From Panicum virgatum (lineage: Eukaryota; Streptophyta; Magnoliopsida; Poales; Poaceae), in contig NC_053138.1 in assembly GCF_016808335.1 (NCBI RefSeq), positions 15,865,900 through 15,929,899 of the forward strand: a DNA stretch of 64,000 bases. The letters run 5' to 3'. A model generated the notes under the pieces. It made no database searches. It had not been told where the DNA came from and worked only from the letters and a program-made list of their open reading frames with translations. The translations under genes and the position numbers were made by a program. Positions 1 through 64,000 of this stretch are shown in pieces; position 1 is the first letter of the stretch, and each line of letters begins with the position of its first letter.

Positions 1-3000
1 GGAGCACAGCCACCACCGTCTCCCTCCTTGACTCAGGCTATTGCGGCTCTTATCGCCGACCGAAATGAGCAGACCGAATTGTTGAGGCAACTAGTGCAAA
101 TCAATGCTGGCAGAGGCCGACAAGCACCACCAGCAGAAACTGACTACGTCGGTTTTCTTGCTACTCAACCACCTCTGTTCCACAAAGCCGATGATCCCCT
201 TGAGGCAGATGCTTGGATTCGCACCATCGAGGACAAGTTTGGCATTCTTAATTGCACAGAAGTGGACAAGACTGCCTTTGCAGCGCAACAGCTGAGAGGC
301 CCGGCAAAGATATGGTGGGCTAGTCATTCAGCTATGCAACCAACAGAGAGACAGATTCCCTGGTCAGAATTTAGAGAGATTTTTAGGGCACATTATATTC
401 CAGAAGGATTCATAAAAGTGAAAGTGGAGGAGTTTCTAAATCTGAAACAAGAGAACAAATCAGTGATGGAATATGCCAATATTTTCAATCATCTTGCACA
501 ATATGCTGCACATCACGTAGATACCGATGAAAAGAAGCAAGATTGTTTCCAGAAAGGGTTAAATACCGAGTTACTCATGCGTTTAGCAGTGAGAACATTT
601 ACCAGCTACAGTGACTTGGTCAGTAAAGCTATTCTCCAAGAAGATGCGATGCTGAAGCATGAAAAGGCGAAAAAGAGGAAGAAATCACCTATTGGGTTTC
701 CTGGGAATGTGGTGCAACGCCTACGCCTGGGATCCACTAGCTCCTCCCAAACTCAACATCAACTACGACAGGGGGTGTCTGAACATGTGGCTCCTTCACA
801 GCTGGAGCAAAAGAAGCCCGTATTGCAGCATGTTTTTCACTCCCACCCTGACCCGTGCAAGCATCACCTAGCCGAGGGTTGCCATCACTCAGAGAATATC
901 TGTTGTACTCCACCCAATCCGAGAAAAGGCTCTAGCAATACAAATAAGAAAAAGAAGATGTCGTATATTAAGGATGGGTGTGTGAGTTACACCACTTGTG
1001 AGGACGTGCCAGAAGGGGAACACGTGATGGAAGATATATTCTCCCTCAATGATCATCCAGTTAGAGTTCTATTCGACTCTGGTGCTTCGCATACATTTCT
1101 TAGCAAGGCTTGTGCAGATAGGCACGGATTAAAAATTGATTGCATGAACACTTCATATAAAATTCAATCCCCAGGTGGTCAAATAATCACAAACCAAATG
1201 GCAAGAAAGGTACCAATCAACTTGGCTGGGAGAATCTTTCCGACCAATTTTATCATTCTCCCACATCAAGGGATTGATATCATATTGGGTATGAATTGGA
1301 TGAAGGCACATGGAGTTGTGTTGGATACTCGGGCGCATGCTGTTCATATCAATTCACGTGCACATGGTTCTACGGTGTTACTTTTGACCAAGTACAAGAC
1401 ACACAATGCAACCATGAATAAATTGGAGGGTAAAAGCTTAGAGGAGATACCTGTAGTGTGCGATTATTCAGATGTCTTTCCAGAGGATTTACCTGGATTG
1501 CCACCTGATCGGGACGTTGAGTTTGTTATTGAACTCCAACCGGGTACAGCACCTATCTCTAGAAGGCCATATCGGATGCCACCGAATGAATTGGCAGAAT
1601 TGAAGGTACAATTGCAAGACCTACTAAATAAGGGTTTCATTCGTCCAAGCTCATCACCTTGGGGATGCCCAGCTTTATTTGTGAAAAAGAAAGACCAAAG
1701 TTTGAGGTTATGTGTTGATTACCGGCCTTTAAATGCGGTTACCATCAAGAATAAATACCCATTGCCTCGCATTGACATTCTCTTTGATCAGTTAGCCGGA
1801 GCTAAGGTATTTTCTAAGATAGATCTTCGATCCGGTTATCACCAAATAAAGATCAGACCTCAGGACATTCCAAAGACTGCTTTCTCCACTCGCTATGGTT
1901 TATTCGAGTACCTAGTCATGTCTTTTGGATTGACTAATGCTCCAGCTTACTTCATGTATCTTATGAATTCGGTTTTCATGCCTGAGTTGGACAAGTTTAT
2001 TGTGGTATTCATTGATGACATCTTGATATACTCCAAGAATGAAGAAGAGCACGCCAAGCACCTTCATATTGTTCTTCAACGTCTACGAGAGCACAAGTTG
2101 TATGCAAAATTCAGCAAATGTGAATTTTGGCTTAAAGAAGTTCCTTTCTTAGTCCATGTCATATCTGCAGAGGGTATTTCAGTTGATCCAGGAAAAGTTC
2201 AAGATGTATTGGATTGGGAGGCTCCAACATCAGTTAAGGAAATCCGCAGCTTTCTAGGATTAGCTGGGTATTATCGTCGATTCATCCCAGAGTTTTCAAA
2301 AATCGCTAAGCCTATGACCGAGCTACTCAAGAAAGGTGTCAAGTTTCATTGGAATGACAAATGTGAAGAGGCTTTCCATACTCTGAAAAAGCTTTTAACT
2401 TCTGCACCTATCCTGGCTCAACCCGATACATCAAAACCATTTGACATATACTGTGATGCTTCTGGTACTGGTATTGGTTGTGTCTTGATGCAGGAGAACC
2501 GAGTGATTGCATATGCGTCTAGGTCACTCAAGCGCCACGAGGAAAATTACCCAACTCATGATTTGGAATTAACTGCTGTAGTACATGCTCTGAAGATATG
2601 GAGGCATCATCTCTTAGGTAGTCCTTGTCGCATCTACACTGACCACAAGAGCCTTAAGTATCTTTTTACTCAACCTGATTTGAACATGCGCCAAAGGCGA
2701 TGGTTGGAACTAATCAAGGATTATGAACTTGAAGTGCATTATCATCCTGGTAAAGCAAATGTAGTTGCAGATGCGCTAAGTCGCAAAGCTCACTGTCATT
2801 GCATCTCAGCTATACCATTAAGCGAGTCCCTTTGCTTTGAAATGGAAAAGCTGAACTTGAGCATTGTACCACATGGCACGCTGGCCCATCTAGAACTCAC
2901 TCCTACTCTTCGTGATCTAATCATCGCAGCACAAAAGAAAGATAAAGGAATAAAGGAAATTCAGAGGAGATTATCAGAAGGAGATTCGAAAGTAAGTTGT

Positions 3001-4417
3001 TTTCACCAAGACAGTGAGAATGTGTTATGGTTTAAGAACAGATTAGTGGTGCCTAAGGATTTTGAGCTCAGAAAGCAAATTCTGGATGAAGCTCATACCT
3101 CTCGACTATCAATTCATCCTGGTAGCAACAAAATGTATCAAGACTAAACAACAGTTTTGGTGGACTCGGATGAAAAGAGAGATTGCCAAGTATGTGTCAG
3201 AATGTGACATCTGTCGTAGGGTCAAAGCTAGTCATCTCAGACCAGCTGGAATGTTGCAACCCCTGAGTATTCCTGAATGGAAATGGGAAGACATCAGCAT
3301 GGATTTCGTTGTCGGTTTACCTCGAACTCAAAAGGGTTATGATTCGATCTGGGTCATTGTAGACCGCCTGACCAAATCCGCACATTTTCTTCCAGTTAAA
3401 ACAATCTATCGAGCAAAGAAGTATGTCGAGTTGTATATGGATCGCATCCTATGTTTACATGGAGTGCCAAAGACTATCATATCAGATCGAGGGACCCAGT
3501 TTGTTGCTCGCTTCTGGGAACAATTGCATACTTGTTTAGGAACTCGATTGATCCGCAGCTCAGCTTATCACCCTCAAACAGATGGCCAAACGGAGAGAAT
3601 TAATCAGATTTTAGAAGATATGCTTCGCGCATGTGTTTTAGCCTACCCGCAGAAATGGGATGAATGCTTGCCATTAGCTGAATTTTCTTATAACAATAGC
3701 TATCAAGAAAGCATTAAAATGGCACCATTTGAAGCTTTATACGGTCGTCGATGCCGTACTCCACTAAATTGGTCCGAAGTTGGAGAGAGGACTATTTTTG
3801 GACCTGACATGGTTAAAGAAGCCGAAGAACAAGTTCATCTGATTCAAGAAAACTTGAAGATTGCGCAGTCCCGTTACAAGAGTTATGCGGATAAACGGCG
3901 TGATCCGCTTGTTTTTGAAGTTGGTGACCATGTCTATTTAAAAGTATCACCCTGGAAAGGCGTACAAAGATTTGGGATAAAGGGAAAGCTAGCTCCCCGC
4001 TACATTGGTCCATATCCAATTGTCGAAAGATGCGGTCCTGTGGCTTACCGATTGAATCTTCCAGCAAAGTTTTCGGCAATTCACAACATCTTCCATGTGT
4101 CCCAATTAAAGAAATGTCTTAGAGTTCCAACTGAAGCTATCGACAGTGATACCATTCAGTTAGAATCTGATCTCACTTATCCTGAGCACCCAATCAAGAT
4201 ACTTGATCGCAAGGATCGAGTTACTCGTCGCACAACCAATCGATTCTACAAAGTTCAATGGAGTAATCACTCCGAAGATGAAGCTACTTGGGAGAAGGAG
4301 GAATTTCTGAGATCCAAGTATCCAGACTTTTTAAATGCACATCTAGGTACTTCACCTTTCAACCTTCTCGCCTTATACCTTCTACCGGGCGCGAATCTCG
4401 AGACGAGATTCTTTTAA
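1..4417 (+). pseudogene. gag-pol polyprotein, frameshifted between RNase H and integrase
   Basis: The reading frame is open from the window edge to a stop at 3145-3147 and resumes in another frame up to the stop at 4415-4417. In order: Retrotrans_gag domain (about 150-650), aspartic protease with DSGASHTF (near 1075), reverse transcriptase with the FIDD active site (near 2010), RNase H with YCDASGTG (near 2450), integrase with a CDIC zinc-ligand pair (near 3205), DDE-type core with D, D and E in SMDF, SDRG and TERIN, and a chromodomain (about 4190-4340). A one-base loss at about 3144, just after MYQD, separates RNase H from integrase. The gag zinc knuckle is degenerate: a Cys/His-rich patch at 855-905 no longer fits CX2CX4HX4C. 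The start codon is upstream of the window. Confidence 0.92.
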
Positions 4418-4428
4418 GGGGGGAGGAT
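4416..4428 (+). other. Polypurine tract
   Basis: The purine run AAGGGGGGAGGA lies directly before the LTR, which starts TGTAACACCC. This is the usual priming site for plus-strand synthesis and fixes the LTR boundary. Confidence 0.88.
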
Positions 4429-7400
4429 TGTAACACCCTAGGTGTTATTTACCTTTAGCATATGGTCGGTCGCTAGTACTAATCATGTATGCATAAAGGC
4501 ATTAAATAAATTTTTCTGGCATTTTAGCACATGCAGTGATGAATTTTATTTAAAAATGTTTTCCAATAAGAGCTCATATCATATTTCATTTAAGTTATAT
4601 TGAAAATGCATAAGTATGAAAAATAGTAAATTCATCACAAAATATTGTTTTGAATGCCAACTGACTTAATTATAATCCTACTATCCTAGAGTGAAGTGAA
4701 TTTCTCGGTTCCATGATTTTGTGCTTGCAAGTGCCTACAGACATTAGCATGTTATAGTTATCTACGTTGACAGCTTTAGGTAGTCATCAAATTTTCATCA
4801 TTTTATTTTCCAGTAGAGATCCTCTAAATTTTGGCCCACACGTCAGCCCCAAACTCCCTCTTCCTCCCCTGCACTCACACGCACAGCACATTAGCTCCTT
4901 CCAGCTCTCTGTTCCGTTCCCCTCTCTCTGGCTCTCTGCTACCTACAGCAGAAACTGAGCAGCGGCAACCAAATCCACCACCAGCAACCATAGATCCTCC
5001 CTCCAGCTACCTCCATGCCATCCTCCCTGCTGTCCTAGTGCGATTCCTCCCATTTTTCCCCTTCGGATTTGACCTCTGGTGTGCTCTATTTCGATGACCT
5101 AGCTCTATTCCTCTTTTCCAATCTTCATCACTCGTACGTGCTGCAGCTCCGGCCATAGCTTGTGCCTACAGCTCGATGTTGCTCCACCAAGATGAGGGAG
5201 GTGAGCTTCTAGTTTGCTCCTGCGCACCTTCTACACCCCCTCTATTGCTCCTACACCCCCTCTAGTGGATAGCTACGAAACCCAAATCCCCCATGTTCAT
5301 TGTACATGATGTGCTAGTGTGACGCTGTGCTTTGTTGCTATGCTCTAAAAATGGTGAAGGTGGAAACTCAGGCTGGCTAAGCCATGGTGAAGTACTGATG
5401 ATTGGGTGTGGTGTGCAGGTGAACTATAGGTTCTTGCAGGGGGTGCTGCTGTCTTAATTTTGTTAACTGCGTAGCGATTAGCAGAAAAGTCATAAAGTGA
5501 TGAAATCACTTTTGTTGCTCTAGAGTTATGTGTAACATCTTTGAAAAATACCTTCCATGTTTTTCTGGTTTATTTACATGCCTCCTGTGAATTAATATGT
5601 TTGCTGGCACCTTATCTTGCTTAAATAATATCTCAATAATGGGAACTGATTTTGATGTAAATCCAACTCTAATAATCTGGTTTTTTTATCCTGTGTCAGT
5701 ACAATTTAAATTCATTTCCTTACTCAACCTGTGACTTTAATTTTTGTAATTCATGTTTGCTAATAGCTAAATCAATTAAGGGATCCTTTTAAATAATCCT
5801 ATAGGATTGTCTAGCTGTTTTAGTTTGTTGTCCTATGCATAAATCATATCTTGCAACTTTGGTCATCACCTTGCATCACCATGTTTCCTTGTGCAGTCCT
5901 TTTGTGCACCTACTCAGTAATGTCTACCCAATCCTGTTTTAAAATGTTAAGCGTTCATACTCACTTGCATTGCATCATGGCATACATGTAGATCATGTAG
6001 CTGAGGACGTGGTGAACCAAATCGTGGCTGACCAAAAAGAGAAGAACCAGCTGGAGCAGTCTGAGGACCCGGCCAAGGCCAGTAGGGCTCAAGATCTTGG
6101 TAGTACTAACACTGAGCAGTAAAAAGGCAAGCCCCGGTGCATAACTCTTAATTTCAGTATTCAATATTTGTTATATAATTATTGTGCATTTAAGTTTCTA
6201 GGAGTTGATTGGAACCTTAGATGCATGATCCCTAGGGTTCCTCAGTGTCTCTACTAGTATACAGGTCGTTAGTACTGCAATGCTTAATTAGGATTCGGTA
6301 GAAGACGAGTGATTCCTGTCACTCGCGAGATATAGGTCTTGTTACTTATGAAAAAGTTGCTAGAGAATGAAATCTTTGAGAAAAAGAAAGAAAAATGGAG
6401 ACCGGGCGGAGATGGATTGGTTATGGATATGGAAGTTATGGAAAGTAAGCCTCCGCCTGTGTCGATTGAGGACCGTACCGTTGTTGGCACTATTGATCGA
6501 GGATTGAACAGTACTAACCGCATGCCGGGAGTAGGAGGTAGTCGAAACCGGTAAGCTCAGTACCATATGTGCCCCGGTAGGCGGACTTGATACTGTCTTC
6601 ACCAGTGGAGCTAGTATACAAACTCATGGCTGACCTTTCGTTGGTATCGGTGGGGCTAGCAGTCCCGGGTCGCAGGGCAGTTCGCCTATTCGGTGTGCAT
6701 ATGCGAAGGGTTGGTGTGTATAGCCCGACGGGGCATATACGTGCCGTGTTGGTTAGGTCCACCTTGCAAGGTTAAATCGAATCGATTCGCCGTGACTCGC
6801 GGATATGAGAACCTTGATCTCTCTGTCACATCGTAGTAAATGATGGAATTGAAAATGGAAAGTTGAGAATCTATGTTATGGTTGTGGTGCTCTGAAAAGA
6901 TAATGTGATCCACCATGCGTGCTCTAGGTGTTTAGGCAAATCTAGTTGGTACCTGATAAACTTAAATTGAGCTAAAATATTGCAAGTAAGGATCCAGTAT
7001 TAGTAGCTTTTCAGCAAAACAACTCCAGAGCCAAAAAGCTTTTCATGTCTAGTTATTGGGCTAAGTATACCCATGGACGGGTAAGTCTTGCTGAGTATTA
7101 AAATACTCAGGCTTGTTGTTGCTATATCTTTTAGCAGGTTACGTTCCGGAGGACTCCGAGGAGATCTGCGCTTCGTGGATCGGTCAACCACTTCCTCCGG
7201 GTTGGTCGGTCGAGTGGGTCCCGTCTTCTCCGTGAAGTTCGGGCAGGTGAGCCTCACATCAGTGGGCAAGGTGTGAAGCTCGTCTTTGTCTGCGACGTTG
7301 GTTATCGTATTGTTTTGAAGCTTGTTTTAAACTCTAAATTACTTTCCGCTGCGTTTGAACTCTGAGGTTTGATTTGTAAAACTGACTTGTAAACACTTGT

Positions 7401-7623
7401 TGTAGTCAAGTTGGTGTTTCTGTTTTAAATTCGGTTTGTAAATGGCTTTGAACGCTTTTGTTACCAGTAATCATCTGTGCTCGTCTTTTGGCGAGAGTTC
7501 CTGTGTAATCGATCCTGGTTACAGCAGGCGGTCTGAGTGTACTGGTTGAGTGCAGTAATTCTGGTTTAAGTTTAAGTGTTAATTACTGCACTTGATTGGT
7601 ATTATTTGGACTGTTCTGTGACA
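4429..7623 (+). repeat. 3' LTR of the plus-strand Tekay-type element (about 3.2 kb)
   Basis: It begins TGTAACACCC right after the polypurine tract and ends TTCTGTGACA, giving the expected TG...CA ends. The ends resemble those of the array LTRs, which start TGTAACAACC and end TTCTGTCACA in element orientation. The stretch at 6265-6345 also matches the array LTRs (27030-27100 on the other strand). The 3' end is placed by this similarity; only one LTR is in the window, so the boundary cannot be confirmed from a pair. It contains no gene; the small open frames in it are not recognisable. Confidence 0.8.
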
Positions 7624-8265
7624 GATATATATAAGGAATTTGAGCTTGTTTATTTAAAAATATATATATACTGTATTTTTGCATTTAATGCTTCATACAT
7701 ATATCTGAATATTCAATGCCTTATTACCTGCCGCGGATCGATCAGATCCTGCCGCCTACCACCCGTAGATATCTCACCTTCCTTCCGTACCATACACGTC
7801 GTCCATAATTTCAGAAATATTGTTGCCTTTTTTATTTCAGCAAATTTATTTTTTAAAATAAAAGAGTGATGCGATTTCAGCAGATTGATAACCTATCGAG
7901 GTGATACTAGATCACCAGCAGATTATCAGGACAAAAAAATGGCATGATGTCTGTGATAAGCCAACTTAATAACAATGTCTTATTGAACCAACCAAAACGC
8001 ATGCTTTGCGACTGAACCAGGCAGGGTCGTAGTGAAAATGAACCCTGCAGGCCTGCCGCACAGAGCTGCTAGAACACAATTGTTTGTTCATGGCCAGCAG
8101 GCGTGCATAAACATAGTACTGCATGCTGCCAGCTGCGACAACTGATCTAATCTGACACGGGACTCGACCACGGCAAGCAATAACTAAACGGCGCCGACCA
8201 AATTAAATGAAACAGCCAGCGCCGCCGCTGGTGCACGTCGTCGATCGCCGGCGGCCAGTCCTTCA
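7624..8265. other. Intergenic, AT-rich
   Basis: This holds (AT)-rich runs next to the LTR and the 3' flank of the minus-strand HIPP gene. I see no coding signal, RNA gene or clear element. Confidence 0.6.
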
Positions 8266-8843
8266 TCACTGGACGGAGCAGCAGCCGTTGGGGTTGTCGT
8301 CGTGGAACCACAGCGGCGCCTCGTTGGGCACGTACTGTTGGCGCGCCTGCAGTGTCTCGCCCGGCACGTACTGGAGCAGGAGCTGCGGGGGCGCCGCCGC
8401 GGGCACCCAGCTCACGGCGCCGGCGTGCGGGTAGTTGGCGTAGGGCCGTGCGGGCCCAGGTGCACCATCCCGGCGTAGTGCGGCGGCTCCTCCGCGCCGC
8501 CGCCGTCGCTGACGATGGCGACGGGCCTCTTGGTCCGCGCCTGGATCTTCCACCTCAGCAGCGACGCGTCCAGGGACGACCCGTAGACGACCACCAGCCC
8601 CGTGTCCACCGACACCCACACCTCCTCCACCCCTGCACGCACGCGCAACGCAAGGCCGCCGCCATGTTAATTACTAGATCCGTGTTAATTACGCAAGGCA
8701 GTAGCGGAATGCGCGTCCGCCCGGGCGGCCGGAGCACGAAGAGGCCGGGACACGTACGTACCGAGGAGGTTCTTGACGGCCTTGCGGATCCTTCCGGCGC
8801 AGCCGTAGCAGTGAACGTCCATGCGGAGGATCACCGGAGCCAT
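8266..8843 (-). CDS. Heavy-metal-associated isoprenylated plant protein (HIPP), frameshifted in exon 2
   Basis: Two exons on the minus strand: 8843-8762 and 8632-8266, with a GT-AG intron. The start is the ATG at 8843, about 80 bp from a TATA box. The N-terminus begins MAPVILRMDVHCYGCAGRIR, an HMA domain with the CxxC metal-binding pair CYGC. The C-terminus in the last frame ends GCCSVQ, a CaaX prenylation box (CSVQ). HIPPs bind metal ions and attach to membranes through the prenyl group. The reading frame changes once at about 8443-8447, in a run of C residues: the upstream frame would stop near 8412, while the family-like C-terminus lies in another frame. This is either a one-base loss (pseudogene or weak allele) or a sequence error. 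Confidence 0.72.
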
Positions 8844-8920
8844 GGCCGAGCGAGGCTGCTTGCGTGGTGACCGGATCGGAGTGTGCGTGCAGGTGCAGCT
8901 AGAACGATCGGGAATGGCTG

Positions 8921-8930
8921 GCTTTATAAT
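8921..8930 (-). promoter_or_regulatory. TATA box of the HIPP gene
   Basis: The minus strand reads ATTATAAAGC here, about 80 bp before the ATG at 8843. That spacing fits a short 5' leader. Confidence 0.55.
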
Positions 8931-9089
8931 GAAGAGGGCTAGGGAGCAAATCGATCGAGAAATCTCAAATTGATCAGGTGAGGGGGAAATGGGATCGCGC
9001 GTGATTTGATTTTGTCTGGTGCCATCCTTCGATCCCTTTCCATATGAACTAGAACGCTTCCCATATATACTATCGAGGCTTTCCACGTT

Positions 9090-9522
9090 CTTGACGCCCG
9101 GTACATCGTGAGGCAGATCCTCTGCAACCGCTTCACCTCCGAGGCGGCCGGCGGCGGCGGCGGACGAGGAGCCGCTCCCGCCGTGGCTGACGGAAGCGGA
9201 CGTGGACCGGTTCGCGTCGGAGTTCGAACGGACGGGGTTCACGGGCGGCATCAACTACTACCGCAACATGGACCGGAACTGGGAGCTGGCGGCGCCGTGG
9301 GCGGACGCCAAGGTGGCGGTGCCCACCAGGTTCGTCGTCGGCGACGGCGACCTCACGTACCACTACCCGGGCATCCAGGACTACATCCACAAGGGCGGCT
9401 TCAAGGCCGACGTGCCGCTGCTGGAGGACGTTGTCGTCATCCCCGGCGCCCGCAACTTCATCCAGCAGGAGAAGGCCGACGAGGTCAGCCACCACATCTA
9501 CGACTTCATCTCAAGGTTCTGA
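9090..9522 (+). pseudogene. Soluble epoxide hydrolase (alpha/beta hydrolase) 3' fragment
   Basis: The translation holds only the C-terminal part of a plant soluble epoxide hydrolase: a lid piece LDARYIVRQILCNRF (9090-9134), then in another frame PLPPWLTEADVDRFASEF, then GDGDLTYHYPG with the family's acid-residue region, ending HIYDFISRF at the stop 9520-9522. The oxyanion HGxP motif and the nucleophile Asp half are absent upstream. The frame changes at about 9140-9165. Where the family has the catalytic His before the FIQQE motif, this copy reads RNFIQQE, so the His is replaced by Asn. Truncation, frameshift and the lost catalytic residue all indicate a dead fragment. The upstream neighbour on the opposite strand is the HIPP gene. 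Confidence 0.8.
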
Positions 9523-9762
9523 TGGATCGTCAGCTTGGTCGATCGGTTGCGTGCTCGAATTAATTAATCAATCTGTTGATCGACGATGCCTAGACATCAC
9601 ACGTGCGTACGTGATGTAGGCCAATCTTAGTGAAAATGTGATAAGAGTGTTATACACATTAAATTTGCTAACATGTACCAATAATACGAGGAGAGGAAAA
9701 AGAAGACTATCATGAAATGTGTGAGCAGTGTCATCACCATAACACTACTGTCATAGTTCTTA

Positions 9763-10261
9763 GGCCACTCCTAATGGGAGTTTCATAGGGGTTTCATGCA
9801 CATTAATTAGCATGCCATGTAGTATTATACAGTGTTATCCTAAACGCTAAACGGTAAACAGTCGGTCACCTATCGTTTAACCCATTATTCGGGCAAAACA
9901 GATATTTAAACGGGGAAAACAGCCGTTTAAACGGTGAAAACAACCAATTAAACGGAAACGGTGTGCCACTGTGTAGCATTTAAACGGGCTAAACGACCGT
10001 TTAAGCGAACAATGGTATTATATGATGACATGTCATAGAATTTAAGAAGAAAGATAAGAAATCAGTTTCATCTATATGAAACTCTCTCTACACAAATACC
10101 AACACTCTATGAGTCTTGAAATTAAATACAACATAGACCCTAGGAAATCACAATATGAAATTATGCATTGAGAGAGGTAGTTTCAACCATTGTTTCATAG
10201 TTTTTTTTCTTATGTGGCTATTTTGGAAACATCAATATGAAACCCTCCACTGGGATTGGCC
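9763..10261. mobile_element. Tourist-like MITE (PIF/Harbinger type)
   Basis: Its inverted ends are GGCCACTCCTAATGGGAG and, on the other strand, GGCCAATCCCAGTGGAGG. TTA flanks both sides (9760-9762 and 10262-10264), the standard PIF/Harbinger target duplication. A 175-bp hAT MITE sits inside it. Confidence 0.8.
9840..10014. mobile_element. hAT-type MITE nested in the Tourist-like MITE
   Basis: It is 175 bp, flanked by a perfect 8-bp duplication GTATTATA at 9832-9839 and 10015-10022. The ends are CAGTGTTATCCTAAACG and, on the other strand, CATTGTTCGCTTAAACG. An 8-bp duplication and a CA start are hAT features. The inside holds several copies of GTTTAAACG-like palindromic steps. Confidence 0.85.
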
Positions 10262-10264
10262 TTA

Positions 10265-10582
10265 GGGCAGTCCCAACCCTCCAACTCAGCTCGTTTCCAT
10301 AGCATTAAATATGGTGCCACATAAGCAAAAAGGTGAGTTGGCACGTGAGTTAATGAGGAGAGAAAAAAATTGAAGAAACTGGTCTCATGCAAGAAACCAC
10401 GTCTACGCGAAAACCAAGACAAAAGAAGAGGTAATTGGATGGAGAAAAAAGAGAGAAGAAATATGATTGGATAACAATTTATTTTGAAGAAACCATCCAT
10501 TGGGGATATAGTTTCTATGAGTAGTGCCTATATGACATGGCAAGTATAGAAACTACTAAAGTGTCTTGGGTTGGGATTGCCC
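10265..10582. mobile_element. Tourist-like MITE adjoining the previous one
   Basis: It is 318 bp with inverted ends GGGCAGTCCCAACCC and, on the other strand, GGGCAATCCCAACCC. TTA flanks it at 10262-10264 and 10583-10585. The left TTA is shared with the MITE at 9763-10261, so one inserted at the other's target duplication. Confidence 0.82.
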
Positions 10583-10829
10583 TTAAGATTCCAGTCTAGA
10601 TAACTGTGCCGATGACACTTCCACTTAGACTGGCCTGAGTAATTGGATTTTTTTTTGAAAATTGTAATTATTGGGTCTTGTGTTTCGAATTATATATGGC
10701 AGCTGGATGGATGTCATCTGTTCATTAGGTTGTTAACTTTAATCATTTTGTCCTTCTTAATACAGAGATACATGTGTTCAAGTCTCGAGCGCCAGAGGCT
10801 TTTGCTCGGCAAAAGATATGAAACTTAAA

Positions 10830-11358
10830 GGAAAAAGTCTAAATTACTCTTCTCAACTATAGCCAAAGTCTGAATAACCCTCTAAACTATTTTTTGAATC
10901 ATTTTACCTCTCAAGCTATCCCATTTAATTCAAATTATCCCATACTGTAATTTGTCATTTTTATTTCTTCATGCATAAGTGGAGTTTTAAGTTGAAATTT
11001 TACAATATGATAGTACACACCATAACACATGTTAGAAAACTAAATTATATTTTTTTATTATTATTTTGATAGGTTGGGATATTTAATAATAAATTAGTCG
11101 TTGGAGTTCAAAATTATATGAAAAATAATGGGGAAAATTATAAAACTTTATCTAAATATGCATTGTGATGTCCACTACTACCCTGCAAAATTTAAAATTA
11201 AAATTCAACTTGTGTAAGGAGAAACAAAAAAGATAAATTGTGTTATGTGGTAAAATAAACTAAATGACATAGTTTAGGGGGTAAATTGAACTAAGTCATA
11301 GTTTAGAGAGTTATTCAAACTTTGGCTATAGTTGAGGGAAGCAAATTGAATTTTTTCC
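10830..11358. mobile_element. Long-TIR miniature element, MULE-like
   Basis: The two ends are inverted copies for at least 60 bp and more loosely for about 100 bp; the shared core includes CTCAACTATAGCCAAAGT. Both termini start GGAAAAA. The flanks AACTTAAA (10822-10829) and AACTTGAA (11359-11366) match at 7 of 8 bases, a slightly decayed 8-9-bp duplication. Long inverted ends with such a duplication suggest a Mutator-like non-autonomous element; hAT is the alternative. There is no coding capacity. Confidence 0.72.
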
Positions 11359-11366
11359 AACTTGAA

Positions 11367-12897
11367 ATAAAAACATAGTACTGAAACATTGGATTTGGTA
11401 TTGAAGAGACCGGGTCAACCACATGTGGGTCCAAAGTAGATTGAAACGGGCGTGGCCCCACTGGACGCAAATCCCTGCTCGGCCTTTTCGACGCAACACC
11501 AAGCGAGCACCCGTAGCAGTCATGGATTGCAACGCAATCAAAGAATGATTATGATAGTGAAAAAGTGCGGTTTGCATTCTTGAACTATCACAAAAGTCTG
11601 ATTTTTAACTTATAATTATAAAATTTGATAATAAAGGTCATCCAACTGTTAAAGTCGAACAAATTTGACGTCTTAGGTGGTTTCGAAGGTGGTTTTCCAC
11701 TTTGTGAGAATTGAAAATATTCAACTTTAAAATGAAAAATTCATAAGTAATTCATTTTAAATCAGAAAATACGAAATGGATATCAAAAGTTTTCTAAAAA
11801 CATATCCTATCTATTGCCATGATATTTTTCAGTTATTCATATTCAATTTTTTTAATTTTCATAATATTTGGTTGGTTATAGTTATGTCTTTTTTTGAATA
11901 ATCAAGATTGAAATAGAGCAATAATAAATAGGTTATATTTTTAGAAAATTTTGGTACTAGCAGTATACCGTAGCAAAGTCAGAGCAGCACTCTCAGCTAT
12001 CCTCTGGGTACAGGTATTTGTCCCGGGGCAGGCAGGCCATGACCATTAGACCAAACAAAGCTTCTAAACGCCACGCGCCCGCCATGGCCGGCAGCCCGGC
12101 ATATAAAAAACTCCACTATTGATACCGGAAAGTGGAAGCCTGACCTTGAGGTCGCTAGCAGACGACACTATCCACATTGTCTTTGTCTGCCCAGGTATTA
12201 TAATCCAAGATCAGGGCGCCGAGAACACTCTCCTGTGTCCAGCGAAGCTGAGTGAACAGTGGCCCAACACATGACTGCCGTCCCTTGCTAAAATCTGCAG
12301 CCAGCCAGATGGGTCGGAGTCCAACCCAAAACTTTTCGCCTCGAATGGCCCAAACTTCATCGTGCCAGCCGCTGCTGGTGAACTGGTGATCGTCTACAGA
12401 CCGACTAACTAGTAACCTTCTAGCCCGTGAGCTCGCGTCAGGAAGCTGATACTTCCAGTGAAGTGAACATTTCTTCCTTCCTTCCTGGGATGTCTGCTCG
12501 AGAGGCTAGAGCGAGCAATTGGCGACTGGTCCAGATGAGGGCGTTTCTCCGGCGACGGCAGGTAAAGCGAGCGTGGGCGGCCGTGATCTTCCACGACGAA
12601 ATTCAACTTCAGTTTCCAGTGGTCCGTTCGGTCGTCTATTGGGTGGACGGCACCAACCAAGCCGTGTGCCCATAGACCCATCCACTGGAACGTCGGGCCA
12701 CATGTCGCCCGAGCCAGCCACCCGCCCGGCGTGACGGCGTCGCCGTCCAGAACCAGTCGACTAGTGGCCCAGTGCTCTGCGCACACATGGGCCCTTGCAT
12801 GCGCGCCACCGCTCGCCACCTCATACGCCCGGCCGGCGCGCGCCGGCAGCCGTCCGTTCGCCTCCGCCCCACGGCTCCGATGGCGCGGCCGCCCCGC
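11367..12897. other. Intergenic; one probable truncated MITE end, otherwise nothing recognised
   Basis: At 11560-11700 the text starting AAAGTGCGGTTTGCATTC and running through TTGAACTATCACAAAAGTC resembles one end of a common grass MITE type, but no partner end is seen. From 12000 to 12890 the base composition rises and short open frames appear on both strands, with no recognisable protein or exon structure. Confidence 0.45.
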
Positions 12898-12904
12898 TAT
12901 AAAT
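12898..12904 (+). promoter_or_regulatory. Possible TATA box
   Basis: TATAAAT follows a GC-rich stretch and is followed by CACGTG (12914-12919), a G-box core. It could drive a transcript towards 13 kb, but no intact downstream gene begins there; two MITEs interrupt what would be the leader. Confidence 0.3.
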
Positions 12905-12926
12905 CCCGCCGCGCACGTGTGGCCGT

Positions 12927-13104
12927 GAGGGTTCGCTTATCGTTTTTACTGTAGCGGTAACCGTTTTTTTAAAATTGATTTTTGTATTTTTGAATTTTGA
13001 ATCGGAAAACACCGTTTACCGAACCAGTAACCGCGTACCGCTAAGTAGCGGTATCAGTAAAATCACCGATAATCGGCGATTTACCAGCGGTAAGGTGAAC
13101 CCTG
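12927..13104. mobile_element. hAT-type MITE
   Basis: It is 178 bp with a perfect 8-bp duplication GTGGCCGT at 12919-12926 and 13105-13112. Its right end on the other strand is CAGGGTTCACCTTACCG and its left end is GAGGGTTCGCTTATCG, close to the classic hAT start CAGGGTTC. The element landed just after the TATA-like site. Confidence 0.88.
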
Positions 13105-13174
13105 GTGGCCGTTGCCCGTTGACACCTCCCATTGATTAGGCCCCCCTTCCCGCCTCGCCGCGCCGCCCGCCTTA

Positions 13175-13519
13175 GGCCGTGTTTAGATGTTTACCCAAAA
13201 TTTTTTAGCATGAAATCTTGCTAATTTGAAGTACTAAATGAAGTTTATTTATAAATTTTTTTTGTATAAATAGGTTGTAAATCGCGAGACGAATCTAATG
13301 ATGGTAATTAATTCATGATTAATCTATAATTAGCGAATGGTTACCGTACTATCACTGTTGTAAATTATAAATTAAGTAGGCTCATTAGATTCGTCTCGCG
13401 ATTTACAGCCCATCCATGTAAAAAGTTTTGTAAATAGATTTCATTTTATACTTCATGCATGTATTTAAACATTTAATGTGATATTTTTGGACATAAAAAT
13501 TTTGGATCTAAACAAAACC
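13175..13519. mobile_element. Tourist-like MITE
   Basis: Inverted ends are GGCCGTGTTTAGATG and, on the other strand, GGTTTTGTTTAGATC. The flanks are TTA (13172-13174) and TTG (13520-13522), a decayed PIF/Harbinger target duplication. The inside carries the palindromic pair around GCGAGACGAATCTAATGA and its inverse, typical of this grass family. Confidence 0.78.
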
Positions 13520-14167
13520 TTGTCCTGCCGCCGCCTGCACTGCGCGCCCCGCCTTTGCTCGGGAGGAGATGGAGCCGCCGATGTTCAGGGTCTCGCGCGC
13601 GGGTGGGAGCCCGTGCGTCGCACAAGCCCCGCGCGCGGCCCACGAACGCTTTTTGGTGCCCTGTCGCGGTCCACTGATGGCTCGCGGAGGCGGCCCACTA
13701 ACGGTCCGCAGCCCAATTTGTGATTTTTTCTTTTTTTCTGTAAGTTCCAACAAAACATTTTTATTTTTTTTCCAACGGAATATTTGTTCAAGCGGAACAT
13801 TTTTTGTTTTCAAGCGTAAGATTAGATTCAACCGAAATTTTTTTATTTTTGTTTTGATTGAACTTTTTTTTTCTTCCAACAAAACATTTTGTTCCGGCAG
13901 AACAATTTGTTGGAAATTTTTTTCCGGTGGAACAATTTATTTTAGTTATGGAGGGAGCGGCGGCCCAAGAAGTATCAGCCTAGCTCCCCCTCGCGGCCTA
14001 GCTCCCCTGCAGCCCAGCTCACCCGTGCTTCTGTGACAGGACGGGCCGGCTCGGGGTCGCGCGGGCCGAAATTGACGGAAGGAAGGCCCATGACGAAAAA
14101 AACAGGATGCACGCGGCGCTTCTTCGATTAGTCGGATCCCAGTAACGCGCGTTACCTCCAGGACTCG
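13520..14167. other. Upstream region of the DOG1-like gene with a degenerate repeat
   Basis: At 13523-13720 a GC-rich stretch includes an ATG at 13569 opening into a protein I do not recognise; that frame runs on into the T-rich repeat and is unlikely to be real. 13724-13950 is the repeat listed separately. 13960-14160 is GC-rich and non-repetitive and may hold the promoter of the DOG1-like gene. Confidence 0.45.
13724..13950. repeat. Degenerate T-rich minisatellite with TTCCAAC/GGAACA units
   Basis: Loosely repeated units such as TTCCAACAAAACATTTT and CAAGCGGAACATTTTTTG recur every 20-45 bp. The motif style is like the larger TTCCGGAACA array at 52265-54478, but the identity is low and no element boundaries were found. 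Confidence 0.5.
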
Positions 14168-15404
14168 ATGGAGCTGGAGGCGGCGACCCGGCGGTTCCGG
14201 GTGCTCCTATGTATCTTTTGAAAGATAGATAAGACATTCATCTTTAAAGCCCATTTAGGCCCAATTATCTACTATAAATATGTTCAACATTTTGATTGAA
14301 TTAATTCAACATGTTATTAAACTAGTTCAACATTTGACCATCAAAATGTTGAAATTGTACAGATAAAATGTTGAAGCTAGAAGCACAAAATGTTGAAATG
14401 TTGAATTTGGAATGTTGAACGGAGAATATCATGGAGCTTCTTCATCGGCGGCGGCGGCGCAGCTCGCGGGAGGCGGCGGCGGCGTAGGAAGCAGCGCGCG
14501 CGGAGCAGGTGCGGGCGGCGGCGCTTCTTGCGTGTGGCGGCGTGGCCGGTGTGGGCGGCAGCGGAGCGGGGTGCGGGCGCGGGGCACCACACGGGGCGGC
14601 GTCGATGCGGGCTGTGGGGAGAGAGAAGAGGTTAGGGTTTGAGGTAGATTCAAGAGCTGTTATTGTTCGCACGAATCTTAAATACTGGAAGGTAAGTTAA
14701 AAAAAATCTTGTTTTCTGGGCGGTTCCACCTCTGGTTCCGCGGGCTGCGCTGCGCTGCGCTGCGCCGCGACCTGAGCTCGGCCCGCTGGTCAGACGACCC
14801 GCCCCAGCTGGAGGCTCTGGTGGGCCGGTTCGTGGCCCACCTGGAGTCGTACTGCGCGGAGCTGGACCCGGTGTGGACGCTGTCGGCGCCGTGGGCCAGC
14901 CCCGCGGAGCGCGGCGCCGCGTACTGGCTGGCCGGGTGGCGCCCCACCACGCTGGTCCACCTGCTCTACACCGAGTCCGGGCGCCGGTTCGAGGCGCAGC
15001 TGCCGGACCTGCTCCTGGGCGTGCGTTCGGGGAACCTGGGCGACCTCAGCCCGGCGCAGCTGGCGCAGGTGGACGAGCTGCAGCGGCGCACGGTGGCCGA
15101 GGAGGACGCGCTGTCGCGGGAGATGGCGGAGGTGCAGGAGGGCCGCGGCGTGGCGGTGGCGCCGGCGCCGCCCGGGGGCGGGGGCGGGGGCGGCGAGCTG
15201 GAGCTGGAGCTGGACGTGCGCGGGCTGGTGCGCCGGGTCAGGTCGGTGCTGGACAGGGCGGACGCGCTGCGGCTGCGCACCATGAAGCGCGCGGTGGAGA
15301 TCCTGCAGCCGGCGCAGGCGGCCGAGCTGCTTATCGCCGCCGCCGACATGGAGATCGGCTTCCGGGAGTTCGGGCTCAATTACGGATCGGGCCGCGACAA
15401 ATAA
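14168..15404 (+). CDS. DOG1-domain protein (DOG1-like), interrupted near codon 10 by a 520-bp insertion
   Basis: The body is open from 14709 to the stop at 15402-15404 and reads as a DOG1 domain (WFRGLRCAALRRDL, then YWLAGWRPTTLVHLLYTES, ending EIGFREFGLNYGSGRDK). DOG1-like proteins relate to seed dormancy and to the C-terminal half of TGA bZIP factors; this one has no bZIP. The body has no good ATG at its start. An ATG at 14168 begins MELEAATRRF, a plausible N-terminus, and the frame would continue exactly into HLWF at 14728 if 14199-14718 and one copy of the 9-bp duplication were absent. As it stands, the upstream frame stops at 14219-14221. Either the gene is disrupted, or the insert is spliced out or bypassed. 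A glycine run (near 15180) and an acidic stretch ELELELD lie mid-protein. Usual DOG1-like length is about 220-290 residues, so the rest is complete. Confidence 0.75.
14199..14718. mobile_element. 520-bp insertion with 9-bp target duplication, MULE-like
   Basis: GGCGGTTCC is present at 14190-14198 and 14719-14727 and flanks the insert. A 9-bp duplication suggests a Mutator-like element. The left end GGGTGCTCCTATGTATC matches the left end of the larger element at 51431 (GGGCAATTCTATTTATC) at 12 of 17 bases. The right end shows no inverted copy. Inside are an AT-rich part repeating ATGTTGAA (14285-14420) and a GC-rich part (14440-14640) that could be a captured gene fragment. Confidence 0.6.
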
Positions 15405-15618
15405 CCCCCGTCGTGTTTTCCTTTGGAATTTCTACCTGCACGTTTGTTTGCCGGCTGCTTGATCCGGGCCGGCGTAGGCGTCGTAACCCAGTTTTTTTAT
15501 GTATCCATCCCCCCATTTTGTTTGTGTGGTGTGGCGGCCGTTTTGACTGGGCTTTCTTACTGAATGCCTACTGGGCCGTGGGCTGTAGCAGGGCATGCAA
15601 AGAAAATCTCATATCTCT

Positions 15619-15624
15619 AATAAA
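15619..15624 (+). terminator. Poly(A) signal of the DOG1-like gene
   Basis: AATAAA lies about 215 bp after the stop, a normal plant 3' UTR distance. Confidence 0.5.
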
Positions 15625-16394
15625 AATGCACGAGATTGCCTGAGAGGTTTTTAGGCCTCTTTCTGCTGCTGTTTCTGGCGTGCCATGTTGGAAGGCTTTC
15701 ATGGTTGATGCTCTCTTGCTTGTCCCGTTGTTGCGACTTTGAATTTTACCTTCTGGTTGTCGAGGTCGAGGAAGTCCTTTACTGAACTTACCCAAAAAAA
15801 AAAATCACCGCTACGCTTTCAGCTGACGCTCTGCAAAGGTAACCGCAGTACGAACCGCGGTGAAACATTTGCATATCTATCCCGGTGGTACGAGACGAGA
15901 ATACGAGACGGACCAAGCGCGAGCAGGCAGGACGGGGGAGAGGCCGGCGCCAGCGCCGCCTCGCACGGCTCGTGCCATTTATCGCACGAGCAGCGGAAGA
16001 TCTCGCGATCCGTGCTGCACTGCTGCCCAATTAAGGCGTGCACGTTCTTCTTTATATTTGGGCGGGGCCAGCCAGCCAACCGGACTCCGGCGGCCGCGCG
16101 CGATAAAACAGGAGCCTCGCGCCGCATGCTGGGAACGTTGCCGTCCCCCAAGCTTAGGGGTAGGGGCAGCCAAGAACGAACAGAACCCAACCAATTTCTG
16201 CTCCTCCGCCTGCCTGCCACCCACGGCCACGAACAGCAACCGCAGCCTGCCAGCAGATCGCAACGCCCCGCCCCGCCCCGCCCCTCCTCTCCCCCTCTAG
16301 CCAGCCACCGCCACCCCTTCTTTCTCTCTGCCAAGAAAGGCTCCAGGGGGGCGTTAGTGCGTGCGAGCGCGCGCGTGCCAGCCATGCGCCCGTG
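15625..16394. other. Intergenic and RopGEF 5' region
   Basis: This contains an A11 run (15790-15800), a TATA-like TTTATATTT (16050-16058) and a C/T-rich leader (16265-16340) before the RopGEF start. Long open frames on the opposite strand are due to high GC and match no family I know. Confidence 0.5.
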
Positions 16395-18666
16395 ATGGCC
16401 CGGCCGTTCCAGAAGATCGGCCTCGAAAGGTTCTCGTTCAGGCGGCGGAGGTCGGTGTCGTCGTCGTCGCCGTCGCCGCCGTCGTCGCCGCTGTCGCTGG
16501 CCTCGGACGGCAGCACCATGGAGGGACCGCCGCCGGCGGCGCCTTCCACCAGGCGGATTCTGTCGAGGAGCTGCGGGTCCAAGGGAAGCCGGCTCTCGGT
16601 GGACCTTCCGCCGCCGCTGGCCGGCGGCCCGTCGGATAAGGGGGCGTCCGGGAGCTCGTCGTCTCAAGCGATGCCGCCCAGGCCGGCCCGGCATGAGGGC
16701 CCGCCCTCAGGTGACGATCTTTCTTGGACCGTCCACGTCGGGAGCCCGTTCTGCTATTGCGAGTTGCAATCTTACTGGAGAAGCATGGTTTTGCGTTGGT
16801 GAGTTGCAGATGCGGAGATGGTGAAGGAGAAGTTCTCCAAGCTGCTGCTCGGAGAGGACATGTCCGGCACCGGCAAGGGGGTGTCCTCTGCTCTCGCCCT
16901 CTCCAACGCCATCACTAATCTTGCGGGTAATCCGTTTTCTCTTTGAGGGATCTTTTTGTTTTTCTTATTCTTTTCTGAAAGAATCACGTCTTTCCTTCTG
17001 CAATTCCACTATCTGGGCAGCCTTCGATTTCTAATGGAATCCCTGATTAACTAGGCGTTTGATGACATCTTTTCAGCTTCTGTGTTTGGTGAGCAGCGCC
17101 GTCTGCAGCCGATGGCCGCCGACCAGAAAGCGCGGTGGCAGAAGGAGATCGACTGGCTTTTGTCTGTCGCCGATCACATTGTCGAATTTGTTCCTTCGCA
17201 GCAGATGTCCGACAACGGGACCTGCATGGAGGTAGAAATCCCCCCTTTTCAGTGCCCAGCTACACGTTCCCAATTCAATTATTCAGTGAACGGCCTTCAA
17301 TTGCCCTTTCTTCCTGTCAAACAGATAATGGTAACCCAGCAGCGTCTAGATCTACAAATGAACATCCCTGCATTGCGCAAGCTCGATGGAATGCTCCTTG
17401 TAAGCATGGGCCTGCTCATCCTGAAACTGAACCAATTCACACGGATATCTGAGGTGCTAACTTTTGGCATTGCATATTTCTGCCGTGCAACAGGAATATC
17501 TTGATAGTTTCAAGGACAGACAGGAGTTCTGGTATGTGTCCAAAGATGCAGGCGAATCGGAGAAGGGCAACATGCCGAGGCAGGATGACAAATGGTGGCT
17601 CCCAACTGTTAGGGTCCCTCCTAATGGCCTGTCAGATGCATACAGGAAATGGCTTCAACACCAAAAGGATCTCGTTGCACAAGTGCTGAAGGCAGCAATG
17701 GCCATCAATGCTAATATTCTTATGGAAATGGAGGTCCCAGAATCATACATGGAGTCCCTACCAAAGGTGATCCATAAGACCAGACTGCTAACACCTTTTC
17801 CGTATTCTTTTTACAGCAATTCTAACAATATAACTCTACCACATTTTGTTGTTTTGTCTGCTAGAATGGGAAGTCCACCCTTGGAGAGTCGATGTACAAA
17901 CTTATAACTGACGATTATTTTGACCCGGAAGAACTTCTAAGTTCTGTAGACCTGTCTGATGAGCACAACATTGTTGATCTAAAGAACCGAGTCGAAGCCT
18001 CAGTAGCCATCTGGCAGAAGAAAATGACCAATAAGGACAGCAAATTGTCGTGGGGACATGGGGTCAGTCATGAGAAGAGGGGGAAGTTTGAAGGCAGGGC
18101 AGAGAACGTTCTTCTCCTGATCAAGCACAGATATCCTGGCATTGCTCAGTCAACTCTAGACATAAGCAAAATCCAATGCAACAGGGTACAGAAAGCATTC
18201 ACAATTCCCATTGCCTTTTACAGATACACTACAGTGTGCTTTGTTTACTCACATGTATTGCATATCTCCCCTTTTATATATTTTTTTTCAGGATGTTGGC
18301 CTTGCCATTTTGGAGAGTTACTCCAGGACTCTCGAGAGCTTAGCTTTCACAGTTATGTCTCGGATCGAAGATGTCCTCAATGTTGACCTGGCCACTCAAG
18401 ATCCCAAGAACGCGGATTCAATGAGAATCCCCAGTTTAACTTCAGACGACACAGATAAGGTTGTCTCAGATGCTAAGGCCGAGGTAGAAAAGTCGAGGAG
18501 AATGGAACCAGTTACAGCAACGATGTACGACTTCGCGGGCTCACGGGACCATGTCAAGGAGGGCGCTAATGGTCCGAAGCTGTCAAAGATCTCATCAATT
18601 GCAACCAAGAGGTTTTCTTACCTCGATAATTTGGGTGGAACAAGAAGCCCAATAGCTAGACACTAG
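16395..18666 (+). CDS. Rop guanine nucleotide exchange factor (RopGEF), PRONE domain
   Basis: Seven exons with GT-AG introns: 16395-16710, 16810-16926, 17077-17231, 17325-17399, 17494-17766, 17865-18185, 18292-18666; joined CDS 1632 bp, 543 residues. RopGEFs activate plant ROP GTPases by GDP release at the plasma membrane, in polar growth and receptor-kinase signalling. The PRONE domain runs from about residue 107 ([18 protein letters not shown]) to about 460 and keeps [15 protein letters not shown], the WW of [30 protein letters not shown] and SRIEDVL. The first exon encodes a basic, Ser/Pro-rich variable N-terminus with a poly-Ser stretch (near 16455), and the C-terminal 80 residues are also variable; in the family these tails are regulatory. 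Start ATG 16395 gives the usual length. No breaks were seen. The TE array begins about 970 bp downstream. Confidence 0.96.
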
Positions 18667-19633
18667 CTGCTATAGGGGTGAGGATAGATGGATCATGCTG
18701 CCCGGAAACCTTTGGAAGAAACTTTGTACATAGCACAGATGACTCCAAAGCATCATGAAATTCGGAATTGGGAGTTCCCTTTGAGGTTCTGTAAACTAAC
18801 TCGGAGGAAGTTTGATGCATGAAGCCATGCCAATGTGAATTCTTGGCATGTTTACATGAAATAGTCAGAAGATCATAACTCATGAACTGACCATCAACAG
18901 TAGGCCTGTGGGATTTGTACTTGTACGGTTTCAAAAGAAAAGGAGGGGAAAAGATTGTATTGCCCTAGTAGCGCCTGGTTCAATTGGATTCTTTTTTAGA
19001 CATGGAAAAGGGGCAAACCCCTTATGACTTCCATTATAACAAATCACTGTGCTTAGAACATCTCTGAGATGATGACAGGGGAAGGGGATGGATACTATTT
19101 TAGTCATTAGTACCAGCAGTCCATCATCTTGCCAAGCATACTACTTTACAAAATCCCAGCGAACCTTTGCCAAACGATAACGGAACGAACGAGTAAAGAC
19201 GAAAGTTACAAAGCACAAACATGAAACATCACATAGTTTATACTACTCATCGCATCATCATCACCAAAACAAGCACTTATTTTCTTATTCACTTCTCATC
19301 TTCATTTCAAGTTTCAACCTCCTCTTAAGCTATCCTAAGCTCAAAATGCTCTTTTTGAGCAGCTGAACAAAAAGCTGCATGGACGACCAATAGCTTGAGA
19401 TTCCAGAGTTAACAGATTTACCAGTGAGTTAGCTCTCTTTTTTTAATGTTAGTGACCTAAGAAATTATCTTCATTTTCAATCAAACAGGACACTTTCTCT
19501 CAAAAAAATCAAACAGGACACTCTTGACGAAACATTTTCAGATCATCCAGGCATCCAGAGTATCTCCCACCATGTTTTTTCTCGAGGACTAGTATCTCCT
19601 CATATTTTTCTTCTATATAAAACGAAAAACCTT
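18667..19633. other. RopGEF 3' flank and intergenic
   Basis: The first few hundred bases are probably 3' UTR. The rest is AT-rich, with one tail-type insertion (19495-19508) and the left target duplication of the array at its end. Confidence 0.5.
19495..19508 (+). mobile_element. Tail-only retroposition footprint (CTC-A7)
   Basis: The insert TTCTCTC-A7 sits between two copies of TCAAACAGGACACT (19481-19494 and 19509-19522). See the finding on CTC-A(n) footprints. Confidence 0.6.
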
Positions 19634-19638
19634 CTACA
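19634..19638. repeat. Left target-site duplication CTACA of the array
   Basis: CTACA directly precedes the TG of the leftmost LTR and recurs directly after the CA of the rightmost LTR (50765-50769). No inner LTR is bounded this way. Confidence 0.85.
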
Positions 19639-20771
19639 TGTGACTGAATGTGACGGAACCGCCAATTTAAAACTCTAATTAAGCGTAATGGCCGTCATTT
19701 AAACACATCGGGCGCATTAGCTTAACGACTTAAATTGGCGATCCTTTCGCAACCCACGTCTCGATCGAAACAACACCGGAAGTCCCACGCGAAGGAGGAC
19801 GCAGATGGTACAAACACAACATAATACTAAAAAAAATATAAACACCATATGAGTACAAAACATTAGGTTTTACAACCCGAGTTCACATATACGAATAATT
19901 TACAAGATTTGCATAATTTACAAACTTTACATCCGATGCCCGGAAGTTTTACTAGACTATATCCTACAACTACACTAGCCTGCATAAGCCCTTAATAACC
20001 ATGACTGATCAGTCACAAAAATTGAGGAGCTGCACACTCTACCCTAAGGTGTGCAACCGACCACTCCCTAACCTAGGGGTCTCAGTCTCGCTCCACCACC
20101 TCTCACTCCTCTGCATCCCGGCGGTTGAACTTGATACAGCAGGGGCAGAAGTCAACTTCTGTCTGTTCTGAAAATAATGGTGGCAACAAACCCTGAGTAT
20201 ACTAATACTCAGCAAGGTTTACCCGACCATTGGGTATACTTAGCCCACATAACTAGACATACAAGACTTTTTGGCCGGTGGTTGTTTTTGCGGAAAAACG
20301 CAACTACAAGTGAGTCCTTATTCCCAAGTTTTAGCTTCAATATAGAGTAAACAATTTACTAAGCTCCAATGTTTTGCAAATCTACAACAATCATGGTGAG
20401 CAAACCATTAATTTTTATAATAGTAGTCCACATCTCATCTCAATTTATTACATTTTCCTTGCTACGATGTGACCAAGAGATCAAGGCCCTCATGGCCGCG
20501 AGACACGGCGAATCGATCCGATTTAACCTTGCAAGGTGGACCTAACCAACACGGCACACAAAAGCCCCGTCGGACCCCACGCACCAACCTAACCAGGTCC
20601 GGAGTATCCGGGTAAATCCGGAATTTCCGGATTCATACCCGGAGTATCCGGGTTCCGTTGGCCCCAGGATTTGAAATCGAGTTTTGAGTCGATTTGTGAC
20701 TCGACTTATAACCGAGAGAATTTGGTCACTAGTTACCTAGTTAAACCCAAGTTTAACACATGGTTGTTACA
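19639..20771 (-). repeat. LTR1 (3' outer LTR of the array), internally deleted
   Basis: It is 1133 bp against 2543 bp for the others. The part equal to LTR2 26670-28069 (1400 bp) is gone, with AA left at the junction 20591-20592, and a further 21 bp are missing within the CCGG repeats. The outer end has a 10-bp tandem duplication, TGTGACTGAA then TGTGACGGAA. About a dozen substitutions against the inner LTRs cluster at 19649-19866. Confidence 0.93.
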
Positions 20772-20782
20772 ATATTCCCCCC
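20772..20782 (-). other. Polypurine tract, unit 1
   Basis: The minus strand reads GGGGGGAATAT directly before the TG of LTR1. Confidence 0.8.
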
Positions 20783-20817
20783 AAAAAGAAATCTCGTCCC
20801 GAGATTTAATGGATGTG

Positions 20818-23800
20818 CTAAATTGAGGAAAATGGAACTTGGTGAGTACCTTGATACATTTGTAATAATTCCGGATATTTAGACCGAATGAAGTCCTCCG
20901 TCTCCCAAGTAGCTTCTCGCTCGGAGTGATTACTCCACTGGACCTTATAAAAATTGCTGGTTTGATTCCGAGTAACCCGGGTCTTGTGATCAACAATCCT
21001 TACCGGATGCTCTGGATAAATAAGATCGGGCTCCAGCTGTAAATTTTCCGTATCAACAGCCTCAGTTGGAACTCGGAGGCACTTCTTGAGCTGGGATACA
21101 TGTAAGATATTGTGGACCGCCGATAAATGTGGTGGAAGCTCCACTCGATATGCCACCGGCCCACAACGCTCAACGATAGGAAACGGCCCAACATAGCAGG
21201 GTGCTAGCTTTCCCCATACTCCGAATCATTGAACACCCTTCATTGGAGAGACCCGGAGGTAAACACGATCACCAACTTCAAATATCAGAGGCCAACGTCT
21301 CTTATCTGCATAACTCTTTTGGCGGTATTGAGCGGTTTTCAAATTTGCCTGTATAAGACGAACCTGGTCCTCAGCTTCGCTAACCATATCGGGTCCAAAG
21401 AAGTTCCGTTCACCGGCTTCCGACCAGTTCAATGGAGTTCTACACCTCCGTCCATACAAGGCTTCAAAGGGTGCCATTTTGATACTTTCCTGATAGCTGT
21501 TGTTGTAAGAGAATTCAGCGAGGGGCAGGCACTCATCCCATTTCTTACTATAAGAGAGTACACAGGCCCGCGGCATATCTTCCAAAATCTGATTAATCCT
21601 CTCGGTTTGGCCATCGGTCTGAGGATGATAAGCCGAACTGCGGATCAATTGTGTACCTAAAGCGGCATGGAACTGTTCCCAGAACCGTGCAATGAATTGT
21701 GCCCCATGATCTAAAATAATAGTCTTAGGAATCCCATGGAGACTCACAATACGGTCCATGTACAGTTGAGCATATTGCCTCACCGTATAAGAAGTCTTTA
21801 CCGGAAGAAAATGGGCTACCTTTGTGAGTCGATCAACTATTACCCAAATGGAATCATACCCTTTAGATGTGTTGGGTAGACCGACAATAAAATCCATACT
21901 GATGTCTTCCCACTTTCCTGAAGGAATATTCAGAGGTTGAAACATTCCGGCAGGTTTCAAATGGCTTGGTTTCACCCTCCGGCAAATGTCACATTCTGAT
22001 ACATACTTAGCAATTTCTCGCTTCATCCTCGTCCACCAAAACCTCTGTTTCAAATCTTGGTACATTTTATTGCTGCCCGGGTGGATAGAATACCTAGAGA
22101 GGTGAGCCTCATTAAGAATCTAATTTCGAAGCTCTAAATCTTTAGGTACCACCAATCGATTTTTAAACCAGAGAATTGCCTCACTATCCTGATGGAAGCA
22201 TTGAATCCGAGGATCATTTTCGCCAAGCCTCTGTCTGATCTTGCACATGCCCACATCATTTCTCTGAGCAGCAATAATTTGATCCCGAAGGGTTGGAGTG
22301 AGGGTAATGTTGGTAAGTGTACCCTCAGCTATCATAACTAGATTCAACTTCTCCATTTCTTGGCATAGAGTTGCATGCACAGGTATTGCTGAGGTGCAGT
22401 TGCAATTCACTTTTCTACTTAATGTGTCTGCAACAACGTTGGCTTTGCCCGGGTGATAATGAATCTCCAGATCATAATCTTTAATCAGCTTTAACCACCG
22501 CCTCTGGCGCAAATTTAGCTCCCTCTGGGTAAAGATGTACTTGAGACTCTTATGGTCGGAGTAGATATGTACTGGATTACCCAAGAGATAGTGACGCCAG
22601 ATCTTCAGAGCGTGAACCACTGCGGCTAGCTCCAAATCATGGGTGGCATAATTCTCTTCATGTCGCCTAAGGGCTCTGGAGGCATAAGCAATCACCCGCT
22701 GATCTTGCATGAGAACACAGCCGATCCCCGTGCCTGATGCATCACAATACACATCAAAAGGCCGAGTAACGTCCGGCTAAGCCAAAACAGGGGCCGACGT
22801 CAGTATCTTTCTCAAAGTCTGGAAAGCATGTTCACATTTTTCGTCCCAAACAAACTTCACCCCTTTCTTAATCAATTCCGTCATGGGCCTAGCAATTTTA
22901 GAGAAGTCCGGTACAAACCGGCGATAATAACCTGCTAGCCCAAGAAAACTCCGGATCTCTGGAATGGAGGATTGTACTTTCCAATTCAGGACATCCTGAA
23001 TCTTGCTAGGATCAACAGAAATCCCCTTGTCTGAGATGATGTGGCCCAAGAACTGGACTTCTTTGAGCCAGAAATCACATTTGCTGAATTTAGCATACAG
23101 CTTGTGTTCCCGCAGGCGCTGAAGCACAATGCGGAGATGTTCTGCATGCTCCTCCTCATTCTTGGAGAACACAAGAATGTCATCAATGAAAACTACGACA
23201 AACTTATCTAGCTCAGGCATGAACACTGAGTTCATGAGATACATGAAATGAGCAGGGGCATTTGTCAGCCCGAAAGACATAACCAGATATTCATACAGCC
23301 CGTATCTGGTAGAAAAGGCCGTCTTAGGAATATCTTCTACTCGGATTTTGATCTGATGGTAACCCGAGCGGAGATCAATCTTGGAAAACACCTTGGCCCC
23401 GAACAACTGATCAAACAGGATGTCAATTCGGAGAAGTGGATATTTATTATTAATTGTGACGGCATTTAGAAGTCTATAGTCCACGCACAACCTGAGGCTT
23501 TGATCTTTCTTTTTAACGAAGAGTGTTGGACAGCCCCAGGGCGAAGTGCTAGGACGGATATAGCCTTTATCGAGCAGCTCTTGCAACTGCTTCTTTAATT
23601 CCGCCAGTTCATTGGGTGGCATCCGATAGGGTCTTCTAGAGATGGGTGCCGTGCCCGGTTGCAACTCAATGGCAAACTCCACATTTCGATCCGGTGGCAT
23701 GCCAGGCAAATCATCCGGAAAAACATCCAGGTATTCACACACCACTGATATATCGGCTAGGCTCTTGCCCTCAGTGTGGTGCACAATAGGAGTCATCGAC

Positions 23801-25256
23801 TTATGATTCATCAAAGATAGTGTCATGAACCATGAAGAGGAGAGTTTACGTACACCACATATGATGACGTATCTAGGAGAATCCCATGAAATTTCATCCA
23901 ATTCATTCCAAGAATAATGTCCACTTTCTGAGTTGGCAACATAATCAGATGAGTGTCAAAGATTTTTCCTTGGAATTGCAAAGGTACTTGCTTAACCGTT
24001 TGATTGGTTATTAATTACCCTCCAGGCGAATGGATATTGTACGGAATCGACATATTTCCTATTTCCAATCCAAGTCTAGTAGCACAATCCTTGCTAATGA
24101 ACGTGTGAGATGCCCCAGAATCAAATAATACCGTAATGGGTTGATCGTTTATGGAAAACGTACCCGCCATCACTGGAGCTCCCTCTGGAATGCCCTCGAG
24201 GGTGGTGTAGTGCACTTGCCCCGGCTTGAAATGAGCCATGTTCTGCTTCTGGCTCAGCTGACCGGACTGCTGGCCCTGCTTTGGTGGCATCGGGCAGTTC
24301 CGTGTAAAGTGTCCCAGCTGCCCACAGTTGTAGCACGGGAATAAATTGGGGCGCATCCCCGGCTGCTGCACCCATACTTTCTGCTCACCCTGCTGAGGAA
24401 CAGGAGGTCTGGTTGTCCCCTGTGATGATGTGTACTGAGGGGGCCTGTATCCCCACTGCTGTTGTGGCTGGTGCTGAAAAGGGGCTCTCTGTGGGCCCGA
24501 CTGCACCAAGCGAAACCTCTGGGGAGTGCTACTTGAAGATCCCGCTGCCGGCGGCTTTCTTTTCTTCTCTACCTTGTGAGCTAGGTGGGCGTCCTCCTGA
24601 ATGATAGCCCCATTGACTAGCTCACTGAAAGTGTCAAACTTGACCATTGCCAGGCGATCCTGGAGCTTACTGCTAAGCCCCTGCCGGAAACACGCCTGCT
24701 TCTTCTCATCAGTGTCTACATGGTACCCGGCATATTGTGACAAAGTGTTGAAGGCCTGAGAGTACTGCAGGACACTGCTGTTACCCTGTTTCAGGGCCAA
24801 GAACTCTGTGAGCTTCCTGCGAATGACCCTTGCAGGAATGTGATATGCTCTAAAGGCGTTCTTGAACTCCGCCCAGCTGAATTGAGTGCCCGCCGGAAAT
24901 GTAGCCACATAATTGTCCCACCATGTGCGAGTAGGGCCCCTAAGCTGCTAGGCGGCAAATCCTGTCTTGTCCCCATCATTGTACGGGTGCAGGGTGAATT
25001 TGGACTCTATGGTCCGGAGCCAGCTGTCTGCTTCCAGCGACTCATCTGCTTTGTGAAATAACGGCGGTTGGGTGCTCAGAAATTGCTCATATCCAGGAAT
25101 AGGTGGCCGGTGGTGATGCTCAGGCTGCGGCGCTCTGCCCTGCGCCACAAGTTCACGGAGGAGTGCCGTCTGCTCATCGCGCCCAGTGAGCATGGCCGCA
25201 ATGGCCTAAGCCAACTCAGGAGGGTTCGGTGGCTCTCCCATTCTGCATTCAACCAT
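20818..25256 (-). pseudogene. gag-pol of array unit 1, multiple premature stops
   Basis: Read on the minus strand from an ATG at 25256 to the natural end at 20818. Domains in order: gag (to about 24150) with the zinc knuckle CYNCGQLGHFTRNC, protease DSGASHTF (near 24110), reverse transcriptase FIDD (near 23190), RNase H YCDASGTG (near 22745), integrase with CDIC and the DDE core (21990-21550), and chromodomain (about 21010-20850). In-frame stops are at 25206-25208, 24948-24950, 24015-24017, 22777-22779, 22120-22122 and 21226-21228, and there is one frameshift near 23822 between protease and reverse transcriptase. No long intact product is possible. The same breaks occur in units 2-4. Confidence 0.93.
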
Positions 25257-25358
25257 GGTTGAATTAGTCCCAAAAATTTTGATTACAAGCAATCAACCAT
25301 GGAAGAAGGCAGAAAGCGCAATTTAAATCAAAAAGCCGGAACTCTTTTTGCAACTAAA

Positions 25359-25438
25359 TCCGGACTATCCGGATTTTCACCCGGAATATCCGGGTACCCC
25401 CACCCAGAATATCCGGAACTATATCCGGAGTATCCGGA
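25359..25438. repeat. CCGG(A)-TATCCGG palindrome cluster in the untranslated leader (unit 1)
   Basis: Short near-palindromes such as TCCGGACTATCCGGA, CCGGAATATCCGGG and TCCGGAGTATCCGGA follow each other between the primer site and gag. The same cluster occurs one period further right in each unit (near 32858, 40356 and 47854). Confidence 0.75.
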
Positions 25439-25712
25439 TATTCATATCACGTTTACATTGTTCCCACCCACTAAATGCAAGAATCCTTTTAAATCAATGA
25501 ATGGCATGATGCACAATGCATGATCGTCCTACGGTAACCTCTCAGCCCCAACCCAACAATCTAGCTACAACTCTAACATTAGCTATATAGGGCTATTACG
25601 ATTAACCCCCGCCCACACTACTAAATAACATTTTGCCTTAAGTCGAAGTTTTATTTTTAAGTCGTAAAAACCTTAAAACTAGTCATGCTCGTACCATCCC
25701 CAGTGCGTTTCG

Positions 25713-25724
25713 GCTCTGATACCA
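25713..25724 (-). other. Primer-binding site, unit 1 (initiator tRNA-Met)
   Basis: The minus strand reads TGGTATCAGAGC two bases after the LTR end, complementary to the 3' end of plant initiator tRNA-Met. Confidence 0.9.
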
Positions 25725-25726
25725 GC

Positions 25727-28269
25727 TGTGACAGAACCGCCAAATTAAAACTCTAATTAAGCGTAATGGCCGTCATTTGAACACATTGGGTGCATTAGCT
25801 TAACGGCTTAATTTGGCGATTCTTTCGCAACCCACGTCCCGATCGAAACAACACCGGAAGTCCCACGCGAAGGAGGGCGCAGATGGTACAAGCACAACAT
25901 AATACTAAAAAAATATATAAACACCATATGAATACAAAATATTAGGTTTTACAACCCGAGTTCACATATACGAATAATTTACAAGATTTGCATAATTTAC
26001 AAACTTTACATCCGATGCCCGGAAGTTTTACTAGACTATATCCTACAACTACACTAGCCTGCATAAGCCCTTAATAACCATGACTGATCAGTCACAAAAA
26101 TTGAGGAGCTGCACACTCTACCCTAAGGTGTGCAACCGACCACTCCCTAACCTAGGGGTCTCAGTCTCGCTCCACCACCTCTCACTCCTCTGCATCCCGG
26201 CGGATGAACTTGATACAGCAGGGGCAGAAGTCAACTTCTGTCTGTTCTGAAAATAATGGTGGCAACAAACCCTGAGTATACTAATACTCAGCAAGGTTTA
26301 CCCGACCATTGGGTATACTTAGCCCACATAACTAGACATACAAGACTTTTTGGCCGGTGGTTGTTTTTGCGGAAAAACGCAACTACAAGTGAGTCCTTAT
26401 TCCCAAGTTTTAGCTTCAATATAGAGTAAACAATTTACTAAGCTCCAATGTTTTGCAAATCTACAACAATCATGGTGAGCAAACCATTAATTTTTATAAT
26501 AGTAGTCCACATCTCATCTCAATTTATTACATTTTCCTTGCTACGATGTGACCAAGAGATCAAGGCCCTCATGGCCGCGAGACACGGCGAATCGATCCGA
26601 TTTAACCTTGCAAGGTGGACCTAACCAACACGGCACACAAAAGCCCCGTCGGACCCCACGCACCAACCTTTCCCCTCCCCGCCTCGAACTACAGAACCGC
26701 CCCACCTACATATAGTCAGTCGAGCTCAACGTGAGACCACCAAAAGTAAACATATGCATCTCATTTCTTCGCGACTACTCGACTCGCCCTAAGGGGTGGT
26801 GATGAAGTTCTGTACTTTCGAAGCAAGGCAGTACTCGGCTTGCCGGTTTCGACTACCTCCTACTCCCGGCATGCGGTTAGTACAATTCAATCCCCGATCA
26901 GCACAGCCGACAACAGAACGGTCCTTAATCAACACAGATGTGGCTATACCTTCTCCCATCCGGTCTCCCATCCCTTACCTTCCATCTCGAATATAATAAA
27001 GCACATACTGTAATATAAGGACATCCTATATCTCGCGAGTGATAGAATTATCACTCGACTTCTATCGAGCCCTATTAAGCATAGCAGTGCTAACGACCTA
27101 TTCATACTAGTATGAGGCCCAGGAAAAACTAGGAATCATGCAACTAAGGTTTCAACCAATTCCTAAATCTAATGCACAAATATTAGAGACATATATAGAT
27201 GACATAATTTAAAATATTAGGATGTGCACCGGGGCTTGCCTTGAGTCTGCGGCTCCGTGCTAGGGTGAGATGGGCCTTGGACTTGCTCCTCACGATCCTC
27301 CTGCTGCGGGGCTTGCCCCTGCGGCTCCTGTGGCTCCGCAACCACCTCGTATACGACTCCTTCAGCGGCGGCGTCTATACGTATGCATATGACATGAGAA
27401 TGTATGCAATATAATTTGAAACTTTGAAATAAACCTTAACCACTTACAAATACTACTAACCACACAACCCGACGTTCATAACTCTGCAAAACCGGAATAT
27501 CCGGATTTAAATCCGGAATATCCGGATTCCCAAATCCGGAGTTTCCGGGGCTATACCCGGAGTTTCGCCCGGAGTGTCAAAAACCCGGAGTATCCGGGCT
27601 TATACCCGGAGTCTCCGGACCCGACAGCATTTTTCGCCCCAAAAACTGAAATCATGATCTCTAGCAAAAATCAACCCACAAAAATCGAAACCCTCCTAGA
27701 CCCTAGTAGAGTGATTCATAAGAAGATGACTAACCGGAGGAAATCGATTTAAACCCCCTAGAACAAGTGCCTTGCCAAACCCTAGCTTATTTACCTTGGG
27801 GCGAGCTCTTCCTTGCACCAAGAGCTTGAACTCAAGCCGCCCATGGAAGGAGCATGCGGGAGAGATGATCCACCACCCAATTGAAGCTCCCTTGGCCTTG
27901 GATCAAGGGTAGAGGGAGGGTTTTGGGTCTCTAGGGTTTGGGGTGAGAGAGAGCACGAGAGAGAGTGAGAGAGCATGGGAGAGAGTGAGAGAGAGAGCAC
28001 GGGAGAGAGTGAATAATGTTTTATAACGTTTGGGAATAGCAAAAGGACCAAAACATGAGATATAAAGTTCCAGGTCCGGAGTATCCGGAAGAATATCCGG
28101 AGTATCCGGGTAAATCCGGAATTTCCGGATTCATACCCGGAGTATCCGGGTTCCGTTGGCCCCAGGATTTGAAATCGAGTTTTGAGTCGATTTGTGACTC
28201 GACTTATAACCGAGAGAATTTGGTCACTAGTTACCTAGTTAAACCCAAGTTTAACACATGGTTGTTACA
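25727..28269 (-). repeat. LTR2 (inner LTR, shared by units 1 and 2)
   Basis: 2543 bp, TG...CA ends. It acts as 5' LTR for unit 1 and 3' LTR for unit 2. It has no flanking target duplication; the unit 1 primer site adjoins one side and the unit 2 polypurine tract the other. It contains CCGG palindrome clusters (27492-27620, 28075-28150) and a GA-rich stretch (27946-28012). Confidence 0.95.
27492..28150. repeat. Two CCGG palindrome clusters in LTR2
   Basis: Clusters at 27492-27620 and 28075-28150 carry about ten variants of CCGGANTATCCGG. Equivalent clusters lie in LTR3, LTR4 and LTR5; LTR1 keeps only part of the second (20597-20652), having lost the first in its deletion. Confidence 0.75.
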
Positions 28270-28280
28270 ATATTCCCCCC
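28270..28280 (-). other. Polypurine tract, unit 2
   Basis: GGGGGGAATAT on the minus strand, adjoining LTR2. Confidence 0.8.
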
Positions 28281-28315
28281 AAAAAGAAATCTCGTCCCGA
28301 GATTTAATGGATGTG

Positions 28316-31300
28316 CTAAATTGAGGAAAATGGAACTTGGTGAGTACCTTGATACATTTGTAATAATTCCGGATATTTAGACCGAATGAAGTCCTCCGTC
28401 TCCCAAGTAGCTTCTCGCTCGGAGTGATTACTCCACTGGACCTTATAAAAATTGCTGGTTTGATTCCGAGTAACCCGGGTCTTGTGATCAACAATCCTTA
28501 CCGGATGCTCTGGATAAATAAGATCGGGCTCCAGCTGTAAATTTTCCGTATCAACAGCCTCAGTTGGAACTCGGAGGCACTTCTTGAGCTGGGATACATG
28601 TAAGATATTGTGGACCGCCGATAAATGTGGTGGAAGCTCCACTCGATATGCCACCGGCCCACAACGCTCAACGATAGGAAACGGCCCAACATAGCAGGGT
28701 GCTAGCTTTCCCCATACTCCGAATCATTGAACACCCTTCATTGGAGAGACCCGGAGGTAAACACGATCACCAACTTCAAATATCAGAGGCCAACGTCTCT
28801 TATCTGCATAACTCTTTTGGCGGTATTGAGCGGTTTTTCAAATTTGCCTGTATAAGACGAACCTGGTCCTCAGCTTCGCTAACCATATCGGGTCCAAAGA
28901 AGTTCCGTTCACCGGCTTCCGACCAGTTCAATGGAGTTCTACACCTCCGTCCATACAAGGCTTCAAAGGGTGCCATTTTGATACTTTCCTGATAGCTGTT
29001 GTTGTAAGAGAATTCAGCGAGGGGCAGGCACTCATCCCATTTCTTACTATAAGAGAGTACACAGGCCCGCGGCATATCTTCCAAAATCTGATTAATCCTC
29101 TCGGTTTGGCCATCGGTCTGAGGATGATAAGCCGAACTGCGGATCAATTGTGTACCTAAAGCGGCATGGAACTGTTCCCAGAACCGTGCAATGAATTGTG
29201 CCCCATGATCTAAAATAATAGTCTTAGGAATCCCATGGAGACTCACAATACGGTCCATGTACAGTTGAGCATATTGCCTCACCATATAAGAAGTCTTTAC
29301 CGGAAGAAAATGGGCTACCTTTGTGAGTCGATCAACTATTACCCAAATGGAATCATACCCTTTAGATGTGTTGGGTAGACCGACAATAAAATCCATACTG
29401 ATGTCTTCCCACTTTCCTGAAGGAATATTCAGAGGTTGAAACATTCCGGCAGGTTTCAAATGGCTTGGTTTCACCCTCCGGCAAATGTCACATTCTGATA
29501 CATACTTAGCAATTTCTCGCTTCATCCTCGTCCACCAAAACCTCTGTTTCAAATCTTGGTACATTTTATTGCTGCCCGGGTGGATAGAATACCTAGAGAG
29601 GTGAGCCTCATTAAGAATCTAATTTCGAAGCTCTAAATCTTTAGGTACCACCAATCGATTTTTAAACCAGAGAATTGCCTCACTATCCTGATGGAAGCAT
29701 TGAATCCGAGGATCATTTTCGCCAAGCCTCTGTCTGATCTTGCACATGCCCACATCATTTCTCTGAGCAGCAATAATTTGATCCCGAAGGGTTGGAGTGA
29801 GGGTAATGTTGGTAAGTGTACCCTCAGCTATCATAACTAGATTCAACTTCTCCATTTCTTGGCATAGAGTTGCATGCACAGGTATTGCTGAGGTGCAGTT
29901 GCAATTCACTTTTCTACTTAATGTGTCTGCAACAACGTTGGCTTTGCCCGGGTGATAATGAATCTCCAGATCATAATCTTTAATCAGCTTTAACCACCGC
30001 CTCTGGCGCAAATTTAGCTCCCTCTGGGTAAAGATGTACTTGAGACTCTTATGGTCGGAGTAGATATGTACTGGATTACCCAAGAGATAGTGACGCCAGA
30101 TCTTCAGAGCGTGAACCACTGCGGCTAGCTCCAAATCATGGGTGGCATAATTCTCTTCATGTCGCCTAAGGGCTCTGGAGGCATAAGCAATCACCCGCTG
30201 ATCTTGCATGAGAACACAGCCGATCCCCGTGCCTGATGCATCACAATACACATCAAAAGGCCGAGTAACGTCCGGCTAAGCCAAAACAGGGGCCGACGTC
30301 AGTATCTTTCTCAAAGTCTGGAAAGCATGTTCACATTTTTCGTCCCAAACAAACTTCACCCCTTTCTTAATCAATTCCGTCATGGGCCTAGCAATTTTAG
30401 AGAAGTCCGGTACAAACCGGCGATAATAACCTGCTAGCCCAAGAAAACTCCGGATCTCTGGAATGGAGGATTGTACTTTCCAATTCAGGACATCCTGAAT
30501 CTTGCTAGGATCAACAGAAATCCCCTTGTCTGAGATGATGTGGCCCAAGAACTGGACTTCTTTGAGCCAGAAATCACATTTGCTGAATTTAGCATACAGC
30601 TTGTGTTCCCGCAGGCGCTGAAGCACAATGCGGAGATGTTCTGCATGCTCCTCCTCATTCTTGGAGAACACAAGAATGTCATCAATGAAAACTACGACAA
30701 ACTTATCTAGCTCAGGCATGAACACTGAGTTCATGAGATACATGAAATGAGCAGGGGCATTTGTCAGCCCGAAAGACATAACCAGATATTCATACAGCCC
30801 GTATCTGGTAGAAAAGGCCGTCTTAGGAATATCTTCTACTCGGATTTTGATCTGATGGTAACCCGAGCGGAGATCAATCTTGGAAAACACCTTGGCCCCG
30901 AACAACTGATCAAACAGGATGTCAATTCGGAGAAGTGGATATTTATTATTAATTGTGACGGCATTTAGAAGTCTATAGTCCACGCACAACCTGAGGCTTT
31001 GATCTTTCTTTTTAACGAAGAGTGTTGGACAGCCCCAGGGCGAAGTGCTAGGACGGATATAGCCTTTATCGAGCAGCTCTTGCAACTGCTTCTTTAATTC
31101 CGCCAGTTCATTGGGTGGCATCCGATAGGGTCTTCTAGAGATGGGTGCCGTGCCCGGTTGCAACTCAATGGCAAACTCCACATTTCGATCCGGTGGCATG
31201 CCAGGCAAATCATCCGGAAAAACATCCAGGTATTCACACACCACTGATATATCGGCTAGGCTCTTGCCCTCAGTGTGGTGCACAATAGGAGTCATCGACT

Positions 31301-32755
31301 TATGATTCATCAAAGATAGTGTCATGAACCATGAAGAGGAGAGTTTACGTACACCACATATGATGACGTATCTAGGAGAATCCCATGAAATTTCATCCAA
31401 TTCATTCCAAGAATAATGTCCACTTTCTGAGTTGGCAACATAATCAGATGAGTGTCAAAGATTTTTCCTTGGAATTGCAAAGGTACTTGCTTAACCGTTT
31501 GATTGGTTATTAATTACCCTCCAGGCGAATGGATATTGTACGGAATCGACATATTTCCTATTTCCAATCCAAGTCTAGTAGCACAATCCTTGCTAATGAA
31601 CGTGTGAGATGCCCCAGAATCAAATAATACCGTAATGGGTTGATCGTTTATGGAAAACGTACCCGCCATCACTGGAGCTCCCTCTGGAATGCCCTCGAGG
31701 GTGGTGTAGTGCACTTGCCCCGGCTTGAAATGAGCCATGTTCTGCTTCTGGCTCAGCTGACCGGACTGCTGGCCCTGCTTTGGTGGCATCGGGCAGTTCC
31801 GTGTAAAGTGTCCCAGCTGCCCACAGTTGTAGCACGGGAATAAATTGGGGCGCATCCCCGGCTGCTGCACCCATACTTTCTGCTCACCCTGCTGAGGAAC
31901 AGGAGGTCTGGTTGTCCCCTGTGATGATGTGTACTGAGGGGGCCTGTATCCCCACTGCTGTTGTGGCTGGTGCTGAAAAGGGGCTCTCTGTGGGCCCGAC
32001 TGCACCAAGCGAAACCTCTGGGGAGTGCTACTTGAAGATCCCGCTGCCGGCGGCTTTCTTTTCTTCTCTACCTTGTGAGCTAGGTGGGCGTCCTCCTGAA
32101 TGATAGCCCCATTGACTAGCTCACTGAAAGTGTCAAACTTGACCATTGCCAGGCGATCCTGGAGCTTACTGCTAAGCCCCTGCCGGAAACACGCCTGCTT
32201 CTTCTCATCAGTGTCTACATGGTACCCGGCATATTGTGACAAAGTGTTGAAGGCCTGAGAGTACTGCAGGACACTGCTGTTACCCTGTTTCAGGGCCAAG
32301 AACTCTGTGAGCTTCCTGCGAATGACCCTTGCAGGAATGTGATATGCTCTAAAGGCGTTCTTGAACTCCGCCCAGCTGAATTGAGTGCCCGCCGGAAATG
32401 TAGCCACATAATTGTCCCACCATGTGCGAGTAGGGCCCCTAAGCTGCTAGGCGGCAAATCCTGTCTTGTCCCCATCATTGTACGGGTGCAGGGTGAATTT
32501 GGACTCTATGGTCCGGAGCCAGCTGTCTGCTTCCAGCGACTCATCTGCTTTGTGAAATAACGGCGGTTGGGTGCTCAGAAATTGCTCATATCCAGGAATA
32601 GGTGGCCGGTGGTGATGCTCAGGCTGCGGCGCTCTGCCCTGCGCCACAAGTTCACGGAGGAGTGCCGTCTGCTCATCGCGCCCAGTGAGCATGGCCGCAA
32701 TGGCCTAAGCCAACTCAGGAGGGTTCGGTGGCTCTCCCATTCTGCATTCAACCAT
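28316..32755 (-). pseudogene. gag-pol of array unit 2, premature stops plus an extra frameshift
   Basis: It has the same domains and the same six stops and frameshift as unit 1, shifted by 7498-7499 bp. In addition, one T is inserted in a T-run at 28834-28838, which shifts the frame near the end of the integrase. The integrase variant site at 29284 is A (Met codon), as in unit 3. Confidence 0.93.
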
Positions 32756-33211
32756 GGTTGAATTAGTCCCAAAAATTTTGATTACAAGCAATCAACCATG
32801 GAAGAAGGCAGAAAGCGCAATTTAAATCAAAAAGCCGGAACTCTTTTTGCAACTAAATCCGGACTATCCGGATTTTCACCCGGAATATCCGGGTACCCCC
32901 ACCCAGAATATCCGGAACTATATCCGGAGTATCCGGATATTCATATCACGTTTACATTGTTCCCACCCACTAAATGCAAGAATCCTTTTAAATCAATGAA
33001 TGGCATGATGCACAATGCATGATCGTCCTACGGTAACCTCTCAGCCCCAACCCAACAATCTAGCTACAACTCTAACATTAGCTATATAGGGCTATTACGA
33101 TTAACCCCCGCCCACACTACTAAATAACATTTTGCCTTAAGTCGAAGTTTTATTTTTAAGTCGTAAAAACCTTAAAACTAGTCATGCTCGTACCATCCCC
33201 AGTGCGTTTCG

Positions 33212-33223
33212 GCTCTGATACCA
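33212..33223 (-). other. Primer-binding site, unit 2
   Basis: TGGTATCAGAGC on the minus strand, two bases from LTR3; identical to unit 1. Confidence 0.9.
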
Positions 33224-33225
33224 GC

Positions 33226-35768
33226 TGTGACAGAACCGCCAAATTAAAACTCTAATTAAGCGTAATGGCCGTCATTTGAACACATTGGGTGCATTAGCTT
33301 AACGGCTTAATTTGGCGATTCTTTCGCAACCCACGTCCCGATCGAAACAACACCGGAAGTCCCACGCGAAGGAGGGCGCAGATGGTACAAGCACAACATA
33401 ATACTAAAAAAATATATAAACACCATATGAATACAAAATATTAGGTTTTACAACCCGAGTTCACATATACGAATAATTTACAAGATTTGCATAATTTACA
33501 AACTTTACATCCGATGCCCGGAAGTTTTACTAGACTATATCCTACAACTACACTAGCCTGCATAAGCCCTTAATAACCATGACTGATCAGTCACAAAAAT
33601 TGAGGAGCTGCACACTCTACCCTAAGGTGTGCAACCGACCACTCCCTAACCTAGGGGTCTCAGTCTCGCTCCACCACCTCTCACTCCTCTGCATCCCGGC
33701 GGATGAACTTGATACAGCAGGGGCAGAAGTCAACTTCTGTCTGTTCTGAAAATAATGGTGGCAACAAACCCTGAGTATACTAATACTCAGCAAGGTTTAC
33801 CCGACCATTGGGTATACTTAGCCCACATAACTAGACATACAAGACTTTTTGGCCGGTGGTTGTTTTTGCGGAAAAACGCAACTACAAGTGAGTCCTTATT
33901 CCCAAGTTTTAGCTTCAATATAGAGTAAACAATTTACTAAGCTCCAATGTTTTGCAAATCTACAACAATCATGGTGAGCAAACCATTAATTTTTATAATA
34001 GTAGTCCACATCTCATCTCAATTTATTACATTTTCCTTGCTACGATGTGACCAAGAGATCAAGGCCCTCATGGCCGCGAGACACGGCGAATCGATCCGAT
34101 TTAACCTTGCAAGGTGGACCTAACCAACACGGCACACAAAAGCCCCGTCGGACCCCACGCACCAACCTTTCCCCTCCCCGCCTCGAACTACAGAACCGCC
34201 CCACCTACATATAGTCAGTCGAGCTCAACGTGAGACCACCAAAAGTAAACATATGCATCTCATTTCTTCGCGACTACTCGACTCGCCCTAAGGGGTGGTG
34301 ATGAAGTTCTGTACTTTCGAAGCAAGGCAGTACTCGGCTTGCCGGTTTCGACTACCTCCTACTCCCGGCATGCGGTTAGTACAATTCAATCCCCGATCAG
34401 CACAGCCGACAACAGAACGGTCCTTAATCAACACAGATGTGGCTATACCTTCTCCCATCCGGTCTCCCATCCCTTACCTTCCATCTCGAATATAATAAAG
34501 CACATACTGTAATATAAGGACATCCTATATCTCGCGAGTGATAGAATTATCACTCGACTTCTATCGAGCCCTATTAAGCATAGCAGTGCTAACGACCTAT
34601 TCATACTAGTATGAGGCCCAGGAAAAACTAGGAATCATGCAACTAAGGTTTCAACCAATTCCTAAATCTAATGCACAAATATTAGAGACATATATAGATG
34701 ACATAATTTAAAATATTAGGATGTGCACCGGGGCTTGCCTTGAGTCTGCGGCTCCGTGCTAGGGTGAGATGGGCCTTGGACTTGCTCCTCACGATCCTCC
34801 TGCTGCGGGGCTTGCCCCTGCGGCTCCTGTGGCTCCGCAACCACCTCGTATACGACTCCTTCAGCGGCGGCGTCTATACGTATGCATATGACATGAGAAT
34901 GTATGCAATATAATTTGAAACTTTGAAATAAACCTTAACCACTTACAAATACTACTAACCACACAACCCGACGTTCATAACTCTGCAAAACCGGAATATC
35001 CGGATTTAAATCCGGAATATCCGGATTCCCAAATCCGGAGTTTCCGGGGCTATACCCGGAGTTTCGCCCGGAGTGTCAAAAACCCGGAGTATCCGGGCTT
35101 ATACCCGGAGTCTCCGGACCCGACAGCATTTTTCGCCCCAAAAACTGAAATCATGATCTCTAGCAAAAATCAACCCACAAAAATCGAAACCCTCCTAGAC
35201 CCTAGTAGAGTGATTCATAAGAAGATGACTAACCGGAGGAAATCGATTTAAACCCCCTAGAACAAGTGCCTTGCCAAACCCTAGCTTATTTACCTTGGGG
35301 CGAGCTCTTCCTTGCACCAAGAGCTTGAACTCAAGCCGCCCATGGAAGGAGCATGCGGGAGAGATGATCCACCACCCAATTGAAGCTCCCTTGGCCTTGG
35401 ATCAAGGGTAGAGGGAGGGTTTTGGGTCTCTAGGGTTTGGGGTGAGAGAGAGCACGAGAGAGAGTGAGAGAGCATGGGAGAGAGTGAGAGAGAGAGCACG
35501 GGAGAGAGTGAATAATGTTTTATAACGTTTGGGAATAGCAAAAGGACCAAAACATGAGATATAAAGTTCCAGGTCCGGAGTATCCGGAAGAATATCCGGA
35601 GTATCCGGGTAAATCCGGAATTTCCGGATTCATACCCGGAGTATCCGGGTTCCGTTGGCCCCAGGATTTGAAATCGAGTTTTGAGTCGATTTGTGACTCG
35701 ACTTATAACCGAGAGAATTTGGTCACTAGTTACCTAGTTAAACCCAAGTTTAACACATGGTTGTTACA
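33226..35768 (-). repeat. LTR3 (inner LTR, shared by units 2 and 3)
   Basis: 2543 bp; I found no difference from LTR2 by eye. It is bounded by the unit 2 primer site and the unit 3 polypurine tract. Confidence 0.95.
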
Positions 35769-35779
35769 ATATTCCCCCC
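35769..35779 (-). other. Polypurine tract, unit 3
   Basis: GGGGGGAATAT on the minus strand, adjoining LTR3. Confidence 0.8.
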
Positions 35780-35814
35780 AAAAAGAAATCTCGTCCCGAG
35801 ATTTAATGGATGTG

Positions 35815-38800
35815 CTAAATTGAGGAAAATGGAACTTGGTGAGTACCTTGATACATTTGTAATAATTCCGGATATTTAGACCGAATGAAGTCCTCCGTCT
35901 CCCAAGTAGCTTCTCGCTCGGAGTGATTACTCCACTGGACCTTATAAAAATTGCTGGTTTGATTCCGAGTAACCCGGGTCTTGTGATCAACAATCCTTAC
36001 CGGATGCTCTGGATAAATAAGATCGGGCTCCAGCTGTAAATTTTCCGTATCAACAGCCTCAGTTGGAACTCGGAGGCACTTCTTGAGCTGGGATACATGT
36101 AAGATATTGTGGACCGCCGATAAATGTGGTGGAAGCTCCACTCGATATGCCACCGGCCCACAACGCTCAACGATAGGAAACGGCCCAACATAGCAGGGTG
36201 CTAGCTTTCCCCATACTCCGAATCATTGAACACCCTTCATTGGAGAGACCCGGAGGTAAACACGATCACCAACTTCAAATATCAGAGGCCAACGTCTCTT
36301 ATCTGCATAACTCTTTTGGCGGTATTGAGCGGTTTTCAAATTTGCCTGTATAAGACGAACCTGGTCCTCAGCTTCGCTAACCATATCGGGTCCAAAGAAG
36401 TTCCGTTCACCGGCTTCCGACCAGTTCAATGGAGTTCTACACCTCCGTCCATACAAGGCTTCAAAGGGTGCCATTTTGATACTTTCCTGATAGCTGTTGT
36501 TGTAAGAGAATTCAGCGAGGGGCAGGCACTCATCCCATTTCTTACTATAAGAGAGTACACAGGCCCGCGGCATATCTTCCAAAATCTGATTAATCCTCTC
36601 GGTTTGGCCATCGGTCTGAGGATGATAAGCCGAACTGCGGATCAATTGTGTACCTAAAGCGGCATGGAACTGTTCCCAGAACCGTGCAATGAATTGTGCC
36701 CCATGATCTAAAATAATAGTCTTAGGAATCCCATGGAGACTCACAATACGGTCCATGTACAGTTGAGCATATTGCCTCACCATATAAGAAGTCTTTACCG
36801 GAAGAAAATGGGCTACCTTTGTGAGTCGATCAACTATTACCCAAATGGAATCATACCCTTTAGATGTGTTGGGTAGACCGACAATAAAATCCATACTGAT
36901 GTCTTCCCACTTTCCTGAAGGAATATTCAGAGGTTGAAACATTCCGGCAGGTTTCAAATGGCTTGGTTTCACCCTCCGGCAAATGTCACATTCTGATACA
37001 TACTTAGCAATTTCTCGCTTCATCCTCGTCCACCAAAACCTCTGTTTCAAATCTTGGTACATTTTATTGCTGCCCGGGTGGATAGAATACCTAGAGAGGT
37101 GAGCCTCATTAAGAATCTAATTTCGAAGCTCTAAATCTTTAGGTACCACCAATCGATTTTTAAACCAGAGAATTGCCTCACTATCCTGATGGAAGCATTG
37201 AATCCGAGGATCATTTTCGCCAAGCCTCTGTCTGATCTTGCACATGCCCACATCATTTCTCTGAGCAGCAATAATTTGATCCCGAAGGGTTGGAGTGAGG
37301 GTAATGTTGGTAAGTGTACCCTCAGCTATCATAACTAGATTCAACTTCTCCATTTCTTGGCATAGAGTTGCATGCACAGGTATTGCTGAGGTGCAGTTGC
37401 AATTCACTTTTCTACTTAATGTGTCTGCAACAACGTTGGCTTTGCCCGGGTGATAATGAATCTCCAGATCATAATCTTTAATCAGCTTTAACCACCGCCT
37501 CTGGCGCAAATTTAGCTCCCTCTGGGTAAAGATGTACTTGAGACTCTTATGGTCGGAGTAGATATGTACTGGATTACCCAAGAGATAGTGACGCCAGATC
37601 TTCAGAGCGTGAACCACTGCGGCTAGCTCCAAATCATGGGTGGCATAATTCTCTTCATGTCGCCTAAGGGCTCTGGAGGCATAAGCAATCACCCGCTGAT
37701 CTTGCATGAGAACACAGCCGATCCCCGTGCCTGATGCATCACAATACACATCAAAAGGCCGAGTAACGTCCGGCTAAGCCAAAACAGGGGCCGACGTCAG
37801 TATCTTTCTCAAAGTCTGGAAAGCATGTTCACATTTTTCGTCCCAAACAAACTTCACCCCTTTCTTAATCAATTCCGTCATGGGCCTAGCAATTTTAGAG
37901 AAGTCCGGTACAAACCGGCGATAATAACCTGCTAGCCCAAGAAAACTCCGGATCTCTGGAATGGAGGATTGTACTTTCCAATTCAGGACATCCTGAATCT
38001 TGCTAGGATCAACAGAAATCCCCTTGTCTGAGATGATGTGGCCCAAGAACTGGACTTCTTTGAGCCAGAAATCACATTTGCTGAATTTAGCATACAGCTT
38101 GTGTTCCCGCAGGCGCTGAAGCACAATGCGGAGATGTTCTGCATGCTCCTCCTCATTCTTGGAGAACACAAGAATGTCATCAATGAAAACTACGACAAAC
38201 TTATCTAGCTCAGGCATGAACACTGAGTTCATGAGATACATGAAATGAGCAGGGGCATTTGTCAGCCCGAAAGACATAACCAGATATTCATACAGCCCGT
38301 ATCTGGTAGAAAAGGCCGTCTTAGGAATATCTTCTACTCGGATTTTGATCTGATGGTAACCCGAGCGGAGATCAATCTTGGAAAACACCTTGGCCCCGAA
38401 CAACTGATCAAACAGGATGTCAATTCGGAGAAGTGGATATTTATTATTAATTGTGACGGCATTTAGAAGTCTATAGTCCACGCACAACCTGAGGCTTTGA
38501 TCTTTCTTTTTAACGAAGAGTGTTGGACAGCCCCAGGGCGAAGTGCTAGGACGGATATAGCCTTTATCGAGCAGCTCTTGCAACTGCTTCTTTAATTCCG
38601 CCAGTTCATTGGGTGGCATCCGATAGGGTCTTCTAGAGATGGGTGCCGTGCCCGGTTGCAACTCAATGGCAAACTCCACATTTCGATCCGGTGGCATGCC
38701 AGGCAAATCATCCGGAAAAACATCCAGGTATTCACACACCACTGATATATCGGCTAGGCTCTTGCCCTCAGTGTGGTGCACAATAGGAGTCATCGACTTA

Positions 38801-40253
38801 TGATTCATCAAAGATAGTGTCATGAACCATGAAGAGGAGAGTTTACGTACACCACATATGATGACGTATCTAGGAGAATCCCATGAAATTTCATCCAATT
38901 CATTCCAAGAATAATGTCCACTTTCTGAGTTGGCAACATAATCAGATGAGTGTCAAAGATTTTTCCTTGGAATTGCAAAGGTACTTGCTTAACCGTTTGA
39001 TTGGTTATTAATTACCCTCCAGGCGAATGGATATTGTACGGAATCGACATATTTCCTATTTCCAATCCAAGTCTAGTAGCACAATCCTTGCTAATGAACG
39101 TGTGAGATGCCCCAGAATCAAATAATACCGTAATGGGTTGATCGTTTATGGAAAACGTACCCGCCATCACTGGAGCTCCCTCTGGAATGCCCTCGAGGGT
39201 GGTGTAGTGCACTTGCCCCGGCTTGAAATGAGCCATGTTCTGCTTCTGGCTCAGCTGACCGGACTGCTGGCCCTGCTTTGGTGGCATCGGGCAGTTCCGT
39301 GTAAAGTGTCCCAGCTGCCCACAGTTGTAGCACGGGAATAAATTGGGGCGCATCCCCGGCTGCTGCACCCATACTTTCTGCTCACCCTGCTGAGGAACAG
39401 GAGGTCTGGTTGTCCCCTGTGATGATGTGTACTGAGGGGGCCTGTATCCCCACTGCTGTTGTGGCTGGTGCTGAAAAGGGGCTCTCTGTGGGCCCGACTG
39501 CACCAAGCGAAACCTCTGGGGAGTGCTACTTGAAGATCCCGCTGCCGGCGGCTTTCTTTTCTTCTCTACCTTGTGAGCTAGGTGGGCGTCCTCCTGAATG
39601 ATAGCCCCATTGACTAGCTCACTGAAAGTGTCAAACTTGACCATTGCCAGGCGATCCTGGAGCTTACTGCTAAGCCCCTGCCGGAAACACGCCTGCTTCT
39701 TCTCATCAGTGTCTACATGGTACCCGGCATATTGTGACAAAGTGTTGAAGGCCTGAGAGTACTGCAGGACACTGCTGTTACCCTGTTTCAGGGCCAAGAA
39801 CTCTGTGAGCTTCCTGCGAATGACCCTTGCAGGAATGTGATATGCTCTAAAGGCGTTCTTGAACTCCGCCCAGCTGAATTGAGTGCCCGCCGGAAATGTA
39901 GCCACATAATTGTCCCACCATGTGCGAGCAGGGCCCCTAAGCTGCTAGGCGGCAAATCCTGTCTTGTCCCCATCATTATACGGGTGCAGGGTGAATTTGG
40001 ACTCTATGGTCCGGAGCCAGCTGTCTGCTTCCAGCGACTCATCTGCTTTGTGAAATAACGGCGGTTGGGTGCTCAGAAATTGCTCATATCCAGGAATAGG
40101 TGGCCGGTGGTGATGCTCAGGCTGCGGCGCTCTGCCCTGCGCCACAAGCTCACGGAGGAGTGCCGTCTGCTCATCGCGCCCAGTGAGCATGGCCGCAATG
40201 GCCTAAGCCAACTCAGGAGGGTTCGGTGGCTCTCCCATTCTGCATTCAACCAT
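35815..40253 (-). pseudogene. gag-pol of array unit 3, multiple premature stops
   Basis: It has the same domains, stops and frameshift as unit 1. Private or shared variants: A at 36782 (integrase, Met codon, as in unit 2), C at 39929 and C at 40149 (gag, as in unit 4), and A at 39978 (seen only here). Confidence 0.93.
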
Positions 40254-40709
40254 GGTTGAATTAGTCCCAAAAATTTTGATTACAAGCAATCAACCATGGA
40301 AGAAGGCAGAAAGCGCAATTTAAATCAAAAAGCCGGAACTCTTTTTGCAACTAAATCCGGACTATCCGGATTTTCACCCGGAATATCCGGGTACCCCCAC
40401 CCAGAATATCCGGAACTATATCCGGAGTATCCGGATATTCATATCACGTTTACATTGTTCCCACCCACTAAATGCAAGAATCCTTTTAAATCAATGAATG
40501 GCATGATGCACAATGCATGATCGTCCTACGGTAACCTCTCAGCCCCAACCCAACAATCTAGCTACAACTCTAACATTAGCTATATAGGGCTATTACGATT
40601 AACCCCCGCCCACACTACTAAATAACATTTTGCCTTAAGTCGAAGTTTTATTTTTAAGTCGTAAAAACCTTAAAACTAGTCATGCTCGTACCATCCCCAG
40701 TGCGTTTCG

Positions 40710-40721
40710 GCTCTGATACCA
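40710..40721 (-). other. Primer-binding site, unit 3
   Basis: TGGTATCAGAGC on the minus strand, two bases from LTR4. Confidence 0.9.
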
Positions 40722-40723
40722 GC

Positions 40724-43266
40724 TGTGACAGAACCGCCAAATTAAAACTCTAATTAAGCGTAATGGCCGTCATTTGAACACATTGGGTGCATTAGCTTAA
40801 CGGCTTAATTTGGCGATTCTTTCGCAACCCACGTCCCGATCGAAACAACACCGGAAGTCCCACGCGAAGGAGGGCGCAGATGGTACAAGCACAACATAAT
40901 ACTAAAAAAATATATAAACACCATATGAATACAAAATATTAGGTTTTACAACCCGAGTTCACATATACGAATAATTTACAAGATTTGCATAATTTACAAA
41001 CTTTACATCCGATGCCCGGAAGTTTTACTAGACTATATCCTACAACTACACTAGCCTGCATAAGCCCTTAATAACCATGACTGATCAGTCACAAAAATTG
41101 AGGAGCTGCACACTCTACCCTAAGGTGTGCAACCGACCACTCCCTAACCTAGGGGTCTCAGTCTCGCTCCACCACCTCTCACTCCTCTGCATCCCGGCGG
41201 ATGAACTTGATACAGCAGGGGCAGAAGTCAACTTCTGTCTGTTCTGAAAATAATGGTGGCAACAAACCCTGAGTATACTAATACTCAGCAAGGTTTACCC
41301 GACCATTGGGTATACTTAGCCCACATAACTAGACATACAAGACTTTTTGGCCGGTGGTTGTTTTTGCGGAAAAACGCAACTACAAGTGAGTCCTTATTCC
41401 CAAGTTTTAGCTTCAATATAGAGTAAACAATTTACTAAGCTCCAATGTTTTGCAAATCTACAACAATCATGGTGAGCAAACCATTAATTTTTATAATAGT
41501 AGTCCACATCTCATCTCAATTTATTACATTTTCCTTGCTACGATGTGACCAAGAGATCAAGGCCCTCATGGCCGCGAGACACGGCGAATCGATCCGATTT
41601 AACCTTGCAAGGTGGACCTAACCAACACGGCACACAAAAGCCCCGTCGGACCCCACGCACCAACCTTTCCCCTCCCCGCCTCGAACTACAGAACCGCCCC
41701 ACCTACATATAGTCAGTCGAGCTCAACGTGAGACCACCAAAAGTAAACATATGCATCTCATTTCTTCGCGACTACTCGACTCGCCCTAAGGGGTGGTGAT
41801 GAAGTTCTGTACTTTCGAAGCAAGGCAGTACTCGGCTTGCCGGTTTCGACTACCTCCTACTCCCGGCATGCGGTTAGTACAATTCAATCCCCGATCAGCA
41901 CAGCCGACAACAGAACGGTCCTTAATCAACACAGATGTGGCTATACCTTCTCCCATCCGGTCTCCCATCCCTTACCTTCCATCTCGAATATAATAAAGCA
42001 CATACTGTAATATAAGGACATCCTATATCTCGCGAGTGATAGAATTATCACTCGACTTCTATCGAGCCCTATTAAGCATAGCAGTGCTAACGACCTATTC
42101 ATACTAGTATGAGGCCCAGGAAAAACTAGGAATCATGCAACTAAGGTTTCAACCAATTCCTAAATCTAATGCACAAATATTAGAGACATATATAGATGAC
42201 ATAATTTAAAATATTAGGATGTGCACCGGGGCTTGCCTTGAGTCTGCGGCTCCGTGCTAGGGTGAGATGGGCCTTGGACTTGCTCCTCACGATCCTCCTG
42301 CTGCGGGGCTTGCCCCTGCGGCTCCTGTGGCTCCGCAACCACCTCGTATACGACTCCTTCAGCGGCGGCGTCTATACGTATGCATATGACATGAGAATGT
42401 ATGCAATATAATTTGAAACTTTGAAATAAACCTTAACCACTTACAAATACTACTAACCACACAACCCGACGTTCATAACTCTGCAAAACCGGAATATCCG
42501 GATTTAAATCCGGAATATCCGGATTCCCAAATCCGGAGTTTCCGGGGCTATACCCGGAGTTTCGCCCGGAGTGTCAAAAACCCGGAGTATCCGGGCTTAT
42601 ACCCGGAGTCTCCGGACCCGACAGCATTTTTCGCCCCAAAAACTGAAATCATGATCTCTAGCAAAAATCAACCCACAAAAATCGAAACCCTCCTAGACCC
42701 TAGTAGAGTGATTCATAAGAAGATGACTAACCGGAGGAAATCGATTTAAACCCCCTAGAACAAGTGCCTTGCCAAACCCTAGCTTATTTACCTTGGGGCG
42801 AGCTCTTCCTTGCACCAAGAGCTTGAACTCAAGCCGCCCATGGAAGGAGCATGCGGGAGAGATGATCCACCACCCAATTGAAGCTCCCTTGGCCTTGGAT
42901 CAAGGGTAGAGGGAGGGTTTTGGGTCTCTAGGGTTTGGGGTGAGAGAGAGCACGAGAGAGAGTGAGAGAGCATGGGAGAGAGTGAGAGAGAGAGCACGGG
43001 AGAGAGTGAATAATGTTTTATAACGTTTGGGAATAGCAAAAGGACCAAAACATGAGATATAAAGTTCCAGGTCCGGAGTATCCGGAAGAATATCCGGAGT
43101 ATCCGGGTAAATCCGGAATTTCCGGATTCATACCCGGAGTATCCGGGTTCCGTTGGCCCCAGGATTTGAAATCGAGTTTTGAGTCGATTTGTGACTCGAC
43201 TTATAACCGAGAGAATTTGGTCACTAGTTACCTAGTTAAACCCAAGTTTAACACATGGTTGTTACA
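40724..43266 (-). repeat. LTR4 (inner LTR, shared by units 3 and 4)
   Basis: 2543 bp; again indistinguishable by eye from LTR2 and LTR3. It is bounded by the unit 3 primer site and the unit 4 polypurine tract. Confidence 0.95.
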
Positions 43267-43277
43267 ATATTCCCCCC
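43267..43277 (-). other. Polypurine tract, unit 4
   Basis: GGGGGGAATAT on the minus strand, adjoining LTR4. Confidence 0.8.
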
Positions 43278-43312
43278 AAAAAGAAATCTCGTCCCGAGAT
43301 TTAATGGATGTG

Positions 43313-46300
43313 CTAAATTGAGGAAAATGGAACTTGGTGAGTACCTTGATACATTTGTAATAATTCCGGATATTTAGACCGAATGAAGTCCTCCGTCTCC
43401 CAAGTAGCTTCTCGCTCGGAGTGATTACTCCACTGGACCTTATAAAAATTGCTGGTTTGATTCCGAGTAACCCGGGTCTTGTGATCAACAATCCTTACCG
43501 GATGCTCTGGATAAATAAGATCGGGCTCCAGCTGTAAATTTTCCGTATCAACAGCCTCAGTTGGAACTCGGAGGCACTTCTTGAGCTGGGATACATGTAA
43601 GATATTGTGGACCGCCGATAAATGTGGTGGAAGCTCCACTCGATATGCCACCGGCCCACAACGCTCAACGATAGGAAACGGCCCAACATAGCAGGGTGCT
43701 AGCTTTCCCCATACTCCGAATCATTGAACACCCTTCATTGGAGAGACCCGGAGGTAAACACGATCACCAACTTCAAATATCAGAGGCCAACGTCTCTTAT
43801 CTGCATAACTCTTTTGGCGGTATTGAGCGGTTTTCAAATTTGCCTGTATAAGACGAACCTGGTCCTCAGCTTCGCTAACCATATCGGGTCCAAAGAAGTT
43901 CCGTTCACCGGCTTCCGACCAGTTCAATGGAGTTCTACACCTCCGTCCATACAAGGCTTCAAAGGGTGCCATTTTGATACTTTCCTGATAGCTGTTGTTG
44001 TAAGAGAATTCAGCGAGGGGCAGGCACTCATCCCATTTCTTACTATAAGAGAGTACACAGGCCCGCGGCATATCTTCCAAAATCTGATTAATCCTCTCGG
44101 TTTGGCCATCGGTCTGAGGATGATAAGCCGAACTGCGGATCAATTGTGTACCTAAAGCGGCATGGAACTGTTCCCAGAACCGTGCAATGAATTGTGCCCC
44201 ATGATCTAAAATAATAGTCTTAGGAATCCCATGGAGACTCACAATACGGTCCATGTACAGTTGAGCATATTGCCTCACCGTATAAGAAGTCTTTACCGGA
44301 AGAAAATGGGCTACCTTTGTGAGTCGATCAACTATTACCCAAATGGAATCATACCCTTTAGATGTGTTGGGTAGACCGACAATAAAATCCATACTGATGT
44401 CTTCCCACTTTCCTGAAGGAATATTCAGAGGTTGAAACATTCCGGCAGGTTTCAAATGGCTTGGTTTCACCCTCCGGCAAATGTCACATTCTGATACATA
44501 CTTAGCAATTTCTCGCTTCATCCTCGTCCACCAAAACCTCTGTTTCAAATCTTGGTACATTTTATTGCTGCCCGGGTGGATAGAATACCTAGAGAGGTGA
44601 GCCTCATTAAGAATCTAATTTCGAAGCTCTAAATCTTTAGGTACCACCAATCGATTTTTAAACCAGAGAATTGCCTCACTATCCTGATGGAAGCATTGAA
44701 TCCGAGGATCATTTTCGCCAAGCCTCTGTCTGATCTTGCACATGCCCACATCATTTCTCTGAGCAGCAATAATTTGATCCCGAAGGGTTGGAGTGAGGGT
44801 AATGTTGGTAAGTGTACCCTCAGCTATCATAACTAGATTCAACTTCTCCATTTCTTGGCATAGAGTTGCATGCACAGGTATTGCTGAGGTGCAGTTGCAA
44901 TTCACTTTTCTACTTAATGTGTCTGCAACAACGTTGGCTTTGCCCGGGTGATAATGAATCTCCAGATCATAATCTTTAATCAGCTTTAACCACCGCCTCT
45001 GGCGCAAATTTAGCTCCCTCTGGGTAAAGATGTACTTGAGACTCTTATGGTCGGAGTAGATATGTACTGGATTACCCAAGAGATAGTGACGCCAGATCTT
45101 CAGAGCGTGAACCACTGCGGCTAGCTCCAAATCATGGGTGGCATAATTCTCTTCATGTCGCCTAAGGGCTCTGGAGGCATAAGCAATCACCCGCTGATCT
45201 TGCATGAGAACACAGCCGATCCCCGTGCCTGATGCATCACAATACACATCAAAAGGCCGAGTAACGTCCGGCTAAGCCAAAACAGGGGCCGACGTCAGTA
45301 TCTTTCTCAAAGTCTGGAAAGCATGTTCACATTTTTCGTCCCAAACAAACTTCACCCCTTTCTTAATCAATTCCGTCATGGGCCTAGCAATTTTAGAGAA
45401 GTCCGGTACAAACCGGCGATAATAACCTGCTAGCCCAAGAAAACTCCGGATCTCTGGAATGGAGGATTGTACTTTCCAATTCAGGACATCCTGAATCTTG
45501 CTAGGATCAACAGAAATCCCCTTGTCTGAGATGATGTGGCCCAAGAACTGGACTTCTTTGAGCCAGAAATCACATTTGCTGAATTTAGCATACAGCTTGT
45601 GTTCCCGCAGGCGCTGAAGCACAATGCGGAGATGTTCTGCATGCTCCTCCTCATTCTTGGAGAACACAAGAATGTCATCAATGAAAACTACGACAAACTT
45701 ATCTAGCTCAGGCATGAACACTGAGTTCATGAGATACATGAAATGAGCAGGGGCATTTGTCAGCCCGAAAGACATAACCAGATATTCATACAGCCCGTAT
45801 CTGGTAGAAAAGGCCGTCTTAGGAATATCTTCTACTCGGATTTTGATCTGATGGTAACCCGAGCGGAGATCAATCTTGGAAAACACCTTGGCCCCGAACA
45901 ACTGATCAAACAGGATGTCAATTCGGAGAAGTGGATATTTATTATTAATTGTGACGGCATTTAGAAGTCTATAGTCCACGCACAACCTGAGGCTTTGATC
46001 TTTCTTTTTAACGAAGAGTGTTGGACAGCCCCAGGGCGAAGTGCTAGGACGGATATAGCCTTTATCGAGCAGCTCTTGCAACTGCTTCTTTAATTCCGCC
46101 AGTTCATTGGGTGGCATCCGATAGGGTCTTCTAGAGATGGGTGCCGTGCCCGGTTGCAACTCAATGGCAAACTCCACATTTCGATCCGGTGGCATGCCAG
46201 GCAAATCATCCGGAAAAACATCCAGGTATTCACACACCACTGATATATCGGCTAGGCTCTTGCCCTCAGTGTGGTGCACAATAGGAGTCATCGACTTATG

Positions 46301-47751
46301 ATTCATCAAAGATAGTGTCATGAACCATGAAGAGGAGAGTTTACGTACACCACATATGATGACGTATCTAGGAGAATCCCATGAAATTTCATCCAATTCA
46401 TTCCAAGAATAATGTCCACTTTCTGAGTTGGCAACATAATCAGATGAGTGTCAAAGATTTTTCCTTGGAATTGCAAAGGTACTTGCTTAACCGTTTGATT
46501 GGTTATTAATTACCCTCCAGGCGAATGGATATTGTACGGAATCGACATATTTCCTATTTCCAATCCAAGTCTAGTAGCACAATCCTTGCTAATGAACGTG
46601 TGAGATGCCCCAGAATCAAATAATACCGTAATGGGTTGATCGTTTATGGAAAACGTACCCGCCATCACTGGAGCTCCCTCTGGAATGCCCTCGAGGGTGG
46701 TGTAGTGCACTTGCCCCGGCTTGAAATGAGCCATGTTCTGCTTCTGGCTCAGCTGACCGGACTGCTGGCCCTGCTTTGGTGGCATCGGGCAGTTCCGTGT
46801 AAAGTGTCCCAGCTGCCCACAGTTGTAGCACGGGAATAAATTGGGGCGCATCCCCGGCTGCTGCACCCATACTTTCTGCTCACCCTGCTGAGGAACAGGA
46901 GGTCTGGTTGTCCCCTGTGATGATGTGTACTGAGGGGGCCTGTATCCCCACTGCTGTTGTGGCTGGTGCTGAAAAGGGGCTCTCTGTGGGCCCGACTGCA
47001 CCAAGCGAAACCTCTGGGGAGTGCTACTTGAAGATCCCGCTGCCGGCGGCTTTCTTTTCTTCTCTACCTTGTGAGCTAGGTGGGCGTCCTCCTGAATGAT
47101 AGCCCCATTGACTAGCTCACTGAAAGTGTCAAACTTGACCATTGCCAGGCGATCCTGGAGCTTACTGCTAAGCCCCTGCCGGAAACACGCCTGCTTCTTC
47201 TCATCAGTGTCTACATGGTACCCGGCATATTGTGACAAAGTGTTGAAGGCCTGAGAGTACTGCAGGACACTGCTGTTACCCTGTTTCAGGGCCAAGAACT
47301 CTGTGAGCTTCCTGCGAATGACCCTTGCAGGAATGTGATATGCTCTAAAGGCGTTCTTGAACTCCGCCCAGCTGAATTGAGTGCCCGCCGGAAATGTAGC
47401 CACATAATTGTCCCACCATGTGCGAGCAGGGCCCCTAAGCTGCTAGGCGGCAAATCCTGTCTTGTCCCCATCATTGTACGGGTGCAGGGTGAATTTGGAC
47501 TCTATGGTCCGGAGCCAGCTGTCTGCTTCCAGCGACTCATCTGCTTTGTGAAATAACGGCGGTTGGGTGCTCAGAAATTGCTCATATCCAGGAATAGGTG
47601 GCCGGTGGTGATGCTCAGGCTGCGGCGCTCTGCCCTGCGCCACAAGCTCACGGAGGAGTGCCGTCTGCTCATCGCGCCCAGTGAGCATGGCCGCAATGGC
47701 CTAAGCCAACTCAGGAGGGTTCGGTGGCTCTCCCATTCTGCATTCAACCAT
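43313..47751 (-). pseudogene. gag-pol of array unit 4, multiple premature stops
   Basis: It has the same domains, stops and frameshift as unit 1. It carries G at 44280 (integrase, Thr codon, as in unit 1) with C at 47427 in gag (as in unit 3), and T at 47824 in the 5' leader (only here). Confidence 0.93.
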
Positions 47752-48207
47752 GGTTGAATTAGTCCCAAAAATTTTGATTACAAGCAATCAACCATGGAAG
47801 AAGGCAGAAAGCGCAATTTAAATTAAAAAGCCGGAACTCTTTTTGCAACTAAATCCGGACTATCCGGATTTTCACCCGGAATATCCGGGTACCCCCACCC
47901 AGAATATCCGGAACTATATCCGGAGTATCCGGATATTCATATCACGTTTACATTGTTCCCACCCACTAAATGCAAGAATCCTTTTAAATCAATGAATGGC
48001 ATGATGCACAATGCATGATCGTCCTACGGTAACCTCTCAGCCCCAACCCAACAATCTAGCTACAACTCTAACATTAGCTATATAGGGCTATTACGATTAA
48101 CCCCCGCCCACACTACTAAATAACATTTTGCCTTAAGTCGAAGTTTTATTTTTAAGTCGTAAAAACCTTAAAACTAGTCATGCTCGTACCATCCCCAGTG
48201 CGTTTCG

Positions 48208-48219
48208 GCTCTGATACCA
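48208..48219 (-). other. Primer-binding site, unit 4
   Basis: TGGTATCAGAGC on the minus strand, two bases from LTR5, the true 5' LTR of the insertion. Confidence 0.9.
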
Positions 48220-48221
48220 GC

Positions 48222-50764
48222 TGTGACAGAACCGCCAAATTAAAACTCTAATTAAGCGTAATGGCCGTCATTTGAACACATTGGGTGCATTAGCTTAACG
48301 GCTTAATTTGGCGATTCTTTCGCAACCCACGTCCCGATCGAAACAACACCGGAAGTCCCACGCGAAGGAGGGCGCAGATGGTACAAGCACAACATAATAC
48401 TAAAAAAATATATAAACACCATATGAATACAAAATATTAGGTTTTACAACCCGAGTTCACATATACGAATAATTTACAAGATTTGCATAATTTACAAACT
48501 TTACATCCGATGCCCGGAAGTTTTACTAGACTATATCCTACAACTACACTAGCCTGCATAAGCCCTGAATAACCATGACTGATCAGTCACAAAAATTGAG
48601 GAGCTGCACACTCTGCCCTAAAGTGTGCAACCGACCACTCCCTAACCTAGGGGTCTCAGTCTCGCTCCACCACTTCCCACCCCTCTGCATCCCGGCGGAT
48701 GAACTTGATACAGCAGGGGCAGAAGTCAACTTCTGTCTGTTCTGAAAATAATGGTGGCAACAAACCCTGAGTATACTAATACTCAGCAAGGTTTACCCGA
48801 CCATTGGGTATACTTAGCCCACATAACTAGACATACAAGACTTTTTGGCCGGTGGTTGTTTTTGCGGAAAAACGCAACTACAAGTGAGTCCTTATTCCCA
48901 AGTTTTAGCTTCAATATAGAGTAAACAATTTACTAAGCTCCAATGTTTTGCAAATCTACAACAATCATGGTGAGCAAACCATTAATTTTTATAATAGTAG
49001 TCCACATCTCATCTCAATTTATTACATTTTCCTTGCTACGATGTGACCAAGAGATCAAGGCCCTCATGACCGCGAGACACGGCGAATCGATCCGATTTAA
49101 CCTTGCAAGGTGGACCTAACCAACACGGCACGCAAAAGCCCCGTCGGACCCCACGCACCAACCTTTCCCCTCCCCGCCTCGAACTACAGAACCGCCCCAC
49201 CTACATATAGTCAGTCGAGCTCAACGTGAGACCACCAAAAGTAAACATATGCATCCCATTTCTCCGCGACTACTCGACTCGCCCTAAGGGGTGGTGATGA
49301 AGTTCTGTACTTTCAAAGCAAGGCAGTACTCGGCTTGCCGGTTTTGACTACCTCCTACTCCCGACATGCGGTTAGTACAATTCAATCCCCGATTAGCACA
49401 GCCGACAACAGAACGGTCCTTAATCAACACAGGTGGGGCTATACCTTCTCCCATCCGGTCTCCCATCCCTTACCTTCCATCTCGAATATAATAAAGCACA
49501 TACTGTAATATAAGGACATCCTATATCTCGCGAGTGATAGAATTATCACTCGACTTCTATCAATCCCTATTAAGCATAGCAGTGCTAACGACCTATTCAT
49601 ACTAGTATGAGGCCCAGGAAAAACTAGGAATCATGCAACTAAGGTTTCAACCAATTCCTAAATCTAATGCACAAATATTAGAGACATATATAGATGACAT
49701 AATTTAAAATATTAGGATGTGCACCGGGGCTTGCCTTGAGTCTGCGGCTCCGTGCTAGGGTGAGATGGGCCTTGGACTTGCTCCCCACGATCCTCCTGCT
49801 GCGGGGCTTGCCCCTGCGGCTCCTGTGGCTCCGCAACCACCTCGTATACGACTCCTTCAGCAGCGGCGTCTATACGTATGCATATGACATGAGAATGTAT
49901 GCAATATAATTTGAAACTTTGAAATAAACCTTAACCGCTTACAAATACTACTAACCACACAACCCGACGTTCATAACTCTGCAAAACCGGAATATCCGGA
50001 TTTAAATCCGGAATATCCGGATTCCCAAATCCGGAGTTTCCGGGGCTATACCCGGAGTTTCGCCCGGAGTGTCAAAAACCCGGAGTATCCGGGCTTATAC
50101 CCGGAGTCTCCGGACCCGACAGCATTTTTCGCCCCAAAAACTGAAACCGTGATTTCTAGCAAAAATCAACCCACAAAAATCGAAACCCTCCTAGACCCTA
50201 GTAGAGTGATTCATAAGAAGATGACTAACCGGAGGAAATCGATTTAAATCCCCTAGAACAAGTGACTTGCCAAACCCTAGCTTATTTACCTTGGGGCGAG
50301 CTCTTCCTTGCACCAAGAGCTTGAACTCAAGCCGCCCATGGAAGGAGCACGCGGGAGAGATGATCCACCACCCAATTAAAGCTCCCTTGGCCTTGGATCA
50401 AGGGTAGAGGGAGGGTTTTGGGTCTCTAGGGTTTGGGGTGAGAGAGAGAGCACGAGAGAGAGTGAGAGAACACGAGAGAGAGTGAGAGAGAGCACGGGAG
50501 AGAGTGAATAATGTTTTATAACGTTTGGGAACAGCAAAAGGACCAAAACATGAGATATAAAGTTCCAGGTCCGGAGTATCCGAAAGAATATCCGGAGTAT
50601 CCAGGTAAATCCAGAATTTCCGGATTCATACCCGGAGTATCCGGGTTCCGTTGGCTCCAGGATTTGAAATCGAGTTTTGAGTCGATTTGTGACTCGACTT
50701 GTAACCGAGAGAATTTGGTCACTAGTTACCTAGTTAAACCCAAGTTTAACACATGGGTGTTACA
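48222..50764 (-). repeat. LTR5 (5' outer LTR of the array)
   Basis: 2543 bp. The first 345 bp (48222-48566) equal the inner LTRs. From 48567 on there are about 30 differences, e.g. around 48615, 48673, 49068, 49255 and 49561. It is followed directly by the right target duplication. Confidence 0.94.
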
Positions 50765-50769
50765 CTACA
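50765..50769. repeat. Right target-site duplication CTACA of the array
   Basis: CTACA lies directly after the terminal CA of LTR5 and matches 19634-19638. Confidence 0.85.
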
Positions 50770-51421
50770 AACCTCCTCTACTGAAGGTAATAACACCTGA
50801 GGTATTTTTGACAATTTGTCTTTAGGGCAGGCCGAAATGCAGGCCACATACAGCGATACATACAGGAAAAAACCAGGGAACAAGCAAAAACTGAACGCCA
50901 CCCTAAAGAATTCTGAAGATAAACATTTTATATAACATAAGCATCTCGTATACGCTCGGGGAAGATGCTAGTTCGACTAGTAAACTTTCAAGTCTTTTGG
51001 ACTTCAAAATCCAAGTCATAAGATGACCAAAGGATATCTTCAGTACATACATCTTCTGGAATAATATCCTGCAGATATCATTATATGTGATAAGTAGCCA
51101 CAATGGCCACAAGTATATGTGACATCAAGGCTGGGTTTCATGGTTCTGCTCAAAAAAAAAAAGGCTGGGTTTCATGGTTACAATCCATGCACAGATAAAC
51201 AAACATACACACGCCAAATTCATGATTCCTATCTCCTTCCTACCATACGCCATCTATCATTGGTCAGAATGTCAGATCTAGACTATTGTGGAGCATAATC
51301 ATGCAAGTCAGTTAAAGAATTAAAACATACATTTAATCTGGCGTTCCTTCTCATCCGAACTTGAATTGATCTGGTTTTCTATTGCAAGCATGAAGCCTCT
51401 ATCAACTGAGAGCATCTGTGT
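50770..51421. other. Intergenic, right flank of the array
   Basis: No gene is recognised. A tail-type insertion lies at 51146-51160. Confidence 0.5.
51146..51160 (+). mobile_element. Tail-only retroposition footprint (CTC-A9)
   Basis: The insert CTGCTC-A9 is flanked by perfect 19-bp copies of AAGGCTGGGTTTCATGGTT (51127-51145 and 51161-51179). Confidence 0.7.
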
Positions 51422-51811
51422 CATCGGTACGGGCAATTCTATTTATCGCGCGCGTGGCTGCCAGCCATCGCGTCGCATAAGCCGAGAAGCGCAGAAGTCG
51501 CTACGGAGTTCCGTTGTGTTGTTCGGCTATTCCGTACGCTGGACGTGGCATCGATTTTTTCTTTCTTTTTATCCGGCTCATCTAATACTATTTCACTTTC
51601 TATTAGGTCGGTCCATATTAATTCAACACATGTTCTCGTATCAATTCGTCAGCTACTCAGTTCTCGATTTTCTACGCAGGATGTGATATGGAATTTGCAG
51701 GCCTCATTTTACTATTATTTTAATTTTGTAAATAGATTAGGATGGACCAATGACACTTACGATTCTCGTTTCTTTCTTCTAATCCTAATTTTACTTCTTT
51801 AATTTGATTTA

Positions 51812-52154
51812 GGAGTTGTTTGGTTTCGGGGACTAAACTTTAGACTATGTCACATCAAAAATAATCTTGATATTTATTAGTATTAAATGAAGTTTAATTG
51901 TAAAACTAACTGTAGAATTCTGGGCTAAACTGCGAGACGAATATAATGAGGTATATTAATTCATAATTAATGAATTATTACTGTAGCATTGCTGTAGCAA
52001 ATCATAGATTAATTAGGCTCATTAGATTCGTATAACAAATTAGCACTCATCTGTCAAAAAAAAATTTATAAACAAATTTTATTTGGTACTCCTAAACAGT
52101 AAGATTTCTTTTAATGTGATTGGGGCTAAAAAACTGATGGAAACAAACATAGTC
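51812..52154. mobile_element. Tourist-like MITE nested in the MULE-like element
   Basis: It is 343 bp, with TTA at 51809-51811 and 52155-52157. Inverted ends are GGAGTTGTTTGGTTTC and, on the other strand, GACTATGTTTGTTTCC. The internal AATGAGGTATATTAATTCAT and the AGATTAATTAGGCTCATTAG half are typical of the grass family. Confidence 0.85.
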
Positions 52155-52264
52155 TTAGCTTTTGCCTTCGTGCATTAGGTACGGGGCGTTTATTCATCGC
52201 GCGTGCTTTTTGCGCGCCGCTACGTCGGCGGAGGCTTTCCCCCTATTCTATTGTACAATCTGTT

Positions 52265-54478
52265 TAGCGTCTTGAAGTGTTAAACAACATTTAGAATTCT
52301 GGAACATTTTAAAGTGTTTATAACATTTACTCGGAACTTTTTCAAATGGTCTAATGTTTCTGTACAATTCTGAAATGTTTTACAAACATATATGAAATGT
52401 TTTACAAACATATATGAAATGTTTCGAAACAATTTGAAATATTATCCAAACAAACCTGAAATATTTTTTAATCATTCAAAACATTATGAAGTGTTTAACA
52501 CTATTTATTGGAAACTTTTCATGTTCCCAAACAAATCAGCATGTTCCGGAACACTCTGAAATGTTCCAAAAGAAAGTCCTCAATGTTTCAGAACTTTTTC
52601 CAAATGTTCTAATGTTCCAGTACAATTCTGAAATGTTTCTCCAAACATATATGCAATATTTTACAACCATATTTGAAATATTTTGAAACAATCTGAAATA
52701 TTTCTAAACAAACCTAAAAATATTTTTTAATCATTCAAAACATTATAAAGTGTTTAACACTATTTATTGGATACTTTTCATGCAAACACTGACAGCCTGT
52801 TCGGTTGAGCTGAAATGGCTGGGCTGGAGATAACCAGCTCCAGCCAGCGCCAGCCAGGGCCAGACCGGCTGATTCTGCAACCATTCATCATCTTCTGCAG
52901 GCACACGCAAGCTAAGCCAACCATTCATACAGTAACACTTTTGAAAAAAAGTTCAGGAACACTTTTGAAAACTTTCCGGAACACTATAGAAATGTTCCGG
53001 AACTTTATGAATTGTTTCGGATTACTTTTGAAAATATTCTGACAAAATTTTTGAAAACCATATTAACGTTCCGGAACAATGTTCCAAAATACTTGTGACA
53101 ATGAAACATTATAGAAATATTCCGAAACTCTTATGAAAATAATGCAGAACACTTTTTGAATTGTTCCGGAACACAGTTTGAAATGTCCCGAAACACTTTT
53201 GAGAACCATCTTAATGTTTCAGAACAATGTTCCTGAGCACTTTTTTGAATTGTTCCGGAACACTTTTGAAAAATGTTTGGGAACACTTTTGAAAATATTC
53301 CAGAATTTTTTTGAAAATTGTCTTAATATTTCGAAACAATGTTCCAAAACACTTGTGACAATGTTCCGGAACACTATAGAAATGTTCCAGAATACTTTTG
53401 AAAATATTGCGAAACATTTTTAAAATTTTTTGAAACACTTTTGAAAATGTTTAGGAACACTTTTGAAAATGTTTAGGAACACTATAGAAATATTCCGGAA
53501 CTTTTTGAATTGTTTCGGAACACTTTTGAAAATATTCCGAAACACTTTTTGAAAACCGTCTTAATGTTCCGAAACAATATTCCTGAGCACTTTTTTGAAT
53601 TGTTCCGGAACACTTTTGAAAAACATTCGGGAACACTTTTGAAAATATTCCATAATATTTTTGAAAATCGTCTTAATGTTTCGGAACAATGTTCCAAAAC
53701 ACTATAAAAATGTTCCAGAATACTTTTTGGAAAATGTTTCCCAAAAGAGTTCCGGTCTTAATGTTCTTTCGGATCTCTTTTGAAAATACTGCGGAACACT
53801 TTTTGAAATATTTCGGAACACTTTTGAGAACCGTCTTAATGTTCCGGAATAATGTTCCTAAGCACTTTTTTGAATTGTTCCGGAACACTTTTGAAAATAT
53901 TTCAGAACATTTTTGAAAATCGTCTTAATGTTTCCGAACAATGTTCCAAAACACTTGTGACAATGTTTCGGAACACTATAGAAATGTTCCCGAACACTAT
54001 TGAAAATATTGCGAAATACTTTTGAAATACTTCAGAACACTTTTGAAAATGCTTAGGAACACTTTTGAAAATGTTCCGGAACACTAAAGAAATGTTCCGG
54101 AACTTTATGAATTGTTTCGGAACACTTTTGAAAATATTTCGGAACACTTTTTGAAAACCATCTTAATGTTCCGGAACAATATTCCGAAACACTTGTGACA
54201 ATGTTCCGGAGCACACTTTTGAAAATGTTCCGGAACAATTTGGAATGTTCCAGAACACTTTTTAAAATGTTTCGGAATACTTTTGAAATGTTTCCGGAAC
54301 ACTTTTGAAAAAGAAACACTTTTGAGAACTGTCTTAATGTTCTGGAATAATATAGAAATGTTCCGGAACTCTTTTGAAAATACCGCGGAACAATTTTTGA
54401 AATGTTTCGGAACATTTTTGAAATTGTTCCTAAACGCTTTTGAAATGTTCCGGAACACTTTTTGAAAAACCGCGGCAT
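52265..54478. repeat. Minisatellite of TTCCGGAACACTTTTGAAAA-type units
   Basis: About 2.2 kb of degenerate units of roughly 22-25 bp, each centred on the palindrome TTCCGGAA followed by CACTTTTGAAAATG or a variant. A longer-order marker, TCTTAATGTTCC, recurs at irregular spacings of about 80-240 bp (near 53211, 53323, 53559, 53668, 53755, 53833, 53920, 54160, 54330). Units are most regular from about 52970 and decay to the left. The array keeps several frames open on both strands, which explains the repetitive hypothetical peptides there. Confidence 0.88.
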
Positions 54479-54936
54479 TATGAAAACAAATATATCTGTA
54501 AAGTATTAAACAATTAAAATTGTTTACAAAATACCCTTAAACAATTTGAACTGTTATCAAAACATTAGGAAAATAAAATTTCCAGAACATTTACAAAATA
54601 CCCTTAAACAATTTCGCTTCATTGGATATAGTGCAATGAAGCGGTCAATTTGAAGCGCATTCGCATGCCAAAACAAAAGAATTTTGAACCGTGAAAACAA
54701 CTCAGAAGTACCGAACATTTCCAAACAATTTTTATCAGAACATTTTCCAATAAATACCACTTCTGAAGCAAATGGCACGCCTAACATCCAATTAGCTTCC
54801 GTTGCCGCTCAGCTTCCGTTGCCGCTCGCGCCATGCTGACGCGCGCGGTGCGCGCCTGCCCGCTGCCCGCCTATGCTTCTGCGATGTTGTCGCCTGAAGT
54901 CGCTTAAAGCGACATATAGACGCCCCCCATCGGTAC

Positions 54937-55829
54937 TGTGTTTCGCAAAGAAAAAGAAAAAACAGCAGATTGTCTGATGTGCCTAGTTGGAACGGCAAAC
55001 CCAGGGAGGTACGTCCCGGCGTGAGGTGCCTTTGTTACGTCAGAGGAGCCTGGTCCGCCAAAGAGTTCTTCATGTAGCAGAACAAATAAATAACAGCAAC
55101 AAATGACGAGTTTAAAATGCTCTTGACGTCGATCAGATGTTGTTTGCCTTGTCTAAGATTCTAGACGTCAGACTGTGTTACAGAAGTTGCTGTCTTGCTG
55201 ACCAACACTACCTGCAGAAGCAGAAACATACAAATGGAACACTACCTGCTGTCTTGCCCCAGGGAAGAAACGAGAACAAAGACAAATCACCAAGGAGACA
55301 TCCAATCGACTGGCAGAATGCAAACTAGGGCCAAGCCAGACTTCTCTCCCTTCCGAATGGGAACTAGGCAGATTGCAAATGTTTTCAGCCCCAAAGTGAC
55401 CACCCAATGCAGCCACCTTCATCGTCATCGACAACTCATCATCCCCAAATAAACATATGCACAGATATATCAACATCAGAAAGATGCCCAATCAAATCAG
55501 CAGTCTGCGAATTTCAAGCACAAGGCACATCAGGATGAACAAAACAATCTTGCCAGAATTACACAGGACGATCAAAACACAGGCCCTGTAATGACCAACG
55601 CCCTTTCATTTCACTGCTCCTGCGGACTATTAGAGTGTCTACAAAGGAGGATCTTGGAGTTCAAACAGAGTACAAGCTCACCCGCATATCCAGAGAACAT
55701 TCAGGCAATATAATCCCCAGATACGACAAAAGGCTACTCTTCGCCTACAGATTACTTCTAACAACAGCTCACATTTGATGCACACTAGGCTACGCGAACT
55801 ATTAAATTATCCTGCATACTAGTGATTTA
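54937..55829. other. Intergenic and probable 3' UTR of the At1g76660-like gene
   Basis: No gene is recognised. The part nearest 55829 is likely transcribed as 3' UTR of the minus-strand gene. Confidence 0.5.
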
Positions 55830-58548
55830 TTAGTGCAGTTGTCTTGCCAATGCACTGCGCCGCGATAAAACGCCATTGGCATCCCTCAAACTCCTTGCCC
55901 TTCTGTACTCGATTTCTGCATCTGAACACGACTGGCCAGGAGGAGATTTCTTCCTTACTTCTATGGGTTTTAGCAATATTTCATCTGTTGCCTTTCTGAA
56001 AGGATGGCTATCTTTTGCAATGCCCTCATCCTCAGACTGATGACCACCTTTTGTTCCTGCAATGCGAGGATAGAAATATAATAAGCAATTGAGGAAACAG
56101 AAACACAACATTAGCAAGGGATAACAAATTTATTCATATTAAAATCTCGGTGTAGCTGATAAAAGATGCAGAGTTCAGCTTATAGAAAATAGTGTCTCAA
56201 CTTTCAAGTCAACAGATACTTATTTGGCATAGTAGCAAGAAAAATCTAAAGATTGATTCTGCTATGCCCAGATACAACTGAATGATTGAGGCTTAAAAGG
56301 TAAGGATATTTACCTTTGAATACGTCCAAGTGCAGCACTTTATTTGGAGAATCAATGGAAAGCTGGTTTGTTGATTTCTTTGGACTTGTGCCATCTTTGA
56401 CATAGACAAATGACTTATCCACCTTCTGAGCCTCATTAGGAAGATCATTAAATGAGCACATCTCAGTAGCAGCAGCAATGTTTCCGAATGGTGATATGCT
56501 GAATGACTCGTCAAGTGCATCTGGTATCTCCACATAAGACTTTGTTTGGACGATTTCATCCGCACTAAACCCAAATGAGGCTCTGTAAGCTTCGATTTCA
56601 TCAGCATCTTGCTTCTCCCTGGAGACACTAACTCTCCCGCCGTTATGTGGAAACGTCTGCTGAGCCTGGTCCAGATAGAATTGAGCAGATGCTGCTGGCC
56701 GAAAGAAGTTGCTATCTAACATGTAATTTCTTGGGGTAGATGAATCCAGCCCAAAAATATTGGCTGGTGAGGTCCTGGCATATGGTGTGTCACAGGCAGA
56801 TCTAGATGTCTTCCACTGTGCAGTGGCTTCTTGCTCAGGAATGGGTGAAGCCCTGAAATATGGTGTGTCGCAGGCTGACCTAGAGGTCTTCCAATGGGCA
56901 GTCGGAACCTCTTGCTCAGGTATAGGTGAGGAGAGACCAGTCCTTGGAGTTGCCGATGCAGGTGATATGAGGCTGCTACAAGGGCTTTCAGGGTAAAGCG
57001 GGTAAGATGCCTGGAGTCCTGAACCACCAGAATAGGCTGTTGATAAGAAAGGCATGTTATGCTCCTTGCTGGCAGTTTTGATGTCCATGGAAGAAGAAAG
57101 AAATCGAGCATATGGAACATCTGGAGATGAGGGAGTAGTTGCATGAGCTAGTTCAGGTGGTGGGGTCAGTGGTGCTGTGGATGGCTCAGTTGTGTAAGTT
57201 GAGAAGACAGGCGGAGAGACAAGTTGAGGTTCATTAGCATATGGCCCAACAGCGAACATATTAGATGTTGGACCACCAGGCGAGTTTGCAGATACTGACA
57301 GAAAGCAATTTGGTGACTGAGCAGTTGAAGGAAGTGCAGAGTTTGAAAAGGATGCTGGTGATGATGGAGGAGCCAGAAGAGATAAATTCAGAGGCACATT
57401 TTGGTTCGAATTAGCACTGGACTGGACACCATTCCCACGAGCAGTTGATCCATTCCCATCAGAACGTGCTGCAGGAACTATTCTTTTCCCGCCCTTCTGC
57501 AATCCAAAACATGATAGGCCCGAAAAGCAGCCAGCCCATCTGCTCCGCTGTTAATAGAGAAGCACATATTAGTCCAACCACATAACTTAGCTGTTTCTAG
57601 AAACTGAAATAAAATGTATGGCTAGTAGCTCAACAATGAAATTTCAAAGCATTAGTGACCTCTGCTCTTTACATACAAAAAGAACCATTTTATCTACAAT
57701 TAAAACACTGAGGTGGGTACCCCACTTGAACAAAAGCGAGAACCAGGGTTCCAAACCCAGTTGGCTAGCTCTTTCCCACATAGACTAGCCAGCTTCTCTT
57801 TTAACTGTAGTCATGAAAAGGGAAATTATATAACAATAAGCATAAAAGGCAGTGCCACAATAGAGCATAAGAAATGTTAATCTTTCACAAAATTCTGAAG
57901 GTCTTCATGTGGAAAGAGATTTTATCATACAACAGGATTATCTCAAGTATAAAAGATATCTTGCTTCTGACTTCAACTGTAAACAATGTGTGTAAGTAGC
58001 CAGGGTTCCTAAAATCAACAATTCTGTAGTACATAGATTCTCTGGGAATACTATTGCAAGAGCAAGACAGTATTCCGGAACTGAAAAAAAAAAGTATAGA
58101 GTACCAAATGCGTGCATTTCAACATCAGCAGCAAAAACAAAAGTAAATTGAGCAGAACATTCAATAGAAGCAAGCAAGCATGTAGTACTGAAGCCTAATT
58201 ATTGGTGGATAAGATGCCCAGTTTCAAGCTCTAACCAACTGCTGGTCAGTACAATTCGTACTGGGTAGGCAAAGGCTGTGCTGTGCCAATCTAGGTCGTC
58301 AAGGCCTACTAGAAATTCCAGTCCTCATCCACATATCTAAAGCATGCGAGACAAAAGCTGCGGCTAAAGCACGAGCCCGATTTCATGCGCCCATGGAACA
58401 AGAAGTCGTGTAGCGTATGTACCCTGTCCTGCTGCAGTAGTTGGGAGTGGAATCTGGCGTCGGCCGAGCCTGCTGCCGTCGCGGCAGCACTGATGGCAGC
58501 GGCACCATTCGCCGCCCTGGTGCCACTGCTGCTCCCGACTGAAGACAT
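55830..58548 (-). CDS. At1g76660-like protein (hydroxyproline-rich glycoprotein-like family)
   Basis: Three exons on the minus strand: 58548-58423, 57547-56314, 56056-55830, with GT-AG introns in matching phases; joined CDS 1587 bp, 528 residues. I recognise the family by RSRWAGCFSGLSCFG, QKGGKRIVPA, LSLLAPPSSPASFSNSALPS, PPVFSTYTTEPSTAPLTPPP and the C-terminal SDAEIEYRRARSLRDA. The function is not established; the protein is rich in Ser and Pro, has no signal peptide visible, and is probably largely disordered. A further in-frame ATG lies at 58620 and could add 24 residues; 58548 (MSSVGSSSGT) fits the family start better. A tandem repeat of about 28 residues, SPIPEQE...WKTSRSACDTPY, lies in exon 2 (56769-56937). 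The 5' leader carries a GA run. Confidence 0.92.
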
Positions 58549-58888
58549 CTCTGACTGTACCCACCGTTGCTCAGGATCACATGCTCCTGAAAAGTATCGC
58601 GAGATTTCCCCGGATCCCACCTGAGTTCAGGGGGCGGACCCAGTATAGGACTGTGTACACCCATAATTTTGGGGGAAAATCGAAGTTAGCGAGTAAAATA
58701 CATGGCCAGATCCGAATGCAAACAGCGTACATTAGGGCTTTGGGTGCTCGATTTCGCACGGCAGGAAGGGAAAGGGAAGGGAATGGGGGAGCGTACCTGC
58801 CGGATGCCTCGTCGCCGGCGAACCTCTCGACGAAGAACTGGCCAAGGGCGGCGCCCCTCGCCCTGTCGTCGCCACTAGGAAAAGAAGG

Positions 58889-58890
<2 letters not shown>

Positions 58891-58929
<39 letters not shown>
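58891..58929. repeat. (GA)n microsatellite
   Basis: About 19 GA repeats, located in the 5' flank or leader of the At1g76660-like gene, a common place for GA/CT runs in plant promoters. Confidence 0.85.
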
Positions 58930-58932
<3 letters not shown>

Positions 58933-59608
58933 TGGGGGGAGGAGTGGAGAGGCGAAAGAGAAACGGAAAGTGAGACCCCGCTGATGCAGTGATGCGGCCA
59001 CCGCGACCCGTGCAGAAGTAGGCTAGCAAGGTGGTGAGTTTTCTTCACCTTGGGTTGAGCCAAAGGAGAGAGCAGGTGGGCACATGACACAGCCAGAGAT
59101 TTTTTTTTTTTCATCGGATCATAGCAGCTGAATTCTAGATCACGAAAGCTGGTTTATACGGAGTACTTATAATTATTTTAAACCATGTTATAGCTCCCTC
59201 GTTATACCACCATTACGAGGTGCATAACAAAATAAAGGTAACAGATTAGATTTCTAAGAATTCTTAGGGATCACTTAACTAAATTCAGCTATGTGCTAAC
59301 TGCTAACTACAAAGTGTACCTAGATAATATACCCTTACGCTATCATGCCAATTTTAAGTATGTAAATTGCAAAAAAGTGTGTAATCGCGTGCATAATCAC
59401 AAACCCCAGATTTAGCTCTGTCGAAGATCTTCTGTATCAACTTCTGGATATGCTATGCTTTTCGCGGGAAAGATTCTTCACTGCCACCGCAAGGTAGATC
59501 CATCTCCTATTATTTACTAGATCTAAGATTAGATTACAAAGCGGTGTTTTTAAGCCCAAAAGGTTTATTGGTAGAATTGTTCAATAATGGGATTTTTGTA
59601 TGACACAG
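58930..59608. other. Intergenic, 5' flank of the At1g76660-like gene
   Basis: No gene or clear element was recognised. Confidence 0.45.
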
Positions 59609-59695
59609 GTGGACCTCGAGAGACCGCAAGAAGCATTGGATGATCAAAAATGGAGAAAAGCGACGCAAGAAGAATATGATGCACTTCTTAATTAA
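59609..59695 (+). pseudogene. Ty1/copia reverse transcriptase relic
   Basis: The translation includes PQEALDDQKWRKATQEEYDA, matching the start of the copia-type reverse transcriptase domain (usually EAL-DPKW-AM-EEYDAL), then a stop at 59693-59695. Weak similarity (KNQT, MVPW) continues to about 59740 in another frame. No LTRs or other domains were found nearby. Confidence 0.7.
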
Positions 59696-60099
59696 GAATC
59701 AGACATGTTGCTACATGGTTCCATGGGGCGGGGAAATACACTCCTACAACGCTAAGAGACATCATCACATGATGATACAGGAGAGAGCTGGCTTAATGGT
59801 CCTGACACCAATCATCGGGGGCAAACACATGATGGAATGAGCAAATCATCGAACGAGGTAGGTCACAGCATCGAGTATGGACAACCTCAGCACTCGTCAT
59901 TGAATCAACGTATAGATCATGCAAAACAAAGGAGTGTACTACTAGCTCTTATCTGTTCAGCGTGGTCCTCACAACTGCTTTACATAAAACTCTCTGTCTT
60001 TGTAGTTTTTCTGTATGCTTTTATTTGCTTTGTGCTATTATCTGTCTCTAGTAGCCACTAAAAGAGAAAAAAAAAACTATCTCCAGTAAAAGTGGCTAC

Positions 60100-60160
60100 A
60101 AAAGCCCAGTAGAATCATCTTTCTTTTTTTTTTAAAAAAAAAGAAAAGCCCAGTAGAATC
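60100..60160. repeat. Direct 17-bp duplication around an A/T-run insert
   Basis: AAAAGCCCAGTAGAATC occurs at 60100-60116 and 60144-60160, with a 27-bp insert of a T-run followed by an A-run. It has the form of the tail-type footprints but lacks the CTC before the A-run. Confidence 0.5.
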
Positions 60161-60258
60161 CTCCTTTTGGCGTTGGACTTGGACCCCCCTCGAAGGCCCT
60201 TGCTGTGTCACGTCGTCTGGGCTCTCTCTGATGCTGATGACCATGAAACTAGAACGCC

Positions 60259-60279
60259 TTGCGCTCAAAAAAAAAAAAA
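60259..60279 (+). mobile_element. Tail-only retroposition footprint (CTC-A13)
   Basis: The insert TTGCGCTC-A13 is flanked by TAGAACGCC at 60250-60258 and 60280-60288. Confidence 0.6.
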
Positions 60280-61167
60280 TAGAACGCCCACGCCGCTCGT
60301 GATGTGCGCGCATGCAAAATCTTAAATCTGCAACAATTCGATGTCCATGGATCAAGTAATAAACATATATTATTGTTCTTGGAATCACGGGGGTAAAATA
60401 GAAAATGCAGAGATTCCGATGGGCTTAATTAAAAGCAAATTGACCTCGGCTTGATTGGGCTTAAAAGCAAGTACAGACACGATCATCGATCGTCATCAGC
60501 GTCGTCCCCGTGCATGGAGCCAAAGGCACGTACGTTACGGAGTGGCGCGGTCAAAAAGGGCAGCGCGCACCCTCTCGCCCTCGCCCCTCCCCCTCCTTTC
60601 GCGAGTGACGATGCCCGCCGGGTGGCCTCCACGTGACGGCTTTTGGTAGCAGCTAGCGCCTCTTTTGGTTTCGTCCTCCCACACACACCCATCGATCGAC
60701 AGTGACGCGGCACTCGTTCATAGCCCCCATCAGCAGCACTGCACTACTGCAGCAGCGAGGATGGACGAAGACGAAGACCAAAGCTCTTGTGGGAGAATGG
60801 AAACGCCGCTCATGATTGTTGGTTTCATTGTTCGGACGGCTACTGCACAATGCAAGTAGCGGGACGGTGGAGATCGATCGATTGGGCAACGAGATGCGTG
60901 TTCCAGCGAGAGGAGGGAATTGAAAGGATCGATCGGTCGAGACAAAGCAGTGTCGCCGTCGCCGGAGACTTCCGGCTGGGGCTGGGGAATTCGTCGAAGT
61001 GTCCCCGGGTCGCCGCTCCAATCGAGAACAAGTTATCGATGAAGTGTTGAGTTGCATCGTCCATGCATACGCGGCGGTGGAGGAACAGTACGTTCCATTG
61101 TATATCTTCTCTGCCAGGAAGACGTACACTGCCTCTACAGTAGTATTGGAATCGATCGAGCAGCTTA

Positions 61168-61423
61168 GAGCAAGTATAATAACGGGCTGAGAGGCGGCTG
61201 GAATCTACGTGGAAGAGAGACAAAATAAGAGAGAGAATGGAATGAGCGTTTCACAATGCGTCCACCTCAAGCCGGCGGAGAGGCGATCCCTTGTCTCCTA
61301 TTGGCTGCATGTGCTTCTACACCACAACTGTATCACATGAAGTGATAAATATTAGTGGCGTCCGCCACTACCACACGGTGACTTGGCATCGTTGCAGCCG
61401 GCTAGCGGTTACTAGTCCTGCTC
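61168..61423. mobile_element. Tourist-like MITE
   Basis: It is 256 bp with ends GAGCAAGTATAATAACGGG and, on the other strand, GAGCAGGACTAGTAACCG. The flanks are TTA (61165-61167) and TTG (61424-61426). It lies in the 3' flank of psaH. Confidence 0.68.
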
Positions 61424-61722
61424 TTGGCTAGCAGCATCACAGAGCATGTGCGGGACAGCATAAAAAACACGTACGCACACTGTACGTGCACGTACTGCAC
61501 GAGCTCGATCTAGGTAAGGTAAGCACGTACGCAACACCATTGTAAATTTGTAATCGTATGCCAGAGTATAAATACAACAGTATCAACATCGATAAACAGG
61601 CAGCGCGATCAAATATCAGCAGCACAACAGGCAGCAGGGACGACGATCCATGGCGTCCGGAGCCAGTGGTGGTACAAGCAAGCAGCTAGTAGAGACAGAT
61701 GGAGGAGAAGGAACAACTGAGC
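61424..61722. other. 3' flank of psaH
   Basis: Probable 3' UTR and terminator region of the minus-strand psaH gene; no other signal was found. Confidence 0.5.
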
Positions 61723-62257
61723 TTAGATCTTGCCACGCGGCCCCGGCTGCGGCGGCTGCTGCGGCCCCATCTTGATCGGCAGCAGGTCCGGCGACGCCGA
61801 CGCGCTGACGTAGGCCAGCAGCGACCCGCCGCCCAGCAGCAGGAACTTGAGCAGCAGGCCCCTCTTGGTGAACGGCCCCGCGAACGTCTCGAAGAACTTG
61901 CTCTGCAGAGATAAAGTTTAATTTGTGTAAGAGCAAGCGAGGTTGCAGCAGGAAGAAATTGATCTCGATGCGGCTGCGCATCGAGTCCGTTGGCACCTGG
62001 AGCGGGTTGTAGGGCGAGGGCGCGTCGGAGCCGTAGAGGTCCCACTGCCCGGTGGTGTTGCCGATGTCGTCGAGGTCGAAGTAGACGCTCTTGTCGCCGT
62101 ACTTGGCCACCACGGCGGCGCCGCGGGGCCTGCGGGCGGAGCGGCAGGCGCCGGCGCGCGACGGCCTAGCGGCGGCGAGCCTCCTGCCGGAGATGGAGCT
62201 GCCGGCGAGGCCCTTTACGGCGACCGGCTGCACGGAGACGGCGGTGAGGGAGGCCAT
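61723..62257 (-). CDS. psaH: Photosystem I reaction centre subunit VI (PSI-H), chloroplast precursor
   Basis: Two exons on the minus strand: 62257-61997 (87 codons) and 61902-61723 (59 codons and stop), separated by a 94-bp GT-AG intron in phase 0; 146 residues, the usual length. The first 50 or so residues, starting [20 protein letters not shown], are a Ser/Arg/Ala-rich chloroplast transit peptide ending near AAVVA. The mature protein starts [16 protein letters not shown], a strongly conserved stroma-facing part, and exon 2 has one membrane segment ([20 protein letters not shown]) and the C-terminus PGPRGKI. PsaH sits in the thylakoid membrane at the PSI edge where LHCII docks in state transitions. 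All conserved parts look intact. Confidence 0.97.
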
Positions 62258-62439
62258 GGCGGTACGGTTGGTGCTGTGACCGGTGCTAGCTAGTGTTCCG
62301 GGGAGAACGTACGTGCACAAACTTAATCCGGCGGATCGTGCTAAGGATCCGAGGCGTGTGTGGGAGGGAGGCAGCCTCGCGTGGCTCGGGGGTGGCCGAG
62401 GCCCATAGGGAGGGTGCCATGTGGCCTGCTCCGGATAGG

Positions 62440-62446
62440 CTTATCC
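62440..62446 (-). promoter_or_regulatory. Possible I-box (light-responsive) upstream of psaH
   Basis: GGATAAG on the minus strand, about 185 bp before the psaH ATG. GATAAG boxes are frequent in light-regulated plant promoters. No clear TATA box was seen, which is not rare for nuclear photosystem genes. Confidence 0.35.
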
Positions 62447-62678
62447 TCATCTCCTGATTCTGCTGCCAGCTGACTTGGCATGCCAGCATGGAGCCCGGCT
62501 CGCTGCTGTACCGTACTAGCACCAGTTTTGTTAGCTTCTGATGTCCTTGTCCAAGCCGCAACCCTCCAGATCTATTAGGAAATTACACTCGAAATAAAAA
62601 AAATCTTGTGAGGAGGATGCTCAATGCTGATCAGTGATCACTACTCACTAGTCAATGTACCATGTCGTCTGCGTGACT

Positions 62679-62697
62679 TTTTTTTTTTTTGAGGGGT
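62679..62697 (-). mobile_element. Tail-only retroposition footprint (CTC-A12, minus strand)
   Basis: On the minus strand the insert reads ACCCCTC-A12. It is flanked by GTCTGCGTGACT at 62667-62678 and 62698-62709. Confidence 0.6.
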
Positions 62698-63514
62698 GTC
62701 TGCGTGACTGTTGAACGGGTTTTCCATGTTAGTCAGGCTCTGTACTTTAGGCCCAACACAGCTTCTAACCAGACTATTTGCAGGCCGAACGGGCCCAAAA
62801 CCTATGTGGATTTCGGTTCCACGCGAAACAGCCCACCCGAGCCTCCACACGGCCATGCCCCGTACGGCGCACAGGTTGGTTTGGTTGGCCATGGTAGGCA
62901 GCGTGTACTGCACCTTGCCCGACGCCGCACGAGCGACGGGACGAGCCGCACCCGCTGCAGATAGAAGACGACCGGCTCAGCTCCGGCCGGTCGAGATCCA
63001 CCGACCCACCATCGCACCCACCTCACTGCGCCGAGCCGAGCGGGGCGCGCGGGCGGGCGGCTCATATCACACCGCACCGGCGGGCGATCGCCGACGCCGA
63101 CGCGGCGCCCCCACGCCAACGGCCGAACGCACTACACGAGCTCTCCCCCACCTCGCCGTCGTGCTCCCCGACCCGACGCAACCCCACCCACTCCTCCCTC
63201 CCGCAGCTACATCTCCCGCCTCGCGGCCGCGCGGCGGGAGCTCGCCGGCCGAAGTGCTTCCTCCGCTACTCGCCCCCGCTCCCCGGCGACGTCGGCCCGG
63301 CTCCCGCACGTTCATCCTCTCGCTCTCGCGCGGTCTGCGGGCTCGATCGATTTGATCGGCGGGGCCGAGGTCGCCGGTCCAGATCCCCGCTCGCGCGCGC
63401 TTGGGCGGGGGAAGGTGGATCAGCGGCGCGGATCAGATCTATGCCTGAGATCTAGGGGTGCGGGTACGTAGCTGGAGGCGGTGAGCTGGTGGCGATCGGA
63501 GTCCGGCAGCAGGG

Positions 63515-63662
63515 ATGGCGTGGTGGTCCGGGAAGGTGTCGCTGGGCGGGCTGCAGGACATCGCCGGAGCAGTCAACAAGATCAGCGAGAGTGTGAAGAA
63601 CATCGAGAAGAACTTTGACAGCGCGCTTGGCTTAGAGGAGAAGCACGGCGATGATGAAGAAG
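63515..63662 (+). CDS. Golgin candidate 5 / TMF-like protein, first exon only
   Basis: The first exon runs from the ATG at 63515 to a GT donor at 63663 (49 codons plus one base). It encodes MAWWSGKVSLGGLQDIAGAV, then NKISESVKNIEKNFDSALGL and EEKHGDDEE, the N-terminus of the plant golgin candidate 5 (TMF homologue) family. These are long coiled-coil Golgi proteins binding Rab6-type GTPases through a C-terminal TMF domain, which lies outside this window. The rest of the window (63663-64000) is intron 1. Confidence 0.88.
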
Positions 63663-64000
63663 GTACGAAACTGAGTCGCTAATGCTACGACTCTAGGTCC
63701 TGTCATTCGCCTTTGCAGTGTAATCGGGGTGCATTGGTGCATGCTTTGGCTGTGCATTAACATTATGGCTAGTGAAATGACACTGATGGATCAACTGTTT
63801 CAATTGATTTTTGATGCTCCGGGTTTGTAGAGAACTTGGTTTTGACAAATAAAATATATGCTTATCATTGGGTCCTTTTCCACGTGCAATCCAAGTTCAC
63901 TCTATTAGTTTGTTGAATTGTGTACTATTTGATTGATTTAGACATATTTTCAAATTTCAAACTTATGCTCACCTCGTATCAGTTTGAAAATGCGAAAAGT
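63663..64000 (+). other. Intron 1 of the golgin-5-like gene (continues past the window)
   Basis: It starts GTACGA at the donor. It is AT-rich, and no acceptor followed by family-like sequence was found before base 64000. Confidence 0.7.

Follow-up and report, generated by a model that had tools for sequence, protein, structure and literature searches.

The window discussed here is the whole 64,000-nucleotide stretch of Panicum virgatum DNA that we analysed (C3:15865900-15929899). Between positions 19634 and 50769 of this window lies a tandem array of retrotransposon DNA, in which five LTRs alternate with four internal regions, an LTR closes both ends and every unit is on the minus strand (Table 1). 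The original prediction had described just such an array, with a single orientation and a period of 7498-7499 bp. Self-comparison of this assembly returned it at those coordinates, with offsets of 7498/7499, 14996/14997 and 22495. The internal regions are 4955 bp long in units 1, 3 and 4 and 4956 bp in unit 2. The array is real in this assembly, although four units may be an assembly count.

CTACA had been predicted to stand outside the first and last LTRs only, and so it does: it flanks the outer ends and is found at 0 of the 8 inner LTR boundaries, so that no unit has a target duplication of its own. The five bases before the four inner LTR starts are CCAGC, and the five after the four inner LTR ends are ATATT. 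Nested insertions were rejected as an origin on the absence of inner duplications. The alternation of LTRs and internal regions with an LTR at both ends, together with a perfect 5-nt outer target duplication and none inside, are the features by which tandem LTR retrotransposons are recognised in PMC11899658. The array had also been called unusually complete. That description is too strong, since LTR1, at 1133 bp, is much shorter than the 2543 bp of the others. Relative to LTR2, LTR1 lacks 912 and 507 bp, with 7 bases remaining at the join, and the first 10 bp of its outer tip are duplicated with one base altered.

Table 1. Features of the tandem array, in window positions
Feature	Positions	Strand	Basis
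Left target-site duplication CTACA	19634..19638	.	Sequence; 5-bp duplications at 5 other family places
LTR1, outer, element's 3' end, ~1.4 kb internal deletion, 10-bp tip duplication	19639..20771	-	
Internal region 1: gag, protease, RT, RNase H, integrase, chromodomain pieces	20772..25726	-	
Unit 1 chromodomain and integrase C-terminal part	20818..21225	-	Pfam Chromo 42.2 bits, SH3_Tf2-1 69.6 bits
Unit 1 integrase stretch	21226..22119	-	Integrase_H2C2 41.4 bits, over cut-off (part 21226-22065)
Unit 1 RNase H stretch	22120..22776	-	
Unit 1 reverse transcriptase stretch	22777..23955	-	RVT_1 122.7 bits (part 22777-23901)
Unit 1 gag and protease stretch	24015..24947	-	Profile matches (part 24015-24908) and frame
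Primer-binding site adjoining LTR2	25713..25724	-	Sequence
LTR2, mosaic inner LTR, 2543 bp	25727..28269	-	
Putative exchange-point interval, LTR5-type to LTR1-type	LTR2 25940..26072; LTR3 33439-33571; LTR4 40937-41069	.	
Internal region 2, I3-type left/I1-type right mosaic, one private inserted base	28270..33225	-	
LTR3, identical to LTR2	33226..35768	-	
Internal region 3	35769..40723	-	
LTR4, identical to LTR2	40724..43266	-	
Internal region 4	43267..48221	-	
LTR5, outer, element's 5' end, full length	48222..50764	-	
Right target-site duplication CTACA	50765..50769	.	Sequence

Pfam profiles match the minus strand in the order gag, protease, RT, RNase H, integrase and chromodomain. Judged by this order, which is that of a Ty3/gypsy chromovirus, and by the chromodomain that follows the integrase, the element is of the chromodomain-bearing Ty3/gypsy kind. 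The zinc-binding match of the integrase exceeds its Pfam cut-off; the match to the integrase core (rve) in unit 1 (21226-22065) scores 28.6 bits, below the cut-off of 32.6. At the primer-binding site, the bases beside the LTR are TGGTATCAGAGC, which we take to match the plant initiator-Met tRNA primer-site type. When a related element at the window's left edge is used as the reference, the matched frames of each of the four units are broken by 5 in-frame stops and one change of frame, with one further frameshift in unit 2. The ends of the reading frames repeat at the unit period, and the internal regions vary at only six places. Since the same broken frames recur in all four units, the element either had this defect before its units multiplied or was born with it. 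The window also contains a PsaH reading frame; scans with Rfam and for tRNAs found nothing in it.

The inner LTRs as mosaics of the outer two

The original prediction had suggested aligning all five LTRs and four internal regions. LTR2, LTR3 and LTR4 are identical over 2543 bp, but the LTRs are not all equally alike. When the two outer LTRs are aligned directly, 26 of 1123 sites differ (K2P 0.0236); a gap-tolerant alignment through LTR2, which handles the deletion in LTR1, gives 28. One of these 28 sits at the deletion junction and was dropped, leaving 27 at which to ask which outer LTR the inner ones resemble. The inner LTRs match LTR5 at the first 13 sites (LTR2 positions 7-214) and LTR1 at 13 of the remaining 14 (positions 346-2536; the exception is 478). 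A single switch thus fits 26 of 27 sites, and 3 of 1,000,000 shuffles fitted one switch in the same direction equally well. The last LTR5-type site, 214, and the first LTR1-type site, 346, bound the interval in which the switch falls. This is what unequal exchange predicts: an inner LTR should take its left side from the right outer LTR and its right side from the left outer LTR.

We polarised the differences against 25 LTR loci of the family outside the array, from among 37 non-array matches listed. Polarity follows the majority state and is weakest at site 7 (14 G, 4 A, 1 C). It covers the 22 sites of the first 943 bp, some copies being without some of the sites, as distinct from five sites past position 2381 and from 25 in the part deleted from LTR1. 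The state that the inner LTRs share with LTR5 is derived at six sites (7, 61, 65, 95, 206 and 214), and the state they share with LTR1 is derived at seven (346, 394, 401, 456, 460, 848 and 911). The LTR1 state is the derived one at 18, 53, 80, 86, 113, 151 and 166. Site 453 is derived in LTR5 only, and site 478, the misfit of the mosaic, in LTR1 only. Among the 25 other LTRs, five of these 13 shared states (206, 214, 394, 460 and 848) are absent and four (95, 346, 456 and 911) turn up once, which makes nine that are present in one other LTR or none. The shared derived states at 7, 61, 65 and 401 are found in two to four other copies, with 3, 2 and 3 such copies for the letters at 61, 65 and 401. 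Most likely, then, the inner LTRs join mutations that arose separately in the two outer LTRs, a pattern not expected of an insertion that was already tandem.

Differences between LTR1 and LTR5 are concentrated in the first 214 bp, where there are 13, more than elsewhere. Once polarised, these 13 divide 7 to 6 between the LTR1 and LTR5 lineages, which suggests a fast region; conversion may be an alternative source. The inner-LTR DNA that matches the part deleted from LTR1 probably did not come from LTR5. In that part, the inner LTRs differ from LTR5 at 25 sites, and LTR1 was for this reason likely still whole at the time of the exchange.

The lone outer duplication is not decisive by itself, because a concatemer inserted whole also gives a single duplication, an argument made in PMC1950507. 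Such a concatemer would arise during reverse transcription, either because the template switched between co-packaged RNAs or because a one-LTR circle had been transcribed, and be inserted by integrase. It accounts for the single 5-bp duplication equally well, and PMC11899658 keeps it as a possibility. PMC1950507 takes an outer duplication combined with similar outer LTRs as the mark of template switching in complex elements of Triticeae, rice and maize, and the array has both (CTACA and a K2P of 0.0236). The inner LTRs of such a concatemer should, however, be free of later mutations of the outer LTRs, and here we see six and seven shared derived states. Its parts should also be of equal age, whereas the inner LTRs are identical, the internal regions 0.02-0.08% apart and the outer LTRs 2.4% apart. 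We rejected insertion of a concatemer on the polarised mosaic, and consider it extremely unlikely.

Recombination between insertions is the usual origin given for complex elements in PMC1950507, where chimeric inner LTRs without matching duplications are its mark. Two or more separate insertions recombined together would produce chimeric inner LTRs at this locus too. They would also be expected to leave differing outer duplications and to have lost the DNA between them, but CTACA is the same at both ends and both flanks continue at a second locus on C12. This origin was rejected on the single matching outer duplication, and we give it next to no credence. Compared with the complex elements of PMC1950507, the array is alike in having at least three LTRs, one outer duplication and similar outer LTRs. 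It is unlike the template-switching elements there in that its inner LTRs bear derived mutations of both outer LTRs, and the two diagnostics of that source therefore fail to separate the mechanisms.

Probable growth of the array and its timing

The four internal regions (I1 to I4) carry a second, smaller record. Five substitutions and one inserted base account for all their variation, and any two of them differ at 1-4 of 4955 sites (0.02-0.08%). Ancestral states came from eight stretches of the family, two of which (L026 and L048) are one place, so that seven distinct stretches informed four of the sites and three stretches informed position 1015. The comparison copies agree with one another, save for one copy with a third base at 4559. 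The derived A at 1015 belongs to I2 and I3, the derived T at both 4162 and 4382 to I1 and I2, the derived A at 4211 to I3 and the derived T at 4559 to I4. I2 is a mosaic, I3-type on its left and I1-type on its right, in the same direction as the LTR mosaic. This direction is the expectation for an unequal exchange that adds a unit, with the left from the right-hand partner and the right from the left-hand one. The left side of the I2 mosaic is marked by one site, 1015, where recurrent mutation or conversion is possible.

These variants also bear on the assembly itself. An assembler might have multiplied one or two units, or stitched two haplotypes together, and either would be compatible with an exchange origin of a shorter array. 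The units are 99.9% alike, and the presumed source plant is outbred, its assembly having been pruned to one haplotype according to PMC7886653. We nevertheless think an artefact unlikely. The units carry distinct, ordered variants, and duplicating the reads of a simple element would not produce the LTR mosaic. Mean reads of about 20-30 kb, computed from the read count, coverage and corrected-read yield in PMC7886653, make spanning reads plausible. No second haplotype of the left flank was found in the assembly, where the flank has two matches only, the array locus and its homoeologue.

The polarised LTR mosaic, and internal regions far less diverged than the outer LTRs, support the proposal in the original prediction of one insertion followed by growth as DNA. 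Both are what copying as DNA should leave once the outer LTRs have accumulated differences, and a concatemer inserted in one piece would be expected to show neither. Given that all three inner LTRs combine the outer two in one and the same way, we regard it as very probable that the array grew from one ordinary insertion whose LTRs diverged and then recombined out of register.

The history probably ran as follows. One chromodomain-bearing Ty3/gypsy element would have inserted on the minus strand, presumably in a single event, making the CTACA duplication that we see. Its LTRs, A (now LTR1) and B (now LTR5), would then have mutated separately to give the differences observed between them. A misaligned exchange between sister chromatids or homologues would next have fused the left of B to the right of A, at LTR positions 214-346, yielding A-int-(B/A)-int-B and the mosaic now present. 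At least two further unequal exchanges would have lengthened the array and multiplied the mosaic LTR. Of these, one probably fell inside the internal region, at positions 1015-4162, because the left of I2 follows I3 and its right follows I1. LTR1 would have lost its ~1.4 kb afterwards. In the simplest such history, the step from one unit to two took place in the LTR, that from two to three left no trace, and that from three to four fell within the internal region.

Exchange may have taken several forms, and sister chromatids, homologues, conversion with crossover and an excised circle all fit. The circle, in its explicit version, would have been excised by LTR-LTR recombination with one B/A mosaic LTR, perhaps as a multimer, and re-entered a sister copy by homologous recombination. 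The same mosaic at every inner LTR, identical inner LTRs and no new duplication are its predictions, and all are seen; the formation of circles from yeast Ty LTRs is the topic of PMC4751563. Yet re-entry needs two events where one suffices, and successive exchanges explain the pattern of internal variants without a circle, which leaves this route very unlikely.

We return, then, to unequal exchange after a single insertion, and to when it took place. At an assumed rate of 1.3e-8 substitutions per site per year, the LTR1-LTR5 distance would correspond to about 0.9 million years. To the right of the exchange, LTR1 and LTR2 differ at 1/598 and 0/171 sites (two blocks). LTR2 and LTR5 differ at 0/345 sites to its left and at 38/2196 to its right. 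By these figures and the 1-4 differences between internal regions, growth of the array is likely much younger than the insertion, with an age in the range of tens of thousands of years at the same rate. Homogenisation among the units could make growth seem too young.

The second locus, on C12, is 82-91% identical to the window. It matches the left flank at 89% over 3.6 kb and the right flank at 83-91% in three main pieces. No family DNA was found in this homoeologous stretch, and the element is absent from it. At the target, C12 carries about 200 bp of different sequence together with a local duplication; it thus shows absence of the element rather than the exact letters before insertion. By this comparison, the element likely inserted after the two subgenomes had split, an event dated to about 6.7 Ma in PMC7886653; the LTR1-LTR5 distance is consistent with this order. 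Alternatively, the element may have been lost on C12.

The array is a by-product of recombination, and we infer no function for it. A larger claim, towards which we remain tentative and slightly on the doubting side, is that a satellite-like repeat has been caught here at its birth: three exchanges in order would have turned a dead retrotransposon into a tandem array, and for two of them the parents and break intervals would be readable. By the same claim, duplication-bounded tandem LTR elements, which have in part been put down to template switching, could form after insertion, and an LTR-mosaic test could sort origins genome-wide.

Comparable arrays and relatives in the genome

Plants commonly carry LTR retrotransposons in tandem. 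For a rice pangenome, PMC11899658 counts 266 tandem candidates, with Tekay elements enriched, and leaves their origin undecided. The loci described there resemble ours in their alternating LTRs and internal regions, shared inner LTRs, 5-nt outer duplication and lack of inner duplications; they are mostly gypsy, and the array here is Ty3/gypsy too. The two loci detailed in that study have two internal regions each and ours has four. Where that work leaves the origin undecided, the polarised LTR mosaic here points to exchange after insertion.

The Cassandra and Wukong TRIM arrays (PMC7215508, PMC4528315) likewise have several LTRs alternating with an internal domain. Wukong arrays have up to seven LTRs and some Cassandra or Wukong arrays exceed the present one; unequal crossing over is one of the mechanisms put forward for them. 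Those elements are short and non-coding, whereas the array here has 2.5-kb LTRs and a 5-kb internal region derived from coding sequence. Maize CRM1TR and CRM4TR (PMC3648361) are similar in being tandem repeats from one Ty3/gypsy parent. In that source, their growth is proposed to follow a break in an LTR repaired from the other LTR of the sister chromatid. Their monomers are LTR-UTR fragments in long (peri)centromeric arrays; ours are whole units, in four copies.

At this locus the origin can be read from sequence, because the outer LTRs differ sufficiently for the parents of the inner ones to be told apart. The mosaic test, which looks for derived states of the right outer LTR on the left and of the left outer LTR on the right, could be applied to every tandem locus in long-read genomes. 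It comes with a caution: outer LTRs and a target duplication alone are insufficient for inferring the origin of tandem loci. Among the titles and abstract beginnings that we searched (most subscription journals lay outside them), we found no announcement of a polarised mosaic of LTRs in a tandem array bounded by one duplication, and we claim no priority.

The family has left other traces in the genome. We searched with internal-LTR-internal DNA and scored 40 of 7688 candidates; all counts are lower bounds. Among these 40, the full internal-LTR-internal arrangement was seen at the three inner LTRs of the array and at C11:36405705-36408575, a place that has three stretches of each kind, internal and LTR, with an interruption in one LTR and with its ends cut. 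C18:76837375-76851696 reads LTR-internal-interrupted LTR-internal piece, and C9:2036268-2046722, a more distant relative, reads LTR-internal-LTR-internal piece. The family thus has at least three further tandems, all degraded by truncation or interruption. The C9 and C18 pieces are 97-99% alike within each place and closer to one another than to the array in every compared pair; those on C11 are mostly closer to one another (94-98%) than to the array, the shortest LTR pieces excepted.

We also examined nine LTRs without matched internal DNA (on either side or in part), six with both ends and three cut at one end. Four of the six both-ended ones have perfect 5-bp duplications (ACCAG, GTCTG, TGTAG and TTGTT) and two (L052 and L054) are without; a simple C13 element is flanked on both sides by GCGTG. 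Because LTRs without internal DNA but with perfect duplications occur alongside the tandem places, the family displays both outcomes of LTR-LTR exchange, deletion and duplication.

Reading the LTR comparisons

Simple mismatch counts between LTR5, the full-length outer LTR, and the inner LTRs are too high because a GA-rich stretch in LTR5 (50440-50507) is offset by two bases relative to its inner counterparts (27943-28012 in LTR2). The outer tip of LTR1 carries a 10-bp tandem duplication with one base changed (19639-19658), which the other LTRs of the array lack.

Surroundings of the array

On its left the array has a DOG1-domain reading frame and on its right one for PsaH (photosystem I), which places it in a gene-bearing region. 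The array is followed, 2.3 kb to the right, by a diverged minisatellite with about 49 copies of its unit at 53226-54311.

Related elements

Kin of the array's element, with two long open frames, lies at the left edge of the window. Further in, at 6124-7122, are stretches of about 70-73% likeness to the array's LTR. Elsewhere in the genome, we found three more tandem arrangements of LTRs, all broken, which belong either to this element's family or to one related to it.

Features around the array (window positions) and elsewhere in the assembly (chromosome:positions)
Feature	Location	Strand	Remarks
Related chromodomain Ty3/gypsy element	28-4417 and about 6124-7122	+	open frames; LTR likeness
DOG1-domain reading frame	14709-15404		about 4 kb left of array
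Diverged minisatellite, 22-bp unit	53114-54468
PsaH reading frame	61616-62320		about 11 kb right of array
Broken tandem LTR structure	C11:36402572-36419603
Broken tandem LTR structure	C18:76837375-76851696
Broken tandem LTR structure	C9:2036268-2046722
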